This document shows, one piece after another, positions 1 through 64,000 of a DNA stretch of 64,000 bases (its first letter is position 1; every line of letters begins with the position of its first letter). Position numbers and translations under genes: made by a program. Origin of the DNA: Sphingopyxis sp. RIFCSPHIGHO2_12_FULL_65_19. GTDB taxonomy: Bacteria > Pseudomonadota > Alphaproteobacteria > Sphingomonadales > Sphingomonadaceae. Under the pieces are notes generated by a model. That model searched no databases. It was not told the DNA's origin and saw nothing but the letters and a program-made list of their open reading frames with translations. Where the stretch lies: positions 1 to 64,000 of the forward strand of contig NZ_MIAM01000030.1 in the NCBI RefSeq assembly GCF_001830555.1. Direction: 5' to 3'.

Positions 1-249
1 CGGATCATCGACGAATATGTTCTGCCGCGGCCAGAGCTGTCGGGATTGTATCACCTGTCCGCCGACCCGATCGACAAATACCGGCTGCTGCAACTCGTCG
101 CCGAAGCCTATGGCAAGACGATCCGGATCGACGAGGATTCCGCCCTGATGATCGACCGGTCGCTCGATTCCGGCCGCTTCCGCGCGGCGACGGGTTTTCT
201 GCCCGAGGCCTGGCCCGAACTGGTCCGGCGCATGAATGCATTCGGCTAA
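1..249 (+). CDS. RmlD-like sugar-nucleotide reductase, C-terminal part only
   Basis: The window opens inside this gene; the last 82 residues are visible and end at the stop at 247-249. The tail (LSADPIDKYRLLQLVAEAYG, then LDSGRFR and W-x-E-L near the end) is the C-terminus of an RmlD/dTDP-4-dehydrorhamnose-reductase-type SDR. With the FnlA-type enzyme and 2-epimerase that follow, it most likely reduces the 4-keto intermediate of UDP-N-acetyl-L-fucosamine or UDP-N-acetyl-L-quinovosamine synthesis in the cytoplasm. The C-terminal cupin domain of FnlB/WbjC/CapF reductases is absent, which favours a QnlA/WbvR-type (QuiNAc) reductase. The gap to the next gene is 17 bp, so it is probably the same operon. 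Confidence 0.75.
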   Translation, partial: RIIDEYVLPRPELSGLYHLSADPIDKYRLLQLVAEAYGKTIRIDEDSALMIDRSLDSGRFRAATGFLPEAWPELVRRMNAFG

Positions 250-266
250 GGCGCAAAGGATGAAAG

Positions 267-1295
267 ATGTTCAAGGATAAAACCCTGTTGATTACCGGCG
301 GAACGGGGTCGTTCGGCAACGCCGTGCTGCGGCGCTTTCTCGATTCCGATATCAGAGAAATCCGCGTCTTCAGCCGCGACGAGAAGAAGCAGGACGATAT
401 GCGCAAGGCCTATGCGCACGAGAAGCTGAAATTCTATCTCGGTGACGTTCGCGACCGCCAATCGGTTACCGACGCGATGCACCATGTGAACTATGTCTTT
501 CACGCGGCAGCGCTGAAACAGGTTCCGTCGTGCGAGTTTCACCCGATGGAAGCGACCAAGACCAACGTTTTCGGCACCGAGAACGTGCTTGAATCGGCTA
601 TCGCGGCCGGGGTCGAGCGGGTCATCTGTCTCAGCACTGACAAGGCGGTCTATCCGATCAACGCGATGGGCATTTCGAAAGCGCTGATGGAAAAGGTTGC
701 GACCGCAAAGGCGCGCAAGACGCAGCGGACGATCATCTGCACGACGCGTTACGGCAATGTCATGGCCTCGCGCGGATCGGTGATTCCGTTGTTCGTCGAC
801 CAACTGCGCGGCGGCCGTTCATTGACCGTTACCGATCCCGAGATGACGCGGTTCATGATGACGCTCGACGATGCGGTGGACCTGGTGCTCTACGCTTTCT
901 CGAATGGCAGCCCCGGCGACATTTTTGTCCAGAAGGCACCGGCGGCGACGATCGCGACGCTGATCGAGGCATTGAAGCAGTTGTTGAACACGCCCGATGC
1001 AGCGGTACAGATCATCGGTACGCGGCATGGCGAGAAGCTGTACGAAGCCCTTCTCAGCCGCGAGGAGCGCGCCGCGTCGCTCGACCTCGGCAATTATTAC
1101 CGCGTGCCCCCCGACATGCGCGACCTCAATTACGACGCCTATTTCGAGCGAGGCGACGTGCACATCACCGAGGCGACCGAATATAACTCGCACAATACGC
1201 ACCGTCTCGATGTCGACGAGATGAAGCAGTTGCTTCTGAAGCTGCCCTTCATCCGATCGATAATCGCTGGCGAACAAGCGGTGCTCGACGCATGA
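267..1295 (+). CDS. fnlA: UDP-GlcNAc 4,6-dehydratase/5-epimerase, FnlA/WbjB/CapE family
   Basis: A 342-residue cytoplasmic short-chain dehydrogenase, close to the usual length of FnlA/CapE. The Rossmann motif GGTGSFG lies at residues 11-17. STDKA is at 123-127, and the active-site pair is Met134-x3-Lys138 instead of Tyr-x3-Lys, a hallmark of this CapD/FlaA1-related branch. Family members remove C6-OH from UDP-GlcNAc and epimerise C5 (and C3), the first step toward UDP-L-FucNAc or UDP-L-QuiNAc. The ATG at 267 follows a GGATGAAAG ribosome-binding site. The stop overlaps the next start as ATGA, so translation is probably coupled to the 2-epimerase. Confidence 0.9.
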   Translation: MFKDKTLLITGGTGSFGNAVLRRFLDSDIREIRVFSRDEKKQDDMRKAYAHEKLKFYLGDVRDRQSVTDAMHHVNYVFHAAALKQVPSCEFHPMEATKTNVFGTENVLESAIAAGVERVICLSTDKAVYPINAMGISKALMEKVATAKARKTQRTIICTTRYGNVMASRGSVIPLFVDQLRGGRSLTVTDPEMTRFMMTLDDAVDLVLYAFSNGSPGDIFVQKAPAATIATLIEALKQLLNTPDAAVQIIGTRHGEKLYEALLSREERAASLDLGNYYRVPPDMRDLNYDAYFERGDVHITEATEYNSHNTHRLDVDEMKQLLLKLPFIRSIIAGEQAVLDA

Positions 1296-2431
1296 GCCGC
1301 GAAGGGCTTTTGAAGGTCGTGACCTTCGTCGGGACGCGTCCCGAGATCATCCGGCTGTCGCGAGTGATCCCGCTGCTCGACGCGCGGTGCGATCATGTGC
1401 TGGTCCACACGGGCCAGAATTATGATTATGAGCTCAACGAGATATTCTTCACCGACCTGTCGATCCGCAAGCCGGACCATTTTCTGGATGCGGCCGGCGC
1501 GTCGAGCGCCGAGACGATCGGCAACGTCATCGCGAAAGCGGATCACCTGCTACGCGAGGTGCGGCCCGAGGCGGTCCTGATCCTGGGCGATACGAACAGC
1601 GCGCTGGCCGCGATCGCGGCCAAGCGGCTCCGCATCCCGATCTTTCACATGGAGGCGGGAAACCGCTGTTTCGACCAGCGCGTGCCCGAAGAGATCAACC
1701 GCAAGATCGTCGATCACACCTCTGACATCAACCTGACCTACAGCGCCATCGCCCGCGAGAACCTGCTGCGCGAGGGGCTGCCGGCGGATATGGTGATCCG
1801 GACGGGCAGCCCGATGATGGAGGTGCTGGAGCATTACAAGAGCCGGATCGAGAGCAGCGATGCGCTCTCGCAGTTCGGCCTCGCACCGCGCGAATATTTC
1901 CTCGTCAGCTCGCATCGCGAGGAGAATGTCGATCGCAAGGAGGGTCTTCTTGCCCTTGCCGCGATCATGAGCGACCTTGCCGAGCGGTATGGCTTTCCGG
2001 TGATCATGTCGATGCATCCGCGCACGAAGAAACGGATCGACGAATGGGGCGTCAGCTTCCACCCGGCGGTGCAACTCGCCAAGCCCTTCGGCTTCAGCGA
2101 CTATATTGCGCTTCAGCAGTCGGCCTTGGCAGTTCTGTCGGACAGCGGAACGATCACCGAAGAGTCGGCCATCCTGAACTTTCCCGCTGTGAACCTTCGC
2201 GAGACGCATGAACGGCACGAAGGGATGGAAGAAGCGTCGGTGATGATGGCCGGCTTGAACGTCGACCGGGTCCGCCAGGCGTTGGGTGTGCTGGAAACGC
2301 AGGCGCGGGGCGACGAGCGCACGCTGCGGCTGCCCGCTGACTATGATGCGCCGAATGTCTCCGAGAAGGTCGTCCGCATCATCCACAGCTACGTCGATTA
2401 TGTGAACCGCGTCGTGTGGAAGAAATATTGA
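1292..2431 (+). CDS. UDP-N-acetyl-6-deoxyhexosamine 2-epimerase (WecB family; FnlC/WbjD/QnlB-like)
   Basis: A 379-residue protein of the non-hydrolysing UDP-GlcNAc 2-epimerase family. It opens with the family motif VGTRPEIIR, followed by HTGQNYD, GDTNSALAA, HMEAGNR and the C-terminal DSGTITEES, which is the nucleotide-binding loop. In FnlA-type clusters this enzyme makes the final C2 inversion giving UDP-L-FucNAc or UDP-L-QuiNAc. It starts inside the stop of fnlA (ATGA) and is followed after 9 bp by a glycosyltransferase. WecB itself (UDP-ManNAc synthesis) cannot be excluded from sequence alone, but the neighbouring reductase and FnlA-type enzyme favour the L-sugar pathway. Confidence 0.85.
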   Translation: MSREGLLKVVTFVGTRPEIIRLSRVIPLLDARCDHVLVHTGQNYDYELNEIFFTDLSIRKPDHFLDAAGASSAETIGNVIAKADHLLREVRPEAVLILGDTNSALAAIAAKRLRIPIFHMEAGNRCFDQRVPEEINRKIVDHTSDINLTYSAIARENLLREGLPADMVIRTGSPMMEVLEHYKSRIESSDALSQFGLAPREYFLVSSHREENVDRKEGLLALAAIMSDLAERYGFPVIMSMHPRTKKRIDEWGVSFHPAVQLAKPFGFSDYIALQQSALAVLSDSGTITEESAILNFPAVNLRETHERHEGMEEASVMMAGLNVDRVRQALGVLETQARGDERTLRLPADYDAPNVSEKVVRIIHSYVDYVNRVVWKKY

Positions 2432-2440
2432 TTGCCGGCC

Positions 2441-3634
2441 ATGCGCGTTGCGATCGTTGCCGATGCCTATCCGCCGCTCCGTTCGTCAGGAGCAGTCCAG
2501 CTTCGTGACTTGTCGCGCGAGTTTGCGTGGCAAGGACACGAAACGACCGTACTCGTCGCGAGCCCCGACCTCGATACGCCATACCTGATCGACGAAATCG
2601 ACGGCGTGACCGTCGCGCGCCTTCGCGCGCCGCCGACGAAAGATACCGGATATGTCCGCCGCATGGCGAACGAGTTCCGGATGCCGTTCGCGATGATGCG
2701 CAACCTCAAGAAGTCGCCGCTCGCGGAGCGCGGCTATGACGCGATCATCTGGTACTCCCCGACGATTTTTCTGGGGCCGATCGTCCGCTGGCTGAAACGC
2801 CGCAACGGCTGTCCTTCCTATCTGATTATCCGCGATATCTTTCCGCAATGGGCGGCCGACATGGGGTTGATCTCGCGCGGGCCGGCTTTCCACCTGCTCG
2901 ATGCAGTCGCACATTATCAATATCGGTCGGCGGACGTTGTCGGTGTGCAGACGCCGGGCAATCTCGGATTTTTCGAAGCATTCCGCGCCCGTCATCCTGA
3001 ACGGCGTTTCGAAGTTCTGCAAAACTGGCTCGGGGAGGCATCAGATCTCGGATGCTCGATTGACATCGGCCGGACCAGCCTCGCCGGGCGGCGCGTCTTC
3101 GTTTATGCCGGCAATATGGGCGTTGCGCAGCAGATGGATAAATTGCTCGATCTGGCGATATCCATGCGGAACCGCAACGATGTGGGTTTCCTGTTCGTCG
3201 GACGCGGCAGTGAGGCGCAGCGCCTGCGCGGCGCGGCCTCAGCGCAGGAGCTTGCGAACACGCTGTTCCATGATGAGATCGCCCCCGACGAAATTCCGGC
3301 GCTTTATCGTCAATGCCATGTCGGGATGATCAGCCTGGACAGCCGTCACAAGACCCACAATATTCCCGGGAAATTCCTGACATATATGCAGGCTGGCTTG
3401 CCGGTACTGGCGAGCATCAACGACGGGAACGATCTCAAGGCGCTGGTCGAGGAGAAGGGCGTGGGCCGGGTGTCGGTCGAACCCGATGGCCGGGATCTGC
3501 CTGAACTTGCCGTAGCGATGGTCGAACAGGAGGTTCGTGACGGCGGGATGCGACAGCGTTGCACCGGTCTTTCCGACGATCTTTTCTCGGCGCGGGCGGC
3601 GGTGGAGCAGATCGTGCGGGCGCTTGGCGGCTGA
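2441..3634 (+). CDS. wbuB: GT4-type glycosyltransferase, WbuB-like (L-FucNAc/L-QuiNAc transferase)
   Basis: A 397-residue GT-B fold glycosyltransferase. The N-terminal motif is AYPPLRSSGAVQLRDL, and a C-terminal donor-binding domain holds VYAGNMG and the IPGKFLTYMQAGLPVLAS stretch typical of GT4 enzymes. The order FnlA-type, epimerase, this protein, WbuC-like cupin matches the fnlA-fnlC-wbuB-wbuC arrangement of E. coli O26-type loci, where WbuB transfers the L-sugar to the lipid-linked glycan at the inner membrane. A TTG at 2432 directly follows the upstream stop; the ATG at 2441 (MRVAIVADAYP) fits the family N-terminus better. The exact donor and acceptor are inferred from context. Confidence 0.8.
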   Translation: MRVAIVADAYPPLRSSGAVQLRDLSREFAWQGHETTVLVASPDLDTPYLIDEIDGVTVARLRAPPTKDTGYVRRMANEFRMPFAMMRNLKKSPLAERGYDAIIWYSPTIFLGPIVRWLKRRNGCPSYLIIRDIFPQWAADMGLISRGPAFHLLDAVAHYQYRSADVVGVQTPGNLGFFEAFRARHPERRFEVLQNWLGEASDLGCSIDIGRTSLAGRRVFVYAGNMGVAQQMDKLLDLAISMRNRNDVGFLFVGRGSEAQRLRGAASAQELANTLFHDEIAPDEIPALYRQCHVGMISLDSRHKTHNIPGKFLTYMQAGLPVLASINDGNDLKALVEEKGVGRVSVEPDGRDLPELAVAMVEQEVRDGGMRQRCTGLSDDLFSARAAVEQIVRALGG

Positions 3635-4101
3635 TGGAAGCGATCGACCGGACTTTTCTGGAGACGCTCGGCCGACAGGCGGCCGCCTCGCCGCGGCGGC
3701 GACAGCACTTCAACCTGCACACCAGCTATGCCGATCCGTGCCAGCGTCTCGTCAACTATCTCTGGCACGACAGCTATATCCGCCCGCATCGTCATTCGGC
3801 CGATCCGAAGCCCGAAACGCTGATCGCGCTTCAGGGGCAAATGGGGTGCATCGATTTCGACGGTAATGGCAATGTCGTGAGCGTCGTGCGCTTCGGGGCG
3901 GGAAGCGATTGTGCCGCGATCATCGTCGAACCCGGCGAATGGCATACGGTCGTGGCGCTGACCGAGGCGGCCGCGCTGCTTGAGGTGAAGGCCGGGCCGT
4001 TTGACCCGTCGGCCGCCAAGGAGCCTGCGCTCTGGGCGGCCGAGGAAGGCAGCGACGCCGCGAATGTCTATCTGGCGCGGCTGCAGGCGCTGTTCGGATG
4101 A
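3634..4101 (+). CDS. wbuC: WbuC family cupin-fold protein
   Basis: A 155-residue single-domain cupin. Likely metal ligands are visible in the HRH run (residues about 52-54, after YIRP) and at the His of EPGEWHTVVA further on. WbuC proteins usually sit directly after WbuB in O-antigen loci, and their biochemical role is not settled. The start ATG overlaps the stop of the glycosyltransferase (TGATG), so the two are probably translated together. This is the last gene of the forward polysaccharide operon; the gene after it runs the other way and is decayed. Family assignment is solid; function is unknown. Confidence 0.8.
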   Translation: MEAIDRTFLETLGRQAAASPRRRQHFNLHTSYADPCQRLVNYLWHDSYIRPHRHSADPKPETLIALQGQMGCIDFDGNGNVVSVVRFGAGSDCAAIIVEPGEWHTVVALTEAAALLEVKAGPFDPSAAKEPALWAAEEGSDAANVYLARLQALFG

Positions 4102-4113
4102 AAGACGGCGTCC

Positions 4114-5120
4114 TCAATCATTCTCATATCCCAGAGGATTCTCCGACTGCCAGCGCTACGACGAGGCGCACATAGCGTCGACATCGAGCGCGGCGCGCCA
4201 GTTCAATAATTGCTCCCTTGTCGGTGGCCGCATAGCTGCTTGCGACGTCGCCGGGGCGTCGGGATGCAATCTCATGGGCGATCGGGTGACCACAGGCGCG
4301 TTCATAGGCGGCGACAAGCTCTCTGACCGTTATGCCGTGCCCGGTGCCGACGTTGATCGCTTCACAACCTGTCGTGCGCGCCGAATATTTGATCGCCGCT
4401 ACATGCGCGGCGGCAAGATCAACGGCGTGAATGTAATCGCGCTCGCCGGTACCGTCGCGTGTCATAATCGTCGCCGAAGATCGACAGCCTGGCACGCCGC
4501 CCGACCGCGACTTGTGCGACAAAGGGCATGAGGTTGTTCGGGATGTCGTGCGGATCCTCGCCGATCCGCCCCGAGTCATGCGCGCCCACGGGGTTGAAAT
4601 AGCGCAGCAGCACCGCCGAGGCGCCTTCGGTCGCCAAGGACCAGTCGCGTATCACATCTTCGACCATCGCCTTGGTCCGGCCATAGGGGTTGGTCGGAGC
4701 GACAGGGTGCACCTCGTCGAAGGGCAGGTGGCGGGCTTCGCCATAAACCGTCGCCGACGAAGAAAAGACGATGCGGCGGCAGGCGCATGCGTCCATCGCG
4801 GCAAGCAGGTTCATCGAACCAGCGACATTGTTCTCATCGTAGCGGAGCGGCTGCTCATTCGATTCTCCGACCGCTTTCAGGCCGCCAAAATGGATCACAG
4901 CGTCGCGGGCGAACGCGGCAGCCGCCCGCGTGAGTGCGTCGCGGTCGTCGGCTTCGACGAGCGAAAAGTCCCGGTTGGTTAGTTGGCGCACACGCGCGAG
5001 CGCCAAGGGCGAGCTGTTCGAAAAATTGTCGAACACGCATATCTCACGCCCCGCCGCCCGCAACGCGACCAGCGTATGGCTGCCGATATATCCCGCCCCG
5101 TCGGTTACAAAAACCTTCAT
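4114..5120 (-). pseudogene. galE: Decayed UDP-glucose 4-epimerase (galE copy 1)
   Basis: From 5120 the reverse strand encodes a normal GalE N-terminus (DGAGYIGSHTLVALRAAG, then SSSATVYG and NPYGRTKAMVE). Near 4460 the frame is lost just after IFGDDYDTR; the GTGERDYIHAVDLA continuation lies in another frame. A second frame change occurs near 4190, and the usual C-terminus (DVDAMCASS, stop, RWQSENPLGYE) carries an in-frame TAG before the natural stop at 4114-4116. Two frame changes plus a nonsense codon make real decay more likely than sequencing error. An intact galE lies at 25258-26274, so loss here is probably tolerated. Confidence 0.85.
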
Positions 5121-5278
5121 GCCTGTCGCTTCCAGCCTGCATTGCTGCGGCGCGAACGACCCATAGCACGGTGCTTGAAAACAGCGAGTTATCTATTCAA
5201 CCCGCGCCGGATGTAAGTCGTGGCAATGCGGGTAAAGTCCCGATTGCGTCCGTTCCCGTCCTAACGTACCGCGTCCCG

Positions 5279-6277
5279 ATGTTCACCAATATCCAGGCTC
5301 TTCGCGCCTTTGCGGCTCTGAATGTCGTTCTGTATCACGCCATCGGCGCCGGCATGGCCTATGAAATGAGGCCGCTGGTTCTCGCACCGCTCGAGGGGTG
5401 GGGGGGCAATGGTGTCGATGTGTTTTTCGTCATCTCGGGTTTCGTCATGATGGTCGCCCAGCAGCAAAATCCCAAGTCGCCCCGTACCTTCTTGCGCGGC
5501 CGGATTGCGCGGATCGTTCCCATCTATTGGGTGGCGACGGCGCTGATGGTGCTGCTTTTGCTGGCAATGCCGGCCCAAGCGCGCGAGCAGGGGCTTTCAT
5601 TTTTGAGGGCTGCGACATCGTTCCTCTTCGTTTCGGGGCCAGTGATGTCCCGCGAACCGCTCGTCTATGTGGGTTGGACACTCGAATATGAGTTTGCATT
5701 CTACCTTCTCTTCGCGCTCGGTATCGCGGCGGGAAACCGTTGGAATGCGGTGGTATTCCTCGGCCTGGCAATACTCGCTCCCTTCGTGGGGCTGATCGTT
5801 CTGGAATTTGCGCTCGGGATGATTTGCGCAATGATCTGCCACTCGTTCCGGACCGACAGCCGGCTTGCGTGGGTAATCCTCGCTGCCGGTGCGGCGGCGC
5901 TTGCGATATCGATCCTGTGGCGACCGCCCCTCGATCGTTTCCTGCTTTGGGGGCTGCCGTCGTCTTTGATCGTATTTGGCGCGGCGAGCGCCCCGCAGAT
6001 CCGGCGGGGCTTGACGGTGTTCCTCGGCGAAGCGTCCTACAGTATCTATCTGGTCCAGGTCTTCACGATACCGGTGATTTACAAGATTGCCGCCCGCTTT
6101 GTTCCCGGTATCAACGGCGACCTTCTCGCGTTGATCGCACTGGCCCTGACGGCTGCGGCAGGTGCGATTACCTATCTTGCCATCGAGCGCCCGCTGGGGC
6201 GATTGAGTGCGCCCCGACGACCCAAGCCGCAGGCCGATCCCGAACAGTCACGGGTTGCCGCCGGCGACCGGGCATGA
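5279..6277 (+). CDS. Acyltransferase 3 family membrane protein (OafA/ExoZ type)
   Basis: About 332 residues, an integral inner-membrane O-acyltransferase. It opens with NIQALRAFAALNVVLYHA, carrying the conserved R and the active-site-like YH, then GVDVFFVISGFVM, the signature of the family, followed by roughly ten hydrophobic segments. Such enzymes move acetyl, succinyl or related groups onto sugars of lipopolysaccharide, exopolysaccharide or capsule; the substrate cannot be read from sequence. The ATG at 5279 (MFTNIQALR) is preferred because upstream in-frame sequence overlaps the divergent galE remnant. The stop overlaps the next start as ATGA. Confidence 0.8.
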   Translation: MFTNIQALRAFAALNVVLYHAIGAGMAYEMRPLVLAPLEGWGGNGVDVFFVISGFVMMVAQQQNPKSPRTFLRGRIARIVPIYWVATALMVLLLLAMPAQAREQGLSFLRAATSFLFVSGPVMSREPLVYVGWTLEYEFAFYLLFALGIAAGNRWNAVVFLGLAILAPFVGLIVLEFALGMICAMICHSFRTDSRLAWVILAAGAAALAISILWRPPLDRFLLWGLPSSLIVFGAASAPQIRRGLTVFLGEASYSIYLVQVFTIPVIYKIAARFVPGINGDLLALIALALTAAAGAITYLAIERPLGRLSAPRRPKPQADPEQSRVAAGDRA

Positions 6278-7701
6278 CGATTGCGCAGAGGCGTTCGGTC
6301 CGCGCTGATCTTGCGGCGTTTCTCGATCCACGGTCGATCGTTCCGGCCGAAGACGCGGCACCTTACGAACGGGGGTATCGCTATGGCGCCGGTCGCGCTG
6401 CGTGCGTCGTGCGTCCGGGGGCGATCGATGAGCTTCGCGCGGTTGTCGATTATTGCGTTCGCAATGACGTGCGGTTCGTCGTTCAAGGTGCGAACACGGG
6501 GTTGGTCGGCGCAAGCAATCCCGATGATCGCGGCGACCAACTGCTCGTCAACCTCGACCGGCTTGCCGGTGTAGAAGATATCGACCCGCTCGACCGCAGC
6601 GCCGTGGTCCTCGCTGGAACGAGGTTGAGCAAGGTCAACGAGGCGGCGCGTGTGCACGGGCTCTGCTTCCCGATCGATCTTGGCGCGGATCCTACAATCG
6701 GCGGCATGATAGCGACCAACACCGGTGGGTCGCGGATGCTTCGTTTTGGCGATGTGCGGGATAATCTTCTGGGCCTCGAAGTGGTGCTGGCCGATACAGG
6801 TGCGTCGGCGATCTCCAATCTTTCCGGCCTTCGCAAAGATAATAGCGGGCTCGACTGGAAGCATCTGTTCGTCGGCACGGGTGGCACCTTCGGCGTCGTG
6901 ACCCGTGCCAGAGTCAAGCTCCATACGCTGCCCACCCGGACGACCTCAGCGCTGATCGTTCCGCAAACGCAGGAGGATATTCCCCAGATCGTCTTCCTAC
7001 TTGAGGCCGGACTCGGCGATCTGCTGCATGCGTGCGAGGGCATGTCGAGAAATGCGATGCGCGCCGCGTTCCGGCATAATTCCTCGCTGCGCAGTCCTTT
7101 CGCCGACGATATCCCGCCTTATGCATTGCTCGTGGAAGTCGGCACCAGCCTTCCCGAGGGCATTGTCGCTGACCTCGATGCGGCGCTCGCGGATGTGCTG
7201 GCGCCAGCCTTTTCGGACACCGCGCCGCTCATCAAAGATGTGCTCGTGGGGCGGTCAGAAGATTTCTGGGCGATCCGTCATTCGATCAGCGACGGTGTCG
7301 CGCGATCGGGATTGGTGATCGCATTCGACATCAGCGTGAAGCGACCGGAGCTGCCGGCTTTCCGCGCCGCGGCAACGCGGATGATTGCTCGCGATTTCCC
7401 TATGCTTGATGTATATGACTTCGGACATTGCGGCGACGGCGGCGACCATTTCAATCTGGTCTGGTCCGACCCCGAACGAACGCCGGAGGCTGAACGGCGA
7501 CCGGTGATCGATGCCGTCCGGCGGCAGCTATACGATCTTGTCGTCCGCGATTTCGGCGGCACCTTCAGCGCCGAGCATGGCGTCGGGCCGAGCAATCAGG
7601 AATTTTACGACCGGTATACGCCGGAGGCGCAGCGAATGCTGTCGAGCTTGCTCAAGGAAGGGCTTGATGCTCATGGTTTGATTGGCAATATCAGACTATA
7701 A
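6274..7701 (+). CDS. FAD-binding oxidoreductase, GlcD/D-2-hydroxyacid dehydrogenase family
   Basis: A 475-residue flavoprotein. An N-terminal FAD_binding_4 domain has VRPGAIDELRAVVDYC, GANTGLVGAS and the PTIGGMIATNTGGSRMLRFG stretch that contacts FAD. A C-terminal FAD-oxidase_C domain has DFGHCGDGGDHFNLVW and the conserved SAEHGVG near residue 430. Relatives oxidise D-2-hydroxyglutarate, D-lactate or glycolate and pass electrons to a carrier. It begins inside the stop of the acyltransferase gene, so it is translationally coupled to a polysaccharide-modifying enzyme, an unusual partner that suggests a sugar-acid or acyl substrate. Substrate unknown. Confidence 0.8.
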   Translation: MTIAQRRSVRADLAAFLDPRSIVPAEDAAPYERGYRYGAGRAACVVRPGAIDELRAVVDYCVRNDVRFVVQGANTGLVGASNPDDRGDQLLVNLDRLAGVEDIDPLDRSAVVLAGTRLSKVNEAARVHGLCFPIDLGADPTIGGMIATNTGGSRMLRFGDVRDNLLGLEVVLADTGASAISNLSGLRKDNSGLDWKHLFVGTGGTFGVVTRARVKLHTLPTRTTSALIVPQTQEDIPQIVFLLEAGLGDLLHACEGMSRNAMRAAFRHNSSLRSPFADDIPPYALLVEVGTSLPEGIVADLDAALADVLAPAFSDTAPLIKDVLVGRSEDFWAIRHSISDGVARSGLVIAFDISVKRPELPAFRAAATRMIARDFPMLDVYDFGHCGDGGDHFNLVWSDPERTPEAERRPVIDAVRRQLYDLVVRDFGGTFSAEHGVGPSNQEFYDRYTPEAQRMLSSLLKEGLDAHGLIGNIRL

Positions 7702-7736
7702 ATGTTGAATAAAAAGCGCATGAGTTGATCCACAGA

Positions 7737-9913
7737 ATGTCCGATATCACTGACGCCGAGGCGCGCGCTGCCCTTTATGGAATCACCGACGACCAGAAAA
7801 TCCAGGCGTTCGGCGCCTATGGCATCGAACTGGATTTCGCGGGCGGCTTCTACCGTAATGGATACCAGATCAAAGCCACGCCGGCTGATATCGACGGCTG
7901 GTCGTTCAGCCGCGGCAGCGTGGCAATGATTGATGTCGAAGGCGTGGTTCAGAGTTTTCCGCAGGACGTTCCGCGTATCGTCGCGAATCTTGGGCTGGCG
8001 ATCGAGCCGGCGGCCCAGAATCTGCTCCTGCGTTCGCAACAGTTCGATCATGTGAAATGGGACAAGATCAACGTCGGCTCCGGCCTCGCGCCGGTCGTCG
8101 TTGCCGACGATGCGACCGCGCCCGATGGCACGATGACGGCCGACAGGATATCGCTGAGCCTCGATGGCGGCACGGGCGCGGGCGATAGGTGTCACCTGCA
8201 GCAGGATCTGGCTCCGGTTCTGGATCGCTGTTCGTCAAAGGCGTCGATGGCGAGAAGATTGCTTTCCGCCATGTCGCGGGCGCCGGCTATCTGCTCCACA
8301 CGTTCGACGGCACATGGCAACGGATCGAAGTTGTGGAGACGGCGACGGGCACTGCCCGATTCTTCGAGTTCGGCCTGCGCGGCGGATTCGGCACGTCGGA
8401 CACGGTGACCTTTCACGCCTGGGGCGGCCAGATCGAGGCCGGCGACGATATCACCAGCTATGTCCCGACCGGCGAATTTTCGGCCACCCGCGACACGGAC
8501 AGCGCGATTCTTGACGGCCTGGCATTTGGAACCTGTACGGTTCTGATCGACGCGACGCTTATGACGGGCGCGGCAGACAGCGAAAAGGGGCGGCGCGCCT
8601 TCGCGGCTCTGTATTCCGGATCGGGCGTCAACGACAATGTCACGATCGTCAACAACGATGCCGGAGGACTCGGGTCCGTCGTGACCGCCGCCGACGCGTT
8701 GAGCGGCGGGTCGACGACGACCGCAGTTGCCGCAACGGGAGATCTGCAATCGATCGCGCTCCGGATCGCGGCCGACGATACCCAGATGATACGCAACGGT
8801 GTTTTGGGGAACTGGTTGTTCGATGGTCCGATCCCAGCCTCGATGACCAGGCTGCATGTCGGCGGTTCGCTTCTCAGCACGCTCGCCCGGCTCGGCGGCG
8901 TGATCCACAAGATCACCATTGTCCCCTTTGCACTGACTGACAGCGAAATGCTCGTCCTGACCGGCGGTGACGCTTATCCCGCGGGAGACGTGACATGGCT
9001 GCGCGCCACCAAGGCTGCAGCGTTTTCGCCGCGCGACAGCGCCGAGACGTTCAAACTTGGCGGATATCAATTCATCGCCAATGGATTTCAGCCCGTCGGT
9101 GTGGAGGAGGAACAGGCAAGGCATGATCTGTGGCGATCGGTAAACGGCGTCGATTTAGAGCTGGTCAATGATGCGCCCGAATATGACAAGTTTAGCAAGG
9201 TCGTCGCGCTCGACGGCGTGATCTATGCTTGGCGCGCCAAAATGTTCAAGAGCGTCGACGGCGGCGCATCGTTCACCCAGATCATGGCGACATTGCCGTG
9301 GGGTGTTTCTGCCTTCGACAATCCCGCTCTGGTCCACGAGGGCAAGCTGTTGTTCTTTCACGGCACGGGCAACGATCCCGTCGAGGGAACCGAGGGCGTG
9401 TGGCAGTTCGATCCGGTCGCGGTCGAATGGACGCTGATTTGCCCCGCCCCCTGGGGAGCGCGCAGCGTCGCGGTGATAGCGCAGTTTAACGGAGACCTTT
9501 ATCTCTGTGGCGGACAACGCAATGTCGCCAACATCCCGGCCGAGGTTACCTATCCCAACAAGACTACGCTCAATGATATTTGGAAATCGACGGATGGCGG
9601 GGAAACATGGATTCAGACTGTGGCCGAACTGCCGTTGGCGCCCCGCATGTGGCCGGCGTTCATCGCCTATGCCGGCAGGCTCTATCTGATGGGCGGATAT
9701 GACAATATCGGTCCGGCAAATCGCAACTATGCGGACACATGGGGCAGCGAGGATGGTGCAAGCTGGTCGCGTCTTTATGCAACGCGCGACTATCTCCAGC
9801 GCCACGCTCCCATAGCTTATGTCGTTAACGCTGAACTGTTTCTCACCTCGGGCAATGCAAATGCCGCAGCGCCGGGCAGCGTGCTGAATGACATCTGGAA
9901 AATGGGGTTGTGA
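7737..9913 (+). pseudogene. Kelch-type beta-propeller surface protein, frameshifted
   Basis: Two overlapping frames together give one protein of about 725 residues. The first frame, from the ATG at 7737, runs to about 8200 and resembles the N-terminal domain of phage-like or secreted carbohydrate-binding proteins (NLGLAIEPAAQNLLLRSQQF). The homologous continuation (GSGSLFVKGVDGEKIAFRHV) is one frame back and reads on to 9913, consistent with a single-base deletion. The C-terminal half has repeated Kelch/BNR-like blades (ARMWPAFI-type, LYLMGGYDN, DIWKSTDGGETW). No signal peptide is visible. It may bind or process a surface glycan. A sequencing error, or less likely programmed frameshifting, could explain the break. 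Confidence 0.6.
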
Positions 9914-9957
9914 GTAAGACCGTATGTCCGCTGAGCGACTGAGGGCGACCCTACGCT
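9914..9957 (+). repeat. Left 44-bp inverted repeat of the IS110-type element
   Basis: Compared base by base with the reverse complement of 11382-11425, this segment is identical over 44 positions and diverges immediately on both sides. It starts GTAAGACCGTATG and ends CCCTACGCT. Confidence 0.9.
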
Positions 9958-10017
9958 TACACTGTGGTGGCGAGGGCGGCGCAGGTGCCGAGCCTTCGCT
10001 ATCGCGGAGAAGGTGTC

Positions 10018-11114
10018 ATGGTCGAGCAGAGAGAGGCATTTGTAGGCATTGACGTTGCAAAGCTGCGCAACGCTGTAGCCGTCGCCGACGGCGGACGCAT
10101 GGGCGAAGTGAGGTATCTGGGCGAGTTCGATGCCGACGAGGCGAGCATGCGTCGCTTGGTGAAACGGCTTGCCGCGAAGCACGAAAGTATCACCTTTTGC
10201 TATGAGGCAGGGCCGACGGGATACGGACTTCCATCGTCTGATCAAGTCGATGGGTCTGGAATGCACGGTCGTTGCACCCTCGCTCATTCCACGGCGCCCA
10301 GGCGGTCAGGTGAAGACCAACCCGGGATGAGATCGGACTGGCTCGGCTGTTGCGCGCGGGCGAGCTTACTGCGGTATGGGTGCCGGACGAAAGCCATGAA
10401 GCTATGCGCGATCTGGTTCGCGGCCGCTCGGCAGATGTCGAGACGCAGCGCGTCCATCGCCAGCACATCACGTCGTTCATGCTTAAGCATGGCAGGGTTT
10501 TTCCGCGGAAGAAGGCTTGGTCGATGCGATATCTGCGATGGCTGCAGGAGCAGAGGTTCGACCATCCGGCGCACCAGATCGCCCTACAGGAGATGGTCGA
10601 TGCACTGCGGCTGGCCAGCGAGCGAATCAAACGCATCGAAGCGGCGATCGAGGAATTCCTGCCAGGCTGGTCCCTCGAGCCCCTCGTGCGCAGTCTGCAG
10701 GCCCTGCGTGCTGTCGATCTGATCGTCGCCGTCACCTTCGCCGCGGAGGTCGGCGACGTGACGCGCTTCGAGAATCCGAGGCAGCTCATGAGCTATCTGG
10801 GCCTTGTGCCAAGCGAACGATCAACGGCCGCATCCGTGCGGCGCGAGGCCGGCAACAGTCGTGTTCGGCACATGCTAGTCGAAAGCGCATGGACCTACCG
10901 CCATCCACCGCGCATTGGCGTGAAGAAGCTCTACATCCATGAGCGGGTCTCGCCTGTAGTGCGCGAGATCGCCTGGAAAGCACAATCTCGCCTTACAGCC
11001 CGATATCGGCGGCTGGCGGCAACCGGCAAGCGAACGACGGTCGTTTGCACCGCGATCGCACGCGAGCTTGCCGGCTTCATGTGGTCGGTCGGACGCGTCG
11101 TGCAGCCAGTCTGA
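10018..11114 (+). pseudogene. IS110-family DEDD transposase, two frameshifts
   Basis: The ATG at 10018 follows a GGAGAAGG ribosome-binding site. The N-terminal DEDD (RuvC-like) domain begins AFVGIDVAKLRNAVAV, which holds the first catalytic Asp. The frame breaks near 10222 (an extra C in CTTCCATCG) and again near 10325 (an extra C before CGGGATGAG). Between the breaks the protein reads HRLIKSMGLECTVVAPSLIP. After the second break the Transposase_20 domain follows (AEVGDVTRFENPRQLMSYLG) with the catalytic Ser region REAGNSRVRHMLVE. Length without the shifts would be about 365 residues, normal for the family. Confidence 0.8.
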
Positions 11115-11381
11115 TCGACCCATCCCACTCGCGCACAGGCGGGGGCAGGATCACGGCAGGAGAATGCCCGACAGACGCTTTGTGGCCGGCTATTAGCCGA
11201 CGCCTGTAGTAAGACAGGGGCAGCCCCAGACGCACAATCGGTAATGCGGTATCCAACCCGCGCATCAGAGCTTGATCACCGACGTCCTTCAGGTCCTGCC
11301 TCCACCTGCGTGCGATTATCCAAATGGCTCCGGCCGGACCGGTCGCCGGCGCACGCCCGAAACGTTGACAGCGGACATCAG
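11115..11381 (+). other. Non-coding 3' segment of the IS110-type element, candidate bridge/seek RNA region
   Basis: About 270 bp between the transposase stop and the right inverted repeat with no credible reading frame. In IS1111-type IS110 elements the target-specifying RNA is encoded in this position. I see GC-rich inverted segments (for example around GGCCGGCTATTAGCCGAC at 11184-11201) but cannot define the RNA ends. The assignment rests on architecture only. Confidence 0.35.
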
Positions 11382-11425
11382 AGCGTAGGGTCGCCCTCAG
11401 TCGCTCAGCGGACATACGGTCTTAC
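11382..11425 (-). repeat. Right 44-bp inverted repeat of the IS110-type element
   Basis: A perfect inverted copy of 9914-9957; it marks the right boundary. The 110 bp between here and the next gene hold no recognisable feature. Confidence 0.9.
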
Positions 11426-11537
11426 GATTGTGACGTAATTCGAAGCCCCGCTAGCGCGCCGCCGCATCGTGGCGCGTGCGGCCCGGCGGCAGATCGCCGG
11501 TCATTGATCGCGGCAGTTTTCCGGATGGGCGGGTCGG

Positions 11538-13223
11538 CTACCATGCCTCGGTGACGACGCGCGCGACATGCTCGGCGTCTTTGGAAATATTGTAATTCGC
11601 GTTCTGGATGCCAGCGAACTGACTGGGGGAAATGACGACTTCCTTCACGGCGCCACCGGTGGTTCGAAGATCGACACCATAAGGGAAGTTTTCGGCGTAG
11701 TTCCCCCCGATCCGAACATTTGATGCGGGGCCATTGGTCCGGATTCCCGATCCTCCCGATGCCTTGCCGGACACGAGGCTGTTGTCGCTGATCGCGACAT
11801 CGTGACCCTGAAAAAGGATGCCGTCGGCTCGACCGTCCGACCCGCTGTCAAAATTGTTCGCCACGATCTTGATATGGTCGCCCGTGCTCGAAATGAAGGT
11901 GCCGCCTATGTTCGTTCCGGCGTTGCCGATGATCGTGACGTTGTTGCCGTCGTTCATCATACCCGCGCCGGTTTCCGCTCTTACAACCCGATTGAGTATG
12001 TTGGACGAGATGGTGACCCAGTCGCAATTGTTGAGGATACCGGCGTAGTGGCATTCTTCTACTATGTTGCCCGAGATTTGGCCGAAGCGCTGTTCGACCG
12101 TCGATGACCGGTTCTTCTCGGTCGTTGCGATGCCGACCGCATGTGCGTTGAAGGCACGGGAGGGAACCTTCCCGTCGGTGATCATGTTCCCCGATATGGA
12201 AAAGCGGCTGCTGTTCTGGACCTTGATGCCCGCGTAGGTGAAATAGCGTATCGTCGCGCCCGTTATGATGATGTTTTCGGCGCCGTTATAAATATCGATG
12301 GCGCCGGTCACATTCCCGGCGCCGACATTGGTCGAGCACCCGATCAGAACCGGATTGCTGATGTTGATCGTCTTGAACCGAACCCCATCCACTGCCGAAG
12401 CCGTGATGAATATCCCGGTGGGATTGAGATGCAGCCTTTCGGGGTCGAGACTGGCTCCCCGGAAATAGCCGCCGTTGATGCAGATGGTTTGATCCCGGGT
12501 GTCATTGGCGGCGATGCAGGTGATGTAGTAGGTCACGCGTTCTTTCCCGCTCGACAGGCCGTTGTGCGGAGCGCCTTCGGTAAAGGAACAACTCATATCG
12601 GTCGAAAGCGAGGCGCCTGAAACAAAGAGCGCGGAGGTGAACGAACGCCGGAAGATCACGCCATTGAGCGTCAGCGTTCCGCCGACCTGTTGCAGCGAGA
12701 TGTTGTCGGAGTAAGGGAGCGTTTGCGCCGCATTTTTCCAGTCATAGTCCAGGGTGATGCCTTCGATGCGGTTGTCCCCGGTCAGATTCAGCAGCACACC
12801 CTTGGTGCCGGCCTTTTTCTTGAGGGTGCCGAGGCCATAAAGATGGATGTTCCGGCCGTTCGCGCTGCTGACGATATAGACTCCGCGCGGAAGAAAAATC
12901 GCGTCGGCGCCGCTGGCCAGCGCCTTGCGGATAGCGAGAGTATCGTCGGCGACACCGTCGCCGACCGCGCCGAAATCTTGCACGCTCACTGTTTCGCGCG
13001 CCTTGTCCTGAAGGGTGCGAACCGCGACGTCGGCGCCGGCTTGCGTGAAGCGGATGGAGTTGGCGTTGTCCGGCTTCGCAAAGGGGATTTGCGATGCTTC
13101 GACTATCGGCGTTGCATTTGATCTTGCTGGCTGCGCGCCGGTGTGAGCCTTGGCGTCGTGATCGACCAAGGGCGCCGTAGCGGCGCCAATTATCAGGGCA
13201 AAAGATTCGCGACGGTCGATCAT
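11538..13223 (-). CDS. Tat-exported right-handed beta-helix protein (pectate-lyase superfamily)
   Basis: A 561-residue protein. The N-terminus MIDRRESFALIIGAATAPL has a twin arginine followed by a hydrophobic stretch, so Tat export is likely. After a linker the motif VQDFGAVGDGVADDT (residues about 85-99) is the classic start of the Pectate_lyase_3/tailspike fold, and the rest is rich in short beta-helix repeats (NISGNIVEE, ISSNILNRV, IIGNAGTN and similar). Such proteins bind or cleave polysaccharide. It sits beside the surface-glycan locus. Upstream in-frame sequence reaches the insertion sequence at 13386 and lacks a good ribosome-binding site, so the internal ATG at 13223 is chosen. The specific substrate is unknown. 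Confidence 0.75.
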   Translation of the reverse strand: MIDRRESFALIIGAATAPLVDHDAKAHTGAQPARSNATPIVEASQIPFAKPDNANSIRFTQAGADVAVRTLQDKARETVSVQDFGAVGDGVADDTLAIRKALASGADAIFLPRGVYIVSSANGRNIHLYGLGTLKKKAGTKGVLLNLTGDNRIEGITLDYDWKNAAQTLPYSDNISLQQVGGTLTLNGVIFRRSFTSALFVSGASLSTDMSCSFTEGAPHNGLSSGKERVTYYITCIAANDTRDQTICINGGYFRGASLDPERLHLNPTGIFITASAVDGVRFKTINISNPVLIGCSTNVGAGNVTGAIDIYNGAENIIITGATIRYFTYAGIKVQNSSRFSISGNMITDGKVPSRAFNAHAVGIATTEKNRSSTVEQRFGQISGNIVEECHYAGILNNCDWVTISSNILNRVVRAETGAGMMNDGNNVTIIGNAGTNIGGTFISSTGDHIKIVANNFDSGSDGRADGILFQGHDVAISDNSLVSGKASGGSGIRTNGPASNVRIGGNYAENFPYGVDLRTTGGAVKEVVISPSQFAGIQNANYNISKDAEHVARVVTEAW

Positions 13224-13385
13224 GATACGCTTGGATTCCCGATGCCAGCCAAACTTCGATGAAGTCTCTTCATAGCACCGAGGCCGGGCGCGGCCAGTTG
13301 GCTTTTGCGATTTCGAACCAAATAAGGTGCGGTCTATCCCTTGGTGGCGGAGTCCGTTTGCGTGGAGGCCGGCCCGAACTGTCAT

Positions 13386-14597
13386 CTGGACACCCGCAAG
13401 AACGGTGATTTTGTGGGCCTGATTGGCCGGATTTCGGGCGCACCTATCCCGTGGCTGCGCGCTGCTCGTGGAAGATCAGGCGGTCGAAATTGTAGACCAG
13501 GTTGGCCATCTTCAGTTTGGCTTGCGCCCTGGCAAGGCCGATGGTGCGGATGAATAACCCGTAGCGGTTTTTCTGGTGCGCAAAGACGTGCTCAACCCTG
13601 GCCCGCACGGCTGGCTTTGCAGCATTGGCGCGCGCCGTGCGCTCGGGCATCGGTTTGCCCTTCGGCTTCCTGCGATGGATGCGGCTTGTGAGCATATGGC
13701 GCGCAAGCCAGGCCTCGTTCTTCTGGCTGCGATAGGCGCTGTCGGCCCAGACATCACCGGCGGTGTTGCTGGTGTCGATTACCCGGCGCAGCTGACGCCC
13801 GTCGCTGTCTGCAGCCGAGGTGACGCTGGCTTTACGGATAAAGCCGAAGTGCCGGTCGATGCTGATGTGCGACTTGTAACCGAACACCGGCGTGGCGATC
13901 TGCGGCAGCGGTGTCCCGTCGGGACGGTAGCGGATCTTGCCGCCGATCTTGATCGTCCAGCGCGCATCAACATCCTTCTGGCGCGCCTTGTCGGGCTTGC
14001 CACGCCAGATCTGCTTTGCCGACTTGCCCGCCTTGATAGCGGCCTCTTCTCCCTCGGTATTGCGTTGTTTGGGCGCGGGCACCAATGTCACATCGACGAT
14101 CTGGCCGCCCATTGCGAGGTACCCGGCCTCGCGCAGTTGCTCCTCGAGGGCCTGCATCAGCGCCTCGAGTGTGCCGCTCTCGGTGAGCCGGTTGCGATAG
14201 TGACGGATGATGTTCTCATCCGGCATCGAGCCACCGAGATCGAAACCGAAAAAGCGCATCCAGCTCAAGCGGTCGCGGAACATGAACTCCATGCGCGCAT
14301 CCGACAGATTATGCTGCGCCTGGACGACCAGCACCTTGAACATCGCGACCGGATCAAACGGCGGCCGACCGCCCTTTGCGCCGTCGCTGTAGCCCAGACC
14401 GCGGGTCAGTAACGGTCGGAAATGCTCGAAATCCACCGTGTCAGCCCAAACCTCGAGCGGATCGCCGTCCTCGCTCAACCGATCCAGGTGCTCCGCCAGC
14501 GAAAACAGGCTGCGTGGCTGCATCGAAACCCTCCTTCCAATGCAGCCCAAAAATCACAATCCGCTCGTCAAAGCGAGGGGTTATTGCGGGTGTCCAG
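13386..14597. mobile_element. IS5-family insertion sequence
   Basis: A 1212-bp element with inverted ends: CTGGACACCCGCAAGAAC from 13386 and CTGGACACCCGCAATAAC read inward on the reverse strand from 14597 (one mismatch in 18). It carries one intact transposase gene on the reverse strand. No clear target-site duplication is visible. It lies about 160 bp upstream of the beta-helix gene start and so may have replaced or altered that gene's promoter. Confidence 0.85.
13444..14523 (-). CDS. IS5-family DDE transposase
   Basis: A 359-residue transposase. An N-terminal DUF772-type DNA-binding region (PFDPVAMFKVLVVQAQHNLSD) is followed by a DDE domain: GGQIVDVTLVPAPKQRN holds the first Asp, VWADSAYRS the second Asp, and the C-terminal RARVEHVFAHQKNRYG holds the Glu within the Y-(2)R-(3)E-(6)K-like block. 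The ATG at 14523 follows a GGAAGGAGGG ribosome-binding site, a better start than the upstream in-frame codon at 14550. The frame is intact, so the element may be active. Confidence 0.9.
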   Translation of the reverse strand: MQPRSLFSLAEHLDRLSEDGDPLEVWADTVDFEHFRPLLTRGLGYSDGAKGGRPPFDPVAMFKVLVVQAQHNLSDARMEFMFRDRLSWMRFFGFDLGGSMPDENIIRHYRNRLTESGTLEALMQALEEQLREAGYLAMGGQIVDVTLVPAPKQRNTEGEEAAIKAGKSAKQIWRGKPDKARQKDVDARWTIKIGGKIRYRPDGTPLPQIATPVFGYKSHISIDRHFGFIRKASVTSAADSDGRQLRRVIDTSNTAGDVWADSAYRSQKNEAWLARHMLTSRIHRRKPKGKPMPERTARANAAKPAVRARVEHVFAHQKNRYGLFIRTIGLARAQAKLKMANLVYNFDRLIFHEQRAATG

Positions 14598-14860
14598 CTG
14601 GCCCTCGAAGTCGCGGACGGCAGTCTTATATAAGGGATCGGTGATTGAACGCGCGTTACGGGACATGCAGGATACACGCTCCCGCCCGCTGCGGCATCCT
14701 GCGCAAAGGGAGCTCGGCGGACGCCTTGTGTCAGGACGCGATATCGACGGCTGATCCGGTCGGCGTTGCATCGCGATCAGCGTCCCCCAATAGGCAGGAT
14801 GGTGATCGTGGCGGATTCGCAGGACTTGCATTCATGACGTCGAGGGTAACATAATGCCGC

Positions 14861-16324
14861 ATGGACTTTGCTTTCGACAATAGTTTCCATGACGACATGG
14901 AGGGCTTTTATGCCCCCGCCGAAGCGGCAAAGGCTTCGGCGCCCAAGCTGCTGGCTTTCAATCACGCTTTAGCGGAGCACCTCGGGCTCAATTCGGGCGA
15001 CTTCGATGAGGATGCGGTAGCGAAGCTCCTGTCGGGACAGGTGCTTCCCGAGGGCGCCGACCCGCTCGCGCTCGCTTACGCCGGTCACCAGTTCGGTCAT
15101 TTTTCGCCGCAGCTCGGCGATGGCCGTGCGCTGTTGCTGGGTGAAATCGTCGCGCCCGATGGCGCGCGCTTCGATATTCAGCTCAAAGGGTCGGGACCCA
15201 CCGCCTTTGCGCGCAACGGGGACGGACGCGCCGCAATCGGCCCCGTACTGCGCGAATTCCTTGTTTCCGAAGCGATGGCGGCTATGGGCGTGCCGACGAC
15301 GCGCGCGCTCGCGGCCGTCGCGACGGGTGACCGCGTGCAGCGCGAGCGGGCGCATCCCGGTGCGGTGCTGACGCGCGTCGCAAGCAGTCATATCCGTGTC
15401 GGCAGCTTTCAGTTCTTTGCCGCTCATTATGGCGCGGACCATGTGGCACAGCTCGCGACCTATAGCATTCGTCGCCATTTTCCCGATCTGGTCGATGCCG
15501 AAAACCCGCCGCTGGCGTTGCTCGACAGGGTCATCGCCCTGCAATGCGAACTGATCGCCCATTGGCTTGGCGTCGGGTTCGTTCATGGTGTGATGAACAC
15601 CGACAATGTCGCGATCAGCGGCGAAACGATCGACTATGGGCCGTGCGCTTTCATGGACCGCTTTTCGGCCAATGCGGTGTTCAGTTCGATCGACGCGAAT
15701 GGGCGCTACGCTTTTGGCCGGCAGCCGCAGATCATGCACTGGAACATGGCGCGCTTCGCCGAAGCGCTGCTGCCGGCGATCCACCGCGTTTCGCCCGACG
15801 ATGTCGAGGCCGCGAAGGCGGTCGTCGACGCGATTCCCGCCCGATTCCGGGCGATCTGGCATGCGAGGGTGCGCATAAAATTGGGCCTCGTGAACGGCGC
15901 GGGCGACGATAGCGAATTAATCGACACGCTCTTCGACGAGCTCGAAAAGCATGACGTCGACTATACCACCTTCTTCCGCGCGCTCGCGATGCTGCTGCGC
16001 GGCGACGGAACGATGCTCGAAGTCCTGTTGCCGGCCCCCGACGCGATGGCGCCTTGGATCGCCGAATGGTGGGGGCGGATCGCGCAGGATGGGGCGGGGC
16101 CGATCGAGCTTGCCGCGGCGATGGACGGCGTCAACCCACTCTACATCCCGCGCAATCACCAGGTCGAAGCCGCGCTCGCGGCCGCCGAGGAGGGCGATCT
16201 AGTGGCGTGGCTCCGGCTTCTCGAGGTCGTCAGGAATCCATTCGGCGAGCGCCCCGAATGGTCCGAATATGCGCTGCCGGCACCGGCGGATTCCGCTCCC
16301 TATACAACCTTCTGCGGAACCTGA
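14861..16324 (+). CDS. selO: Protein adenylyltransferase SelO (YdiU family)
   Basis: A 487-residue pseudokinase-fold enzyme that transfers AMP from ATP to Ser, Thr or Tyr of target proteins, linked in other bacteria to oxidative-stress control. The family pattern is clear: AGHQFGHFSPQLGDGRA, then QLKGSGPTAFARNGDGRA, the nucleotide-binding VSEAMAAMGVPTTRALA, and the metal-binding HGVMNTDNVAISGETIDYGP. The C-terminus lies near the sequence WSEYALPAP, and the C-terminal CGT includes a Cys as in SelO proteins, where a Cys or Sec near the end is common. The 263 bp before it (14598-14860) hold no gene and presumably its promoter. Confidence 0.92.
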   Translation: MDFAFDNSFHDDMEGFYAPAEAAKASAPKLLAFNHALAEHLGLNSGDFDEDAVAKLLSGQVLPEGADPLALAYAGHQFGHFSPQLGDGRALLLGEIVAPDGARFDIQLKGSGPTAFARNGDGRAAIGPVLREFLVSEAMAAMGVPTTRALAAVATGDRVQRERAHPGAVLTRVASSHIRVGSFQFFAAHYGADHVAQLATYSIRRHFPDLVDAENPPLALLDRVIALQCELIAHWLGVGFVHGVMNTDNVAISGETIDYGPCAFMDRFSANAVFSSIDANGRYAFGRQPQIMHWNMARFAEALLPAIHRVSPDDVEAAKAVVDAIPARFRAIWHARVRIKLGLVNGAGDDSELIDTLFDELEKHDVDYTTFFRALAMLLRGDGTMLEVLLPAPDAMAPWIAEWWGRIAQDGAGPIELAAAMDGVNPLYIPRNHQVEAALAAAEEGDLVAWLRLLEVVRNPFGERPEWSEYALPAPADSAPYTTFCGT

Positions 16325-16424
16325 GCTCCTCGATGCCCGTCCGTTGCGATGCGGCGCGGATGGAGTTGAGCGATCGGGACGCGCCTGTTAGGAGCGGCGC
16401 TTGCCTGACTGAGGAACAGATATC

Positions 16425-17609
16425 GTGCCGCACGCCCCAGTGAAGATTACAATTGTCGGTACCGGCTATGTCGGGATTTCGAACGCCGTGCTGCTCGCAC
16501 AGCATAACCGCGTCGTTGCGCTCGATATCGACAGCCGCAAGGTCGATCAGATCAACGCCGGTATTTCGCCGATCGCCGATCCCGAGATCGAGGCGTATCT
16601 GGGGGAGCGCGAACTCGACCTCGTCGCGACGACTGATCGCGACGCCGCCTATGACGGCGCTGATTTCGTCGTCGTGGCGACGCCGACCGACTATGATCCC
16701 GAGACCAATTATTTCAACACCGGGTCGGTGGAATCGGTGATCGCCGACGCGCTGAAGCTGGCGCCGGGGGCTCTCGTCATCGTCAAATCGACCGTCCCGG
16801 TCGGCTTCACCGAACGGATGCGCGCTCAGCACGGCACCGACGCCATCGTGTTCTCGCCCGAGTTTCTGCGCGAAGGGCGCGCGCTTTACGACAATCTTTA
16901 TCCCTCGCGGATCATCGTTGGTGACACGCACCCCCGCGCCGCAGAATTCGCGCGCCTGCTGCTCGATGGATCGCTGAAGCCCGATGCGGAGATTTTGCAG
17001 ACGGGCAATACTGAGGCCGAGGCCATCAAGCTTTTCGCCAACACCTATCTTGCGATGCGCGTCGCTTTCTTCAACGAACTCGACACCTATGCCGCGATGC
17101 ACGGTGTTGATTCTCGCCAGGTGATCGAGGGTGTGTGCCTCGATCCCCGGATCGGGCAGTTCTACAACAATCCATCCTTCGGTTATGGCGGTTACTGCCT
17201 GCCCAAGGACACCAAGCAGATGCTGGCGAACTACAAGGAAGTGCCGCAGAATCTGATTCAGGCGATCGTGTCGTCCAACACGACGCGCAAGGATTTCATC
17301 GCGTCGGAAGTCATCCGGCGCAATCCACGCGTCGTCGGCATCCACCGCCTTGCGATGAAGGCGGGTTCGGACAATTTTCGCGCCAGCAGCATCCTGGGCG
17401 TGATGAAGCGCGTGAAGGCGAAAGGGATCGAGGTGATCGTCTATGAACCGCTGGTCGAGGAAGAACGCCTGTTCAATTCGCGCGTCATTCGTGACCTCGA
17501 CGCGTTCAAGGCCGAATCCGATGTCATCATCGCGAACCGCGTGACCGACGATCTCGCCGACGTGGCCGACAAGGTTTACAGCCGCGACCTGTTCGGCGCC
17601 GATTCCTGA
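16425..17609 (+). CDS. ugd: UDP-glucose 6-dehydrogenase
   Basis: A 394-residue NAD-dependent enzyme oxidising UDP-glucose to UDP-glucuronate in the cytoplasm. The N-terminal Rossmann motif is [28 protein letters not shown], the EFLREG loop and the catalytic Cys in [17 protein letters not shown] are all present, and the length and motifs resemble the short E. coli Ugd type. The GTG at 16425 has GAGGAACAG just upstream; a second GTG at 16440 would give VKITIVG. With the UDP-glucuronate epimerase at 26289-27317 it can supply UDP-GlcA and UDP-GalA for surface polysaccharide. Confidence 0.9.
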
Positions 17610-17792
17610 TCATCTCCCCCGACGCAGTTCGCCGTATCGCCGGGAACTGTCCCATTGTCGAAGAGTTAGGCTGTCAGATGGGGAGAAACGGGTTGCACAG
17701 CCATATCGCGCAAGCCACAAGCGTGAATCGGTGGCGAGCAGATGCAAAATTCTGAAATTTCCTGTATTTCTTCATCGTGTCGGTCGCCGCGG

Positions 17793-20072
17793 ATGCGACC
17801 GCTGCTGATTGGTGCGGCGTCTTTGCTTTGCCTGGCGTGGGCGGGCGCCGCGGCGGCGCAGCAAGCCAAGCCGCCGCAGGTTGTTCCGACTTTAGAGAAG
17901 CCTGCGAACGGCGAAATCGCGATACCGTCGCCGCCACCGCCAGATGTGACCCTGCCCGAGGTCGAGCCTATCATCAGCGATGAAGAGTTCGAGAAGGCGA
18001 TCCCCTCGATCGGGGTCGAGGACGACCCGGAACTTGATCGGCCGCTGGAATCGATCGCTGACTTTGAGAAGCGCGAGGCAGCCGAAGCGGCGACGCGTGC
18101 GCAGGCGGCCGGCGCAACCGCGGAAACACCGCTGCCGGAGGTCGATGACGTGCGGGTGCCCGCCTTGGCGGACGGCGATGCCGTCGAGGTGATCGGCGAC
18201 GCGCCGATCAGCGACACCGAACTCGCGGCACCGCTGCCGCCGCTCGAAAATTTCGATGTGGAGCTGGTCCAGTTTGCCGAGGCCGAGGATGATAGGGATA
18301 ATGTCAGCGTCGCCTATCTGGTGAAGGTCAACGGGCTTGATTCCGCCGATGACAGCACTGACGTTGATCTCGCAGACCTCTTCGGTGATCTGTCGGCCCT
18401 TTATGATGGTGACGGCAAGGCGGACAATGCGGCGATGGTCCGCGCGCGCCTCTCGGCCGATGGCGAGTTGATGCAGCGCATCCTCTCATCGGAAGGCTAT
18501 TATGATGCCGTGGTCGATACGCGGATCGACCTTGGCCCGCGCGAGGAAGGACAGCCGCGCCAGCGCGGAGCGCCCGTCACCGCGATCATCGATGTGACGC
18601 CCGGCAAGCGCTACACGCTCTCCGACATCATCGTCGATGCGGCGCCGACTATCCCGCCAACGCTGATTGCCGACAATTTTCCGCTCAGCGTGGGCGAACC
18701 GATCGTCGCGCAGCGTATTCAGGGTGCCGAAGCCGCGATCGCGCTCAAGCTGCCGCAGGAAGGCTATCCTTTCGCCAAGGTCGGACAGCGTGACATTCTG
18801 CTCGATAGTGCCACCGGCGATGGCGTCTATACGCTGCCTGTCGATATCGGCAAAAGGTCGCGTTTCGGCGGCATCGAGACGACCGGCGATCTGGCGTTCG
18901 ATGCCGAGCATGTCGGGGTTCTGGCGCGATTCAAGCGCGGCGACCTGTACGACAGCCGCCAGGTCGACGACCTGCGGCAGGCGCTGGTTGCAACGGGCCT
19001 GTTCTCGACCGTGGCGGCGGAACCGCAGCCGACGGGCGAAAGCGCGGGCGACGACACCGAATATGTCACGATGCTGGTGACCCAGCAGGCGGGTCCGCCG
19101 CGGACGATTGCCGCGAGTGCGGGTTATGGCACCGGCGAAGGGATAAGGCTGGAAGGCAGCTGGACGCACCGCAACTTCCTGCCGCCCGAGGGAGCTTTGA
19201 CGTTCCGCGGCGTGGTCGGGACCAGGGAACAGGGTATTGGCGCGACGCTGCGCCGGTCGAACGCCGGGCAGCGCGACCGCACGCTGGAACTCGTCACCGA
19301 AGTCACCCGCAACGACTATAATGCGTTCGAGGCGATTACTGGCCGCGTCGCGGCGCGGGTCAGCTATGACTCGACGCCGATCTGGCAGAAGAAATTCACT
19401 TATGCCTATGGCGTCGAACTGCTCGCGTCGCGCGAAGATGATTATGATTTCGCGGCCGGCGAGCGCAAATATGATTTCTACACGATCCTTGGGCTGACGG
19501 GGCAGGTCGGGATGGACCGCACCGACAGCCTGCTCGATCCGACGAAGGGGTTTCGGATTACGTCGCTGATCCAGCCCGAAGGGTCGCTTGCCGGACGATT
19601 TTCCCCCTATGCGCGGCTGCGGACCGACATCAGCGGCTATTATCCGGTGACCGACAGCATCGTGCTGGCGGGGCGCGTCCGGGTCGGGTCGATCCTGGGG
19701 GCGGCGCGCGAACGATTGGCGCCATCGCGGCGTTTCTACGCCGGCGGCGGCGGTTCGGTGCGCGGTTTCGGTTATCAGGAACTTGGGCCGAAAGACCCCA
19801 ATGACGATCCGATCGGCGGTCGCAGCGTCAACGAGATGGCAGTCGAGGCGCGCTATCGGTTCGGCAATTTCGGCGTCGTCGGCTTTGTCGATGCGGGACA
19901 GGTCTATCGTTCGTCGGCACCGACATTCCAGAACCTGCGTTTCGGCGCGGGGATCGGCGCGCGCTATTACACGAATTTCGGACCGATGCGGTTCGATGTC
20001 GCGACCCCGATCGGCCGCAAGCCGGGCGAAGCGCGGGTCAGCGTCTATGTTTCGATCGGGCAGGCCTTCTGA
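17793..20072 (+). CDS. tamA: TamA-like outer-membrane assembly protein (Omp85/BamA superfamily)
   Basis: About 759 residues. The N-terminus MRPLLIGAASLLCLAWAG followed by AAAAQQ looks like a Sec signal peptide with cleavage near residue 23. Then come an acidic, Pro-rich linker, POTRA-type repeats (about residues 170-400) and a C-terminal 16-strand barrel. The VRGFGYQELGP motif of loop 6 follows the Gly-rich stretch near 19740-19770, and the last residue is Phe, as expected for a Bam substrate. An in-frame ATG at 17742 would add 17 polar residues before the signal peptide. The stop overlaps tamB (ATGA), giving the conserved TamA-TamB pair. Confidence 0.88.
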   Translation: MRPLLIGAASLLCLAWAGAAAAQQAKPPQVVPTLEKPANGEIAIPSPPPPDVTLPEVEPIISDEEFEKAIPSIGVEDDPELDRPLESIADFEKREAAEAATRAQAAGATAETPLPEVDDVRVPALADGDAVEVIGDAPISDTELAAPLPPLENFDVELVQFAEAEDDRDNVSVAYLVKVNGLDSADDSTDVDLADLFGDLSALYDGDGKADNAAMVRARLSADGELMQRILSSEGYYDAVVDTRIDLGPREEGQPRQRGAPVTAIIDVTPGKRYTLSDIIVDAAPTIPPTLIADNFPLSVGEPIVAQRIQGAEAAIALKLPQEGYPFAKVGQRDILLDSATGDGVYTLPVDIGKRSRFGGIETTGDLAFDAEHVGVLARFKRGDLYDSRQVDDLRQALVATGLFSTVAAEPQPTGESAGDDTEYVTMLVTQQAGPPRTIAASAGYGTGEGIRLEGSWTHRNFLPPEGALTFRGVVGTREQGIGATLRRSNAGQRDRTLELVTEVTRNDYNAFEAITGRVAARVSYDSTPIWQKKFTYAYGVELLASREDDYDFAAGERKYDFYTILGLTGQVGMDRTDSLLDPTKGFRITSLIQPEGSLAGRFSPYARLRTDISGYYPVTDSIVLAGRVRVGSILGAARERLAPSRRFYAGGGGSVRGFGYQELGPKDPNDDPIGGRSVNEMAVEARYRFGNFGVVGFVDAGQVYRSSAPTFQNLRFGAGIGARYYTNFGPMRFDVATPIGRKPGEARVSVYVSIGQAF

Positions 20073-23000
20073 TGGTTGCGGACGACACCCCGGCTACCGA
20101 AGCGACCGCGCCGGTCCGGACGCGGTCCTGGCCGCTCGCCATCCTGCGCGGCGTTGGGATGGCCTTGCTCGGCTTGGTTCTGCTCGCCGCGCTGTTCCTC
20201 GTCGGGCTCAACAGCGACGCCGGGCGCCGCTTCGTCGTTACCCAGATCGAGAAATATGAATTTGAAAATGGGATGAAGGTCGGCATCGGTCGGCTCGACG
20301 GGTCGCTCTATGGCCGGATGATCATCCGCGATTTCACGTTGTCGGACCCCAAGGGGGTGTTCCTCGCCTCGCCCGAAGTCCAGATCGACTGGCGGCCGAT
20401 CCGCTACCTTGCCAATCATGTCGACGTCCGTTCGGCCACTGCCGCGACGATGACGATGCGGAAACTGCCCGAATTCAAGGTTGTCCCCGATACCGGCGAG
20501 CCGTTGCTGCCCGACCTCGATATCGACGTCGGCGCCTTGCGCATCGATCGCTTTATCTTCGAGGCGCCCGTCGCGGGCGAACGGCAGGAGGCACGGATCG
20601 CGGGCACGATCGCGATTGCCGACCGCCGTGCGCAGGTCACCGCCAACGCCGAAACCGTCGGCGCCAACGCAAAGGGCGACACGCTCAAGCTGCTGCTGGA
20701 CGCGGTGCCGGAAGCGAACCGGCTGGCGGTCACGCTCGACGTGAATGCACCGCAGGGCGGCGTGCTCGCCGCCATGGGCGGATTCCAGGAGCCGCTGACC
20801 GCAAGGCTCGAAGGGCGCGGCGACTGGAAAGCCTGGAATGGCAATCTCACCGCCAACCTCGGCGCTGCGCCGCTGGCGCGCGTCGCGCTGACCGGCCGCG
20901 ACGGCACCTTCACGGCCAAGGGAAGCGCCCAGGCTTCACGGCTTCTGACCGGGCCGATGGCCGAAATGTTGGGCACCGAGACCGCCATCGATCTCACCGC
21001 CCGACTGGACGAGCGCAAGGCGGCGATCGACGGGCGGCTGTCGTCCGATGCGGCACAGCTTGGGATCAGCGGCGGGGTCGATCTCGGTGCCAGTCGCTAC
21101 GACGGGTTGCAGCTTGCGGCCAACATATTGCGCCCCGGCGCCATCGCCCCCGCTTTGCGCGCCAATGGCCTGCGTGCGTCCGCGACGCTCGACGGTGCGT
21201 TCGATTTGCCGACGGTCGAATATCGGGCGAATGCCAACAGCCTCGCGGTCAACGACATCGTCGTCGAGGGGCTGAGCCTTGCGGGTAAGGCCCGCGTCGA
21301 TGCCGACCAGATCGTCATTCCGGTCGCGGGCCGCGCAGCGCGCATTCGCGGGCTCGACACGGTGGCGGGCGGGACGCTGGTGCAGGTGCGGCTCGATGGC
21401 GACCTGGCTTACAGCAACGGCCGCGTCCTCAGTGACAATCTGCGCCTGCGCTCGCCGCGCATTGACGCCAAGGCCATCCTGATCGCCGACCTGAACAAGG
21501 GGCTTTACACGGGCGCGATCGACGGACGCATCAACGATTACCGCATCGAAAGCGTCGGCATCTTCGATATCGACACCGATGCCGACCTGAAAACCGCACC
21601 GCGGGGGGGATTTGAAATCGTCGGCCGCGTCCGGGCGCGTTCGACAAGACTGTTCAATTCGGGCGTGCGCGATTTCCTCGGCGGCAATGCGACCGCGTCG
21701 AGCGACGTGCGCTATGGCACCGACGGCATCGTGCGCTTTTCCGGGCTGCGGCTGTCGGCGCCGCGTCTGCGCGTCACGGGCGGGCAGGGCAGCTATGCGC
21801 CGAACGGGCAGATCCGGCTGACCGCGCGCGCGAACTCGACCGACTATGGTCCCGTCGGGGTCCAGCTTGCCGGGACGATCAGCGATCCGCGCGCGGTGGT
21901 GACGGCTTCGCGGCCGGGGCTCGGCATCGGGCTCGCCAACCTCGTCGCGCGGATCAACGGCGCGCCGAACGGCTATCGCCTCGCCGCGACCGGCGATACC
22001 GATTATGGCCCATTGTCCGCCGATGTCGTGCTGCTGACTGCGGCGGGCCCGCTCACGATCGACGTCGAGCGCGGGGACCTGTCTGGCATCGGTTTCAATG
22101 GCCGGTTGGTGCAGAGCAAGGCCGGGCCGTTCGAGGGACAGCTCAACGCGTCGGGGCAGGGGCTTGGCGGCCTTGTCCGGCTGACCGCTGCGGGACAACA
22201 TCAGGCCGCCGCGATCAACGTCCGCGCCAATGACGTCGTGTTGCCCGGACCCGCGCAACTCGCGGTGGGATCGGCAATCGTCGACGCCGACGTCATTCTT
22301 TACGACACGCCGCACGTCATCGCCGATATCCAGATCGCCGAAACGCGGATCCGCGAATATGACATCGCGGTCGCGCGCGTGAAGATCGATTATCGCGGCG
22401 GCACGGGCAAGGCGCAGGCCCTCGTCGAAGGGACCAGCGGCGTGCCTTTCCGCATCGCGGCCAATGCCGACCTGAAACCCGACCTCTGGCGCGCCACGGT
22501 GCGGGGCCGCGCGACGGGCATCAATTTCCGCACGACCTCGCCGGCGCGCATCGTCCCCGGCGCCGACGGCTATGAACTGCTGCCGACCAACGTCAGCCTC
22601 GGCCGCGGCAGCAGCGCGCGCATTGCCGGGCGCTTCGGCGACGGCATCATGGTGCAGAGCCGGCTCGATCGCGTGAACATGGCGATCCTCAACGCCGTCT
22701 ATCCCGACATGGGGCTGGGCGGCCGTGCATCGGGAAGCCTCGATTTTGAACAAGCCAATGCCGACAGTTTCCCCCGCGCCGATGCCCGGTTGACCATCAC
22801 CGGCTTCACGCGCACGACGGCTGCGTCGGTCAGCCAGCCGGTCGATGTCAATTTCGCCGGCAAGCTGCTCGCCGACGGGGGCGAAGCGCGCGCGGTAATG
22901 CGTCGGCGCGGCAGCGTGATCGGGCGGATGCAGGCGTCGCTGCGACCGCTGGGGCCCGTTGCGGGCGGTTGGACCGAACGGCTCATGGCGGCGCCGCTGG

Positions 23001-24301
23001 GCGGCGGCATTCGCTACAATGGGCCCGCCGATACGCTTTATTCCTTCTTCGGCCCCGCCGACCAGCATGTGTCGGGACCGATTGCGGTCGCGGCCGATTT
23101 CAGTTGCAGCGTCGCCGACCCCTGTTTGCAGGGCGTCGTGCGCGGCAAGGACATGGTCTATGAAAATCAGACCTATGGCACGCGGCTCACCAACATGGCG
23201 GTGGCAGGGCGCTTCACCGGCAATCGGTTGGAGGTTGACCAGCTGAGCGCGAAGGCCGGCGATGGCACCGTTCAGGCAAAGGGCTATATCAGCCTTGCCG
23301 CCGCCGACGGCTATCCGATGAACATCGCCGCGACGCTCGACAATGCGCGGCTCGCCCGGAGCGAAAATATCGCAGCGCGGGCAACCGGCAACCTGACGCT
23401 GGAAAAGGTCGCGGGCCAGACCGCCTTGCTGTCGGGCAGCCTGCGCCTGCCCGAAACACGCTACAAGATCGTGCGCGAGGGTGCTGCACAAGTCCCGGTG
23501 CTCACGGGTGTGCGGCGCAAGGCTCCGGCGGGTCGTCCCCGCGTCAGCGGCGACGGCCTTGCCGCGGTCGGCGGCAGCCTGTTCGACCTCATCCGCCTCG
23601 ACATCGCGCTTAAGGCACCCGACGAAATCTATGTCAGCGGCATGGGGCTCGAATCCGAATGGAAGGCCGATATCGTCCTGCGCGGCACCACCGAAGCGCC
23701 GCGCGTGACGGGCGAGATCGAGCTGGTGCGCGGCACGCTCGGCTTCGCGGGCCGCTCGTTCGAGCTTCAGGAGGGCAGGGTAACTTTCCCGACGGGCGAT
23801 GCGTTCGATCCGGCGATCCGCCTGCTCGCAAGCGATACGATCGAAACGGTGACGGTCAGCGTCAGCGTAACCGGCCGCGCGAGCAACCCACAGGTTGCCT
23901 TCTCCAGTGTTCCCGGCCTGCCGCAGGACGAGATCGTCTCGCGCATCCTGTTCGGCGATTCGATCACGACGCTGTCGCCGCTGCAAGCGGTCCAGCTCGC
24001 ATCGTCGCTCAACACGCTCAGCGGCAGCGGCGGGGGGCTGAGCCCGCTCGGCGCGCTCCAGTCGGCGACCGGCATCGACCGGCTGCGCGTCCTTGGCCCC
24101 GACGATACGGTAGGTCGCGGCGCGGCGCTTGCCGCCGGACAATATATCACCAAGGATATCTATATCGAGGTGATCACCGACGCGCGCGGCTATACCGCAA
24201 CGCAGCTTGAGATCAGCCTGACACCGGCGCTGTCGCTGCTCAGCCAGGCGGGCGGTTCGGGACAATCGAACCTCAGCATCCGCTATCGCAAGGATTATTG
24301 A
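20072..24301 (+). CDS. tamB: TamB-like translocation and assembly module protein (AsmA-like, DUF490)
   Basis: A 1409-residue protein. An N-terminal transmembrane anchor (about residues 22-48: LAILRGVGMALLGLVLLAAL) is followed by a very long periplasmic beta-taco/AsmA-like region and the C-terminal TamB/DUF490 domain, with VRGTLGFAGRSFELQEGRV, then the DEIVSRILFGDSITTLSPLQ signature. It partners TamA, inserting some outer-membrane proteins or moving lipid between membranes. The start overlaps the tamA stop. The antisense strand also carries a long open frame, but that is a GC-codon artefact. Confidence 0.92.
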   Translation: MVADDTPATEATAPVRTRSWPLAILRGVGMALLGLVLLAALFLVGLNSDAGRRFVVTQIEKYEFENGMKVGIGRLDGSLYGRMIIRDFTLSDPKGVFLASPEVQIDWRPIRYLANHVDVRSATAATMTMRKLPEFKVVPDTGEPLLPDLDIDVGALRIDRFIFEAPVAGERQEARIAGTIAIADRRAQVTANAETVGANAKGDTLKLLLDAVPEANRLAVTLDVNAPQGGVLAAMGGFQEPLTARLEGRGDWKAWNGNLTANLGAAPLARVALTGRDGTFTAKGSAQASRLLTGPMAEMLGTETAIDLTARLDERKAAIDGRLSSDAAQLGISGGVDLGASRYDGLQLAANILRPGAIAPALRANGLRASATLDGAFDLPTVEYRANANSLAVNDIVVEGLSLAGKARVDADQIVIPVAGRAARIRGLDTVAGGTLVQVRLDGDLAYSNGRVLSDNLRLRSPRIDAKAILIADLNKGLYTGAIDGRINDYRIESVGIFDIDTDADLKTAPRGGFEIVGRVRARSTRLFNSGVRDFLGGNATASSDVRYGTDGIVRFSGLRLSAPRLRVTGGQGSYAPNGQIRLTARANSTDYGPVGVQLAGTISDPRAVVTASRPGLGIGLANLVARINGAPNGYRLAATGDTDYGPLSADVVLLTAAGPLTIDVERGDLSGIGFNGRLVQSKAGPFEGQLNASGQGLGGLVRLTAAGQHQAAAINVRANDVVLPGPAQLAVGSAIVDADVILYDTPHVIADIQIAETRIREYDIAVARVKIDYRGGTGKAQALVEGTSGVPFRIAANADLKPDLWRATVRGRATGINFRTTSPARIVPGADGYELLPTNVSLGRGSSARIAGRFGDGIMVQSRLDRVNMAILNAVYPDMGLGGRASGSLDFEQANADSFPRADARLTITGFTRTTAASVSQPVDVNFAGKLLADGGEARAVMRRRGSVIGRMQASLRPLGPVAGGWTERLMAAPLGGGIRYNGPADTLYSFFGPADQHVSGPIAVAADFSCSVADPCLQGVVRGKDMVYENQTYGTRLTNMAVAGRFTGNRLEVDQLSAKAGDGTVQAKGYISLAAADGYPMNIAATLDNARLARSENIAARATGNLTLEKVAGQTALLSGSLRLPETRYKIVREGAAQVPVLTGVRRKAPAGRPRVSGDGLAAVGGSLFDLIRLDIALKAPDEIYVSGMGLESEWKADIVLRGTTEAPRVTGEIELVRGTLGFAGRSFELQEGRVTFPTGDAFDPAIRLLASDTIETVTVSVSVTGRASNPQVAFSSVPGLPQDEIVSRILFGDSITTLSPLQAVQLASSLNTLSGSGGGLSPLGALQSATGIDRLRVLGPDDTVGRGAALAAGQYITKDIYIEVITDARGYTATQLEISLTPALSLLSQAGGSGQSNLSIRYRKDY

Positions 24302-24516
24302 TGCGCGCTGGCGCTTTTCTCCTCCCGCTGCTGCTGCTCGCTGCGTGCAAAGAAGAACCGCGCTTCGAGGAACGCTATGACAAGGCGGCTGAGGAGATTG
24401 AGGCGCGGGCGAAAGCGATGGATGCCGACATCGCCGAATCCGAAAAAGCCGCCGCCGCGTCGGGCTTGTCAGACCCTGCCGGGCCGTCTAATGCGCCGGG
24501 GTCATCTGGGGAGTAG
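24301..24516 (+). CDS. Small lipoprotein coupled to tamB
   Basis: 71 residues. The signal sequence MRAGAFLLPLLLLAACKEEP has a lipobox (L-A-A-C) with Cys16 as the lipidated residue. The mature part is short, charged and helix-prone (RFEERYDKAAEEIEARAKAM), ending in a Ser/Pro/Gly-rich tail. The start codon shares its first base with the tamB stop, so it is likely translated with tamB and may act with the Tam system at the membrane. The TAG stop lies inside the GGGGAGTAG core of the downstream Mn riboswitch. Function unknown. Confidence 0.75.
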   Translation: MRAGAFLLPLLLLAACKEEPRFEERYDKAAEEIEARAKAMDADIAESEKAAAASGLSDPAGPSNAPGSSGE

Positions 24517-24612
24517 CCAGCCGTCCTTCGGGACGGGCCACCGTGTCAACATACTCGGCCGAGAGGTCGTGGTGCGGTGGAAGCGGGGAACCGCTTGGGC
24601 GAGACCAATGGC
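24502..24612 (+). promoter_or_regulatory. Mn2+-sensing yybP-ykoY riboswitch
   Basis: The two conserved metal-binding loops are visible: GGGGAGTAGCC at 24508-24518 and GTCAACATACTCGGCC at 24544-24559, with a GACGG-type hairpin (CCGTCC-TTCG-GGACGG) between them and GAGACC closing near 24606. This is the family that senses Mn2+ and controls Mn exporters. It stands 77 bp before a TMEM165/UPF0016-type Mn exporter gene, the expected target. The 5' part overlaps the end of the preceding lipoprotein gene, so read-through transcription from tamAB could also be sensed. Confidence 0.88.
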
Positions 24613-24688
24613 ATCGACCTTCGTCCGGGCCGGGCGGCGGGTTTGATGTCATTTGGAATCGCGAAGTCGCTCGGCCCCGGAGTAAGTC

Positions 24689-25261
24689 ATGGAAGCCCTG
24701 TTCACCTCGACCGCCGTCGTCGCGCTCGCCGAAATCGGCGACAAGACGCAGCTGCTCGCGATCCTGCTCGCGACGCGTTTCAATCGGCCGGTGCCGATCA
24801 TCCTCGGCATATTGGTCGCGACGCTTGCCAATCATGCGCTCGCCGCGCTGCTTGGCGCCTCGGCGGCGGCGTTCCTCGACAGCCCTGCCTTTCGCTACGC
24901 GATTGCCCTGTCCTTCGTCGCGATGGCGGTGTGGACGCTGGTTCCCGACAAATTCGACGACGATGAAGCCCCCAAGCCACGCTTCGGCGCCTTCCTGACG
25001 ACGCTCGTCGCCTTTTTCCTTGTCGAGATGGGCGACAAGACGCAGGTCGCGACGATCGCGCTCGGCGCCCAATATCAGAATGTCGTCGCGGTCACCGCGG
25101 GCACGACGCTGGGCATGATGATCGCCAATGTGCCCGCGATCTTCCTCGGCCAGCAGCTGCTGAAGCGCGTCGACCTTGCCAAGGTCCGCATGGTTGCTGC
25201 GGGTCTGTTCCTCGTGATCGGCCTGTGGGTGCTGGCGCAGACCGCGGGCTGGCTGGCCTAG
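24689..25261 (+). CDS. mntX: TMEM165/GDT1 (UPF0016) family manganese exporter
   Basis: A 190-residue inner-membrane protein of two homologous halves, each with the signature E-x-G-D-K-T (ALAEIGDKTQ at residues about 14-23 and VEMGDKTQ at about 112-119) and about three transmembrane helices per half. Family members export Mn2+ (MneA/MntX). The upstream Mn riboswitch strongly supports that role. A GGAG ribosome-binding site precedes the ATG at 24689. It is convergent with galE, and the two stop codons share the bases CTAG at 25258-25261. Confidence 0.88.
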   Translation: MEALFTSTAVVALAEIGDKTQLLAILLATRFNRPVPIILGILVATLANHALAALLGASAAAFLDSPAFRYAIALSFVAMAVWTLVPDKFDDDEAPKPRFGAFLTTLVAFFLVEMGDKTQVATIALGAQYQNVVAVTAGTTLGMMIANVPAIFLGQQLLKRVDLAKVRMVAAGLFLVIGLWVLAQTAGWLA

Positions 25262-26274
25262 TCAGCGTTGCGCGTCGCGAGCAGGCGCTCGAAATTCCAG
25301 CTCGACGCGCACATGGCGTCGAGGTCGCGCTCCGCTTGCCAGCCCAGTTCGCGCGCAGCGCGTTCGGGGCTGGCAAAGCAGCTTGCGACATCGCCGTCGC
25401 GGCGCGGCGCGATGCGATAGGGGATGGGCACGCCGTTCACGCGTTCGAACGCCTCGACCATGTCGAGCACCGAATAGCCCGTTCCCGTGCCGAGGTTCCA
25501 GGTCGACAGCGGCTGGTCGGCCTTGGCGATCGCATCGAGCGCGGCGACGTGGCCGCCTGCGAGGTCGACGACATGGATATAGTCGCGCACGCCGGTGCCG
25601 TCGGGGGTGTCGTAATCATCGCCGAACACCGACAATTCGGCGAGCCGCCCAGCTGCGACGCGGCTGATGAAGGGCATCAGGTTGTTCGGGATGCCGTTCG
25701 GATTCTCGCCGATCAGCCCGCTGTCATGCGCGCCGACCGGGTTGAAATAGCGCAGGATCGCGATGCGCCATTCGGGATCGGCAGCGGCGACGTCGGTCAG
25801 CATCTCCTCGATCATCAACTTGGTGCGGCCATAGGGGTTGGTCGCCGAGGTCGGGTGATTCTCATCGAGCGGCAGATATTGAGGCTGGCCATAGACCGTC
25901 GCGCTTGACGAAAAGACCAGCGTCTTGGTGCCGCAATCGCGCAACGCTTCGAGCAGCGACAGCGTCCCGCGGACGTTATTGTCATAATATTTGATCGGCT
26001 CGGCGACCGATTCGCCGACCGCCTTCAGCCCCGCGAAATGAATGACGGCCTCGATCCCATGCTCGCGCATAGCCCGGCGCAAGGCGTCGCCGTCGCGGAT
26101 ATCGCCCTCCACCAGCGGCACCGCGGTCCCGGTGATCGCTTCGAGGCGGTCCATGACCGATGCATCGCTATTCGACAGATTGTCGAAACAAACCACATCG
26201 TGTTTCTCGGAGATCAGTGCGGTCGCGACATGGCTGCCAATATATCCTGCTCCACCTGTCAGTAGAATCTTCAT
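25258..26274 (-). CDS. galE: UDP-glucose 4-epimerase (intact copy)
   Basis: A 338-residue SDR enzyme interconverting UDP-Glc and UDP-Gal. TGGAGYIGSH is at residues about 7-16, SSSATVYG carries the active-site Ser, NPYGRTKLMIE carries Tyr-x3-Lys, and there is a normal C-terminus (ELGWQAERDLDAMCASSWNFE). The ATG at 26274 (MKILLTGG) is preferred over an in-frame codon six residues upstream. It follows the UDP-glucuronate epimerase by 14 bp on the same strand and is probably in its operon. A second, degenerate copy lies at 4114-5120. Confidence 0.93.
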   Translation of the reverse strand: MKILLTGGAGYIGSHVATALISEKHDVVCFDNLSNSDASVMDRLEAITGTAVPLVEGDIRDGDALRRAMREHGIEAVIHFAGLKAVGESVAEPIKYYDNNVRGTLSLLEALRDCGTKTLVFSSSATVYGQPQYLPLDENHPTSATNPYGRTKLMIEEMLTDVAAADPEWRIAILRYFNPVGAHDSGLIGENPNGIPNNLMPFISRVAAGRLAELSVFGDDYDTPDGTGVRDYIHVVDLAGGHVAALDAIAKADQPLSTWNLGTGTGYSVLDMVEAFERVNGVPIPYRIAPRRDGDVASCFASPERAARELGWQAERDLDAMCASSWNFERLLATRNAD

Positions 26275-26288
26275 CCGTCGACCTGCCT

Positions 26289-27317
26289 TCATTTCCGTTC
26301 AGCAACCGGATAGCCGGGATGCTTCGACCATTCCTCAACATACCAGTTCACGAACGCCGGAACGCCGACTGACATTGGCGTCGTTGGCGCGAAGCCGAGG
26401 TCGCGGTTGATGTCGTCGATGTCGGCAAAAGTCTGGTAAACATCGCCGTCCTGCATAGGCATCAGGTTGAGCTCAGCCTTGCGATCGCACGCTCCCTCGA
26501 TCGCGCGGATCAGGTCTGTGAGCTGCTCGGGGCGGTTGTTGCCAATGTTGTAAATTCGGTGCGGGGTTGCGAAGCCTCCCGGTTTTTGTTGGCCATCGTC
26601 GGCGGGCGGACGATCGAGCGCGAGGATGATGCCGTTCACGATATCGTCGATGAAGGTGAAATCCCGCAGCATGTCGCCGTGGTTGTAAACGTCGATCGCC
26701 TTTCCTTGCAGAACCGCTTCGGTGAACTTCCACACCGCCATGTCCGGCCGTCCCCACGGCCCATATACGGTGAAAAAGCGCAGGCCGGTCTGGGGAATGC
26801 GGAACAGATGCGCATAGGTCTCGCTCATCAACTCGTCGGCGCGCTTCGTGGCCGCATAAAGCGAGATAGGCGAATCGGCGCGGTCGGCGACACGAAATGG
26901 CGTATCGGACCGCATCCCGTACACCGACGATGACGAGGCATATACTAGATGCGAAATGGCGCGGTGGCGCGCCAGTTCGAGAATGTTGAGATGGCCCGAG
27001 ATGTTCGAGTGGATATAGGCCGCAGGATTTTCGAGCGAATAGCGTACGCCGGGTTGGGCGCCGAGGTGAACAACCCGATCGACCTCCTTGCCGAACAGGC
27101 TGGCCGTGAGTGCGCTTGCGTCGCCAAAGTCGATGTTCAGAAAGCTGTAGGCTGTTCCGTGCTTTGCCTCGAGACGCGCGACGCGCGCGCGCTTGAGGTC
27201 GAGCGAATAATAGGGCGTGAAATTGTCGATTCCAACGACCTGTTCGCCGCGATTGAGCAAGGCCTCCGCGACGTGCATACCGATAAAGCCAGCTGCACCA
27301 GTGATGAGCGTCGTCAA
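26289..27317 (-). CDS. UDP-glucuronate 4-epimerase (NAD-dependent epimerase, LpsL/CapI type)
   Basis: A 342-residue SDR. The nucleotide-binding motif TGAAGFIGMHVAEALLNRG is near the N-terminus, followed by NFTPYYSLDLKRARVARL, typical of UDP-GlcA 4-epimerases, then HLGAQPGVRYSLENP, SSSSVYG and Tyr-x3-Lys in SLYAATKRADE. It converts UDP-GlcA (made by Ugd) to UDP-GalA for cell-surface polysaccharide. The start is taken as TTG at 27317 (LTTLITGAAG) with AGACGAAGG just before it; a start at 27377 would add 20 basic residues not typical of the family. Confidence 0.85.
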   Translation of the reverse strand: MTTLITGAAGFIGMHVAEALLNRGEQVVGIDNFTPYYSLDLKRARVARLEAKHGTAYSFLNIDFGDASALTASLFGKEVDRVVHLGAQPGVRYSLENPAAYIHSNISGHLNILELARHRAISHLVYASSSSVYGMRSDTPFRVADRADSPISLYAATKRADELMSETYAHLFRIPQTGLRFFTVYGPWGRPDMAVWKFTEAVLQGKAIDVYNHGDMLRDFTFIDDIVNGIILALDRPPADDGQQKPGGFATPHRIYNIGNNRPEQLTDLIRAIEGACDRKAELNLMPMQDGDVYQTFADIDDINRDLGFAPTTPMSVGVPAFVNWYVEEWSKHPGYPVAERK

Positions 27318-27345
27318 CCTTCGTCTCCGATTATTCTGCCGCCGT

Positions 27346-27364
27346 GGTCGTACCCCGTACGACC
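27346..27364. promoter_or_regulatory. Hyphenated palindrome upstream of the epimerase-galE operon
   Basis: GGTCGTAC-CCC-GTACGACC, perfect 8-bp arms around a 3-bp centre, about 30 bp upstream of the probable start of the epimerase gene. This is the position of an operator or an activator site. The remaining 27365-27631 stretch shows no gene. Confidence 0.4.
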
Positions 27365-27631
27365 TTGTCTGCAACACGGCCGAAACCGGCCTGTCGATTC
27401 CGCTTTAGCCTCGCAATGGTAAACGCCTCGGCAAGAGAAATAAAACAATGCCGTAGAACTTCGAAATGCGGCGCGGAATCGGGACGACGCCGACATTCCG
27501 GGGCACTGCACGGCTGCCGCGGAACCTGCCTCCAGCTCGTTCGTGACAAACGCTATTCGGCGCCATGGAGCGTGGCGGCCATGCAGTTGCGTCCGAGCCA
27601 CGATGGCCATGGAGGTCTGGCGCAGGATTTG

Positions 27632-27678
27632 GTGGTGAGCCCTGCTGGGTTCGAACCAGCGACCTACTGATTAAAAGT
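27632..27678. repeat. Attachment site copy 1 (tRNA-Lys 3' half)
   Basis: 47 bp identical to 45501-45547 and 60309-60355; it matches the 60309 copy for 51 bp because it also includes the full anticodon stem. It begins GTGGTGAGCCCTG and ends TTAAAAGT. The sequence to its left is chromosomal, to its right element 1. Confidence 0.9.
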
Positions 27679-27788
27679 CAGTGATGATCCGTTGCAGCGT
27701 TTCGCATCCTGTCGCACCGATCGCTAAAAATCCCCTGAAAAGTGGCGTTATCGGTCGATGGCCGTTAGATCTCGTTGCATCCTGTTCT

Positions 27789-27826
27789 ACTTACTTGTAT
27801 TCAGCTTACTTACCAGCGCACTTACT
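27789..27826 (+). repeat. Three CTTACT direct repeats before integrase 1
   Basis: ACTTACT at 27789, CTTACTTAC at 27805 and ACTTACT at 27820, spaced 16 and 15 bp, just upstream of the integrase start. The position suits integrase arm-type or excisionase sites, or repressor sites on the int promoter. Confidence 0.35.
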
Positions 27827-27838
27827 CACAGGTGAGAT

Positions 27839-29143
27839 ATGGCAACGCCAATACCAAAGGGAATTAGCAAGCGCACCGTGGATGCCGCCGAGCCGCGTCA
27901 AGCCGCATGGTTCCTATGGGACGACGGGAAGGGGGCAATCGCCGGTTTTGGCCTGCGCGTCAGTCCAGGCGGCGCGAAGGCATATATTCTGCAATACCGC
28001 ATGGCCGGTGCGAAAGCTGATCGCCGGTACACGATCGGGCGGCATGGGCCGTGGACGCCCGACAAGGCCCGCGAGAGGGCGGCCGAGCTGCGGCGGCTTG
28101 TCGATACCGGCGTCGACCCGTTCGAGGCCGACGAGGCCGCGCACAAGGGCAGGGAGCGCGAACGGGTTGCCAACCTCGAGCGGGCATTCGATGTCGTCGC
28201 GGATCAATGGCTCAAATCATACAAGAGCGACCGCCATGGCAAGACCCGGCGCCAGTCGAGCGTGAACATCGCAACGACCGTCGTCCGGCACCTCAAGGCC
28301 AAATTCGGCTCGCGCCGGATCGACGAACTCGGGCGCGCGGATATCATTGCGGCGATCGACGCCATCGCCCCCGAAAAGGTCGCCATGCGCTCAAGCGTCT
28401 TTTCCTATGGGCGCATCCTATGGAAATGGGCATTTGCCCGCGAACTGGTCGACGTCATCCCCTTCGCGGCCCTGACTGCGCCAGCGAAGCCCGCGAGCCG
28501 CGACGTCATCCTGTCCGATGCCGCACTGGCGATCGTCTGGCGCGCCAGCCGCAAGATCGAATATCCGTTCGGCCCGGCGTTTCGGCTCTTGCTGCTCACC
28601 GGGCAGCGCCGCAGTGAAGTTTTCGGGATGAAGTGGGAGGAACTCGACAAGAAGGCCGCGACGTGGACAATCCCGGCCGACCGCGCGAAGAACAATCAGG
28701 CCCATGTCGTGCCGCTCACTGATATCGCCGTCTCCGAACTCACCGCCATGCTGACTAAGCCCGGTGAAAAGGCGCCGACCGAATGGTCGAAGCGCGGGCT
28801 CGTTTTCACGACGAACAACACGACCGCGGCAAGCGGGATATCGAAAGCCAAGCTGCGCCTCGACGCGGCGGCGAATGAAATTGCGGGTGAGGGCGGGGCG
28901 AAGGTTGCAAGCTGGCGCCTGCACGATCTGCGCCGCACTGTCGCGACCGGGTTGCAAAAGCTCGGCGTTCGGCTCGAAGTGACGGAAGCGGTCCTGAACC
29001 ATATCAGCGGCAGCAAGGCCGGGATCGTCGGCATCTACCAGCGGCATGATTGGGCCGACGAAAAGCGAGCGGCGCTGGATCTGTGGGCGTCGCATGTTGC
29101 CGGGTTGATCGCGCCTAAGGCTGTTGTGGCGGAGACGGCTTAA
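27839..29143 (+). CDS. int: Tyrosine-type integrase of element 1
   Basis: 434 residues. The N-terminal DUF4102 (Arm-DNA-binding) domain has GFGLRVSPGGAKAYILQYR, a core-binding domain lies at about 110-215, and the catalytic domain has Arg257 in TGQRRSEV, Lys284, His362-x2-Arg365 in LHDLRRT, His388 in LNHI and the nucleophile Tyr400 in GIYQRH. All catalytic residues are present, so it is probably active. It is transcribed inward from attachment copy 1, as usual for tRNA-targeting islands. It presumably recombines the 47-bp tRNA-Lys repeats. Confidence 0.93.
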   Translation: MATPIPKGISKRTVDAAEPRQAAWFLWDDGKGAIAGFGLRVSPGGAKAYILQYRMAGAKADRRYTIGRHGPWTPDKARERAAELRRLVDTGVDPFEADEAAHKGRERERVANLERAFDVVADQWLKSYKSDRHGKTRRQSSVNIATTVVRHLKAKFGSRRIDELGRADIIAAIDAIAPEKVAMRSSVFSYGRILWKWAFARELVDVIPFAALTAPAKPASRDVILSDAALAIVWRASRKIEYPFGPAFRLLLLTGQRRSEVFGMKWEELDKKAATWTIPADRAKNNQAHVVPLTDIAVSELTAMLTKPGEKAPTEWSKRGLVFTTNNTTAASGISKAKLRLDAAANEIAGEGGAKVASWRLHDLRRTVATGLQKLGVRLEVTEAVLNHISGSKAGIVGIYQRHDWADEKRAALDLWASHVAGLIAPKAVVAETA

Positions 29144-29210
29144 AAGTGGGGTGCTGACCGCATCGTTGCCTGATTGCAATAGCCGAGCAGATGACTTGGA
29201 AGTAACTTCT

Positions 29211-29232
29211 GTCGGCGACACGTCGGCGACAC
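29211..29232 (+). repeat. Tandem 11-bp repeat
   Basis: GTCGGCGACAC occurs twice back to back. It lies in the 249-bp gap after the integrase (29144-29392), which otherwise shows no gene. It could be a regulator site. Confidence 0.4.
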
Positions 29233-29392
29233 GGCTCATCGCGTGCCGACATAAACTCATTCATCGCCGTGACACGCGAACGAATGTATCAAAGAGGGCA
29301 TGGTCGCTTCGCACTAATCTTGCATTGCGACGCAACATGCATCACATACGATTCGTTAGCGATCATCTGCTATTGCTGACACAGAGAAGGGA

Positions 29393-29662
29393 ATGACCAT
29401 GACCAACAACAACAAAGGGCATTTTTATGTCGGTGAGTTGCCGGACGGTCGCTTTGTGGCGGCCGCGACGGCCTCGCCCTATTTCTGCTTTCGCGCTGAC
29501 AGTGAAGATGAGGTTCTTGCCAAAGTGAAACGCGGCCTCGCGTTCTTCGGCGAAACCCAAGGCCTTGGAAAAGGCGGCATCAACATCAAGGCGGTAACCC
29601 AGTCCGTGACGACGCTGCGCGCCCCGCGCAAGGTGTCGATCCAGGAACTTATGGCTGCCTGA
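29393..29662 (+). CDS. Small hypothetical protein, HicB-like N-terminal pattern
   Basis: 89 residues with AGAAGGGA directly before the ATG. The pattern FYVGELPDGRFVAAATASP followed by a DSEDEVLAKVKRGLAFFG helix vaguely recalls the HicB/partial RNase-H fold of antitoxins, but I cannot assign it firmly. The next gene starts 3 bp after its stop, suggesting a two-gene unit. No HicA-like partner is recognisable in that neighbour. Confidence 0.55.
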   Translation: MTMTNNNKGHFYVGELPDGRFVAAATASPYFCFRADSEDEVLAKVKRGLAFFGETQGLGKGGINIKAVTQSVTTLRAPRKVSIQELMAA

Positions 29663-29665
29663 TCG

Positions 29666-29881
29666 ATGAGCAGCTGCTACGTCCGGTTGGACGACGTTCC
29701 GGACGAGAAGCTTGAATTTTTAGGCTATATCCTCGTCGAAGAGGATGAATACACCAAGGTGTACTATCATCTTGGCGACTATGTCATAGTCGACAAGTCG
29801 GATCCGTTCATGTTCATCCATGATCACAATGATACGGCGCTGCTAGGATCCGAAGCAATCTCGCTTCCGACCCACGACTAG
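29666..29881 (+). CDS. Small acidic hypothetical protein
   Basis: 71 residues, strongly acidic (VEEDEYTKVYYHLGDYVIVD), no motif I recognise. It lies 3 bp after the preceding small gene and is probably co-transcribed. The 144 bp that follow, up to the convergent operon, hold no clear gene. Confidence 0.5.
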   Translation: MSSCYVRLDDVPDEKLEFLGYILVEEDEYTKVYYHLGDYVIVDKSDPFMFIHDHNDTALLGSEAISLPTHD

Positions 29882-30025
29882 CTCGAATTGGCCGGCGGGC
29901 GGGTAGTCTCAAGCTCCCGCCCTATGGTCGTGGCGTCTCAATTCGTCCGACCGACCAGCCGAGTCCCCCATAGCAAAGAGGGCGCCGAGTCGAAACCCGA
30001 CGCCCCCATTTGGTGCTATTCCCGC

Positions 30026-30391
30026 TCAACTCACCCGGTATCGATAGGGCTCGATCCCCGCTGGGGCGGGCAGAACGATGACGCTTTGATCCTCGCCGTC
30101 GTAAGTCGGCCGCATGTTGCGATGATCCATTTCGCCGGGTTCGCTTAGCGGACAGCCGGGGCCGAGGCCGCGAATCCGATCGCACGTCGGGTCGCAATCG
30201 TCCTCACCGCCGCTGTGGTCGGTTTCGTCGCCGTTCGGCTCGACGTCCGGGTCGCCGTCCAGATCGTCAAGACACTCGATTGCGCGCTCGACCAGCCGCG
30301 CCAGCAATGCGCGGGGCAGGGACGGGATGGCAGACAGCACAAGGTCGAGCGGGGCCTGCTCGGGCCGTGCGAGGGCGTGGCGGGCGCTCAC
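30026..30391 (-). CDS. Hypothetical protein, last gene of the leftward early operon
   Basis: 121 residues from a GTG at 30391, with GGGAGA upstream. The N-terminal half is helical (PLDLVLSAIPSLPRALLARL). An acidic stretch and two Cys pairs (DDCDPTCD, GPGCP) follow, then a hydrophobic end. The start overlaps the stop of the 47-residue gene (GTGA). Function unknown. Confidence 0.6.
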   Translation of the reverse strand: MSARHALARPEQAPLDLVLSAIPSLPRALLARLVERAIECLDDLDGDPDVEPNGDETDHSGGEDDCDPTCDRIRGLGPGCPLSEPGEMDHRNMRPTYDGEDQSVIVLPAPAGIEPYRYRVS

Positions 30392-30531
30392 TTGCCATTC
30401 TCCCGCCGACGCATGGCCCTGCGGACGCGCTGAGCGCCCTTGAGCCACCGCGAGGCCAGAACCTGCCCCTCGTCGATCGCTGCGCGCCGTGCGGGCGCCA
30501 TGCGGCGAAGCTGGGTCCAGATCATCCTCAT
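30388..30531 (-). CDS. Very small basic protein (47 residues)
   Basis: 47 residues, rich in Arg and Lys (MRMIWTQLRRMAPARRAA at the start, MRRRENGK at the end). It is supported by 4-bp overlaps at both ends: its ATG overlaps the stop of the upstream gene (ATGA) and its TGA overlaps the GTG of the next (GTGA), so it sits in translational register in the operon. It may bind nucleic acid, judging only from charge. Confidence 0.6.
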   Translation of the reverse strand: MRMIWTQLRRMAPARRAAIDEGQVLASRWLKGAQRVRRAMRRRENGK

Positions 30532-30818
30532 GACGCCACCGCCTTTGCAGCATGGTCGCGAATAGACTGGCTGACCCCGGCGGCCAAGATGCCGTTTTCA
30601 GCGTCGTGAAACTGCCGGTCGACCGCCGCGTGATTTTCGCGCGCCGTCGTGAGCAGCATCCAGCAATGATAGAACTCGCGCTCGCGCGCCTCGCCGGGTT
30701 CCATTTCATAAATCGCCTCGTTCAGTTTTTCGGCAATCGTTTCCATCAGCGCCCCGAGCCTTTCGTTGGCGCACTGGGCATCGCTGAACAGGTCGAGCGG
30801 GCTTTTCACGGGGCTCAT
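30528..30818 (-). CDS. Hypothetical helical protein
   Basis: 96 residues, predicted mainly helical (CANERLGALMETIAEKLNEA). It is linked to both neighbours by ATGA overlaps in the five-gene leftward operon. No recognised domain. Confidence 0.6.
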   Translation of the reverse strand: MSPVKSPLDLFSDAQCANERLGALMETIAEKLNEAIYEMEPGEAREREFYHCWMLLTTARENHAAVDRQFHDAENGILAAGVSQSIRDHAAKAVAS

Positions 30819-31138
30819 GGTTCGACCCCCGTCAACAGTCGCGCGTCGTCGACAATGAAGTCGAGCAGATCGGCCACGTCCTCATATTCGTGCATGTCCT
30901 CGCCGCGGAATATCTCGATTTTCTCGGCAAGGTCGTGAAACGAGGCGGCGGGGCATTTCACGACCGCTAACCCGGCGTCCGTCATTGCGCTGACGAGCGG
31001 GGCGTATGAGCCTTCATATGCGCGCTGGTCATCGTCCGACGCACCTTGCGCCGGTTCGCAGGCTTCCTTGTGGCGCGCGAACGCGGTTTTGGCTTCATGG
31101 AACGCGGCGAGCTTCATTGCGAAGGGAGAGGCGGTCAT
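30815..31138 (-). CDS. Hypothetical protein
   Basis: 107 residues from the ATG at 31138, which overlaps the upstream stop (ATGA); upstream in-frame sequence from 31297 lies inside the neighbouring gene and is not used. Helical N-terminus (KLAAFHEAKTAFARHKEA) and an acidic C-terminus (DVADLLDFIVDDARLL). No known domain. Confidence 0.6.
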   Translation of the reverse strand: MTASPFAMKLAAFHEAKTAFARHKEACEPAQGASDDDQRAYEGSYAPLVSAMTDAGLAVVKCPAASFHDLAEKIEIFRGEDMHEYEDVADLLDFIVDDARLLTGVEP

Positions 31139-31527
31139 GCCGCACCGCCCATCGCGCGAAGCGAGCGCAGCGCGGCAAGGATGAGCCGCACATCCCAATC
31201 GAACCGGGTTTCGTCCGTCAGAAACCAGTCGAGATCCATGATGTTGATTGCGGCCTCGGCGTCGCGATCCTGCTCCATGTGGGCGAGCGCGGTCCAAAGC
31301 TGGATCGCGGCACCCTGCGGGCTGGTTGCCGTCGCATCACAGATCAGGATTTCGGCTGCATCCATGACGTCAAGCTGCGCCTGCTCTTCCGGCGTATATT
31401 CGACTTTCGGGCAATCGGAGAACGGGAGCGTCGCATAGATCGCGCAGGCAACCGAGCGGCGGCCCCAGGCGGCGAGAATTGCCACGTCGTCTTTCGCGGG
31501 CGCAATTGTGCTGATAGGTGCATTCAT
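31135..31527 (-). CDS. Hypothetical protein, first gene of the leftward early operon
   Basis: 130 residues. The ATG at 31527 is preceded by GAGAGGGAAA. It is the promoter-proximal gene of five overlapping leftward genes facing the repressor gene across 31528-31678. It contains WGRRSVACAIYATLPFSD and a Trp-rich C-terminal part; no recognised family. Position suggests an early function under repressor control. Confidence 0.65.
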   Translation of the reverse strand: MNAPISTIAPAKDDVAILAAWGRRSVACAIYATLPFSDCPKVEYTPEEQAQLDVMDAAEILICDATATSPQGAAIQLWTALAHMEQDRDAEAAINIMDLDWFLTDETRFDWDVRLILAALRSLRAMGGAA

Positions 31528-31614
31528 AGTCGTTTCCCTCTCTTGCAGGGTTTGCGATAGGGTCGATGCTCGGGTGCCAGCCCGATCGTCGGCCCGCCTT
31601 AGTTTCCATAAGGC

Positions 31615-31682
31615 TCACAATATGTGACAGCAATAATAGATTGCGTCAATGATATTTCGTCATTAATGCTCACATATTATGA
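31615..31682. promoter_or_regulatory. Operator region between repressor and early operon
   Basis: TCACAATATGTGA at 31615-31627 is a perfect hyphenated palindrome. TCACATATTATGA at 31670-31682 is a close variant that covers the ATG (31679) of the repressor gene. Between them AATGA-N7-TCATT at 31648-31664 is a third inverted repeat. This AT-rich stretch stands out from the GC-rich surroundings and looks like the genetic switch of the element, with self-repression likely. Confidence 0.6.
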
Positions 31683-31909
31683 CACCATCGCAATGCAAAA
31701 TGGCAAGAGCGGGCCTCGGTTGGAGTGCCGCCGACCTTGGGGCAAAGGCGGGATTAGCTCGCGAAACAGTCACACGGTACGAGAGCGGGTCAACGATCGC
31801 GCCATCGACGATTAAGGCCATGCGGGGCGCGCTCGAAGCGGCCGGCGCTGACTTTTTGCAGATATCGGATAAGGTTGGCGTGGCGGTGCCAGGCGCGTTT
31901 CAGCAATGA
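31679..31909 (+). CDS. XRE-family repressor (Cro/CI-like HTH)
   Basis: 76 residues with one helix-turn-helix: MARAGLGWSAADLGAKAGLA-type recognition followed by RETVTRYESGSTIAPSTIKA, the standard HTH_3 layout. It is divergent from the five-gene leftward operon, with palindromic operators between, so it is the likely lysogeny-type switch. Its stop overlaps the next gene (ATGA). Confidence 0.8.
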   Translation: MTPSQCKMARAGLGWSAADLGAKAGLARETVTRYESGSTIAPSTIKAMRGALEAAGADFLQISDKVGVAVPGAFQQ

Positions 31910-32385
31910 ATGATACCAAACCTCAATCTCGGGCGTCGTTGACCGCTGCAATAAATGACCTTTTGCGCGAAGATTTTGACGGCGTTCCGGCAGCCGAAAA
32001 CCTCGCGAGGGCCTTGGACAAAATCGTAAATTCCGGCTCGCTTCCTGTTCGCGAGGCGATCTTGCTGGATGCCATCGCCCGAGCACTGGAAGGAGAAACG
32101 CTCGATGGTTGGCGCCTCGCCTTGAAAGGCAAAAAGGGGCCGAAGCGGAACAAGCAAGAAGGGATGAAGCGAGAGGAAATTGGCAAGGTTTTTGCCGAAA
32201 ACGTGGCGGGTGGCGGGTGGGAACACGCCATCGAAGCTGCGCGCGAGGCCAAACACAAGTCCCCGAAGGAAGCCTATGAACGCGAGCAGGATCGGCTTCG
32301 GATATTCATGCGTGCTCGCATCCCTCATGAGCAACGCCTTGAGCAACTACGCCCGCTTTGCCGACCGGCGACTCCGAAAGAATAG
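31906..32385 (+). CDS. Hypothetical protein co-translated with the repressor
   Basis: 159 residues, charged. A basic central segment (LKGKKGPKRNKQEGMKREEI) is followed by a helical region (EHAIEAAREAKHKSPKEAYE). The start overlaps the repressor stop. It may assist or antagonise the repressor, but no family is recognised. Confidence 0.6.
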   Translation: MNDTKPQSRASLTAAINDLLREDFDGVPAAENLARALDKIVNSGSLPVREAILLDAIARALEGETLDGWRLALKGKKGPKRNKQEGMKREEIGKVFAENVAGGGWEHAIEAAREAKHKSPKEAYEREQDRLRIFMRARIPHEQRLEQLRPLCRPATPKE

Positions 32386-32469
32386 TGCTTTTTTCCGAGT
32401 GCTATATGTTCGCATCACCCGATAAATCGTAATATTTGGTTCTCCGTCGAAATAACGGAGACACCCCCG

Positions 32470-32664
32470 ATGCAAGATTTTCTGACAGTGAAAGAGGCGG
32501 CCGCGCATGTCGGCCTGAGCGTTCACACGCTCAACGCCTATCGCATTTCCGGCAATGGCCCGCCCTATTTCAAACTCGGCGGCAAACACGTTCGGTATGA
32601 TCGCGCCCAGCTCGAAGCATGGGCTCGCAGCGACCAGCGCCAGTCGACGAGTGAGGCTGCGTAA
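32470..32664 (+). CDS. AlpA/excisionase-like HTH protein
   Basis: 64 residues. The winged-HTH pattern FLTVKEAAAHVGLSVHTLNA with RISGNGPPYFKLGGKHVRYD is that of AlpA/MerR-like excisionase and activator proteins encoded by P4-type satellites and islands. It lies ahead of the replication genes and may activate them or direct excision. Its stop overlaps the next start (TAATG). AGGTTCTCC-type leader sequence precedes it. Confidence 0.8.
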   Translation: MQDFLTVKEAAAHVGLSVHTLNAYRISGNGPPYFKLGGKHVRYDRAQLEAWARSDQRQSTSEAA

Positions 32665-32819
32665 TGCGGCTCCCCGAACGAAAACGCCCGCGCAAGGCGG
32701 GCGTCGATCTTTGCTTGGCGGCTCAGGATCGGAAACCCCAATACCTCAATCTGCCCAAGGGCGCAAGGAAGGCAGCCTGCGCAATGCGCCCTGAGGCTGG
32801 TCGACGGTGGCACCCATGA
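32664..32819 (+). CDS. Very small basic protein (51 residues)
   Basis: 51 residues from ATG 32664 (start MRLPERKRPRKAGVDLCLAA). TAATG overlap with the AlpA-like gene and ATGA overlap with the next gene support translation. It is Lys/Arg rich. No family recognised. Confidence 0.55.
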   Translation: MRLPERKRPRKAGVDLCLAAQDRKPQYLNLPKGARKAACAMRPEAGRRWHP

Positions 32820-33139
32820 GCGCGACCCATTTCACCCCCGCGGTCGACATCATCAAGGCCGGCGGCGGTATGCTGCGCATTAGCTCGGGCATTGCAGCCG
32901 GCACGCCCGCGATCATGCTTGAGGTTTTCGCCAAGGCCGGGAAAGCCGACACCTCGAAGGGCAAAATCGCCATTTCCACTGAAATGCTCAGCGGTGTCTT
33001 GATCGCCATGGCAGAAGCGGCATGTCGGGCGACGTCCGAGGCCGAAGGCAATGCCAAGCCGACCGGCTGGGCCGTCGTCAATTCCGATATCGCCGAAGCT
33101 CTAAACGGCCGAGGGCAGCGGGAGCGAGCCGATGGGTGA
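32816..33139 (+). CDS. Hypothetical protein of the replication operon
   Basis: 107 residues. It contains AGGGMLRISSGIAAGTPAIM and a helical part with IAMAEAACRATSEAEG. The start overlaps the upstream small gene, and the end overlaps the following gene by 8 bp. No recognised domain. Confidence 0.6.
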   Translation: MSATHFTPAVDIIKAGGGMLRISSGIAAGTPAIMLEVFAKAGKADTSKGKIAISTEMLSGVLIAMAEAACRATSEAEGNAKPTGWAVVNSDIAEALNGRGQRERADG

Positions 33140-33371
33140 GGTTGTCCAGTTTTCGCGCGAACCGCGCGCGCCGTATTTTCTGCTGGCGTGGGATCAGGCG
33201 GTCAACAACTGCCGGCTGGATTACGTCCATCGTGGAGGTCTGCGCGAATACGTCGGCTCCGGCAAAGATTATTTCAGCGTGCGGGACGCGTCGCGCCAAT
33301 GTGCCCACGAAGCTGGTCTGCCGCTTGTCGATCAGATCGATCCTGTTCTCGGGATGAGGTGCGGACGATGA
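33132..33371 (+). CDS. Hypothetical protein upstream of the helicase
   Basis: 79 residues (MGEVVQFSREPRAPYFLLAW start). Its stop overlaps the helicase start (ATGA), so it belongs to the replication operon. No domain recognised. Confidence 0.55.
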   Translation: MGEVVQFSREPRAPYFLLAWDQAVNNCRLDYVHRGGLREYVGSGKDYFSVRDASRQCAHEAGLPLVDQIDPVLGMRCGR

Positions 33372-34789
33372 GCGAGAATATGGAAGCCGACGGCGGCGCC
33401 GAGGCCATCGCCGCGAAATTTGCACCGCTTCGTCGGACGGCCGAGAAGGTTGACGCCACGCGGGAAAAGAAAACTAGCGGCGGGGGTCGCAAAGAGAAAA
33501 ACACGGAGGTTTCGGAAGATCGAATTGCAGCCGCGTTCACCAGGAAATTTGGCGATCACCTCCGTTATGACCACAGCGTCGGGAAATGGTTCGAATGGAC
33601 CACGACATATTGGAGCCGGAACGAAACGCGGCTGGCGTTCCACTATGCCCGCAAGATGGCCGTTGAAATCAGTGACGGCGATCCGAGCTTTAGCCGGAGC
33701 AGCGTAGCCAACGGTGTCGAAGCCTTTGCTCGAGCCGACCCTACCCATGCTGTGACTGCCGATATTTGGGACCACGATCCCTATTACCTTGGCACGCCCG
33801 GCGGGACCGTTGACCTAAAGAGCGGGAGAATCTTTCCAGCCCGTCCTGCCGACATGATTACGAAGCAGACCGGCGTGGTCCCGGAAGCTGGCGCGCCGGC
33901 TAAATGGCTGGCGTTCCTCGACCAGGCAACCGGACACGATCAGACTTTGGTCCGCTTTCTCCAACAGGTAGCGGGATATTGTCTGACCGGTGTGACGAAG
34001 GAACACGCGCTGTTCTTCATCTATGGACCGGGCGGCAACGGCAAAAGTGTCTTTCTCAACATCTTGAATCACGTCCTGGGGGACTACGCCACGACGGCGG
34101 CCATGGAGACGTTTACGGCCAGCAAGAACGATCGTCACCCGACCGATCTTGCCATGCTCACCGGCGCTCGGCTGGTCTCGGCCAGTGAAACAGAGGAAGG
34201 CCGAGCTTGGGCCGAAAGCCGCATCAAGCAGATAACCGGTGGCGACAGGATCAGCGCCCGGTTCATGCGCCGCGACTTTTTCGAATTCGTCCCTCAGTTC
34301 AAGTTGGTCATTGTCGGCAACCACGCCCCGGTTCTTGCCAATGTCGACGAGGCTGCCCGTCGCCGCTTCAACATCATACCGTTCACGCACGTCCCGAAAC
34401 ATAAAGACCCGGACCTTGAAGAAAAACTGAAGGACGAGGCAGGGCGCATCCTAACCTGGGCGATCGAAGGCTGCAAAGATTGGCAAGCCAACGGCTTGGT
34501 TCGCCCGGATATCGTGACCGCCGCGACGAAAGACTATTTCGACGACCAGGACATGTTCGGCCAATGGATCGAAGAGAGGTGCGATCGGGGTTCCGCAAAA
34601 TGGGAGATGCCAACGCCGCTTTACAACGATTGGGCCGAGTTCGCCCGATCAGCCGGCGAGGATCCCGGCAGTCAGCGCGGCATGAGCAGCAAACTGAATC
34701 GCGCTGGATTTCGCCGGAAGAAAAGCAACGGCATCCGCGCATATCATGGGCTCGCGCTCAAACCCAGATCGGCTCCGCACCATGATTAA
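33368..34789 (+). CDS. Phage/plasmid replication helicase, D5/P4-alpha C-terminal family
   Basis: 473 residues. A D5_N-like region (residues about 130-210) is followed by an SF3-type helicase with Walker A GPGGNGKS (220-227), a Walker B-like LVSASETEEG region and a sensor motif LVIVGNHAP. The primase domain of classical P4 alpha is missing; the N-terminus is a charged linker. Such proteins unwind and initiate at iteron origins, and iteron-like repeats lie immediately downstream (34789-34895). It starts in an ATGA overlap with the upstream small gene. Confidence 0.88.
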   Translation: MSENMEADGGAEAIAAKFAPLRRTAEKVDATREKKTSGGGRKEKNTEVSEDRIAAAFTRKFGDHLRYDHSVGKWFEWTTTYWSRNETRLAFHYARKMAVEISDGDPSFSRSSVANGVEAFARADPTHAVTADIWDHDPYYLGTPGGTVDLKSGRIFPARPADMITKQTGVVPEAGAPAKWLAFLDQATGHDQTLVRFLQQVAGYCLTGVTKEHALFFIYGPGGNGKSVFLNILNHVLGDYATTAAMETFTASKNDRHPTDLAMLTGARLVSASETEEGRAWAESRIKQITGGDRISARFMRRDFFEFVPQFKLVIVGNHAPVLANVDEAARRRFNIIPFTHVPKHKDPDLEEKLKDEAGRILTWAIEGCKDWQANGLVRPDIVTAATKDYFDDQDMFGQWIEERCDRGSAKWEMPTPLYNDWAEFARSAGEDPGSQRGMSSKLNRAGFRRKKSNGIRAYHGLALKPRSAPHHD

Positions 34790-34895
34790 GGGTCGCAAGG
34801 GGCACATAGGGCGCTTTTTCCCTGTTATCGCTCCACGCGCGCGCGTCTGTGACCGTCTTGGCCAATTCACGACCCTAAGCGACCCTTGCGACCCT
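34789..34895. repeat. Iteron-like GCGACCCT repeats, candidate replication origin of element 1
   Basis: AGGGTCGCAAGGG at 34789-34801 and its exact reverse complement CCCTTGCGACCCT at 34883-34895, plus CGACCCT at 34870 and GCGACCCT at 34879. The repeats begin at the helicase stop codon. The 363-bp stretch 34790-35152 has no credible gene; it may also contain the packaging start, being next to TerS. Confidence 0.5.
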
Positions 34896-35152
34896 GACCG
34901 GACGCAAACCCCAAAAGGAGCGAAAAACCTCTTGAGCGGCCCCGCACGCCTCGCGCGCGCGAGCGATCGCGGCGATCTGGCACGACCCGCTGATTTATAT
35001 TCAGCGGCACGGCACGGCAAGAGTGGCGGAAATCTGTGCATTTCGCGGGATTCTCTATGCCCGATCGTCGGTGAGGCATGGGAAAGTAAGTTGTGCGGCG
35101 GATTTGGCGACGGCGGTAACGGTGTGCGGGAGCCGTTGGCAGATGTTGCCGC

Positions 35153-35533
35153 ATGGCAAAGAAACCCGCCCTCACCAAAGCCGCAGCCAAGCGCGAGCAG
35201 GACAAGGCGCGCGCCAAGCAGCGGTTCCTCAATGTCCTGCGCGTTTCGTGCAATGTCGCGGGCGCCTGTCGATCCGCGAAGATCGGTCGCCGCACCGCCT
35301 ATGACTGGCGCGCAGCAGACGAGGAATTCGCACTGGCGTGGAAAGACGCCGAGGAAGAGGCCGCCGACGCCCTCGAGCAGGTGGCGTGGAAGCGCGCGAC
35401 CGAAGGCCAGAGCGATCGGCTTATGGAGATACTTCTCAAGGGCCATCGCCCCGAACGCTACGTCGAAAAATTCAAAGGCGAACTGACCGGTGCAATCACA
35501 ATCAAAATCGAGGGCGCCGCAGCCGACCTTTGA
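35153..35533 (+). CDS. terS: Terminase small subunit
   Basis: 126 residues. An N-terminal basic region is followed by a helix-turn-helix (FLNVLRVSCNVAGACRSAKI then GRRTAYDWR), and the C-terminal WKRATEGQSDRLMEILLKGH segment is typical of TerS-like DNA-recognition proteins. It overlaps the large-subunit gene by 44 bp. It would select the DNA for packaging. Confidence 0.75.
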   Translation: MAKKPALTKAAAKREQDKARAKQRFLNVLRVSCNVAGACRSAKIGRRTAYDWRAADEEFALAWKDAEEEAADALEQVAWKRATEGQSDRLMEILLKGHRPERYVEKFKGELTGAITIKIEGAAADL

Positions 35534-36842
35534 GCTGACTGAAAAGCAGGCTGAGCTTGTCGGGGCTGCGACCAGCAGCGCCCGCCATATCCTCGCTTAT
35601 GGCGGCTCGCGTTCAGGCAAGACCTTCGGCTTCTGCTTTTGCATTGCCAACCGCGGGCTTATGGCGCCGGGCAGTCGCCACCTGATTGCCCGTCACCACA
35701 ACATCGACGTGCGCCAGTCGATCATGCTCGACACCTGGCCCAAGATGATGCGCATGGCGTTCCCCGGCGTGCCGTATGAGGTCAACAAGTCCGATCAGTA
35801 TATCGTGATGCCCAATGGCGCCGAGATATGGTTTGGCGGCCTCGACGACAAAGAGCGCGTCGACAAGATTCTCGGCAAGGAATTTGCCACCGCCTATGTC
35901 AACGAGGCTTCGCAGGTTGCTTATGAGACCATCACGACGCTGCGCACCCGCCTGTCGCAAGCCTGCCTCAAGGCCGACGGTCGGCCGCTTGCCCTCAAGG
36001 CCTATTACGACCTCAACCCGGTCGGCCGCGGGCATTGGACATACAAGGAATTCGTCGAGGGCGTGCGGCCGGAGAACGGTATGCCGATCGAGGCGGGGAG
36101 CAGGGCGTTCGTCGTGCTCAACCCGACCGACAACCCCTATCTGCCCGCCGAGTATCTCGCCGAACTCGACGGCCTTCCCGACAAGCAGCGCCAGCGATTC
36201 CGCGACGGCAAATATCTCAGCGAAGTGCCGGGCGCACTATGGTCATCGTCCGACCGAATTGCCGACGACGGGCAAAATATGCCCGGTATCGATAGCCTGC
36301 GTCGTGGCGCGCCCCCTGCGTTGAAACGCGTCGTCATCGGCGTGGACCCGTCGGGCTCCGATGGCACCGGCGGTGACTGTCAGGGCATTGTCGTCGTCGG
36401 GCTGGGCAATGACGGGCACGGCTACGTGCTCGCCGATCGGTCGTGCCGCCTGTCGCCCGATGGCTGGGCGCGCATGGTGGCCCGCGCTGCCGAAGAATTC
36501 GGGGCCGATCGCGTCGTGGCCGAGCGTAACTATGGCGGGGCCATGGTCGAGGCCGTGCTGCGCAGCGCCGCCCGTAAACTGCCCGTCCGCATGGTCACGG
36601 CCTCGCGAGGCAAGGTGCTGCGCGCCGAGCCGATCGCGGCGCTGTATGAGCAGGGCAAAGTCCATCACGTCGGCACGTTCTCCGAACTCGAAGAACAGAT
36701 GACGATGACGACAACGACCGGTTATCGGGGCTCAGGATCGCCGGATCGGCTCGACGCGCTTGTGTGGGCGTTGACCGAGACCATGGCCGTGAAGCAGCCG
36801 TATAATTTGGCAGCCCTCATTGGGGAGGGTGATTGCCTTTGA
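35490..36842 (+). CDS. terL: Terminase large subunit
   Basis: 450 residues from GTG 35490. ATPase domain: Walker A GGSRSGKT near residue 33, Walker B-like TAYVNEAS near residue 135. C-terminal RNase-H-like nuclease: VIGVDPSGSDGTGGD (first acidic residue near 274), then AERNYGGAMVEAV and the acidic DRLDALVWALTE near the end. It resembles PBSX-type terminases. It packages DNA into a preformed head, yet no portal or capsid gene follows. A complete domain set suggests function. Confidence 0.9.
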   Translation: MQSQSKSRAPQPTFELTEKQAELVGAATSSARHILAYGGSRSGKTFGFCFCIANRGLMAPGSRHLIARHHNIDVRQSIMLDTWPKMMRMAFPGVPYEVNKSDQYIVMPNGAEIWFGGLDDKERVDKILGKEFATAYVNEASQVAYETITTLRTRLSQACLKADGRPLALKAYYDLNPVGRGHWTYKEFVEGVRPENGMPIEAGSRAFVVLNPTDNPYLPAEYLAELDGLPDKQRQRFRDGKYLSEVPGALWSSSDRIADDGQNMPGIDSLRRGAPPALKRVVIGVDPSGSDGTGGDCQGIVVVGLGNDGHGYVLADRSCRLSPDGWARMVARAAEEFGADRVVAERNYGGAMVEAVLRSAARKLPVRMVTASRGKVLRAEPIAALYEQGKVHHVGTFSELEEQMTMTTTTGYRGSGSPDRLDALVWALTETMAVKQPYNLAALIGEGDCL

Positions 36843-36884
36843 CGGCGGTAAGGATGCGCCACCGGCTGCGCAATTCCTCGCCGC

Positions 36885-37187
36885 ATGGCCTCCGCATCGA
36901 AACTCGCTTACGCTGACCACTGGCGCCAGATCGAGGCCAACCTGCCACCCGAGGAACGATCGCGAACAAAGGACCGCCGCGGGCGCCTTCGCCCTTATCG
37001 GCTATGCCCCGCCGACTTTCGCGAGACCTATATCCTGATCGGCTGGGAACATATCTGCGATCACTATCACGCCCATTGGTCGACGGTGGCGCGGTGGATC
37101 GACGAGACGGGCAGATCGCAGCTCAGGGCCGACCGCGCGGCCTATGTGCGCGAGCATGGCCTGACCATGTTGCACCCGGTGAAATAG
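36885..37187 (+). CDS. Hypothetical phage-type protein
   Basis: 100 residues. The C-terminal half looks like a helix-turn-helix (HICDHYHAHWSTVARWIDET). It lies right after terL, where a portal gene would be expected, but has no portal features. Confidence 0.55.
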   Translation: MASASKLAYADHWRQIEANLPPEERSRTKDRRGRLRPYRLCPADFRETYILIGWEHICDHYHAHWSTVARWIDETGRSQLRADRAAYVREHGLTMLHPVK

Positions 37188-37300
37188 CCGCCTCGTTCCT
37201 GAGCAGGGAACCGCAAAGTCGGTCAGATCGGCGCAAGCGATGGCGCTGTGGAAAGCAAAGCCTCGCGGTGGCCCCTGAAACGGCCCCCAAATGTCGGCGC

Positions 37301-37525
37301 CTATGGGGTGAAAGACACCATCTGATAATCTGGTAAGACCGCGTTAGCGTTGGTCACCATCGCGCCCTCTTGTTTGAGCACCAGCCAGATTTGACCATCC
37401 TGCTCGATGACATTCGTCGAGACCGTCAGGCCGGGAATTGCAAATTGGGGCTCGTGGAACCAGTCGGCGGTGGCTTGGGCTATAACCGGGCTCTCAAACG
37501 GCCTGCGCTGGATCAATATTCCCAT
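37301..37525 (-). CDS. Opposite-strand small protein (moron-like)
   Basis: 74 residues; the ATG at 37525 is preceded by the strong ribosome-binding site GGAGGGGAG. It is the only leftward gene in the rightward packaging/morphogenesis block, so it probably has its own promoter and is expressed independently. Hydrophilic beta-rich sequence (IPGLTVSTNVIEQDGQIWLV); no known family. Confidence 0.55.
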   Translation of the reverse strand: MGILIQRRPFESPVIAQATADWFHEPQFAIPGLTVSTNVIEQDGQIWLVLKQEGAMVTNANAVLPDYQMVSFTP

Positions 37526-37679
37526 TTGCTCCCCTCCCTGAAATTCAGTCGCGGACGAAGCCATAGCACAACTCTAACGGCGGTAAATCATCCCCGGCGC
37601 GGTGGCATTGTTTCACCAACTGGCAAGCCTGCCAGCCGCGTCCGCCTCCGCCTAGCTGAGGCCAAGGAGCTCAGGCATC

Positions 37680-38513
37680 ATGCAGATGACCTTTCACGAT
37701 CGCGCACCGCTCGAAAAGGTGCGCCGCTTGGCAGATGGCCGCATCGCCGCCGTCGCCAAATTCGCCCGAAGCGGTGTCCAGCAATATACCGGCGCCGAAT
37801 TGGGCCGCCCCGATCTCGCGACCGTCAACGTCTATCGGCCCGAAAGCGAAGTTTTCGACGAGGCCGCGATGGCGAGTTTCGCGCACAAGGCCATCACGCT
37901 CGGCCATCCCGCCGGTGGGGTCACGATCGACAACTGGAAACAGCACGGCGTCGGCTGGACCGAGGGCAAGGTTGCCCGCGATGGCGATTATGTCGAAATC
38001 CCTTTGATGCTCGCCGATGCTGCGGCGATCCGTGCCTATGACAGCGGCGAGGCCCGCGAACTCAGCGGCGGCTATGCCTGCGAACTCGTTTGGGGTGACG
38101 GCATCGCGCCGGATGGAACGCCGTTTCAGGCAACCCAGCGCAAGATTCGCGGCGACCATATCGCCCAGGTTCCCAAGGGCCGCGCAGGGGAAAAAGCCCG
38201 CATCGGAGACAGCGCAATGACGAACGACATCGACCAAATCAACCTTGAGGTCGCGCAGATGCGCGCATCGCACACCCGAAAATTCGCTTTCATGGGCGAC
38301 CGCGCGCCGCCGTTCAATGAGGACAGTGCGCGCCTGATTGCTGCCAGCAAGGTGCAAAATTACAACGCGCAGGTTGCCGATGCTGCCCGCGAATATGCCC
38401 TCACCGGCGTGGCTGCAATGCCTGCCACCGGTTTGACCGCTGACGCGGCGCAGCGCGGCAATGACACCAATGCCGCGATGCGCAACCTCGCGCGCTCCAA
38501 CGCCTACAGCTGA
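37680..38513 (+). CDS. DUF2213-family phage protein
   Basis: 277 residues. The N-terminal part carries a conserved block with VNVYRPESEVFDEAAMASFA, HPAGGVTIDNWKQHGVG, and ELSGGYACELVW. DUF2213 proteins lie beside capsid genes and are thought to act in head maturation (protease/scaffold role). The ATG at 37680 has AAGGAG 8 bp upstream. The C-terminal third is Ala-rich and helical, scaffold-like. Confidence 0.75.
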   Translation: MQMTFHDRAPLEKVRRLADGRIAAVAKFARSGVQQYTGAELGRPDLATVNVYRPESEVFDEAAMASFAHKAITLGHPAGGVTIDNWKQHGVGWTEGKVARDGDYVEIPLMLADAAAIRAYDSGEARELSGGYACELVWGDGIAPDGTPFQATQRKIRGDHIAQVPKGRAGEKARIGDSAMTNDIDQINLEVAQMRASHTRKFAFMGDRAPPFNEDSARLIAASKVQNYNAQVADAAREYALTGVAAMPATGLTADAAQRGNDTNAAMRNLARSNAYS

Positions 38514-38523
38514 GGAATTCGAC

Positions 38524-39387
38524 ATGGCTAAAACTCTCAACGAGCGCCTCACCAGCGCGCGGTCGACGGATCGCGTCAACATCACTGACCTCGAAGCCCT
38601 GATTGCCGAGGCCACCGCCGAGCGCGACCGGCAGACCGGCGCCGCCGAGCATCACGCCGCCGAGGCGGTCAACCTGGCGCTGAGCGACGATGACCGCGAG
38701 GAAGCCGACCGGCTGGCGCAACATTGTCGGCGCACCGCCAAGGCCTACACGACGGCGATCGACGAATTGCAGGCGAAGCTCGAAGCCAAGCGCAATTCGG
38801 AGCATCGAAGGGCGCAAGAGGAAGCAAAGGCGGCGCTTATCGCCAGCCGTGACGAACTCGCGGCCCGCCTCGCCGAACGCATCCCCGCCATTTTCGACGA
38901 ACTCACCGGCCTGCTCGCCGAGATCGAGGAAATGGACGCGCGGGGCGGGACGACATTGGAAAGCGCCGAGGCGATCGCCCGCGGTGTCCCCGCGAACTTT
39001 TATATCGGCCCTTCGCCTGTGACGCGGCTGGTCAATATGAAGATCCCGGAATTTGGCGGGCACGGCCTTGCATGGCCCCCTAACAAGCTCGCGGCGGGAT
39101 TTGTGCGTATGGAGGAAGCCTCGCGCCGACAATGGGCTGCCTATCAGGAATCCAAGGCCACCGAGCATGGCCGATGGAAACGCTACATGGTCGTGGGACC
39201 GACGAACGGCTCGCGGACCATGATTGAGACGCGGCGCGGCTATACGCCCATGGGCAAAGGCGATGTGCGGGAAGCCGTGATGACCGTCGAGGGCGTCAAG
39301 GATGCCCAGGCGAACGGCTGCACCGTGACGCCCCTCAAAGACAATGAGGTCGTCGGCCTGCCGTCGGATCGGGTCATCGTCGCATGA
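38524..39387 (+). CDS. Coiled-coil phage-type protein
   Basis: 287 residues. The first ~140 residues are charged, with heptad-like segments (IDELQAKLEAKRNSEHRRAQ and RDELAARLAERIPAIFDEL). A compact C-terminal part follows (RWKRYMVVGPTNGSRTMIET). It sits where a major capsid gene is usually found but lacks the HK97-type signature. GAGG precedes the ATG. Confidence 0.6.
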   Translation: MAKTLNERLTSARSTDRVNITDLEALIAEATAERDRQTGAAEHHAAEAVNLALSDDDREEADRLAQHCRRTAKAYTTAIDELQAKLEAKRNSEHRRAQEEAKAALIASRDELAARLAERIPAIFDELTGLLAEIEEMDARGGTTLESAEAIARGVPANFYIGPSPVTRLVNMKIPEFGGHGLAWPPNKLAAGFVRMEEASRRQWAAYQESKATEHGRWKRYMVVGPTNGSRTMIETRRGYTPMGKGDVREAVMTVEGVKDAQANGCTVTPLKDNEVVGLPSDRVIVA

Positions 39388-39620
39388 CATTGCAGTCGTC
39401 CCTTTTTGCGGGCGGACGCACGGCTGACGATGCGTCTTTTCATGGGGGCGTGTCGTCGGTCGACCAAGGCGAGGGGGCAGGACTCCTTGGCTGTCCCCTC
39501 GTCAACCCTATCGGTGCTACCCCTGCGCCGGTCACCGGGCGGGCCGGCCCCCCTCAAATCCTCGAAGCCCGCCCGGTGCCATCCATCGCCGAAACGCACC
39601 TTGGAAAACTGCCATGCTGA
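39384..39620 (+). CDS. Possible small protein
   Basis: 78 residues, Gly/Pro-rich, starting in an ATGA overlap with the upstream gene and ending inside the next. Composition is weakly protein-like; only the overlap supports it. Confidence 0.3.
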   Translation: MTLQSSLFAGGRTADDASFHGGVSSVDQGEGAGLLGCPLVNPIGATPAPVTGRAGPPQILEARPVPSIAETHLGKLPC

Positions 39621-39985
39621 GCTTTCACGGCCTGATCTGGGTCACGCGCGGCGAGGAAAAGCCGCTCGCGGGCAAGTGGCGCGCCAAGGGCAAGAAATAC
39701 CGCACCGGCGCCTACACGCTCGCCATCCTGCGCGGCGAGCATCCCGACGAGCCGGAAATGGCCGTGTTCGATCATCTGACGATCGAGCGCATCGCCGATG
39801 GAGCCGAAATCACCCTCGCGCTCACCGCCGAGCAAATCGCCGCCGCTCAGGGTCCGGCGCGGCCCGAAATCGAGCATCTCGTCTATCGCCTTCGCCACCA
39901 CGGCGCCGAAGTCTATTCCGGCCTGTTCTCGGTCCATCCGCGTTCGAGCCAAGTCGAGGCGCCGCGCAAGTTGGGAGACGGGTAA
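39614..39985 (+). CDS. Hypothetical phage structural-region protein
   Basis: 123 residues (LSFHGLIWVTRGEEKPLAGK start; EIEHLVYRLRHHGAEVYSG near the end). The ATG at 39614 has CCTTGGAAA upstream. Related small proteins occur in sphingomonad prophages, but the role is unknown. Confidence 0.55.
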   Translation: MLSFHGLIWVTRGEEKPLAGKWRAKGKKYRTGAYTLAILRGEHPDEPEMAVFDHLTIERIADGAEITLALTAEQIAAAQGPARPEIEHLVYRLRHHGAEVYSGLFSVHPRSSQVEAPRKLGDG

Positions 39986-40230
39986 TTTCCAAAGTCCTCA
40001 AAATCGTCGGTGCAATTGCGTCGGTCGTCGCGATGATCCCCGGCCCTTGGCAGCTTCCCGCCGCAGCAATCGCGGTGGGCGCTGGTATCGGCTCAACCCT
40101 GCTGGCGAAACGTCCCAAGGCGCCGAAAATGCCGGTTGGGTCGGTTGAACGCCTGAACGTCTCGATAGACCCCCGAACGCCACGCAAAGCCGTTTTCGGC
40201 GTCACCGCGGGCCGGACCTCGATCCGATGA
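39985..40230 (+). pseudogene. Truncated tail-tip/host-specificity protein, N-terminal stub
   Basis: A frame of about 81 residues with a membrane-like segment (IVGAIASVVAMIPGPWQLP) and SIDPRTPRKAVFGVTAGRTS, which matches the beginning of long tail-tip (host-specificity) proteins of sphingomonad phages. It stops directly after TSIR, where intact homologues continue for hundreds of residues, and no standard start codon is visible. The stop overlaps the next gene (ATGA). This marks a deletion or recombination point. Confidence 0.55.
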
Positions 40231-40880
40231 CCGCCATGAATGCCTTTGCCCGCGAAGGCGGCGCCTATCTGATCGCCGATACCGCCGGTTATCACAGCGA
40301 CGGCACTGTCCTGGGCTTTGCCGAAAAGGTCGTCACCGACGCCCGCCTCGCGATGATGATCGGCATTTGCGGGCGCGCCGCTCGCGAGGTTGAGGACCGC
40401 ATAGAGGCATGGCTTGCCGACCAGCCCGACCAAACTACCGCCTTCGCGCGATTGTCCGCCTTCCTATGCCAGCTCGTCGACGAGGCCGAAGAAGAGGACG
40501 ACGGCGAGGCTGGCGACCTGCCCGACGGCATCCGCCTCACCCTCGCATGGTGGGATGCAGACGCGCAGGAAGGGCGCTGCGGAATCATGGCGTCGACGCC
40601 CGACTTGGCGGGCGGTGCCGAGACCTTCGCGCTGCGGCCCGTCCGGACCCTGTTCATGCCCGCGCTGGAAGGCTCAGACCTTTGGCCCGGCCATTCGTTC
40701 GACCCGGAAGCCGACGCGCTGGCCCTCGCGGAACATCAACGCCGCTGCGACCACGGTGATGGCCGCGCGCGGGTCGGTGGGCAGATGATCCTCTATCGCG
40801 TGGCGGCCGACGGCATCACGTCGCGCGAATTGAGCCGGTGGGCCGACCTGATCGGCCGTCCGATCATGGTGATGACGTGA
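40227..40880 (+). CDS. Hypothetical protein, possible NTN-hydrolase-like N-terminus
   Basis: 217 residues. The start (REGGAYLIADTAGYHSDGTV then FAEKVV) loosely resembles proteasome-type N-terminal strands. The middle is acidic (VDEAEEEDDGEAGDLPDG). It is coupled to both neighbours by ATGA/TGATG overlaps. Function unknown. Confidence 0.55.
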   Translation: MTAMNAFAREGGAYLIADTAGYHSDGTVLGFAEKVVTDARLAMMIGICGRAAREVEDRIEAWLADQPDQTTAFARLSAFLCQLVDEAEEEDDGEAGDLPDGIRLTLAWWDADAQEGRCGIMASTPDLAGGAETFALRPVRTLFMPALEGSDLWPGHSFDPEADALALAEHQRRCDHGDGRARVGGQMILYRVAADGITSRELSRWADLIGRPIMVMT

Positions 40881-41311
40881 TGGGCGGCTGGTCCGGCCGC
40901 GGATCGCTCGAAAAGCGGTTGAAGGCGATCACATCGCCGCGAGCGAAGAGGCTTTTGGGCGCTGCGCTGCGCGAGGCTGGCGAGACGATCGCCGTGCACG
41001 CTCAACATCTCATCACGTCCGGCTCATCCAGCGGGCAATCCGGCGGCAAGCACCAGCACGTCGTCAGCGCCCCGAACACCCCGCCCAATAACGAATTCGG
41101 TGACTTGGCAGAGGGGATCGAGGTTTTGCAGCCGTCCGACGAGGAAGTCGTCGTCCAGGCCAACGCGGCGCATAGTGCCCCTCTCGAATGGGGCACAAGC
41201 AAAATGGAGGCGCGCCCGTATTTTCGGCCCGCGCGCGACGCGAAGAAGAAAGAGGCCCGCAAGAAATTCGCGGAGGCCGTTGATCACATCGTAAGAGGAG
41301 GCGCAGGTTAA
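40880..41311 (+). CDS. HK97-gp10-like head-tail joining protein
   Basis: 143 residues. The N-terminal helix (LLGAALREAGETIAVHAQHL), the central HSAPLEWGTSKMEARPYFRP block and the C-terminal helix are the HK97-gp10 (minor tail/neck) pattern. It starts in a TGATG overlap and ends in a TAATG overlap with the tape measure. Confidence 0.75.
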   Translation: MGGWSGRGSLEKRLKAITSPRAKRLLGAALREAGETIAVHAQHLITSGSSSGQSGGKHQHVVSAPNTPPNNEFGDLAEGIEVLQPSDEEVVVQANAAHSAPLEWGTSKMEARPYFRPARDAKKKEARKKFAEAVDHIVRGGAG

Positions 41312-44145
41312 TGCCCGAAGTTGATCCCCTGGTGCTGCGCTTGATAGCAGACACCCGAGCCGCGCGGGAAGAGATGCGCCGATTCCAGCGCGAATCCGGT
41401 CAGGGGCTGGACCGCGTTGGCCGTGACGTGACGCGCCTCGAAAACCAGATCAGGCGATCATCGGGCGCGATCGGGGCGAGCCTCCGAGGCCTTGCCGCTA
41501 CATTCGCAACGCTGTTCACCGGACGCGAACTTGTCGCGGCGATCGACAGCTTCACCCGGTTGCAAAATAGCCTCAAGGTCGCGGGGCTTGAGGGTGAGAA
41601 ATTGCAGCGCGTGCAAAGCCAGCTGCTCGATTTGTCGTCGCGTTATGGCGTCGGCATCGAAGGCCTTGCGAACCTCTATGGCAAGGCCGCCGACGCGGGC
41701 CGCAGTTTCGGAGCCAGTGAAGGCGAAATTCTCCAGCTTACCGAAGCGACCAGCCAGGCGCTTAAGATCACCGGAACCAGCGCAGCGCAAGCGCAGGGCG
41801 CCATTCTGGGCCTCTCCCAAGCCCTCGCATCCGGCACCGTCCGCGCCGAAGAATATTCGCAAATCAACGAAGGCGGCTTGCGTCCGCTGCTCCAAGCGGC
41901 GGCCGGGGCCGAGCGGTTCGGTGGCGATATCAACAAATTGCGGGCCGCGATGCTGGACGGCAAAGTTACCTCGCAGGAATTCTTCGCGGGCATCATCGCC
42001 GGGAGCGCCGAACTGGACGCGAAAGCCGCGAAAGCCACGCTCACCCTCGCCGGTGCCTTTGAGGCACTCAGCAGCCGCTTCACCGTGTATATCGGGCAGA
42101 GCGCGGAAGCGAACGGCGCAACGGCTGCGCTGGCTGGCGCAATGCAGTTGCTCGCCGAGAATCTGGATATCATCATCCCGGCGCTCGCCACGATCGCAGC
42201 CGTCATGGGCGGAACCATGGTCGCGAACGCCATCGCGGGCTCGCGGGCATTCTTTGCCCTCACGGCGGCCATGGGCGGTGCTGCTACAGCGGCCGAAGCG
42301 GCGACTTTTGCCTTCGGCGGGCTCGGTGCTGCCCTGGCTGGCCCCGTCGGCGTCGCGGCGGCGATAACGGCGGTGGGCGCGGGCCTGATCTATCTCGCGT
42401 CGCAATCCGAGAATACCGGCTTGTCGATCGATGACCTGCGGGAGGCCAATGAGCAAAACGCCGCCGAACTCGACGGCATGATCTCGAAGCTGAAGGCCGC
42501 GGGCGTGCAGACGGACGAGCTTGCGGCCGCGGCGGCTCGGGCGAAGGGCTCGGTTGATGACCTTTCGGATTCCTATCGGAACGCCCTGATCGAGGCCCGC
42601 AAATTCAACAAGGAAACCGCTGGCGGAAAGATCCAGCAATACAATGACGATATCAGGGCATCGCAGGATCGTCAGGCCGTTCTCACCGAATATATTCGTG
42701 CGCAGCGGGCCGCCAACCCGGGTGCGATCCGCGAGGGCCGAAAATCTCCGCAACTCGTCCAAGCCGAACAGAAACTGGCGGGCGAACGCCAGTTTGAGGC
42801 GGGACTGCGGGTCCGCGTCGACGTTCAGGCGGCGGCATTTCAGGCGGGCGTTGACCTTGACGGCGGGGGCAAGCGCACCGCCACCGCGACCGGCGACAAA
42901 CCGAAAGGCACCCGCACCTCCCGCACCCGAGCCGCCGAAGATCCGCTCGACGCGCAGTTTCGCAACGAACAGGAACTGCGCCAGCTTCAGCTCGAAGAAC
43001 TGCGCGCCAAGGAACAGGTCGCCACGTCTGCCAAGGAGAGGGCATCGTTTGCCCGCGATGCCCTCGACCTCGAAGCGACCATGCGCCGCAAGGATATCGA
43101 TGAGGCTCAGCGCAAGGGGCAACTGCTCGAAGGCGAAGCGAACGCTCGCCGCAAGATTATCGACAACCTCTATGGCGCCGCCGACGAAATCACGGTGCAG
43201 GGCCGCGAGACCGCCTATCAGCTTGCCATCTCGCGGGAGGAGCAGGAACGGCTTGCCCGCCAGCAAAACGACGCCATGCGCGACGAACTGGATGCGCTCG
43301 GCGCCGAAGCTGGTATCACCGACGTCCGGAAAAACCGCGTCGCGATTGAACGCCGAATGCTGGAAATTCAGCAGCAAATCGAACGGTCGTTGCTCGACGA
43401 AGCGATAGCCCGCGGCGACGTGCTAGACGCGGCTCAGGCTCGCGGCGCGCTGGCCCGCAAGCAAACCGCCGAGCGGATTGACTTCGATCGCGGCCAGGCG
43501 GGGGCGCTCGGGCAGTATATTGATGATCTGCGAAAGCAGGGCCTTAACCTGGACGATCAATTCGAGGGCATCGCCGCGAACGGCCTGCGCTCACTCAATG
43601 ACGGGCTCGCAGATGCCATCGCGAACAGCAAAAACCTGGGCGACGTTTTCAAGAATGTCGCGCAATCGATCATCGCGGACCTCATCCGCATCGCAATCCA
43701 ACAGACCATCGTAAATGCGCTTATGAATGTCGCGGGAAGCATCTTCGGCGGCGGCTTCACCGGCGACGGCGCGCCGGGCAATGCAGGCGGGATGGACCTG
43801 CGAGGCTTCCGCGCGGGCGGTGGGCCTGTCGCGGCCGGGAGCCTCTATCGCATCAATGAGACTGCTACCCCCGGCAATCCCGAATATTTCCGGCCTTGGA
43901 CGAATGGCGAGGTCATCCCGCTTGGGCAGGTGAACAAAATGGCGGCGCGCGGCGGGGCGCAGGGTAACGGCATCGCAACGGTGCGTGTCGAACTGAGCGG
44001 CGATCTCGACGCGCGTATCGTCAATGTCTCTGGCCCCGTCGCAGTCGAGGTCGTAAGCCAAGCGGCCCGCCCGCTTATCGACGCGGCGGCGAACGAGACC
44101 ATGCGGCGCGCCAATCGACCGCGGATGCCGGGAGCAGGACGCTAA
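41311..44145 (+). CDS. Phage tail tape-measure protein
   Basis: 944 residues. An N-terminal coiled coil is followed by the TMP domain (EYSQINEGGLRPLLQAAAGA), hydrophobic segments around residues 290-360, a central charged coiled coil (ELRQLQLEELRAKEQVA and similar) and a Gly-rich C-terminus with GFRAGGGPVAAGSLYRINE. By the known scaling of tape-measure length to tail length it would set a tail of moderate length. No tail tube, chaperone or tip genes accompany it. Confidence 0.9.
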   Translation: MPEVDPLVLRLIADTRAAREEMRRFQRESGQGLDRVGRDVTRLENQIRRSSGAIGASLRGLAATFATLFTGRELVAAIDSFTRLQNSLKVAGLEGEKLQRVQSQLLDLSSRYGVGIEGLANLYGKAADAGRSFGASEGEILQLTEATSQALKITGTSAAQAQGAILGLSQALASGTVRAEEYSQINEGGLRPLLQAAAGAERFGGDINKLRAAMLDGKVTSQEFFAGIIAGSAELDAKAAKATLTLAGAFEALSSRFTVYIGQSAEANGATAALAGAMQLLAENLDIIIPALATIAAVMGGTMVANAIAGSRAFFALTAAMGGAATAAEAATFAFGGLGAALAGPVGVAAAITAVGAGLIYLASQSENTGLSIDDLREANEQNAAELDGMISKLKAAGVQTDELAAAAARAKGSVDDLSDSYRNALIEARKFNKETAGGKIQQYNDDIRASQDRQAVLTEYIRAQRAANPGAIREGRKSPQLVQAEQKLAGERQFEAGLRVRVDVQAAAFQAGVDLDGGGKRTATATGDKPKGTRTSRTRAAEDPLDAQFRNEQELRQLQLEELRAKEQVATSAKERASFARDALDLEATMRRKDIDEAQRKGQLLEGEANARRKIIDNLYGAADEITVQGRETAYQLAISREEQERLARQQNDAMRDELDALGAEAGITDVRKNRVAIERRMLEIQQQIERSLLDEAIARGDVLDAAQARGALARKQTAERIDFDRGQAGALGQYIDDLRKQGLNLDDQFEGIAANGLRSLNDGLADAIANSKNLGDVFKNVAQSIIADLIRIAIQQTIVNALMNVAGSIFGGGFTGDGAPGNAGGMDLRGFRAGGGPVAAGSLYRINETATPGNPEYFRPWTNGEVIPLGQVNKMAARGGAQGNGIATVRVELSGDLDARIVNVSGPVAVEVVSQAARPLIDAAANETMRRANRPRMPGAGR

Positions 44146-44154
44146 ACAGGGACA

Positions 44155-44415
44155 ATGGATATGATAATTTCACACACCAGTGACGAATTTGCCGCCACAT
44201 CGCGCGCGTTCGCGATCTTGGTCGGCGCGCTCCACGCAAAAGGAATTATCGACGGGCGAGCCATCGCCGGGTGCATTCGTATCGGCGCAGTCGAAACGGG
44301 CGGCGTTGTAGCGGATCTCATGGGGATCATGGCTACCGGCGTGACGAATACCGTTGAGAGGTGGGAGAAGGATGGGCCGGTCAAACTGGCCGTCGTGGAC
44401 GGTGAGAGGGATTGA
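44155..44415 (+). CDS. Hypothetical small protein
   Basis: 86 residues, 9 bp after the tape-measure stop. Gly/Ile-rich helices (AIAGCIRIGAVETGGVVADL). No family recognised; it follows the late operon. Confidence 0.5.
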   Translation: MDMIISHTSDEFAATSRAFAILVGALHAKGIIDGRAIAGCIRIGAVETGGVVADLMGIMATGVTNTVERWEKDGPVKLAVVDGERD

Positions 44416-44460
44416 GCGCATCCGCCGTCTGCGATAGCCATGCGACAAAGGGGAGCCAAG

Positions 44461-44856
44461 ATGGCCGCTGCAACGAAATCCTGCCCGCTATGCGGCACCG
44501 ACGCGCCGCTCGATACCGAACGATGCCAGTGTGGCTATATGTTCGCGTCGGCCAACGGCGGCGGCGATCCTGTCGAATGGACGCCGGGAATGAGCGCCGC
44601 GACCAGCTCGCCGGCCGATAGCTGGCGCATGTCGGGATGGGCGTTCGCCTTGGTCGGCCTCATCGCCCTCACGCTGAGCCTGTTCATGGGGACCACCGTC
44701 GAAAGCGGCGGGCCATTTGGCGGCGGGGAAGTCGTCAACCTCGACCTGCAATTCCACAAGGGGCTGGCGATCGGCGGCAGCCTGTTCGCGATCGGGCTCG
44801 GCGTCTTTTGTCTCGGCGTCGGTTCGATTCTCGAAGCGATCACCCGGAAGGGATAG
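44461..44856 (+). CDS. Zinc-ribbon membrane protein
   Basis: 131 residues. Two Cys pairs near the start (CPLCGTDAP and CQCGYMF) form a zinc ribbon, followed by two transmembrane segments (WAFALVGLIALTLSLFMG and GGSLFAIGLGVFCLGVGS). AAGGGGAG precedes the ATG at 44461, better than the in-frame start at 44440. Possibly a host-interaction or cargo function. Confidence 0.6.
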   Translation: MAAATKSCPLCGTDAPLDTERCQCGYMFASANGGGDPVEWTPGMSAATSSPADSWRMSGWAFALVGLIALTLSLFMGTTVESGGPFGGGEVVNLDLQFHKGLAIGGSLFAIGLGVFCLGVGSILEAITRKG

Positions 44857-44897
44857 TTTCACCGATCTTTCACGATCAGCCGTTATTCGCCGCACAA

Positions 44898-44970
44898 CCC
44901 CGCCGCTCAGCGACCCAAGCGGCGGGGCCACCATGCACCAAAAAGCCCGCGCCAGTGGAACGCGGGCTTT
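44898..44970. terminator. Two strong hairpins ending the late operon
   Basis: CCCCGCCGCT-N10-AGCGGCGGGG at 44898-44927 and AAAGCCCGCG-N9-CGCGGGCTTT at 44942-44970, both perfect 10-bp stems; the second ends in TTT, as a Rho-independent terminator. No gene lies in 44857-45142. Confidence 0.65.
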
Positions 44971-45142
44971 CCGGCATATCTCAATGCAAGCCCCTCCGCC
45001 CTCCAGGGAATCGCGGGTCGAAGTGTTGATGATGATACGCCGTTGGAGTTGCTCGTCAATAAACCATCGGGCGGGGCCGCTCTAGATCGGGACGCTCACC
45101 GAATCATTGCGAACAATATGAGAACATCGCTAGCGTCGGGCG

Positions 45143-45427
45143 ATGGAACTCGATCGCGTCTCTGGCTGGCTGCAAAACGTCGTTACCGCGAAGCTGACAT
45201 GCCGCGGATGCGAGCGCGTGACCACGATAGGCCTCGACAAGCTGCTAGAAATGAGCGCGGGCAATGATAGTTTCACCTGGTGGCGCGAGCGGTTCAAATG
45301 TCAGCGGTGCGGTGCGAAGAATCCTTATCTCGCCGTCGTGCCGACGCACTTGACGCCGATGCGGTATAGCCCGCACCCTTGGGCGGTGCCGGGGAGCGAC
45401 GGTGTATCGAAGCTCGTACGATCCTGA
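45143..45427 (+). CDS. Zinc-ribbon hypothetical protein at the end of element 1
   Basis: 94 residues with CRGC near residue 20 and CQRC near residue 54, a probable treble-clef or ribbon. It is the last gene before attachment copy 2. It follows its own gap, so it is likely separately expressed. Confidence 0.6.
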   Translation: MELDRVSGWLQNVVTAKLTCRGCERVTTIGLDKLLEMSAGNDSFTWWRERFKCQRCGAKNPYLAVVPTHLTPMRYSPHPWAVPGSDGVSKLVRS

Positions 45428-45500
45428 CCATATACTTATTTCGGCCAAATTTGCTCCGTTAGGGGAGGGCCGAAACTCGCGAAAAATGGCTGATTTTGTA

Positions 45501-45547
45501 GTGGTGAGCCCTGCTGGGTTCGAACCAGCGACCTACTGATTAAAAGT
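45501..45547. repeat. Attachment site copy 2, junction between the two elements
   Basis: 47 bp identical to copies 1 and 3; it shares TA before the repeat with copy 3 (49 bp). It ends at the anticodon loop, after which element 2 sequence begins (TGCGCATAGC). Confidence 0.9.
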
Positions 45548-45701
45548 TGCGCATAGCCCGGTAATCTGAGGCTAATCATGGTCATCAGGCGGCTCGCAAG
45601 CACGTAAAACCGCGACATTCACAGCACTCAGCGTCATTCGGCGGCGGCTAGAGATAGCGGCCTTTCGGTGTCTGACGCGGTGCTTGCAAGGAGAATGTCG
45701 C

Positions 45702-46898
45702 ATGGCCGTAATCAATCTCACTGAGGCTCGCATCCGCGAGCTACCCCTCGGATCGGGCATCCATCGGGATACCCAGGTCCGTGGCCTGATGGTGATTTGC
45801 CACAAGACCACGAAGTCATATGCCTGCCAAGGAGACGTGCGGCGGAACGGCCGCCATGTCCGCACAGTGCGCGTGAAGATCGACCGGGTGGATAGGATCG
45901 GGCTGCGCGATGCCCGCAACCGCGCGAAGGCTCTTATGTCGCAGATACAGTCGGGGATCGACCCGACGGACGGGCCCGATGAGACCGGCATCACATTGGA
46001 GCGGGCATTGGAAGCTCATCTGACCGAGAAACCGCACAGGCCGCGGACCGAGGAAGGTTATCGCTATCACCTCGACCACTACTTGAAAGCGTGGCGGAAG
46101 AAGGCCGTGGCCGACATTTCTCGGCAGATGGTCCGTGACCTGTTCGGCGAACTGAAACGGAAGCACGGCGAGACAACGGGTGCGTCGGTGATGCGGACGC
46201 TGCGGGCAGTGGTGAACACGGCCATGCGAATCGACGAAACACTCACCGGCAATCCGGTCGCGGCACTGCATGTCCCCTCGACGAAGCGTCGGAGGGTTGC
46301 TCCGCTCGACCTAACCGCGTGGTGGAGTGATGTGCTGCAGCTCAGTCCTGTGCGCCGTGATCTCCACATTTCCATGCTGCTTACCGGCGCTCGGCGTTCG
46401 TCCATACTGCAGGTGCGCCGTGACGACGTGGACGCGAAGAAGGCCGTTCTGACTTTGACCCACATGAAAACCAGCGACGAACCGCTTCAGCTTCCGATGG
46501 GCGCCCGGCTGGCGACAATTCTCGCGCACCGGATGCGAACCGACGAGCCGTTGGCCAGCGACTGGCTCTGGCCGTCGGTGACCAGCCGCAGCGGCCACAT
46601 CGAGGAACCGAAGGAGAAGGGTCTTCCGAGCCCGCATGAATATCGCCACCATGCCCGCACGCTCTATATCGCCGCTGGCGTGCCCTACGCCGAAAGCGCG
46701 CTGCTGCTCGGCCAAAAGCTACCAGGCGCGAGCGGTGGATATGTCCATGCCCAGCACTTGGTCGAGCAACTGCGGGTCCATGCGCAGGCCCTGGAGGACA
46801 TGGTATTCGGCGCCGCGCAGTTCACCCGCGACGGCGAAGAGGATGCCGTGTCGATTGACTTGGGCAGCCCCCAATTGGCCCTGCCTGCCCCTGAATGA
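45702..46898 (+). CDS. int: Tyrosine-type integrase of element 2
   Basis: 398 residues from the ATG at 45702 (AAGGAG upstream). The N-terminal Arm-binding domain has RGLMVICHKTTKSYACQGDV, the core-binding domain lies at about 97-190, and the catalytic domain has Arg231 (TGARRSS), Lys256 (THMKTS), His312-x2-Arg315 (PHEYRHH) and Tyr347 (SGGYVHA). The second catalytic His is replaced by Gln338 (LLLGQKLPG). It is distinct from integrase 1 despite using the same site. The 154 bp before it (45548-45701) hold no gene. Confidence 0.9.
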   Translation: MAVINLTEARIRELPLGSGIHRDTQVRGLMVICHKTTKSYACQGDVRRNGRHVRTVRVKIDRVDRIGLRDARNRAKALMSQIQSGIDPTDGPDETGITLERALEAHLTEKPHRPRTEEGYRYHLDHYLKAWRKKAVADISRQMVRDLFGELKRKHGETTGASVMRTLRAVVNTAMRIDETLTGNPVAALHVPSTKRRRVAPLDLTAWWSDVLQLSPVRRDLHISMLLTGARRSSILQVRRDDVDAKKAVLTLTHMKTSDEPLQLPMGARLATILAHRMRTDEPLASDWLWPSVTSRSGHIEEPKEKGLPSPHEYRHHARTLYIAAGVPYAESALLLGQKLPGASGGYVHAQHLVEQLRVHAQALEDMVFGAAQFTRDGEEDAVSIDLGSPQLALPAPE

Positions 46899-46997
46899 TG
46901 GGATAGCCGCCGTGGTCGAGCCGCTATCAAAATTGGGTAAGTCCCAAACTGGAGGCCGGGCGGATCGCTCGGCCTTCCTTCTTTCAGGAGCACCCTT

Positions 46998-47222
46998 TTG
47001 ACCGCCATCACCATCGACGAAATCCGCGAGGTCATCCGTGCGGAACTCGGCAAGCCGAGCACCCCGTGGATGGACAGCGATCAGGCCGCAGCGTACCTTG
47101 GCGCCACCGCCGGTACGCTCAAGAACTGGCGAGCAACGGGGAAGGGGCCGAAGTATCATATCGTTCAGGACCGCCTCGTCCGTTACCACCGTGAAGATCT
47201 GGACGCTTTCGTTCGCGCATGA
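46998..47222 (+). CDS. AlpA/excisionase-like HTH protein 1
   Basis: 74 residues from a TTG with CAGGAG 7 bp upstream. The pattern DQAAAYLGATAGTLKNWRAT then VRYHREDLDAF is the MerR/AlpA winged HTH used for excision or activation. It is the first regulator after integrase. Confidence 0.75.
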   Translation: MTAITIDEIREVIRAELGKPSTPWMDSDQAAAYLGATAGTLKNWRATGKGPKYHIVQDRLVRYHREDLDAFVRA

Positions 47223-47321
47223 TCGCTGCGGCTGACTGGCGCGCCGCCAACATTTTGCTGGTCTCAATCTCGCGTTGATGCGGGCTATCTATCGATAGCG
47301 CAACGACCAGGATGTAATCGA

Positions 47322-47525
47322 ATGCTCGAAGATTTCATGACGCCCGGCGAAACAGCCGCCCGACTTTCAACTACCGAAGGGACGTTGAGATGGATGCGCT
47401 GCAAGGGCAAGGGGCCGCCTTTCCTAAAAAAGGGGCGTTTCGTGCTCTATCGCCGCGATGACGTCGATGAGTACGCAATAGGAAAAGAGAGGGGCGCGGC
47501 CGAAAATCTCGACACGCGCCCCTAG
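47322..47525 (+). CDS. AlpA/excisionase-like HTH protein 2
   Basis: 67 residues (PGETAARLSTTEGTLRWMRC with GRFVLYRRDDVDEYA). The second small AlpA-type HTH in this element; it lies just ahead of the primase gene and so may be its activator. Confidence 0.75.
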   Translation: MLEDFMTPGETAARLSTTEGTLRWMRCKGKGPPFLKKGRFVLYRRDDVDEYAIGKERGAAENLDTRP

Positions 47526-47592
47526 TGTGGCCGGAATGGGATTGGCCAACTGCGAGACAGACAAAAGCACCATGAGCTATTAGGAACATTGA

Positions 47593-49920
47593 ATGTCTGA
47601 CGAGAATATCGATACCGCCGGGGCTCCCCCCAAACAGCCAGCATTCCTCCAGAATGCTGAGTTCATCGAACTCAACGGCAAGCGCCCAGTCGACCGCAAA
47701 TGGACCACTGACCGAAGTGTACGTTTCGATGCTGACGAGGCGGCACAGCGCTTGGCGGAGAACCGCAATGTGGGAGTCGTTCTCGGCGACCTTGATCTCG
47801 TCGTGGATGTGGATCCGCGAAACGGCGGCGATGACTCGTGGGAGCGTCTTCAGCGTGACTTCGCTATCAATGCCTCGGATTTCTCCACGGTGCGCACCGG
47901 CTCTGGCGGTCAGCACATCTATATGCGCCTGCCTAATGGCGCTGGTCGACTGAAGGGCAATCTGGAGCGGGATGGATACCCTGGCATCGACCTAAAATTC
48001 GTCGGCGGCCAAGTGGTCGCGCCGGGTTCCATCCATCCAGAGACGCGAAAGCCATATTCTGTCCTGTGCGATATTGATCCGCTGGACAGTCAGCCTCTCG
48101 TCCCGCAGTCGCTACTCGATCTCGCAGCTAGGCCAGCTGGGGTGCCGAACATTGCAGCCGCGGGTAGCTGGTCGCCAGAGAGGCTGGCTTATGTCCTTTC
48201 GCACTTGGACGTCGAAGACTTCCGCGAGCACGCACGTTGGCTCGAACTAATGATGTCGTGCCACGACGCGACAGAGGGCGGTGGCTGCGATGAGTTCGTT
48301 GAATGGTCTATCGGCGATCCCGCTTATGCCGGGCATGGCCAGATTATCGGTCGTCGTTGGGACAGCCTAGACACCGCGAAATCGGGTCGCATCACAGAGC
48401 GCACGCTAATCAAGTTCTTGGTGGACGCCAATGTCGCCCATCTTGTGGCACCGGACCAAGCCGCGGCGTTGGAAGACTTCGACGACATTGATCCACTTGA
48501 AGAGCCGGTATTACCGGGTGCAATCACTACCGCGAATGCCAAGGTTCAGGCGAAGTTACATCACCAGTCAAAGCTTCCGAAGACGGAAGCGGAATTGAAT
48601 GCGATGGGGTATATTGCCACCGACGCTGACGGCGGCTTTCGTGTCTTTCGGCGGATCTGGGACTTCGAACTCAACCGGGACTTCTGGCAGGTCCAGAAGA
48701 AGCAGGACTTCATCGACAGCGTTGCGGGCCACTCCGTCCCTGGCCTCACCCCGCAGGGAAAGGAGACTACCGTGCCGGTCGGCTCCTCGTGGCTCCGTTG
48801 GCCTCGACGGAACCGAGCCACCAAGGTCGTGTTCGATCCCGCCCGACGCATTCCTGCGAGCGCCCTGACGCTTAACCTATGGACGGGCTGGTCAGTACAG
48901 CCACGCAAGGGAGACTGGTCCCTGATGCAGGAACTGCTCCTCGAAGGGCTCTGTGACGGTAACCGTGAATTGTTCGAGTACGTCCTCGACTGGTCGGCTT
49001 TCATGATCCAGAACCCCGACAAGCCAGCCGAGGTCGCCGTGTTCTTCGTCGGCGGCAAAGGCACGGGCAAGGGGTCCTACTGTCGCGCGCTGACCACTCT
49101 CGCCGGACGCCACGGCATGCACGTCAGCGACGCTCAGCATCTCAGCGGACACTTCAATGCCCACCTTCGGGACTGCGTGTTCCTGTTTGTCGATGAGGCG
49201 ATCTGGGCGGGCGACAAGAAGACCGAAGGCACACTCAAGCGGGTGATCACCGAGCCGACGATCACCGTCGAAGGCAAGGGTAAGGACGTCGTGGTCGCCA
49301 AGAACTATCTGCACGTCATGGGGGCGTCGAACAGCCCTTGGGTATGGCCGGCATCCGAGGATGAGCGCCGTCTCGTCATCAGCCGCGTCAGCAACCGGTT
49401 CCAAGGCAAGAAGGCCTTCTTCGACAAGCTATACCGACAGATGGACGATGAGGGCGGGCTGGAAGCCATGCTGCACGACCTTCAGGCGCGGGACATCTCT
49501 AAGTTTCATCCACGGCGGTATCTGCCCAAGACCGAGGAGCTCGATCGTCAGATTGCGTTCACCAGACCACGCGTCGTCCAGGAACTCGCAGACCTCCATG
49601 CCAACGGCCAGCTGCCTTTCACCACCGGCCGGGAACTGATCGGCATGTACGACGACATCTTGGACCTGCCCGTCGTTAGGCGGTCGATCGACCAGATCGG
49701 GAAGGCGCCAGTGACCGACCAAATTGAGCGGTGGTTGCGAGATGACCTCGGGGCTACGTCGCACGAGCGAACGACCACGCAGAAGAAGAAGCCGTACTTG
49801 GGCATCTACAAGCGACCGACCGAGAAGCTCTGGTCGCTCGCCGATCATGATCGGTACGCTGCGATGTCTCCCGCGGCTCGGGCTGACGCGTTTCTGGAGC
49901 AGAAGCACCCCGAGGGCTGA
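47593..49920 (+). CDS. Primase-polymerase/helicase fusion, P4-alpha-like
   Basis: 775 residues. The N-terminal AEP primase-polymerase domain has VVDVDPR (catalytic Asp72 and Asp74), GSGGQHIY (His108) and GIDLKFVGGQVVAPGSIH. A linker leads to a D5/DUF5906-type SF3 helicase with Walker A GGKGTGKGS near residue 487 and Walker B FLFVDEA. It can prime and unwind its own origin, as P4 alpha does. The iteron cluster starts about 50 bp after the stop (49967-50265), matching the P4 layout. Confidence 0.9.
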   Translation: MSDENIDTAGAPPKQPAFLQNAEFIELNGKRPVDRKWTTDRSVRFDADEAAQRLAENRNVGVVLGDLDLVVDVDPRNGGDDSWERLQRDFAINASDFSTVRTGSGGQHIYMRLPNGAGRLKGNLERDGYPGIDLKFVGGQVVAPGSIHPETRKPYSVLCDIDPLDSQPLVPQSLLDLAARPAGVPNIAAAGSWSPERLAYVLSHLDVEDFREHARWLELMMSCHDATEGGGCDEFVEWSIGDPAYAGHGQIIGRRWDSLDTAKSGRITERTLIKFLVDANVAHLVAPDQAAALEDFDDIDPLEEPVLPGAITTANAKVQAKLHHQSKLPKTEAELNAMGYIATDADGGFRVFRRIWDFELNRDFWQVQKKQDFIDSVAGHSVPGLTPQGKETTVPVGSSWLRWPRRNRATKVVFDPARRIPASALTLNLWTGWSVQPRKGDWSLMQELLLEGLCDGNRELFEYVLDWSAFMIQNPDKPAEVAVFFVGGKGTGKGSYCRALTTLAGRHGMHVSDAQHLSGHFNAHLRDCVFLFVDEAIWAGDKKTEGTLKRVITEPTITVEGKGKDVVVAKNYLHVMGASNSPWVWPASEDERRLVISRVSNRFQGKKAFFDKLYRQMDDEGGLEAMLHDLQARDISKFHPRRYLPKTEELDRQIAFTRPRVVQELADLHANGQLPFTTGRELIGMYDDILDLPVVRRSIDQIGKAPVTDQIERWLRDDLGATSHERTTTQKKKPYLGIYKRPTEKLWSLADHDRYAAMSPAARADAFLEQKHPEG

Positions 49921-49966
49921 CGGCGCGGCCTGTGGGCAGGATTAGGTCGGACCGATCTTGGTCTAT

Positions 49967-50265
49967 GAAGACAGGGCGATGGCCCCTGTCTTCCGTCCGT
50001 CTTGGCCTAAGGACTTAAACCGTAAGGAAAAAAGCCGCGCCAAGACAGAAAGACAACGAATACTGACCTCTCCCGGTTCGCATAGAGAACGGCGAGGCAG
50101 TGACGCCGAGCAACCGCGCCGTCTGCCGACGCCATGCTCCGACCTTGCATTCGCTACACAACTCAAAAGTGCTGTCTTGTATGTCTTTCTGTCTTTTGTG
50201 TCGTAAAATAATAATAAAAATAAGCCTTTAGGAGAAGACAGGGGTAAAGACAGGGCGAATACAGG
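49967..50265. repeat. AAGACAG iteron cluster, candidate replication origin of element 2
   Basis: Seven exact copies of AAGACAG: direct at 49968, 50042, 50235 and 50247, inverted (CTGTCTT) at 49986, 50172 and 50189, plus a variant AATACAGG at 50258. The first pair makes a perfect inverted repeat GAAGACAGGG-N7-CCCTGTCTTC. An AT-rich island (TAAAATAATAATAAAAATAA) lies at 50203-50222. The whole gap 49921-50474 has no gene. Origin role inferred from its position after the primase-helicase. Confidence 0.65.
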
Positions 50266-50474
50266 GGGTATCACGGAGGCGCCTGGACTGTCGGGCGGAA
50301 AGCCCGCGAGATGCGCTGCCTCGCATTCCGTCCGATCCGAAAACGCGCCCGCGCGCGCGTAGCGGCTGGCCCACTGAGTAGCGATCAGCGGGCGTGGAAG
50401 GGTAAAATTACGTGCTATCAATGATTTGATTTCGGAGGGTCGTTCCAAGCACCGGACCAGACAACGTTCCGGCT

Positions 50475-50807
50475 TCAATCTTCATCGTCGTCCTCGCCTG
50501 CGGAATCGATCTGGGTCCGTAGATCGTCGATGCTGATTTCTCTCCAATTGGGTACAGCTTCGGCAATCTTCATGGGCGCAATGCCTTCTAGGCTCTCTTG
50601 CGAAATCACGACATAGCCGCCTCGGTTGAGCGGAAGAATGACCGCTACTCCCTCCATCCATTCCGCGATGTTGCGGATCAGAGCAGTCTTGATGACGTCG
50701 CGACCGGAGATGATCTGCAACGACTTTCGGCTAAGGCGAAAGCGAGCCTTGCCAGACTCCTTCAGCATCAGCATTAGCAGGTAAGCGATGTGTTCGTATG
50801 TGCGCAT
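50475..50807 (-). CDS. Hypothetical regulator-like protein
   Basis: 110 residues; ATG 50807 has AAAAAGGAG upstream. A helical N-terminus (HIAYLLMLMLKESGKARF) could be a winged helix; the tail is acidic (GEDDDED). It faces away from the TerS gene across two 14-bp repeats and may be the regulator that binds them. Confidence 0.6.
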   Translation of the reverse strand: MRTYEHIAYLLMLMLKESGKARFRLSRKSLQIISGRDVIKTALIRNIAEWMEGVAVILPLNRGGYVVISQESLEGIAPMKIAEAVPNWREISIDDLRTQIDSAGEDDDED

Positions 50808-50821
50808 TGGAAACTCCTTTT

Positions 50822-50857
50822 TATCCTAAATTGGGATATGTAGTATCCTAAAATGGG
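50822..50857. promoter_or_regulatory. Two 14-bp direct repeats in a divergent promoter region
   Basis: TATCCTAAATTGGG at 50822-50835 and TATCCTAAAATGGG at 50844-50857 (one mismatch), 22 bp apart, about two helix turns on one DNA face. They lie between the leftward 110-residue gene and the rightward TerS-like gene. Confidence 0.55.
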
Positions 50858-50923
50858 TGTCAACGATTTTCGTTGGCGGAGCGTTGGTATCGCCCGCATC
50901 AATTCCCACGGCATTCGTCGGGC

Positions 50924-51532
50924 ATGGCTGGATCACCCCGCAAGCGCGCACGGCGCATGGGCATCGACCCTCTCGACGAGCCGGCGCCCGGCTCGTCGGT
51001 GGCGCCAGCGCGTACAAGGCTCGAAGGTTTCGAACCCCACAACAAGGTTCGGCTGTCGGACGCCAACCGCCAGCGCGTCATGGCGGCGCTGCTTAATGGT
51101 TATCCGAAGGCTGCGATCGCCAACGCGCTGTCAATCAGCGCGAAGACTCTCGATCGGCTCATCTACGACGACGATGAGCTTCTGGATCAGGTCGAGGCGC
51201 AGCGGGCCTTTGAAGAGGCAGAGCTCCGGGACATCCTGATGGAGCTTGCCCGCAAGGGCGACACCGTCGCGGCGATCTTCCTGGCCAAGGCGCGGCATGG
51301 CTGGCGCGATCGCGATGATGCGAAGCTGAGCGTGGACACCGGCGGGGGCGGTGTGCTCGTCGTGCCAGGCACCATGCCGTTGGAACAGTGGACTGCTGCC
51401 GCTGCGCTCCAGCAGGCTAAGTATCGCGAGCGCCCCGACGCGCCCTTGGACGAACGCGAAATGAGGACCCACCCGACCACGGCGGATGGCCTAATTATCG
51501 AGAGGACGCTGCCGGGTGATCTGCCTGGCTAA
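50924..51532 (+). CDS. Terminase small-subunit-like protein (TerS)
   Basis: 202 residues from ATG 50924 (MAGSPRKRARRMG), preferred over an in-frame codon at 50873. A helix-turn-helix (VMAALLNGYPKAAIANALSI then SAKTLDRLI) is followed by a helical oligomerisation-like part (ELRDILMELARKGDTVAAIF) and the WRDRDDAKLSVDTG block seen in phage TerS proteins. With no TerL in the element, it may redirect a helper phage's packaging motor, as satellite TerS proteins do. It overlaps the convergent small gene by 4 bp. Confidence 0.6.
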   Translation: MAGSPRKRARRMGIDPLDEPAPGSSVAPARTRLEGFEPHNKVRLSDANRQRVMAALLNGYPKAAIANALSISAKTLDRLIYDDDELLDQVEAQRAFEEAELRDILMELARKGDTVAAIFLAKARHGWRDRDDAKLSVDTGGGGVLVVPGTMPLEQWTAAAALQQAKYRERPDAPLDEREMRTHPTTADGLIIERTLPGDLPG

Positions 51533-51696
51533 GCTGCTCGAGGTCGGGTGGAGGTGGAGATAGCCATCGCCGCGGCTACACTAACTCCCAGCGCCCAGAT
51601 AGTTTCGAAGAAAAGGGCGGTGATCGACATTAGTTTTGACTTACGACGCTTAGTTGCACAGGCTTTGGACTTCAACTTCATCAGCTTTTTGTTCAT
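51529..51696 (-). CDS. Small basic membrane peptide (55 residues)
   Basis: Start ATG 51696 with AAAGGAGATACCT, an excellent ribosome-binding site. The N-terminus is strongly basic (MNKKLMKLKSKACATKRRKS) and one hydrophobic segment follows (SITALFFETIWALGVSVAAA). The layout recalls type I toxins or small holin-like peptides, but no family is recognised. Its leader contains a tRNA-like T-arm. Confidence 0.55.
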   Translation of the reverse strand: MNKKLMKLKSKACATKRRKSKLMSITALFFETIWALGVSVAAAMAISTSTRPRAA

Positions 51697-51759
51697 AGGT
51701 ATCTCCTTTATTTGCTCACCGATGTATCGGATCACGGTCAGAGGGACGCTAAGAACTAG

Positions 51760-51783
51760 TGCAGCCGTGGGATTCGAACCCAC
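51760..51783 (-). other. tRNA T-arm-like remnant
   Basis: On the reverse strand GTGGG-TTCGAAT-CCCAC forms a perfect 5-bp/7-nt T-arm followed by GGCTGCA and CTAG instead of CCA. No convincing D-arm or anticodon arm is found upstream, though TGCACCC about 90 bases before could pair 6 of 7 with the acceptor strand. Probably a degenerate tRNA or captured tRNA end. Confidence 0.4.
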
Positions 51784-51865
51784 CCCAACCCCCGAAGCTG
51801 GTTGACGCGCCCAAGATAGCGACCGCCGCGGCCGCTCGCAAGCCTTGGGTGCAGGTTTGAGACAG

Positions 51866-52612
51866 CTACCCGGCCACCCTCACGATGTGTTTCATGAACG
51901 AAGCGGTGAGCTCAAAGATGAACTCGACCTCCTCCTCTGGCAGGTTATCGTCGTGCTTCACGTACTCATTCTGGTATTTGCCGTAGAGGTCCAAAAGCTT
52001 CTGGAACATGTTCGTGAACTGAGCCGAGGCGCCGCGCTCCTTGAGCTTGGCCCCTATGAGCGGGACTTGGTTCTCAAGCGATTTTGTATTCTCCAGTACT
52101 GACTTAAGCAGCAGTTCCAGACCTAGCCGCAGGTCGTCGAGCAGGTTGCGCTGGAAGATGCCCGCATCATATTTAAGTTTCGCCTGCTCCAGCTTCTCCA
52201 GCGACTTCGGGTAGCCGTGCAGCCAATGGCGGGTCTCCTCAATCAGCGGTACGTCGAGTTCCTTTACCTCCTTGTTCAGGCGCAAACTACCGAACCGGGT
52301 GAACAGCTCTGCCCGTAACTTCTTTCTCTCGCCGCCGGATGAGGATCCAACCGTGAAGGAGTGGTGCTCGCAGAGTTCCTCTATGATCTGGAACTGCTGC
52401 GGTGGCGAAAACGCTTGCAAGCTTTCGATTAGCGCTGTTCTCTTATTCGGCGCCTCGAAAGGATAGGTCGGGTGTGGCACACGCACGTGCCACATGTCGC
52501 CATAGCTGTTGATTGCGCGCACGATCTGGGGGCCGGTGAGTCCGGAGTTCGTGTCCGCGAGTAGCGCTGCAGCCTTGTCGAGGAAGGTGATGGGAATGTC
52601 TTCTAGGAACAT
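51866..52612 (-). CDS. AbiJ/HEPN-like putative abortive-infection protein
   Basis: 248 residues. The N-terminal part (SGLTGPQIVRAINSYGDMWH, then APNKRTALIESLQAF) resembles the AbiJ N-terminal domains that precede HEPN effectors. The C-terminal part is all helical and ends with NEYVKHDDNLPEEE followed by a helix, a weak R/N-x4-H-like HEPN motif. Such proteins cleave RNA during phage attack. Family membership is by eye only. A stand-alone gene in the cargo region of the satellite. Confidence 0.5.
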   Translation of the reverse strand: MFLEDIPITFLDKAAALLADTNSGLTGPQIVRAINSYGDMWHVRVPHPTYPFEAPNKRTALIESLQAFSPPQQFQIIEELCEHHSFTVGSSSGGERKKLRAELFTRFGSLRLNKEVKELDVPLIEETRHWLHGYPKSLEKLEQAKLKYDAGIFQRNLLDDLRLGLELLLKSVLENTKSLENQVPLIGAKLKERGASAQFTNMFQKLLDLYGKYQNEYVKHDDNLPEEEVEFIFELTASFMKHIVRVAG

Positions 52613-52763
52613 CTCACCCCCTTAGCCTAACAGCAACGATGTTGGATAGTGATCCGCCCGTCTGATCGGTCATCAGCGGGCACGATGTCCTGAAGGGATT
52701 TGAAAGCAGCGACTTGGCAATATGCAGGGCAGCCTAGCACCGAAGCAGGCACAGCGACGTCGT

Positions 52764-53189
52764 TCAGTTTTCCCGCCGCCACCTTTCCCACTTCAAATCC
52801 GCGGACTCGATCCGATTAATGATGGTCTGTGGTGAGACGCCCAGGGCCTCCGCGGCGGCGCGGATGCCGCGGTGTCTCTCGCCATCAATCACCACCGCCG
52901 TCGCGTTTGTGTATTTGGTGATCGTGTCGTCGGCGTATCGGCTGCGCAGAGCGAACCCGATTTGGTCGGGTTTTAGGCTGTAGCCGCGATCAAGGTATCT
53001 TAGCATCTCGCGGACCACGTCGATTGTAACAGGTTGACCGGCAGCTACGAGCGCATCGGCGTACCTTCGGGTGATCCGGGTGCGGTTCATCCACGGCCCC
53101 GACCCTGATGGAATCTGGTCATGGCCGCGGTATCTAAAACCCCGCTGTTTTCTCAGCCAATCCGGGTAGCGGTCGTTCTCCTCGCTCAT
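52764..53189 (-). CDS. Hypothetical HTH protein (NUMOD-like motif)
   Basis: 141 residues. The C-terminal motif GIRAAAEALGVSPQTIINRI is a helix-turn-helix of the kind found in NUMOD/homing-endonuclease-associated modules, but no nuclease domain is attached. It is divergent from the 167-residue gene at 53309. Confidence 0.55.
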   Translation of the reverse strand: MSEENDRYPDWLRKQRGFRYRGHDQIPSGSGPWMNRTRITRRYADALVAAGQPVTIDVVREMLRYLDRGYSLKPDQIGFALRSRYADDTITKYTNATAVVIDGERHRGIRAAAEALGVSPQTIINRIESADLKWERWRREN

Positions 53190-53308
53190 TGGACACTTTT
53201 GACCATGACTGATGCCCAGTCGTCAAGTAGTTGTAGCGCACCGGATGTTTGCCCTTATTGGAGTTGGTCGTCCGCTTCTGGACTGTTTAACAGAAAAGGT
53301 ACGACCAA

Positions 53309-53812
53309 ATGAGCAAGTCTGATGACAATACGCCCTTTATCCGCGGCTCTATCCCGAAAAATGAGCACGAAATCGTCCTCACCGTAAGCAACGAGTGCTT
53401 TGTTGAGGGGCGCAAGTTCAAGGACCGATACCTCTCGGATCACCCGATGCGCGACGAATACACCGAGACTGAGCTGAACCTCCTCGGAGCGGCGTTCCTG
53501 CGGGTTGCCGGCGCCTTGCCGATCTTCTCCTACGACCTGATCCGATGGACGACCGAGACGTGCATGTTCGATGGCCGCTCGGCGGTGCGGGAGTACGCCG
53601 AACGCGTCATCGGGATGGAGTATGTCGAGACGAACGTCGACCGCGGCCCTGGCCGCAAATGGAGCCCGATGACGGCTTCGCCATCGGATACAGCTAAGCT
53701 CTCTTACGCGTCCTACAGCGATCTTGATGCGCTCAAGGTGGCGGAGGAGATCGTGCAGCTTGTCAACGCGCAGGGGCGCCGCGGCGATGGGCTGCTGCCT
53801 ATGGCTGCCTGA
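53309..53812 (+). CDS. Hypothetical protein
   Basis: 167 residues; AAAAGG precedes the ATG. Mixed alpha/beta sequence (NLLGAAFLRVAGALPIFSYD, then EYAERVIGMEYVETNVDRG). No recognised family. First of four rightward unknown genes. Confidence 0.55.
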   Translation: MSKSDDNTPFIRGSIPKNEHEIVLTVSNECFVEGRKFKDRYLSDHPMRDEYTETELNLLGAAFLRVAGALPIFSYDLIRWTTETCMFDGRSAVREYAERVIGMEYVETNVDRGPGRKWSPMTASPSDTAKLSYASYSDLDALKVAEEIVQLVNAQGRRGDGLLPMAA

Positions 53813-53860
53813 CCGTAGATCAGCAGGCTTACGCTGAATAATCGCGCAAATCCATCGACA

Positions 53861-54038
53861 TGTCCGTCGCGGTGTTCTGTGAGCACCGCGGCGGACACCG
53901 AACTAGGCCGTTCGAGCTCAATGTTGGTCCCAATCGCGACTTGGCAAGCGCATCCCATAATCGTGTTTCGCTCGAGGCAACTGCGTCTCGGCCATGCCCG
54001 CGATGGCGGGCATCACTTGGGCTGAGCCCGGGCATGGT
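53861..54038. other. Structured non-coding stretch
   Basis: The 275-bp gap 53813-54087 contains a 14-bp stem with one G-U pair (53861-53874 with 53884-53897), a perfect ATGCCCGC-GATG-GCGGGCAT hairpin (53994-54013) and an overlapping alternative arm at 54029-54038. It could be a terminator plus leader, or a small RNA. Confidence 0.4.
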
Positions 54039-54087
54039 CGGATCATGAAGCCCCTGGCGAGACGCGAGGACCTTCAAGGAGAAGAAC

Positions 54088-54837
54088 ATGCCCGCACCCA
54101 AGGCCACGCTCGGCGCGCAATGGCTGAGCCCGACCGACATAAGATCCACCATCACCCGCATCCATGCGGGCCGCACGGCGCACTCCAATCTGCTCCGCAA
54201 CCTGTCCGGTCGCGTCGAACGCCACGGCGAGCAGGTCGCAAGCTCTCTTCGTACGCTTGACGCGAAGGATCGCCCCTCCGTGGTCGCGAAGTCGATCAGC
54301 GGCTTCCGCGGCGAGCTCGTCCGTGAGAGCGCTGACCAGCGGATCGCTCACACCCGTGAGTTGGCCGGGCTTGCCGGGAAGCTGACTGCGGCCTCCGTTC
54401 ACTACCGCAGTCCGGTCCAGATGCTCATGCGCGAGACCCTTGGATCAGAACGGCGCAGCAGGATCATGCAGCAGACCGCGGCGTCTGGCCCGGTTGAGCT
54501 CGCCAGCTTGGCGGAGTTCGCGGCGGCCACCAAGGACAAGGAGCTCGCGGCGGCGCTGTGCAGTCGCATCGCCGACCTGCCACGCTCTGATCGTCCGTTC
54601 TCGGCCGCCGAACTGGCCGACGTGCTCATCGGTGACCTGCACCGGGAGATGAGCCAGGCGCTCGTCGAGGCCGAGCGGCGCGTACTCGAAGCGCTCAATG
54701 AAGACGCCGAGTTCGAGACAGGCAAGCCGAACCCCCAGCGCGCACTGCAGATCGCAATGCTCCGCAAGCGCGAGCAGGAAATCGGGGCCTATACCGACGA
54801 TGAGGAAGACGCCGAGCAGCCCGCCGAAGCGGCCTGA
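54088..54837 (+). CDS. Hypothetical helical protein
   Basis: 249 residues; AAGGAGAAGAAC before the ATG. Mostly helical with charged segments (DLHREMSQALVEAERRVLEA), ending in an acidic tail (TDDEEDAEQPAEAA). It could be scaffold-like or capsid-associated, but there is no homologue I recognise. Confidence 0.6.
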   Translation: MPAPKATLGAQWLSPTDIRSTITRIHAGRTAHSNLLRNLSGRVERHGEQVASSLRTLDAKDRPSVVAKSISGFRGELVRESADQRIAHTRELAGLAGKLTAASVHYRSPVQMLMRETLGSERRSRIMQQTAASGPVELASLAEFAAATKDKELAAALCSRIADLPRSDRPFSAAELADVLIGDLHREMSQALVEAERRVLEALNEDAEFETGKPNPQRALQIAMLRKREQEIGAYTDDEEDAEQPAEAA

Positions 54838-54883
54838 TCCGCGCGCCATAAAACCGTAGCACCAACCAAAAAAGGAATTTCAC

Positions 54884-55153
54884 ATGGCCGTATATGCCTT
54901 CTTTCCCTCCGCCGAAAACCTCCGCCGTCCTGACGGCATCGGCTTCATCATAGCCGAGGGCGCAGACGTCGCGGCCGCCCGCACCGTTGCTCAAGCATTG
55001 GCCGGTGGTCCGTCGATCGAGAAATTCACCGCCGTTGTCGTCGGCGCGGGCATGGATGCTGTCGCCGTGCAGGGACTTCCCGTCGGTGCACCGAACCGCT
55101 CCACCTGGCCGAAACTGACGCGCGGCGGCAACTTCCTCAATCCGGCGACGTGA
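54884..55153 (+). CDS. Hypothetical small protein
   Basis: 89 residues; AAAGGAATTTCAC before the ATG. Compact alpha/beta pattern (GIGFIIAEGADVAAARTVAQ). The next gene starts 1 bp after its stop. Confidence 0.55.
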   Translation: MAVYAFFPSAENLRRPDGIGFIIAEGADVAAARTVAQALAGGPSIEKFTAVVVGAGMDAVAVQGLPVGAPNRSTWPKLTRGGNFLNPAT

Positions 55154-55154
55154 C

Positions 55155-55442
55155 GTGGCGCGCAATCCAGTATTGTCCTCGATCCGCAAGCTCGCCGGGT
55201 ATCAGGCTATCAGCCTGAACGAAGCATTCCGGCTGCTGATTGCAGGCAGGGGAGACCCCGACCTTATGCCTATGCGGGCGAGGAAAGGGCTGTGTAGCAT
55301 CTTGCGCGGCTTCGGCTACCGGGAGACATTTATGATCAAGTCGGGATCGGATGAAGGGCAACTCATGTGGGTCAGGAACCCATGGCCGATCGACGTGGCC
55401 TCGGTCCGCAGCGGCAAGACGGAAACCTACGAAAGGTTCTGA
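55155..55442 (+). CDS. Hypothetical small protein
   Basis: 95 residues from GTG 55155, 1 bp after the preceding stop, so probably co-translated. Basic, with LAGYQAISLNEAFRLLIAGR; may bind nucleic acid. A hairpin terminator follows. Confidence 0.5.
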   Translation: MARNPVLSSIRKLAGYQAISLNEAFRLLIAGRGDPDLMPMRARKGLCSILRGFGYRETFMIKSGSDEGQLMWVRNPWPIDVASVRSGKTETYERF

Positions 55443-55445
55443 CGC

Positions 55446-55479
55446 AGAAGGCTCCGAGATTTCAGTCTCGGGGCCTTCT
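55446..55479 (+). terminator. Hairpin terminator
   Basis: AGAAGGCTCCGAGA-N6-TCTCGGGGCCTTCT, a 14-bp stem with one wobble pair, 3 bp after the stop of the preceding gene. The T-tract is weak (TTCTGATATT). Confidence 0.6.
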
Positions 55480-55590
55480 GATATTCAATCAGCAGGACGC
55501 CGCCCCGTAGGTCGCGGTTTTCCAAGGTTTCCAGAGTAGGATGGCGCGAAAGCACCGTGACGCGCACTGTAATGTGACCGACGAGCTGAC

Positions 55591-55989
55591 CTAAGCGCCG
55601 AGATGGGCGAGGGCGTTCACTTCCGCCTGGATGCGTTCGAGAGACACGGTAAGTTCGCGCGCGCGGGGTATGCGCACCTCGTTGAGCAGGCGGAAGGCCA
55701 CGCGCTCGTCGATCACGTCCACGATCTCCGTCGAGGCGCGTCGGTCTCCAATCCAATAGACCTGCATTACCGTTACCGTGCCTGTGAAGCGCTCACCTGA
55801 AGATGTCGGACCATCGAGTGCATAGCTGAGCGCGGAAATTCTTGCCCGATCGAGCGCGTTGAACTCTTCGATGACGGGCTGCCGTTCGATACCGCGCGAA
55901 CCCGGCTCACGATCTCGATGGACTTCATACCTCGCGACCGGCCCCTTATCGCCTCTCGCTAAGCCTGCGGACGTTCCCGATGCTTTCAT
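55591..55989 (-). CDS. Hypothetical protein
   Basis: 132 residues; GGAAGTCAGC precedes the ATG at 55989. The middle holds a beta-rich segment (GERFTGTVTVMQVYWIGDRR), followed by a C-terminal helix. No family recognised. It lies downstream of the nuclease-like gene on the same strand. Confidence 0.5.
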   Translation of the reverse strand: MKASGTSAGLARGDKGPVARYEVHRDREPGSRGIERQPVIEEFNALDRARISALSYALDGPTSSGERFTGTVTVMQVYWIGDRRASTEIVDVIDERVAFRLLNEVRIPRARELTVSLERIQAEVNALAHLGA

Positions 55990-56052
55990 GCTGACTTCCT
56001 TTCGACTGCATTGCGGAACAAAGCGCTGTGGAAGCCGATAAGCGAACCCGCA

Positions 56053-56562
56053 CTATGGCGCAGCGGTCCCCGAAAACATGGCCATGGCCAGATCTCTGAT
56101 ATTGTCGAAACGAGTAAACTCTCCACGCGGCAGTCGCCGAAGTCCGCTCCGAACCTTTTTTATGCCATCTGCGTCACCGCGGGAATGTCGCACCGACCGA
56201 TCCCCGAGCGGCGGCAGCGGCTGTCCGACCGATCCGCCGAACCAAAGGAATGGGCCGAGGTTCAGCGTAGCCGGATCGACGAACATCCAGACAACGCAGC
56301 CGCCGGGCTTTTGGGCCAGTGCGAGTTGGACATCTACGTGCGCGCGGCTGCCACCGGCGGTGGTGGCCTTGAGTTGGATGTGGCGCATCGCGTCCCCGAC
56401 CTGGACGACGATGTCGTACCCAAACGCATCATATTCCGGCCGCAGCACCTCGAACGGTTGACCCACGTCGAGCAGGAGATGACGTGAGAGCTCGGCCAAA
56501 AAGATATGCTCGATCACCTTCTCGCGCAGCACCGAGTGCTCAGGGGCCCAAACGTCGAACAT
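56053..56562 (-). CDS. PD-(D/E)xK-like nuclease candidate
   Basis: 169 residues from ATG 56562 (MFDVWAPEHSVLREKV). A short pattern E-x8-D followed by IQLKAT (EYDAFGYDIVVQV then MRHIQLKATT) matches the (D/E)-x-K core of restriction-like nucleases with Gln in place of the second acid. It is divergent from the controller gene across the C-box palindrome, so it may be under controller control, as restriction genes often are. Assignment tentative. Confidence 0.45.
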   Translation of the reverse strand: MFDVWAPEHSVLREKVIEHIFLAELSRHLLLDVGQPFEVLRPEYDAFGYDIVVQVGDAMRHIQLKATTAGGSRAHVDVQLALAQKPGGCVVWMFVDPATLNLGPFLWFGGSVGQPLPPLGDRSVRHSRGDADGIKKVRSGLRRLPRGEFTRFDNIRDLAMAMFSGTAAP

Positions 56563-56601
56563 GGCGCGACACTGCCGCGCCAATCTCGCCTGTCAACTGA
56601 A

Positions 56602-56619
56602 TAGGGACTATAGTCCCTA
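56602..56619. promoter_or_regulatory. C-box-like operator
   Basis: TAGGGACTATAGTCCCTA, a perfect 18-bp palindrome with the GACTATAGTC core typical of restriction-modification controller (C protein) boxes, 35 bp before the controller gene and between it and the leftward nuclease candidate. Confidence 0.75.
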
Positions 56620-56653
56620 GAGAATATCGCGTGGCACGGCTCCAGTCTGGACG

Positions 56654-56863
56654 ATGGACTGGAACAAGATTGTCGGCGCAAATGTGAAGAGGTTGCGGAT
56701 CGAGCGGAAGCTTACGCAGGAGCAACTCGCGCACGACGCCGAAATCGACCTGACTTACATGGGTGGCATAGAGCGCGGACGCCGCAATCCGTCGCTGTCG
56801 GTCATTGCGCGATTGGCGGACGCGCTCGGCGTACATCCCGCCGACCTGCTCAGCTACAGCTGA
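56654..56863 (+). CDS. Restriction-modification controller protein (XRE family)
   Basis: 69 residues, a single HTH_3 domain (RKLTQEQLAHDAEIDLTYMG then ERGRRNPSLSVIARLADALG), the size and pattern of R-M C proteins. The palindromic C-box lies just upstream, and the adjoining genes are a C5-methyltransferase and nucleases. It probably delays restriction until methylation is complete. It is convergent with the methyltransferase gene. Confidence 0.85.
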   Translation: MDWNKIVGANVKRLRIERKLTQEQLAHDAEIDLTYMGGIERGRRNPSLSVIARLADALGVHPADLLSYS

Positions 56864-56885
56864 GGCAGGCGGCGCGACCTGTCTC

Positions 56886-58100
56886 TCAAGCGGTTGGGAA
56901 ATAAGCGTTTGCTAAAGCAGTGGCCAGCGTTGCGGCCAGAACGGGCGGCACAGCGTTCCCCACTTGGGTGAACTGCCGCGCTGTTGGCCCGAGGAAGACG
57001 TAGTCGTCAGGAAACGTTTGCAGGCGAGCACATTCCCTAACGCTTAATGTTCTGGGTATTTCGGGATGCAAGTGAGAGCGGCCACCGCCGTTCGTTCCAC
57101 CTGCGATCACCGTCTTAGATGGAAGCGTGGGATCTAATCGATCAACTCGACCAAGTTGGTCACGCTGACCATAGTCGAGTTTCATGTATCGCTCGATCGA
57201 TCCGGCCTTATGTGTGCGGGTCTCGTGGTTTGGCAATCCGTTCGGCAGCTTGCTGAGAACGCTAGCGCAGCCAACGTGAGGTTTTTTGGGCGGCACAACG
57301 AGCTTACCGTTAGTCCGCGATCCTACGACGAAGAGGCGCTCTCTATATTGCGGAACTCCATAGTCAGCCGCGTTCAGCACCGTCGGCTCGTTTACGGCGT
57401 ATCCTTCCTGCCTGAGCAGCTCAATGGCCGCGGACAGCTGTTCTCCGCCATCAAGATCGCGCAGCCCAGGTACATTCTCAACGACGAAGACTTTCGGCCT
57501 AAATCGGATCACGAGTTGGACGTAATCGAAAAGAAGATTGCCATTCTTTTCATGAGCAAAGCCGACGCGCTTAAAATTCTCTCCTGATCGCGAAAATCGT
57601 TGATTCGCCGCAATGCTAAACGGCTGACACGGCGAGCCACCGACGAAAATACCTTCGAATGGTGTGTCGATCAGGGGGGTAAGCGCTTCTACTACCTCGA
57701 CAAATTGAGAGACATCTCCACTTCCGAATGGGGGCCCGAATACCTTCCACTTCGGCCGGTTCTTTCGGAGGGTTCGGCAGAAAATCTCGTTGTGCTCGAA
57801 TGCAGCGATGGTTTCGAAACCGATCTGCTCAAACCCTAGATCCATTCCCCCACAACCGGTGAAAAAGCTGACCACAGGGACGCCCTTAACGAGCTTCTTA
57901 AAATCGCCAAGTTTTGTAGGAGCTCCACCCGTCCAACGCTTTTCATGCGCTCGCTGGTAAATGAGGTCGTCGTAGCTCAGGCCAGCGACCGCCAGTGCCG
58001 CGGCCAAATCGTCGTCGGAACTTACCATTTGAGAGATCAGTTTTTGCTGCTCAGCGTATTCATCGGTTGTTACAGGTAATTTTAGCTGCGCAGCCGTCAT
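56886..58100 (-). CDS. DNA (cytosine-5) methyltransferase
   Basis: 404 residues. Motif I FFTGCGGMDLGFEQIGF (from residue 79), motif IV GGSPCQPFS with catalytic Cys158, motif VI VVENVPG (207-212), motif VIII QYRERLFVVG and motif X VGNAVPPVLA are all present. The target-recognition region lies between VIII and X. The ATG overlaps the stop of the upstream HNH gene (ATGA), so nuclease and methyltransferase form an operon. The recognition sequence cannot be read from sequence. Confidence 0.93.
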   Translation of the reverse strand: MTAAQLKLPVTTDEYAEQQKLISQMVSSDDDLAAALAVAGLSYDDLIYQRAHEKRWTGGAPTKLGDFKKLVKGVPVVSFFTGCGGMDLGFEQIGFETIAAFEHNEIFCRTLRKNRPKWKVFGPPFGSGDVSQFVEVVEALTPLIDTPFEGIFVGGSPCQPFSIAANQRFSRSGENFKRVGFAHEKNGNLLFDYVQLVIRFRPKVFVVENVPGLRDLDGGEQLSAAIELLRQEGYAVNEPTVLNAADYGVPQYRERLFVVGSRTNGKLVVPPKKPHVGCASVLSKLPNGLPNHETRTHKAGSIERYMKLDYGQRDQLGRVDRLDPTLPSKTVIAGGTNGGGRSHLHPEIPRTLSVRECARLQTFPDDYVFLGPTARQFTQVGNAVPPVLAATLATALANAYFPTA

Positions 58101-59248
58101 GTGGTGTTCCTCAGATTCTTGGCTTGGTCATATACCGCACGAGCTTCTGCAGCGTCGACAAAATCCTTCTTGCCCTGCGCCTTCAACCACTTCGTATAAA
58201 AGCGATGGACGGCGCGATGGCAGGTAGGACAGATGGCAACTAGGTCACCCAAAACGGTCCCGCTTTTATCCGATCTCGTACCGGAACAAAGGGGTAACAC
58301 ATGGTGGATGTCAAGTACACGGTCAGCCCATGGAAATTCCGATTTTGTGTCACGGGCGCAGAAATCGCAGGTCGTGGTCGGGTTCTTCTCGAAGTAGGCA
58401 TTTCGGATCGCCGAGTTGCGTTCGAGCACGATGTGCGTCCGCTCAACACGGGTGCCCTCGGAAAACCCCGCTTCGACCGTTTCATCAAGCACCGTTTTGG
58501 AGAAATCAATTTCGAAATCGCTGACGGCGCTTTCGAACAGGCCAGCTATGCGCAAAATCTCTCGCTCGCTGCCGTTTTCTTGCTTCCCCCGGATCGCTTG
58601 CAGGCTTTCAAAGACGTCGATGGCGTCGTCCTTGTCGAGGGAGACCGTGACTTCCGTCGATGTCGCACTCAGATACGAAATCTGTCCAATCACCTGAATG
58701 CTTTCTCGCGCCTGCCGGTGATCTCCTGAGGTCCATGATTTTTTGGCGATCTCTATGAAAGCCGTTTGGTCCTCTTCACCGTCGAAATTGCTCCTTTGAT
58801 AGGCCCCAACAATTTCGCGGATGCCGACGACCGGACTGCCCAAAACCGACCGAGTGAGCAGGAATTTCAACGCAAATAGAAGTGGGAAGCGCGGTGTCTC
58901 CGTTGGCTTCCATTCTTGAAAGGATGGCGCGGGATCAGTGAACGATTGGGCTAGAAAATGGAAATAGTCATCCGAGGTGACTTGGCCGTCTTTGGCGAGT
59001 GCTTGAGCGATTGGCGTAGGGACCGCGTTGTCCCCAATCTTGGCGACAAGCATTGCCGTACGGAACACCCGAGAGTAGTTGCGCCACGGCGGATAGGCGG
59101 TGGACGCAGGAAGAAATGGCAACCCTGTCGCTGACACAAGAGGACCGCGACTTGCAGATTTCAGGTCATCTGCGACTGCAAATTTTGCAATTTTTCGCAG
59201 TTCGTCGAACTGGAAGTATTCAATCCTGCCTTGGTCAAACCGCCACAT
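58097..59248 (-). CDS. HNH endonuclease, probable type II restriction enzyme
   Basis: 383 residues from ATG 59248 (MWRFDQGRIEYFQF). The C-terminal HNH module has CDFC, LDIHHVLPLCSG and CPTCHRAVHR with paired zinc Cys. The rest is an uncharacterised N-terminal region. The stop overlaps the methyltransferase start, the usual link of R and M genes. The in-frame sequence from 59248 to 59440 lacks a good start and is left out. Confidence 0.75.
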   Translation of the reverse strand: MWRFDQGRIEYFQFDELRKIAKFAVADDLKSASRGPLVSATGLPFLPASTAYPPWRNYSRVFRTAMLVAKIGDNAVPTPIAQALAKDGQVTSDDYFHFLAQSFTDPAPSFQEWKPTETPRFPLLFALKFLLTRSVLGSPVVGIREIVGAYQRSNFDGEEDQTAFIEIAKKSWTSGDHRQARESIQVIGQISYLSATSTEVTVSLDKDDAIDVFESLQAIRGKQENGSEREILRIAGLFESAVSDFEIDFSKTVLDETVEAGFSEGTRVERTHIVLERNSAIRNAYFEKNPTTTCDFCARDTKSEFPWADRVLDIHHVLPLCSGTRSDKSGTVLGDLVAICPTCHRAVHRFYTKWLKAQGKKDFVDAAEARAVYDQAKNLRNTT

Positions 59249-59419
59249 TGTCACCCCCGTATTTCGGAAGGGGATAGCAATCGCGAGAGCGGCAATCCAG
59301 CGGGAAGAGTTTGAACGACCTAAACAGCTAGCGCAAGTTTCTGCCCGCGTCGTCAGCGTTTGAAGTGCCAGAAATTTCCCTCTACGAGTTGTTCTGGAGT
59401 TTCGACGGGGAGGAATACA

Positions 59420-60163
59420 GTGCCGACTAAGGCGTACCACAGGTTTTTGAACCGGATAGCTTATTACAACACCGACATCGAGCTGTGCGAACTCTTAGTA
59501 GGCAGGTTTTTTCAGACACCCCATTCCGACGAAAATCTTGCAGTGGCTTTGGGGTCAACCGCGGATATCCATCCAAGTCTTTCGCGCCGCGTTAATTCGC
59601 GCAATTCTAAAAACATATGTGGAAATCACCTGAAATCTACTTTGTATGCCGCCTTCATAAAGGATCTTTTCGAAGATTTTTCGGCATTTATTTCGGATAC
59701 GATGACTAAAGCTGCTCTTGCGGGCATTGACCCTGCCCGGTTTGTGGGCGAGATTCGTCTGGATCTCCATGCCGCTGATATTCTTGCAACTGGGAACTGG
59801 GACGCGGCGGTCCGCCTTGTGTCAGACGCGATATTCCGTAAACTCGAGAATGAGCGAAACACGAAGGAGCTCTTGCGAAAGGCAAGCGCGCGGCTCGGTT
59901 TAGCGCTTGACCAGAACGTCTTGAACGGGGCCATGCCATATCTTGATGCTCGCCATATTCTCGTGCATCGCGACGGGCGCGTTGATGACCTATATGTCGC
60001 AGACTATCCTCAAATTCAGGTGCGAGAAGGAAAAATTGCGACGAATTATCAGTTCGTTGGGGACGCTCGGCGGGCGGTGGATGCGCTGGCTCGTCATATT
60101 GACGAGCGCGTGATCGCAGCGAACTTGGTAAGAAACCAGGATATGAGTGGACGGCGCCAATAG
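59420..60163 (+). CDS. HEPN-like (RiboL-PSP type) putative ribonuclease protein
   Basis: 247 residues from GTG 59420, with GGGGAGGA 5 bp before. The C-terminal helical domain contains LDARHILVHRDGRVDDLYV, the R-x4-H core of RiboL-PSP/HEPN domains (Arg-His-x3-Val-His). The N-terminal part is helical. HEPN proteins of this kind serve as toxins or defence RNases. It is divergent from the HNH gene and last in element 2. The 145 bp after it carry repeated CGGTTTCT-like words and lead into the attachment site. Confidence 0.6.
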   Translation: MPTKAYHRFLNRIAYYNTDIELCELLVGRFFQTPHSDENLAVALGSTADIHPSLSRRVNSRNSKNICGNHLKSTLYAAFIKDLFEDFSAFISDTMTKAALAGIDPARFVGEIRLDLHAADILATGNWDAAVRLVSDAIFRKLENERNTKELLRKASARLGLALDQNVLNGAMPYLDARHILVHRDGRVDDLYVADYPQIQVREGKIATNYQFVGDARRAVDALARHIDERVIAANLVRNQDMSGRRQ

Positions 60164-60308
60164 CCGCGCTCGCTTAAACCAGACCGTCCCAGGACATATC
60201 AGCAATCTGAAACTGCTCGAATAGTCGGTTTCTATTCGGTTCTTATAGTTCAAGCTCCAGCGGTTTCTCAAAAATCCGCATAAAAAATACATCAAAATCA
60301 ATGCATTA

Positions 60309-60355
60309 GTGGTGAGCCCTGCTGGGTTCGAACCAGCGACCTACTGATTAAAAGT
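60309..60355. repeat. Attachment site copy 3, inside the intact tRNA-Lys
   Basis: 47 bp identical to copies 1 and 2; it covers the tRNA from the anticodon loop to the CCA end. Here the tRNA is completed by chromosomal sequence to the right. Confidence 0.9.
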
Positions 60356-60385
60356 CAGTTGCTCTACCGACTGAGCTAAGGGCCC
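60310..60385 (-). tRNA. tRNA-Lys (UUU anticodon)
   Basis: 76 nt on the reverse strand. The acceptor stem GGGCCCT pairs with AGGGCTC (one G-U), followed by ACCA encoded in the gene. The anticodon loop is CTTTTAA with anticodon TTT, the T-loop TTCGAAC. It lies 42 bp downstream of folK on the same strand. Confidence 0.95.
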
Positions 60386-60427
60386 ATCCGGCGCCGGCGA
60401 AGCGGCGCGCGAAAGTGAGCCGTCGCC

Positions 60428-60949
60428 CTAGTGCGCCGATGCGCCCCGGTCAACTGGCTTCGGACGCGTCAGGCGCGCGGCGAGTTGGCGGACGCTGCGG
60501 CCGGTCAGCGGGTGCAGCCAGTCGGCGACGATCGTGCGCAGCGGGCCGAGCACGAACGCGCGCTGTTCGATTGCGGGATGCGGGATGGTCAGCGTGCCGT
60601 CGGACCACGCCCCGCCCGACCACAGCAGGATGTCGAGGTCCAGGGTGCGGGCACCCCAACGCTGGCCGGTGCGGCGGCCGAAGCTGGCTTCGATTGCTTG
60701 CAGCCGTTCGAGCATTTCGGGCGGGCTGAGCGGCGAGGCGACGAGCGCGACGGCGTTCGCATAGCGGCGGCGCGACGGGCCGATCGGGTCGCTGGCGATG
60801 ATCGGGCTGGCGTCGACCGCCTCGATATCGTCGCTTTCGAGCGCGGCGAGCGCCGCCAGCAGCACCGCGCGCGGGTCGCCGAACCGCACATGGCGCCGAT
60901 TCGACCCAAGGCCGATGGCATAAAGGGGGAGCGGCGTTGCGTTACTCAT
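60428..60949 (-). CDS. folK: 2-amino-4-hydroxy-6-hydroxymethyldihydropteridine diphosphokinase (HPPK)
   Basis: 173 residues. GLGSN at residues 13-17 and the substrate/ATP loop RWGARTLDLDILLW, then IPHP and RAFVLGPL, are the family signature. It transfers pyrophosphate from ATP to the pterin in folate synthesis. The start (MSNATPLP) overlaps the 5' region of the divergent glycosylase gene. Confidence 0.95.
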   Translation of the reverse strand: MSNATPLPLYAIGLGSNRRHVRFGDPRAVLLAALAALESDDIEAVDASPIIASDPIGPSRRRYANAVALVASPLSPPEMLERLQAIEASFGRRTGQRWGARTLDLDILLWSGGAWSDGTLTIPHPAIEQRAFVLGPLRTIVADWLHPLTGRSVRQLAARLTRPKPVDRGASAH

Positions 60950-60972
60950 ACCCTCGCGCCTATCGCAGAAGC

Positions 60973-61662
60973 GTGGAAATTGACAGCCCGTTGCCCGGCA
61001 CCGAGCCACCGCGCGATTGTCCGCGATGCCCGCGGCTTGCCGCGCTGCGCGGCGAATGCCGGGCCGAGCATCCCGACTGGTGGAACGCGCCGGTCTATGC
61101 GTTTGGCGATCCGGGCGCCTGGCTGGCCTTTGCCGGACTGGCGCCCGGCAAACATGGTGCGAACCGGACGGGGCGGCCGTTCACCGGCGACTATGCGGGC
61201 GACCTCTTGTTCGCGACGCTTGCCGAATTCGGTTTGAGTCGGGGGCATTATGATGCCCGCGTGGACGACGGGCTGACGCTCGACGGCGCGATTATCGTCA
61301 ACAGCGTCAAATGCCTGCCGCCGCAGAACAAGCCGACGCCGGCGGAAATCGCGAACTGTCGGCCCTTCTTCGAGGAGCAGATGGACGCGTTGCCAAAGCT
61401 GCGCGTCATCATCGCGCTCGGCCGGATCGCCCATGACGCGGCGCTCCGCGCCTTTGGCGAGAGGCTGGCTGCACATCCTTTCGCGCATGGTGCGGTGCAT
61501 GTGCTGCCCGGCGGGCGGTACCTCGTCGATAGCTATCATTGCTCGCGCTACAACACGAACACGGGGCGACTGACGGCGGCGATGTTTGCCGATGTCTTTC
61601 GCACCGCACTGGCGTTGAACGGTCAGACGAGCGGACCGAATTCCTCGACCAGCCCGCGATAG
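60973..61662 (+). CDS. Uracil-DNA glycosylase, family 5 (UdgB) type
   Basis: 229 residues from GTG 60973. A Cys-pair CPRCPRL near residue 17 begins the 4Fe-4S cluster site. GLAPGKHGANRTGRPFTGDY is motif 1 (with the UdgB-type Gly-Ala in place of Asp). NSVKCLPPQNKP and HCSRYNTNTGRL follow. It removes uracil and other deaminated bases. Starts at 60937 are possible but would overlap folK. The 3' end overlaps rppH by 40 bp. Confidence 0.85.
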   Translation: MEIDSPLPGTEPPRDCPRCPRLAALRGECRAEHPDWWNAPVYAFGDPGAWLAFAGLAPGKHGANRTGRPFTGDYAGDLLFATLAEFGLSRGHYDARVDDGLTLDGAIIVNSVKCLPPQNKPTPAEIANCRPFFEEQMDALPKLRVIIALGRIAHDAALRAFGERLAAHPFAHGAVHVLPGGRYLVDSYHCSRYNTNTGRLTAAMFADVFRTALALNGQTSGPNSSTSPR

Positions 61663-62099
61663 AGCGCGCGTTTGAACGGGACGATCAGTTTTTCGATCTC
61701 CCCCAGCTCGGCCCATTTCCACGCGCGGAATTCCTGGTGCGCGGTGTGGATGTTCACGTCGCCGTCCTCGCCCATGAAGCGCATCAGGAACCAGTGCTGG
61801 CGCTGGCCGCGATATTTGCCGCCCCACATCTTTCCGATCAGATGGTCGGGCAAATCATAGAAATATTCCTCGCGGCTGCGCGCGATAATCTCGACCAGCC
61901 CGCCATGCACCCCGGTTTCCTCACCGAGTTCGCGGATCGCCGCTTCTTCGGCATCCTCGCCATCGTCGATCCCGCCCTGCGGCATCTGCCACGCTTCGCT
62001 CGTCGTATCGAGCCGTTGACCGACAAAGACGCGGCCGTCGCGATTGGCGAGCATCACGCCCGCGCAGGGGCGGTAGGGAAGTTTGCTGTGGTCGATCAT
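61623..62099 (-). CDS. rppH: RNA pyrophosphohydrolase (Nudix)
   Basis: 158 residues. Nudix box GGIDDGEDAEEAAIRELGEE at residues about 42-61 (G-x5-E-x7-R-E-x2-E-E). WQMPQGG and EFRAWKWAEL match RppH. It converts 5'-triphosphate RNA ends to monophosphate, starting mRNA decay. Start overlaps the stop of the hydrolase gene (ATGA), so both are co-translated. Confidence 0.93.
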   Translation of the reverse strand: MIDHSKLPYRPCAGVMLANRDGRVFVGQRLDTTSEAWQMPQGGIDDGEDAEEAAIRELGEETGVHGGLVEIIARSREEYFYDLPDHLIGKMWGGKYRGQRQHWFLMRFMGEDGDVNIHTAHQEFRAWKWAELGEIEKLIVPFKRALYRGLVEEFGPLV

Positions 62100-63043
62100 G
62101 CCGCCCCGTTAGCTTCGGCGACGATCGCCTTCAATACCGTCAATGCGCCGCGGATATCTTCCCGTGCGCTCGGGATGCCCTGCGCGAGGTTGATATAGCC
62201 GTGGATCGTGCCCTTCGCCTCGCGATAGGTGGTGGGGACACCGGCCTCGACAAGCTTGGCGGCATAGGCGCGGCCCTGATCGCGCAGCGGGTCGAGGCCC
62301 GCCGTGATGAGCAGCGTCGGCGGCAGCCCCTCGGCAGGAAAATCGAGCGGCGCGGCGCGATAATCGGCGGGGTCGGCGGCATAATGATTGCCGAACCAGG
62401 TCATGCTGCCCTGCGTCAGCAAATGACCTTCGCCGAAATCGCGGTAGCTTTGCCAGTCGTCGTGGGTGGTGACCGCGGGATAGATCGGGTGGATTGCGAT
62501 CACCGGCTTTGATGCGGGATTGTCTCGCAGCGTCAGCGCGGTCGCGATGGTCAGGTTGCCGCCCGCGCTTTCGCCCGACAGCACCAGGCCGGTGCAGGGA
62601 ATATTGTCGGCAACCCAGCGCGTCGCGGCTTCGCAATCGATGGGGGCGGCGGGGAAGGGGTGTTCGGGCGCCAGGCGATAGTCGACCGCGATCACGGGCA
62701 TGTCGAGCAGGCGCGCAGCCTCGGCGCAATAGGCATCGTGCGTGTCGAGATCGCCGATCACCCAGCCGCCGCCATGATAAAAAATCATGACCGGCCCGGC
62801 CTCGCGGTCCGGGCGATTGTCATAGAGGCGAATCCCGATATCGCCCGCCGGGCCGGGGATCGTCCGGTCCTCGACCGCGGCAATCTCACCGCGCGGGGCG
62901 TCGGCGAGCTGGCCCATCACCCGGAACATTTCGCGTGCCGCTTCGGGCGGCAGCTCCTCCATCTTGGGGCCTTCCTGGGCATTGAGGAAGGTGAGAAAGG
63001 CCGCCACATCGGGGCGCGCATGTTGGGTGGTGCTGTCGGTCAT
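62096..63043 (-). CDS. Alpha/beta hydrolase, hormone-sensitive-lipase family
   Basis: 315 residues from ATG 63043 with AGGGAGAG upstream. Oxyanion motif HGGGWVIGD, nucleophile elbow GESAGG (Ser of catalytic triad), Asp in ITAGLDPLRD and His near GTIHGYINL. It acts on short-chain esters; the substrate is unknown. Stop overlaps rppH start. Confidence 0.88.
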   Translation of the reverse strand: MTDSTTQHARPDVAAFLTFLNAQEGPKMEELPPEAAREMFRVMGQLADAPRGEIAAVEDRTIPGPAGDIGIRLYDNRPDREAGPVMIFYHGGGWVIGDLDTHDAYCAEAARLLDMPVIAVDYRLAPEHPFPAAPIDCEAATRWVADNIPCTGLVLSGESAGGNLTIATALTLRDNPASKPVIAIHPIYPAVTTHDDWQSYRDFGEGHLLTQGSMTWFGNHYAADPADYRAAPLDFPAEGLPPTLLITAGLDPLRDQGRAYAAKLVEAGVPTTYREAKGTIHGYINLAQGIPSAREDIRGALTVLKAIVAEANGAA

Positions 63044-63228
63044 CCAGTCTCTCCCTGATCGATATTTTCGCCATGCTATTCGGCATCGGCGAGGCAAATT
63101 CAATCGCAAATCGAAACCGACCTGTCGCCCGCCCTTTGCAGCGCACAACTTTTTCTCAATTGCGGCTTGGCGCGCACGGGCCTAGGCCGATGTCACAGGT
63201 TCGCAAGATTCAAAGGCAGATACAGAAA

Positions 63229-64000
63229 ATGGCGACAGCGGCAGTGGACCAGGCCGACCAGCGGCAGTCCCCCCTTTCGGATGCAGTGGTGGTTCGATTT
63301 GCCGGCGACAGCGGCGACGGGATGCAACTCACCGGCGGTCAATTCACCCTCTCTTCGGCGCTGGCGGGTAATGACTTTGCGACTTTCCCCGATTTCCCCG
63401 CCGAAATCCGCGCGCCGCAGGGCACATTGTTCGGCGTTTCGGCCTTCCAGATCAATTTCGGATCGTCGGCGATCGACACCGCGGGCGACGCGCCCGACGT
63501 GCTCGTCGCGATGAATCCCGCGGCGCTCAAGACCAATGTGCCGTCGCTCAAGCAGGGCGGCCTGATCATCGCCGACGAGGGCGAGTTTAACGACCGCAAC
63601 CTTGCCAAGGCGAAATATGAAGCAAACCCGCTTGAGGACGGCAGCCTTGCGAAATGGCAACTGCTCAAGCTCAATATCAGCCAGCTCACCATGGACGCGG
63701 TCAAACCGTTCGGGCTCGGCAACAAGGAAGCCTTGCGCTGCAAGAATATGTGGACGCTGGGGCTTTCGCTCTGGATGTTCGACCGCGATCGCCAGCCGCT
63801 GATCGACTGGCTGAACGCGAAGTTCGCGAAAGACCCAAATCTTGCGGCGGCGAACGTGGCGGCGCTCAATGCAGGCCACGCCTATGGCGAAACGGCCGAG
63901 CTTGCCGGGCCGCTCAAGCAGCATCATGTCGATCCGGCGCCGGTTGCGCCCGGTCTGTACCGCACGCTGACCGGCGCCGAGGGCATCGCGCTCGGCCTCG
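63229..64000 (+). CDS. korA: 2-oxoglutarate:ferredoxin oxidoreductase, alpha subunit (cut by window end)
   Basis: 257 residues are visible; the gene runs off the window (full length in the family about 600). The N-terminal gamma domain has FAGDSGDGMQLTGGQFT and PDFPAEIRAPQGTLFGVSAF, and LTGAEGIALGL marks the start of the alpha (PFOR) domain at the end. It oxidises 2-oxoglutarate to succinyl-CoA with ferredoxin, together with KorB. An in-frame ATG at 63190 is an alternative start. Confidence 0.9.
   Translation, partial: MATAAVDQADQRQSPLSDAVVVRFAGDSGDGMQLTGGQFTLSSALAGNDFATFPDFPAEIRAPQGTLFGVSAFQINFGSSAIDTAGDAPDVLVAMNPAALKTNVPSLKQGGLIIADEGEFNDRNLAKAKYEANPLEDGSLAKWQLLKLNISQLTMDAVKPFGLGNKEALRCKNMWTLGLSLWMFDRDRQPLIDWLNAKFAKDPNLAAANVAALNAGHAYGETAELAGPLKQHHVDPAPVAPGLYRTLTGAEGIALGL

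What the first reader, a model, noticed from the sequence alone, without database searches (positions are those of the whole stretch)
45501..60308. Element 2 has the gene plan of a phage satellite with a defence cargo
int, two AlpA-like genes, a P4-alpha-like primase-helicase, iterons and a TerS-like gene without TerL, capsid, tail or lysis genes match P4/PICI-type satellites. About half its length is accessory: an AbiJ/HEPN-like gene, a controller-regulated R-M system, a second HEPN-like gene and a run of unknown proteins. The four rightward unknown genes at 53309-55442 could be novel helper-interference or defence genes.
Basis: partly seen in the sequence, partly recalled or inferred. Interest (0 to 1): 0.75.

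Follow-up and report, generated by a model that had tools for sequence, protein, structure and literature searches.

The report
Fixed-size phage satellite with defence cargo
This 14.8-kb stretch looks like a parasite of bacterial viruses, one of a family in related bacteria whose members keep nearly the same length while swapping likely defence genes, which suggests that they travel inside virus shells of fixed capacity.

Summary
Element 2 is 14,808 bp between 49-bp repeats at tRNA-Lys, with int, two AlpA-type genes, Prim-Pol/helicase, seven iterons and TerS; no TerL, capsid, tail or lysis gene was found in it. Comparison now supports the satellite reading. It belongs to a family in Sphingomonadales and some other Alphaproteobacteria. 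Sixteen members delimited by repeats measure 13.4-15.1 kb (SD 415 bp); left and right parts compensate in length (r=-0.88, permutation p=2e-5), as expected of packaged DNA. TerS is real: in sister elements and in 7 of 9 viral contigs its homologue directly precedes TerL. Corrections: three of the four rightward unknown genes (54088-55442) are family core, not cargo; the 249-aa all-helical product of 54088-54837 is my candidate capsid-size or packaging factor. The controller gene sits with a PD-(D/E)XK-like gene and its own C-box and recurs without this methyltransferase. Cargo is 27-33%, not half. The "AbiJ" gene matches PADLOC PDC-S32. The primase misses the P4-family cut-off. Helper, excision, packaging and defence are untested. 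New family of a known kind.

The parts
45499..45547 (.). attL-side copy of the 49-bp repeat
45702..46898 (+). tyrosine integrase (core, 16 of 16)
   Evidence: Pfam PF00589/PF02899, phrog_1
46998..47222 (+). AlpA-type HTH_17 protein 1 (core)
47322..47525 (+). AlpA-type HTH_17 protein 2
47593..49920 (+). Prim-Pol / PriCT_2 / DUF5906 primase-helicase (core, 16 of 16)
49968..50253 (.). seven AAGACAG iterons in both orientations; likely replication origin
50475..50807 (-). unknown small protein
   Evidence: no Pfam match; one weak PHROGs row
50924..51532 (+). terminase small subunit (start at the conserved MAGSP; longest ORF starts at 50873)
   Evidence: phrog_309 in 13 of 14 homologues; TerL next to homologues
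51866..52612 (-). slot A cargo: PADLOC PDC-S32 candidate defence gene
   Evidence: homologues in L038 and L043
52764..53189 (-). small protein with weak HTH matches, divergent from the core operon; possible regulator
   Evidence: Pfam rows below cut-off; relatives in L039, L049, L050, L052, L083
53309..53812 (+). unknown, weak relatives in L040, L042, L083
54088..54837 (+). core 249-aa all-helical protein (16 of 16); candidate capsid-size or packaging factor
54884..55153 (+). core 89-aa protein (15 of 16)
55155..55442 (+). 95-aa protein (11 of 16)
55591..55989 (-). 132-aa protein (10 of 16)
56053..56562 (-). PD-(D/E)XK-like protein (5 of 16); motif assignment by eye
   Evidence: PF11645 row below cut-off; alignment
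56604..56617 (.). C-box-like perfect palindrome GGGACTATAGTCCC
56654..56863 (+). controller (C)-type regulator (8 of 16 by clustering)
   Evidence: PADLOC Control_protein 3.7e-18
56886..58100 (-). slot B cargo: cytosine-5 DNA methyltransferase
   Evidence: PF00145 6.5e-56
58097..59248 (-). slot B cargo: HNH endonuclease-like protein (383 aa; longest ORF to 59440)
   Evidence: PF01844 row just below cut-off, phrog_119; same length in L082
59360..60163 (+). slot B cargo: unknown protein with an R-x4-H motif
60307..60355 (.). attR-side copy of the 49-bp repeat in tRNA-Lys

Best explanation
Element 2 is a phage satellite of a family found in Sphingomonadales and some other Alphaproteobacteria. The integrase places it in the 3' end of tRNA-Lys. 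A helper phage most likely switches on AlpA, leading to excision; Prim-Pol/helicase replicates the circle from the iterons at 49968-50253; the satellite's TerS marks its DNA for the helper's large terminase, so it enters helper-made heads. Genes 54088-55442 are its helper-interaction set; the 249-aa all-helical protein most likely sets capsid size or loading, since members keep about 14.3 kb. Two exchangeable slots (after TerS; between the C gene and tRNA) carry likely anti-phage genes. Shown by sequence: boundaries, content, family, TerS identity, size constraint, purifying selection. [quoted passage not shown]
For: att pair in tRNA-Lys and empty sites in 7 of 19 same-genus loci. Shared gene order in relatives. 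16 elements of 13,371-15,132 bp, SD 415, left/right r=-0.88, no shuffle of 50,000 reached the observed variance. TerS: phrog_309 in 13 of 14; TerL directly after TerS in L049, L083, L052, L054 and in 7 of 9 IMG/VR contigs. No capsid, portal, tail-tube or lysis family in the scan of 101 ORFs of 14 elements. dN/dS 0.06-0.35 for eight genes against L036. The 54088 protein: none in 50,697 phage records, 1 in 72,556 plasmids.
Against: No excision, induction or transfer data. No helper identified; TerS has no match in phage records at 1e-5. Some sister elements carry TerL, so lack of TerL does not define the family. One of 101 ORFs matched a Neck1-type family. L053 is 11.06 kb without int, an exception to the size rule left out of the test. 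The size test ignores shared ancestry. Iteron-like repeats after the primase were unusual in 7 of the other 15 elements and not in 8.
Confidence: 0.87

Rival explanations
1. A prophage remnant: a phage that lost its structural genes and keeps int, replication and TerS by chance.
For: A defective-looking prophage-like element 1 lies in tandem; sister elements still carry TerL.
Against: The same short plan recurs in 16 elements with intact frames and dN/dS 0.06-0.35; constant size; the core protein was not found in phage records.
Confidence: 0.06
2. A mobilisable or other non-phage integrative island that uses conjugation.
For: One relative of the core protein lies on a conjugative Rhizobium plasmid.
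Against: No relaxase or other conjugation family among the Pfam matches of the 20 window ORFs scanned; TerS would have no role; constant size is not expected.
Confidence: 0.04
3. A satellite packaged as several copies in a full-size head; the size rule reflects a whole number of copies, and 54088-54837 does something else, such as interference or late regulation.
For: PICMIs package concatemers (PMC10803314, passages); no fold match of 54088-54837 to a known size switcher.
Against: A headful mechanism, which a pac-type TerS would suggest, does not need a fixed unit length; the 54088 protein is in all 16 elements.
Confidence: 0.35
4. The C gene controls the methyltransferase/HNH pair as an ordinary C-regulated R-M system.
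For: C lies next to the methyltransferase and has a C-box; L040 has C beside the same pair.
Against: The exact palindrome occurs once in the element, between C and the PD-(D/E)XK-like gene. C and that gene recur where no homologue of this methyltransferase was found (L036, L029) or only one 25-29% identical (L041, L049); L082 has the pair without a detected C; C plus PD-(D/E)XK-like genes occur in other islands.
Confidence: 0.15

Closest known systems
Gram-negative PICIs such as EcCICFT073 (PMC6092414, passages)
   Same: int, AlpA, primase/replication, origin, sometimes TerS, accessory genes; specific attachment sites.
   Different: Different hosts and core genes; induction, interference and packaging not shown here; no sequence comparison with PICI proteins was made.
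P4-like satellites (Sid size switcher described in passages of PMC10945586 and PMC10690885)
   Same: int, AlpA-like gene, primase-helicase.
   Different: The primase part is Prim-Pol and misses the P4-family model cut-off; TerS present; no fold match to Sid was returned.
Capsid-forming PICIs (as described in passages of PMC10690885)
   Same: Some sister elements carry TerS and TerL.
   Different: No capsid, protease or portal family found; the window element has no TerL.
PICMIs (PMC10803314, passages)
   Same: int-AlpA-primase core.
   Different: The studied PICMI is 6,110 bp, has no terS homologue, and PICMIs integrate next to fis.
Int-AlpA-primase-TerS-TerL elements L069 and L032 seen here
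   Same: Left half and related TerS.
   Different: No 54088 homologue seen in the stretches held; L069 is about 9.15 kb at tRNA-Thr.

Membership tests
phage satellite (general) | integrated, att-bounded, integrase and replication genes, no virion structural genes | tested here: met
phage satellite (general) | helper-dependent excision, packaging and transfer | not testable with these tools
   needs experiment
Gram-negative PICI | AlpA regulator and primase/replication module with origin | tested here: met
   AlpA assignment is HTH_17 plus recalled usage
Gram-negative PICI | genes exclusive to PICIs, relationship to known PICI proteins | not tested
   no PICI catalogue was at hand
P4-like | primase of the P4 family | tested here: not met
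   TIGR01613 34.1 bits, cut-off 108.7; Prim-Pol domain
P4-like | Sid/Psu/Delta homologues | tested here: inconclusive
   54088 had no PHROGs family at 0.1 and no fold match at 1e-3; no direct comparison with Sid, Psu or Delta was made
capsid-forming PICI | own capsid, portal and protease genes | tested here: not met
terminase small subunit | profile match and position before TerL | tested here: met
   13 of 14; homologues; TerL absent in the window element itself
controller (C) protein | small HTH protein with a GACT/AGTC-core C-box upstream | tested here: met
C-regulated R-M system made of C + methyltransferase + HNH | C-box before the regulated R-M genes; conserved linkage | tested here: not met
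   no box within 2 mismatches before these genes; linkage not conserved
AbiJ | match to AbiJ models | tested here: not met
   only PDC-S32 at E<=0.1
HEPN (59360-60163) | R-x4-6-H motif in a helical HEPN domain | tested here: inconclusive
   motif present; no profile or PDB sequence match; fold not predicted

The most novel reading that the evidence does not exclude
The family has its own class of capsid-size director, unrelated to known ones: the 249-aa all-helical protein (54088-54837), with its 89-aa partner, makes helper coat protein form heads that hold about 14.3 kb. One branch dropped TerL and kept a TerS whose C-terminal tail, shared with proteins of other islands, docks onto helper terminases. 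The elements also serve as a traffic system for restriction-modification genes: a cytosine methyltransferase occurs in 13 of 16.
Probability: 0.3. Interest if true: 0.75.

Novelty: new variant of a known kind. Interest (0 to 1): 0.6.

Why it matters
Satellites have been described mainly in enterobacteria, staphylococci and vibrios (general knowledge). The listings of my paper searches (some listings capped) showed no paper on satellites of Sphingomonadales or Rhizobiales by title or abstract; one review that holds the words Sphingopyxis and phage satellite once each (PMC13343209) was not opened, and the library holds open-licence papers only. If the reading is right, these bacteria have a satellite family whose fixed length gives a sequence-only sign of packaging, whose core protein may be a new way of resizing phage heads, and whose slots are a place to look for defence genes. 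An IMG/VR entry identical to the window over the 5,198 bases compared ends at the TerS stop codon, so a virus collection has cut this element in the middle.

Tried and rejected
P4-alpha identity of the primase: not borne out. Structure route to 54088: good model (pLDDT 88.5) but no match at E<=1e-3 in BFVD or PDB; the top PDB rows are STAT proteins and I give them no weight. 54884: mediocre model (pLDDT 71.2) and no match in BFVD at 1e-3. PDB sequence searches: none at E<=1 for the 54088 and 54884 profiles or for the 51866 and 59360 proteins; 14 rows for TerS, best 0.04 and HTH-type; two rows for the PD-(D/E)XK-like family, the better a putative endonuclease at 0.12. TerS in phage records at 1e-5 and 54088 at 1e-3: no match. 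PDC-S32 in papers: none. TerS tail in IMG/VR: one match, identical to the window. 55591 in IMG/VR: none. Element 1 as helper: its TerL shares only about 27% over 128 aa with those of sister elements and it looks defective, so I do not claim it.

Rows dropped before counts. L048 rests on a 13-bp repeat and was tested with and without; L044 likewise. ORFs under 80 aa and recognised core genes were left out of A9 (130 ORFs of 14 elements; L082 and L083 not among them); A10 is 101 of those 130, with methyltransferases, TerS/TerL and repeats of some families left out. Tables show the first 25 of 56, 155 and 72 families; one search shows all 23.
Full report
Boundaries. Element 2 lies between two identical 49-bp repeats at 45499 and 60307, 14,808 bp apart. 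The right copy is the 3' end of a tRNA-Lys(TTT) gene. A third copy at 27632 makes a tandem with element 1. Of 19 same-genus loci held (L087-L105), 7 have the homologue of the window's left-flank gene beside tRNA-Lys, so the site is empty there; the other 12 show no such homologue in the short stretch held and were not judged.

Genes. Scans of Pfam, PHROGs, NCBIfam and PADLOC give a tyrosine integrase, two HTH_17 (AlpA-type) proteins, a Prim-Pol/PriCT_2/DUF5906 protein and a TerS-like protein. The helicase part resembles the P4 family weakly (TIGR01613, 34.1 bits, cut-off 108.7); the primase part is Prim-Pol. Seven copies of AAGACAG lie between 49968 and 50253 and nowhere else in the element. 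In an 8-mer test of about 900 bp after the primase against first-order random sequence, the window's count of 4 was reached in 1 of 200 random sequences; among the other 15 elements, 6 had counts that 0 of 200 reached (L042, L043, L028, L029, L030, L083), L038 2 of 200, and 8 nothing unusual.

A family. The protein of 54088-54837 served as bait. A pattern scan of 84,980 genomes returned 20 loci out of 80 candidate stretches, among them Sphingopyxis, Novosphingobium, Erythrobacter, Citromicrobium, Sphingorhabdus, Sphingobium and Sandaracinobacteroides, as well as Martelella, Devosia and Allorhizobium, and one short match in a MAG labelled actinobacterium. Profile searches found it in 11 of 396 genomes of the order and 2 of 385 drawn from the class, the window's own included in both. 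IMG/VR gave one locus for it and two for its 89-aa neighbour, one of them on the same contig. It had no match in 50,697 phage records and one in 72,556 plasmids. Common order: int, AlpA, Prim-Pol, TerS, slot A, 54088, 54884, 55155, then 55591, PD-(D/E)XK-like and C genes, slot B, tRNA, with local exceptions.

What is core. In 16 elements with both ends, by clustering: int, AlpA, primase and 54088 in 16; 54884 in 15; TerS in 14; cytosine methyltransferase in 13; 55155 in 11; 55591 in 10; C in 8; PD-(D/E)XK-like in 5; PDC-S32 in 3; the HNH gene in 3. Against a Sphingopyxis MAG element (L036), dN/dS is 0.06-0.35 for eight genes; dS is 0.09-0.30 for 54088, 54884 and 55155 but above 1.0 for the other five, so that block was probably exchanged recently as a unit.

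Size. The 16 elements measure 13,371-15,132 bp (mean 14,288, SD 415). The part from attL to the end of 54088 ranges over 2.5 kb and the rest over 2.9 kb, but they compensate: r=-0.88; random re-pairing gives a mean SD of 1,140 bp, and none of 50,000 re-pairings reached the observed variance (p=2e-5). Without L048 (13-bp repeat) p=1.8e-4; without L044 too, 5e-4. The elements share ancestry, so p is optimistic; but their cargo differs, and the flanks held would have allowed much larger elements where contigs were long enough. L053 (11.06 kb, no int) breaks the rule and was left out. A capsid of fixed capacity, or a fixed number of copies per head, explains the rule simply.

TerS. 13 of 14 homologues match phrog_309. 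In L049, L083, L052 and L054 the next gene is TerL, and in L053 a TerL match lies in the same 427-aa frame as the 54088 match; a TerL match also lies in L085 near a 54088 relative; in 7 of 9 IMG/VR contigs found with TerS, TerL follows directly. Among the 16, only L049 and L083 carry TerL by an HMM built from four TerL proteins. The Devosia element L048 and the alphaproteobacterial MAG element L044 carry a different TerS (phrog_4044). L069, from another genome, is a 9.15-kb int-AlpA-primase-TerS-TerL element at tRNA-Thr. The C-terminal stretch of the window's TerS (GGGVLVVPG...W..AAA.QQ) also ends proteins of other islands that hold a C gene and a PD-(D/E)XK-like gene; their neighbours look like DUF5681 and ParB-methyltransferase genes, names recalled and not tested.

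Other virion genes. Of 101 unassigned ORFs from 14 elements, PHROGs matches at 1e-6 were methyltransferases, endonucleases, helicase, a SbcC-like protein, unknowns, and one ORF with a Neck1-type match; no capsid, portal, tail-tube or lysis family appears in the full list of 23. L082 and L083 were tested only for TerL.

Regulation and cargo. The C gene (PADLOC control protein, 3.7e-18) and the PD-(D/E)XK-like gene diverge from 91 bp that hold a perfect palindrome, GGGACTATAGTCCC, identical in 5 of 7 aligned loci and exact in 4 of 16 elements, once in the window's. It fits the described C-box, inverted repeats with a GACT/AGTC core (PMC5282649, passages). No such box within two mismatches precedes the methyltransferase/HNH pair. 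That pair recurs at 77-82% in L040 and L082, so it moves as a cassette. PDC-S32 homologues sit in the same slot in L038 and L043. Whether any of these genes acts against phage is unknown.

The core protein. AlphaFold2 gives a confident all-helical model with long helices (15-53, 62-106, 173-211) and no match in BFVD or PDB at 1e-3. Known size switchers of satellites are scaffolds or capsid-binding proteins, several helical (PMC10945586 and PMC12409344, passages). The size rule, presence in all 16 elements, position after TerS and lack of another candidate make it my first guess for capsid size or packaging: inference by elimination.

Helper. 10 of 11 satellite-bearing genomes searched have a TerL match; some of these are the satellites' own, and gene transfer agents may count too, so this says little. 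The own genome has two: in element 1 and on contig C72.

Verdict. A satellite in gene plan and evolution, not shown in action; best filed for now as a new family beside the PICIs rather than as a P4 relative.

Noticed in passing
window 27632-45499: Element 1 is a 17.9-kb tandem neighbour at the same att: integrase, primase-helicase, TerL, head maturation protease and tape-measure gene, but little recognisable after the tape measure; a defective prophage or a capsid-carrying satellite.
   Followed up: partly
L069:4020-13190; L032:7863-14318: Related elements with int, AlpA, primase, TerS and TerL in other genomes; L069 is about 9.15 kb at tRNA-Thr with no 54088 match.
   Followed up: partly
L066:9606-13174, L067:9978-13542, L068:4980-7520: Other islands carry the C + PD-(D/E)XK-like pair beside a protein that ends with the same tail as the window's TerS.
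   Followed up: partly
L053:9371-10654: TerL and 54088 matches lie in one 427-aa frame of an 11-kb element that lacks int; looks like a deletion product.
   Followed up: no
L109 (IMGVR_UViG_2710723593_000001): IMG/VR entry identical to window 46335-51532; it ends at the TerS stop, so the prophage call cuts element 2 in the middle.
   Followed up: no
L106 (G319), L107 (G888): In two same-genus genomes the tRNA-Lys repeat occurs twice, 11.6 and 10.8 kb apart: other insertions at the same site, without the core genes of this family.
   Followed up: partly
window 54088-55442 against L036: Much lower synonymous divergence in this block than in the genes around it: recent exchange of a module between satellites.
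   Followed up: partly
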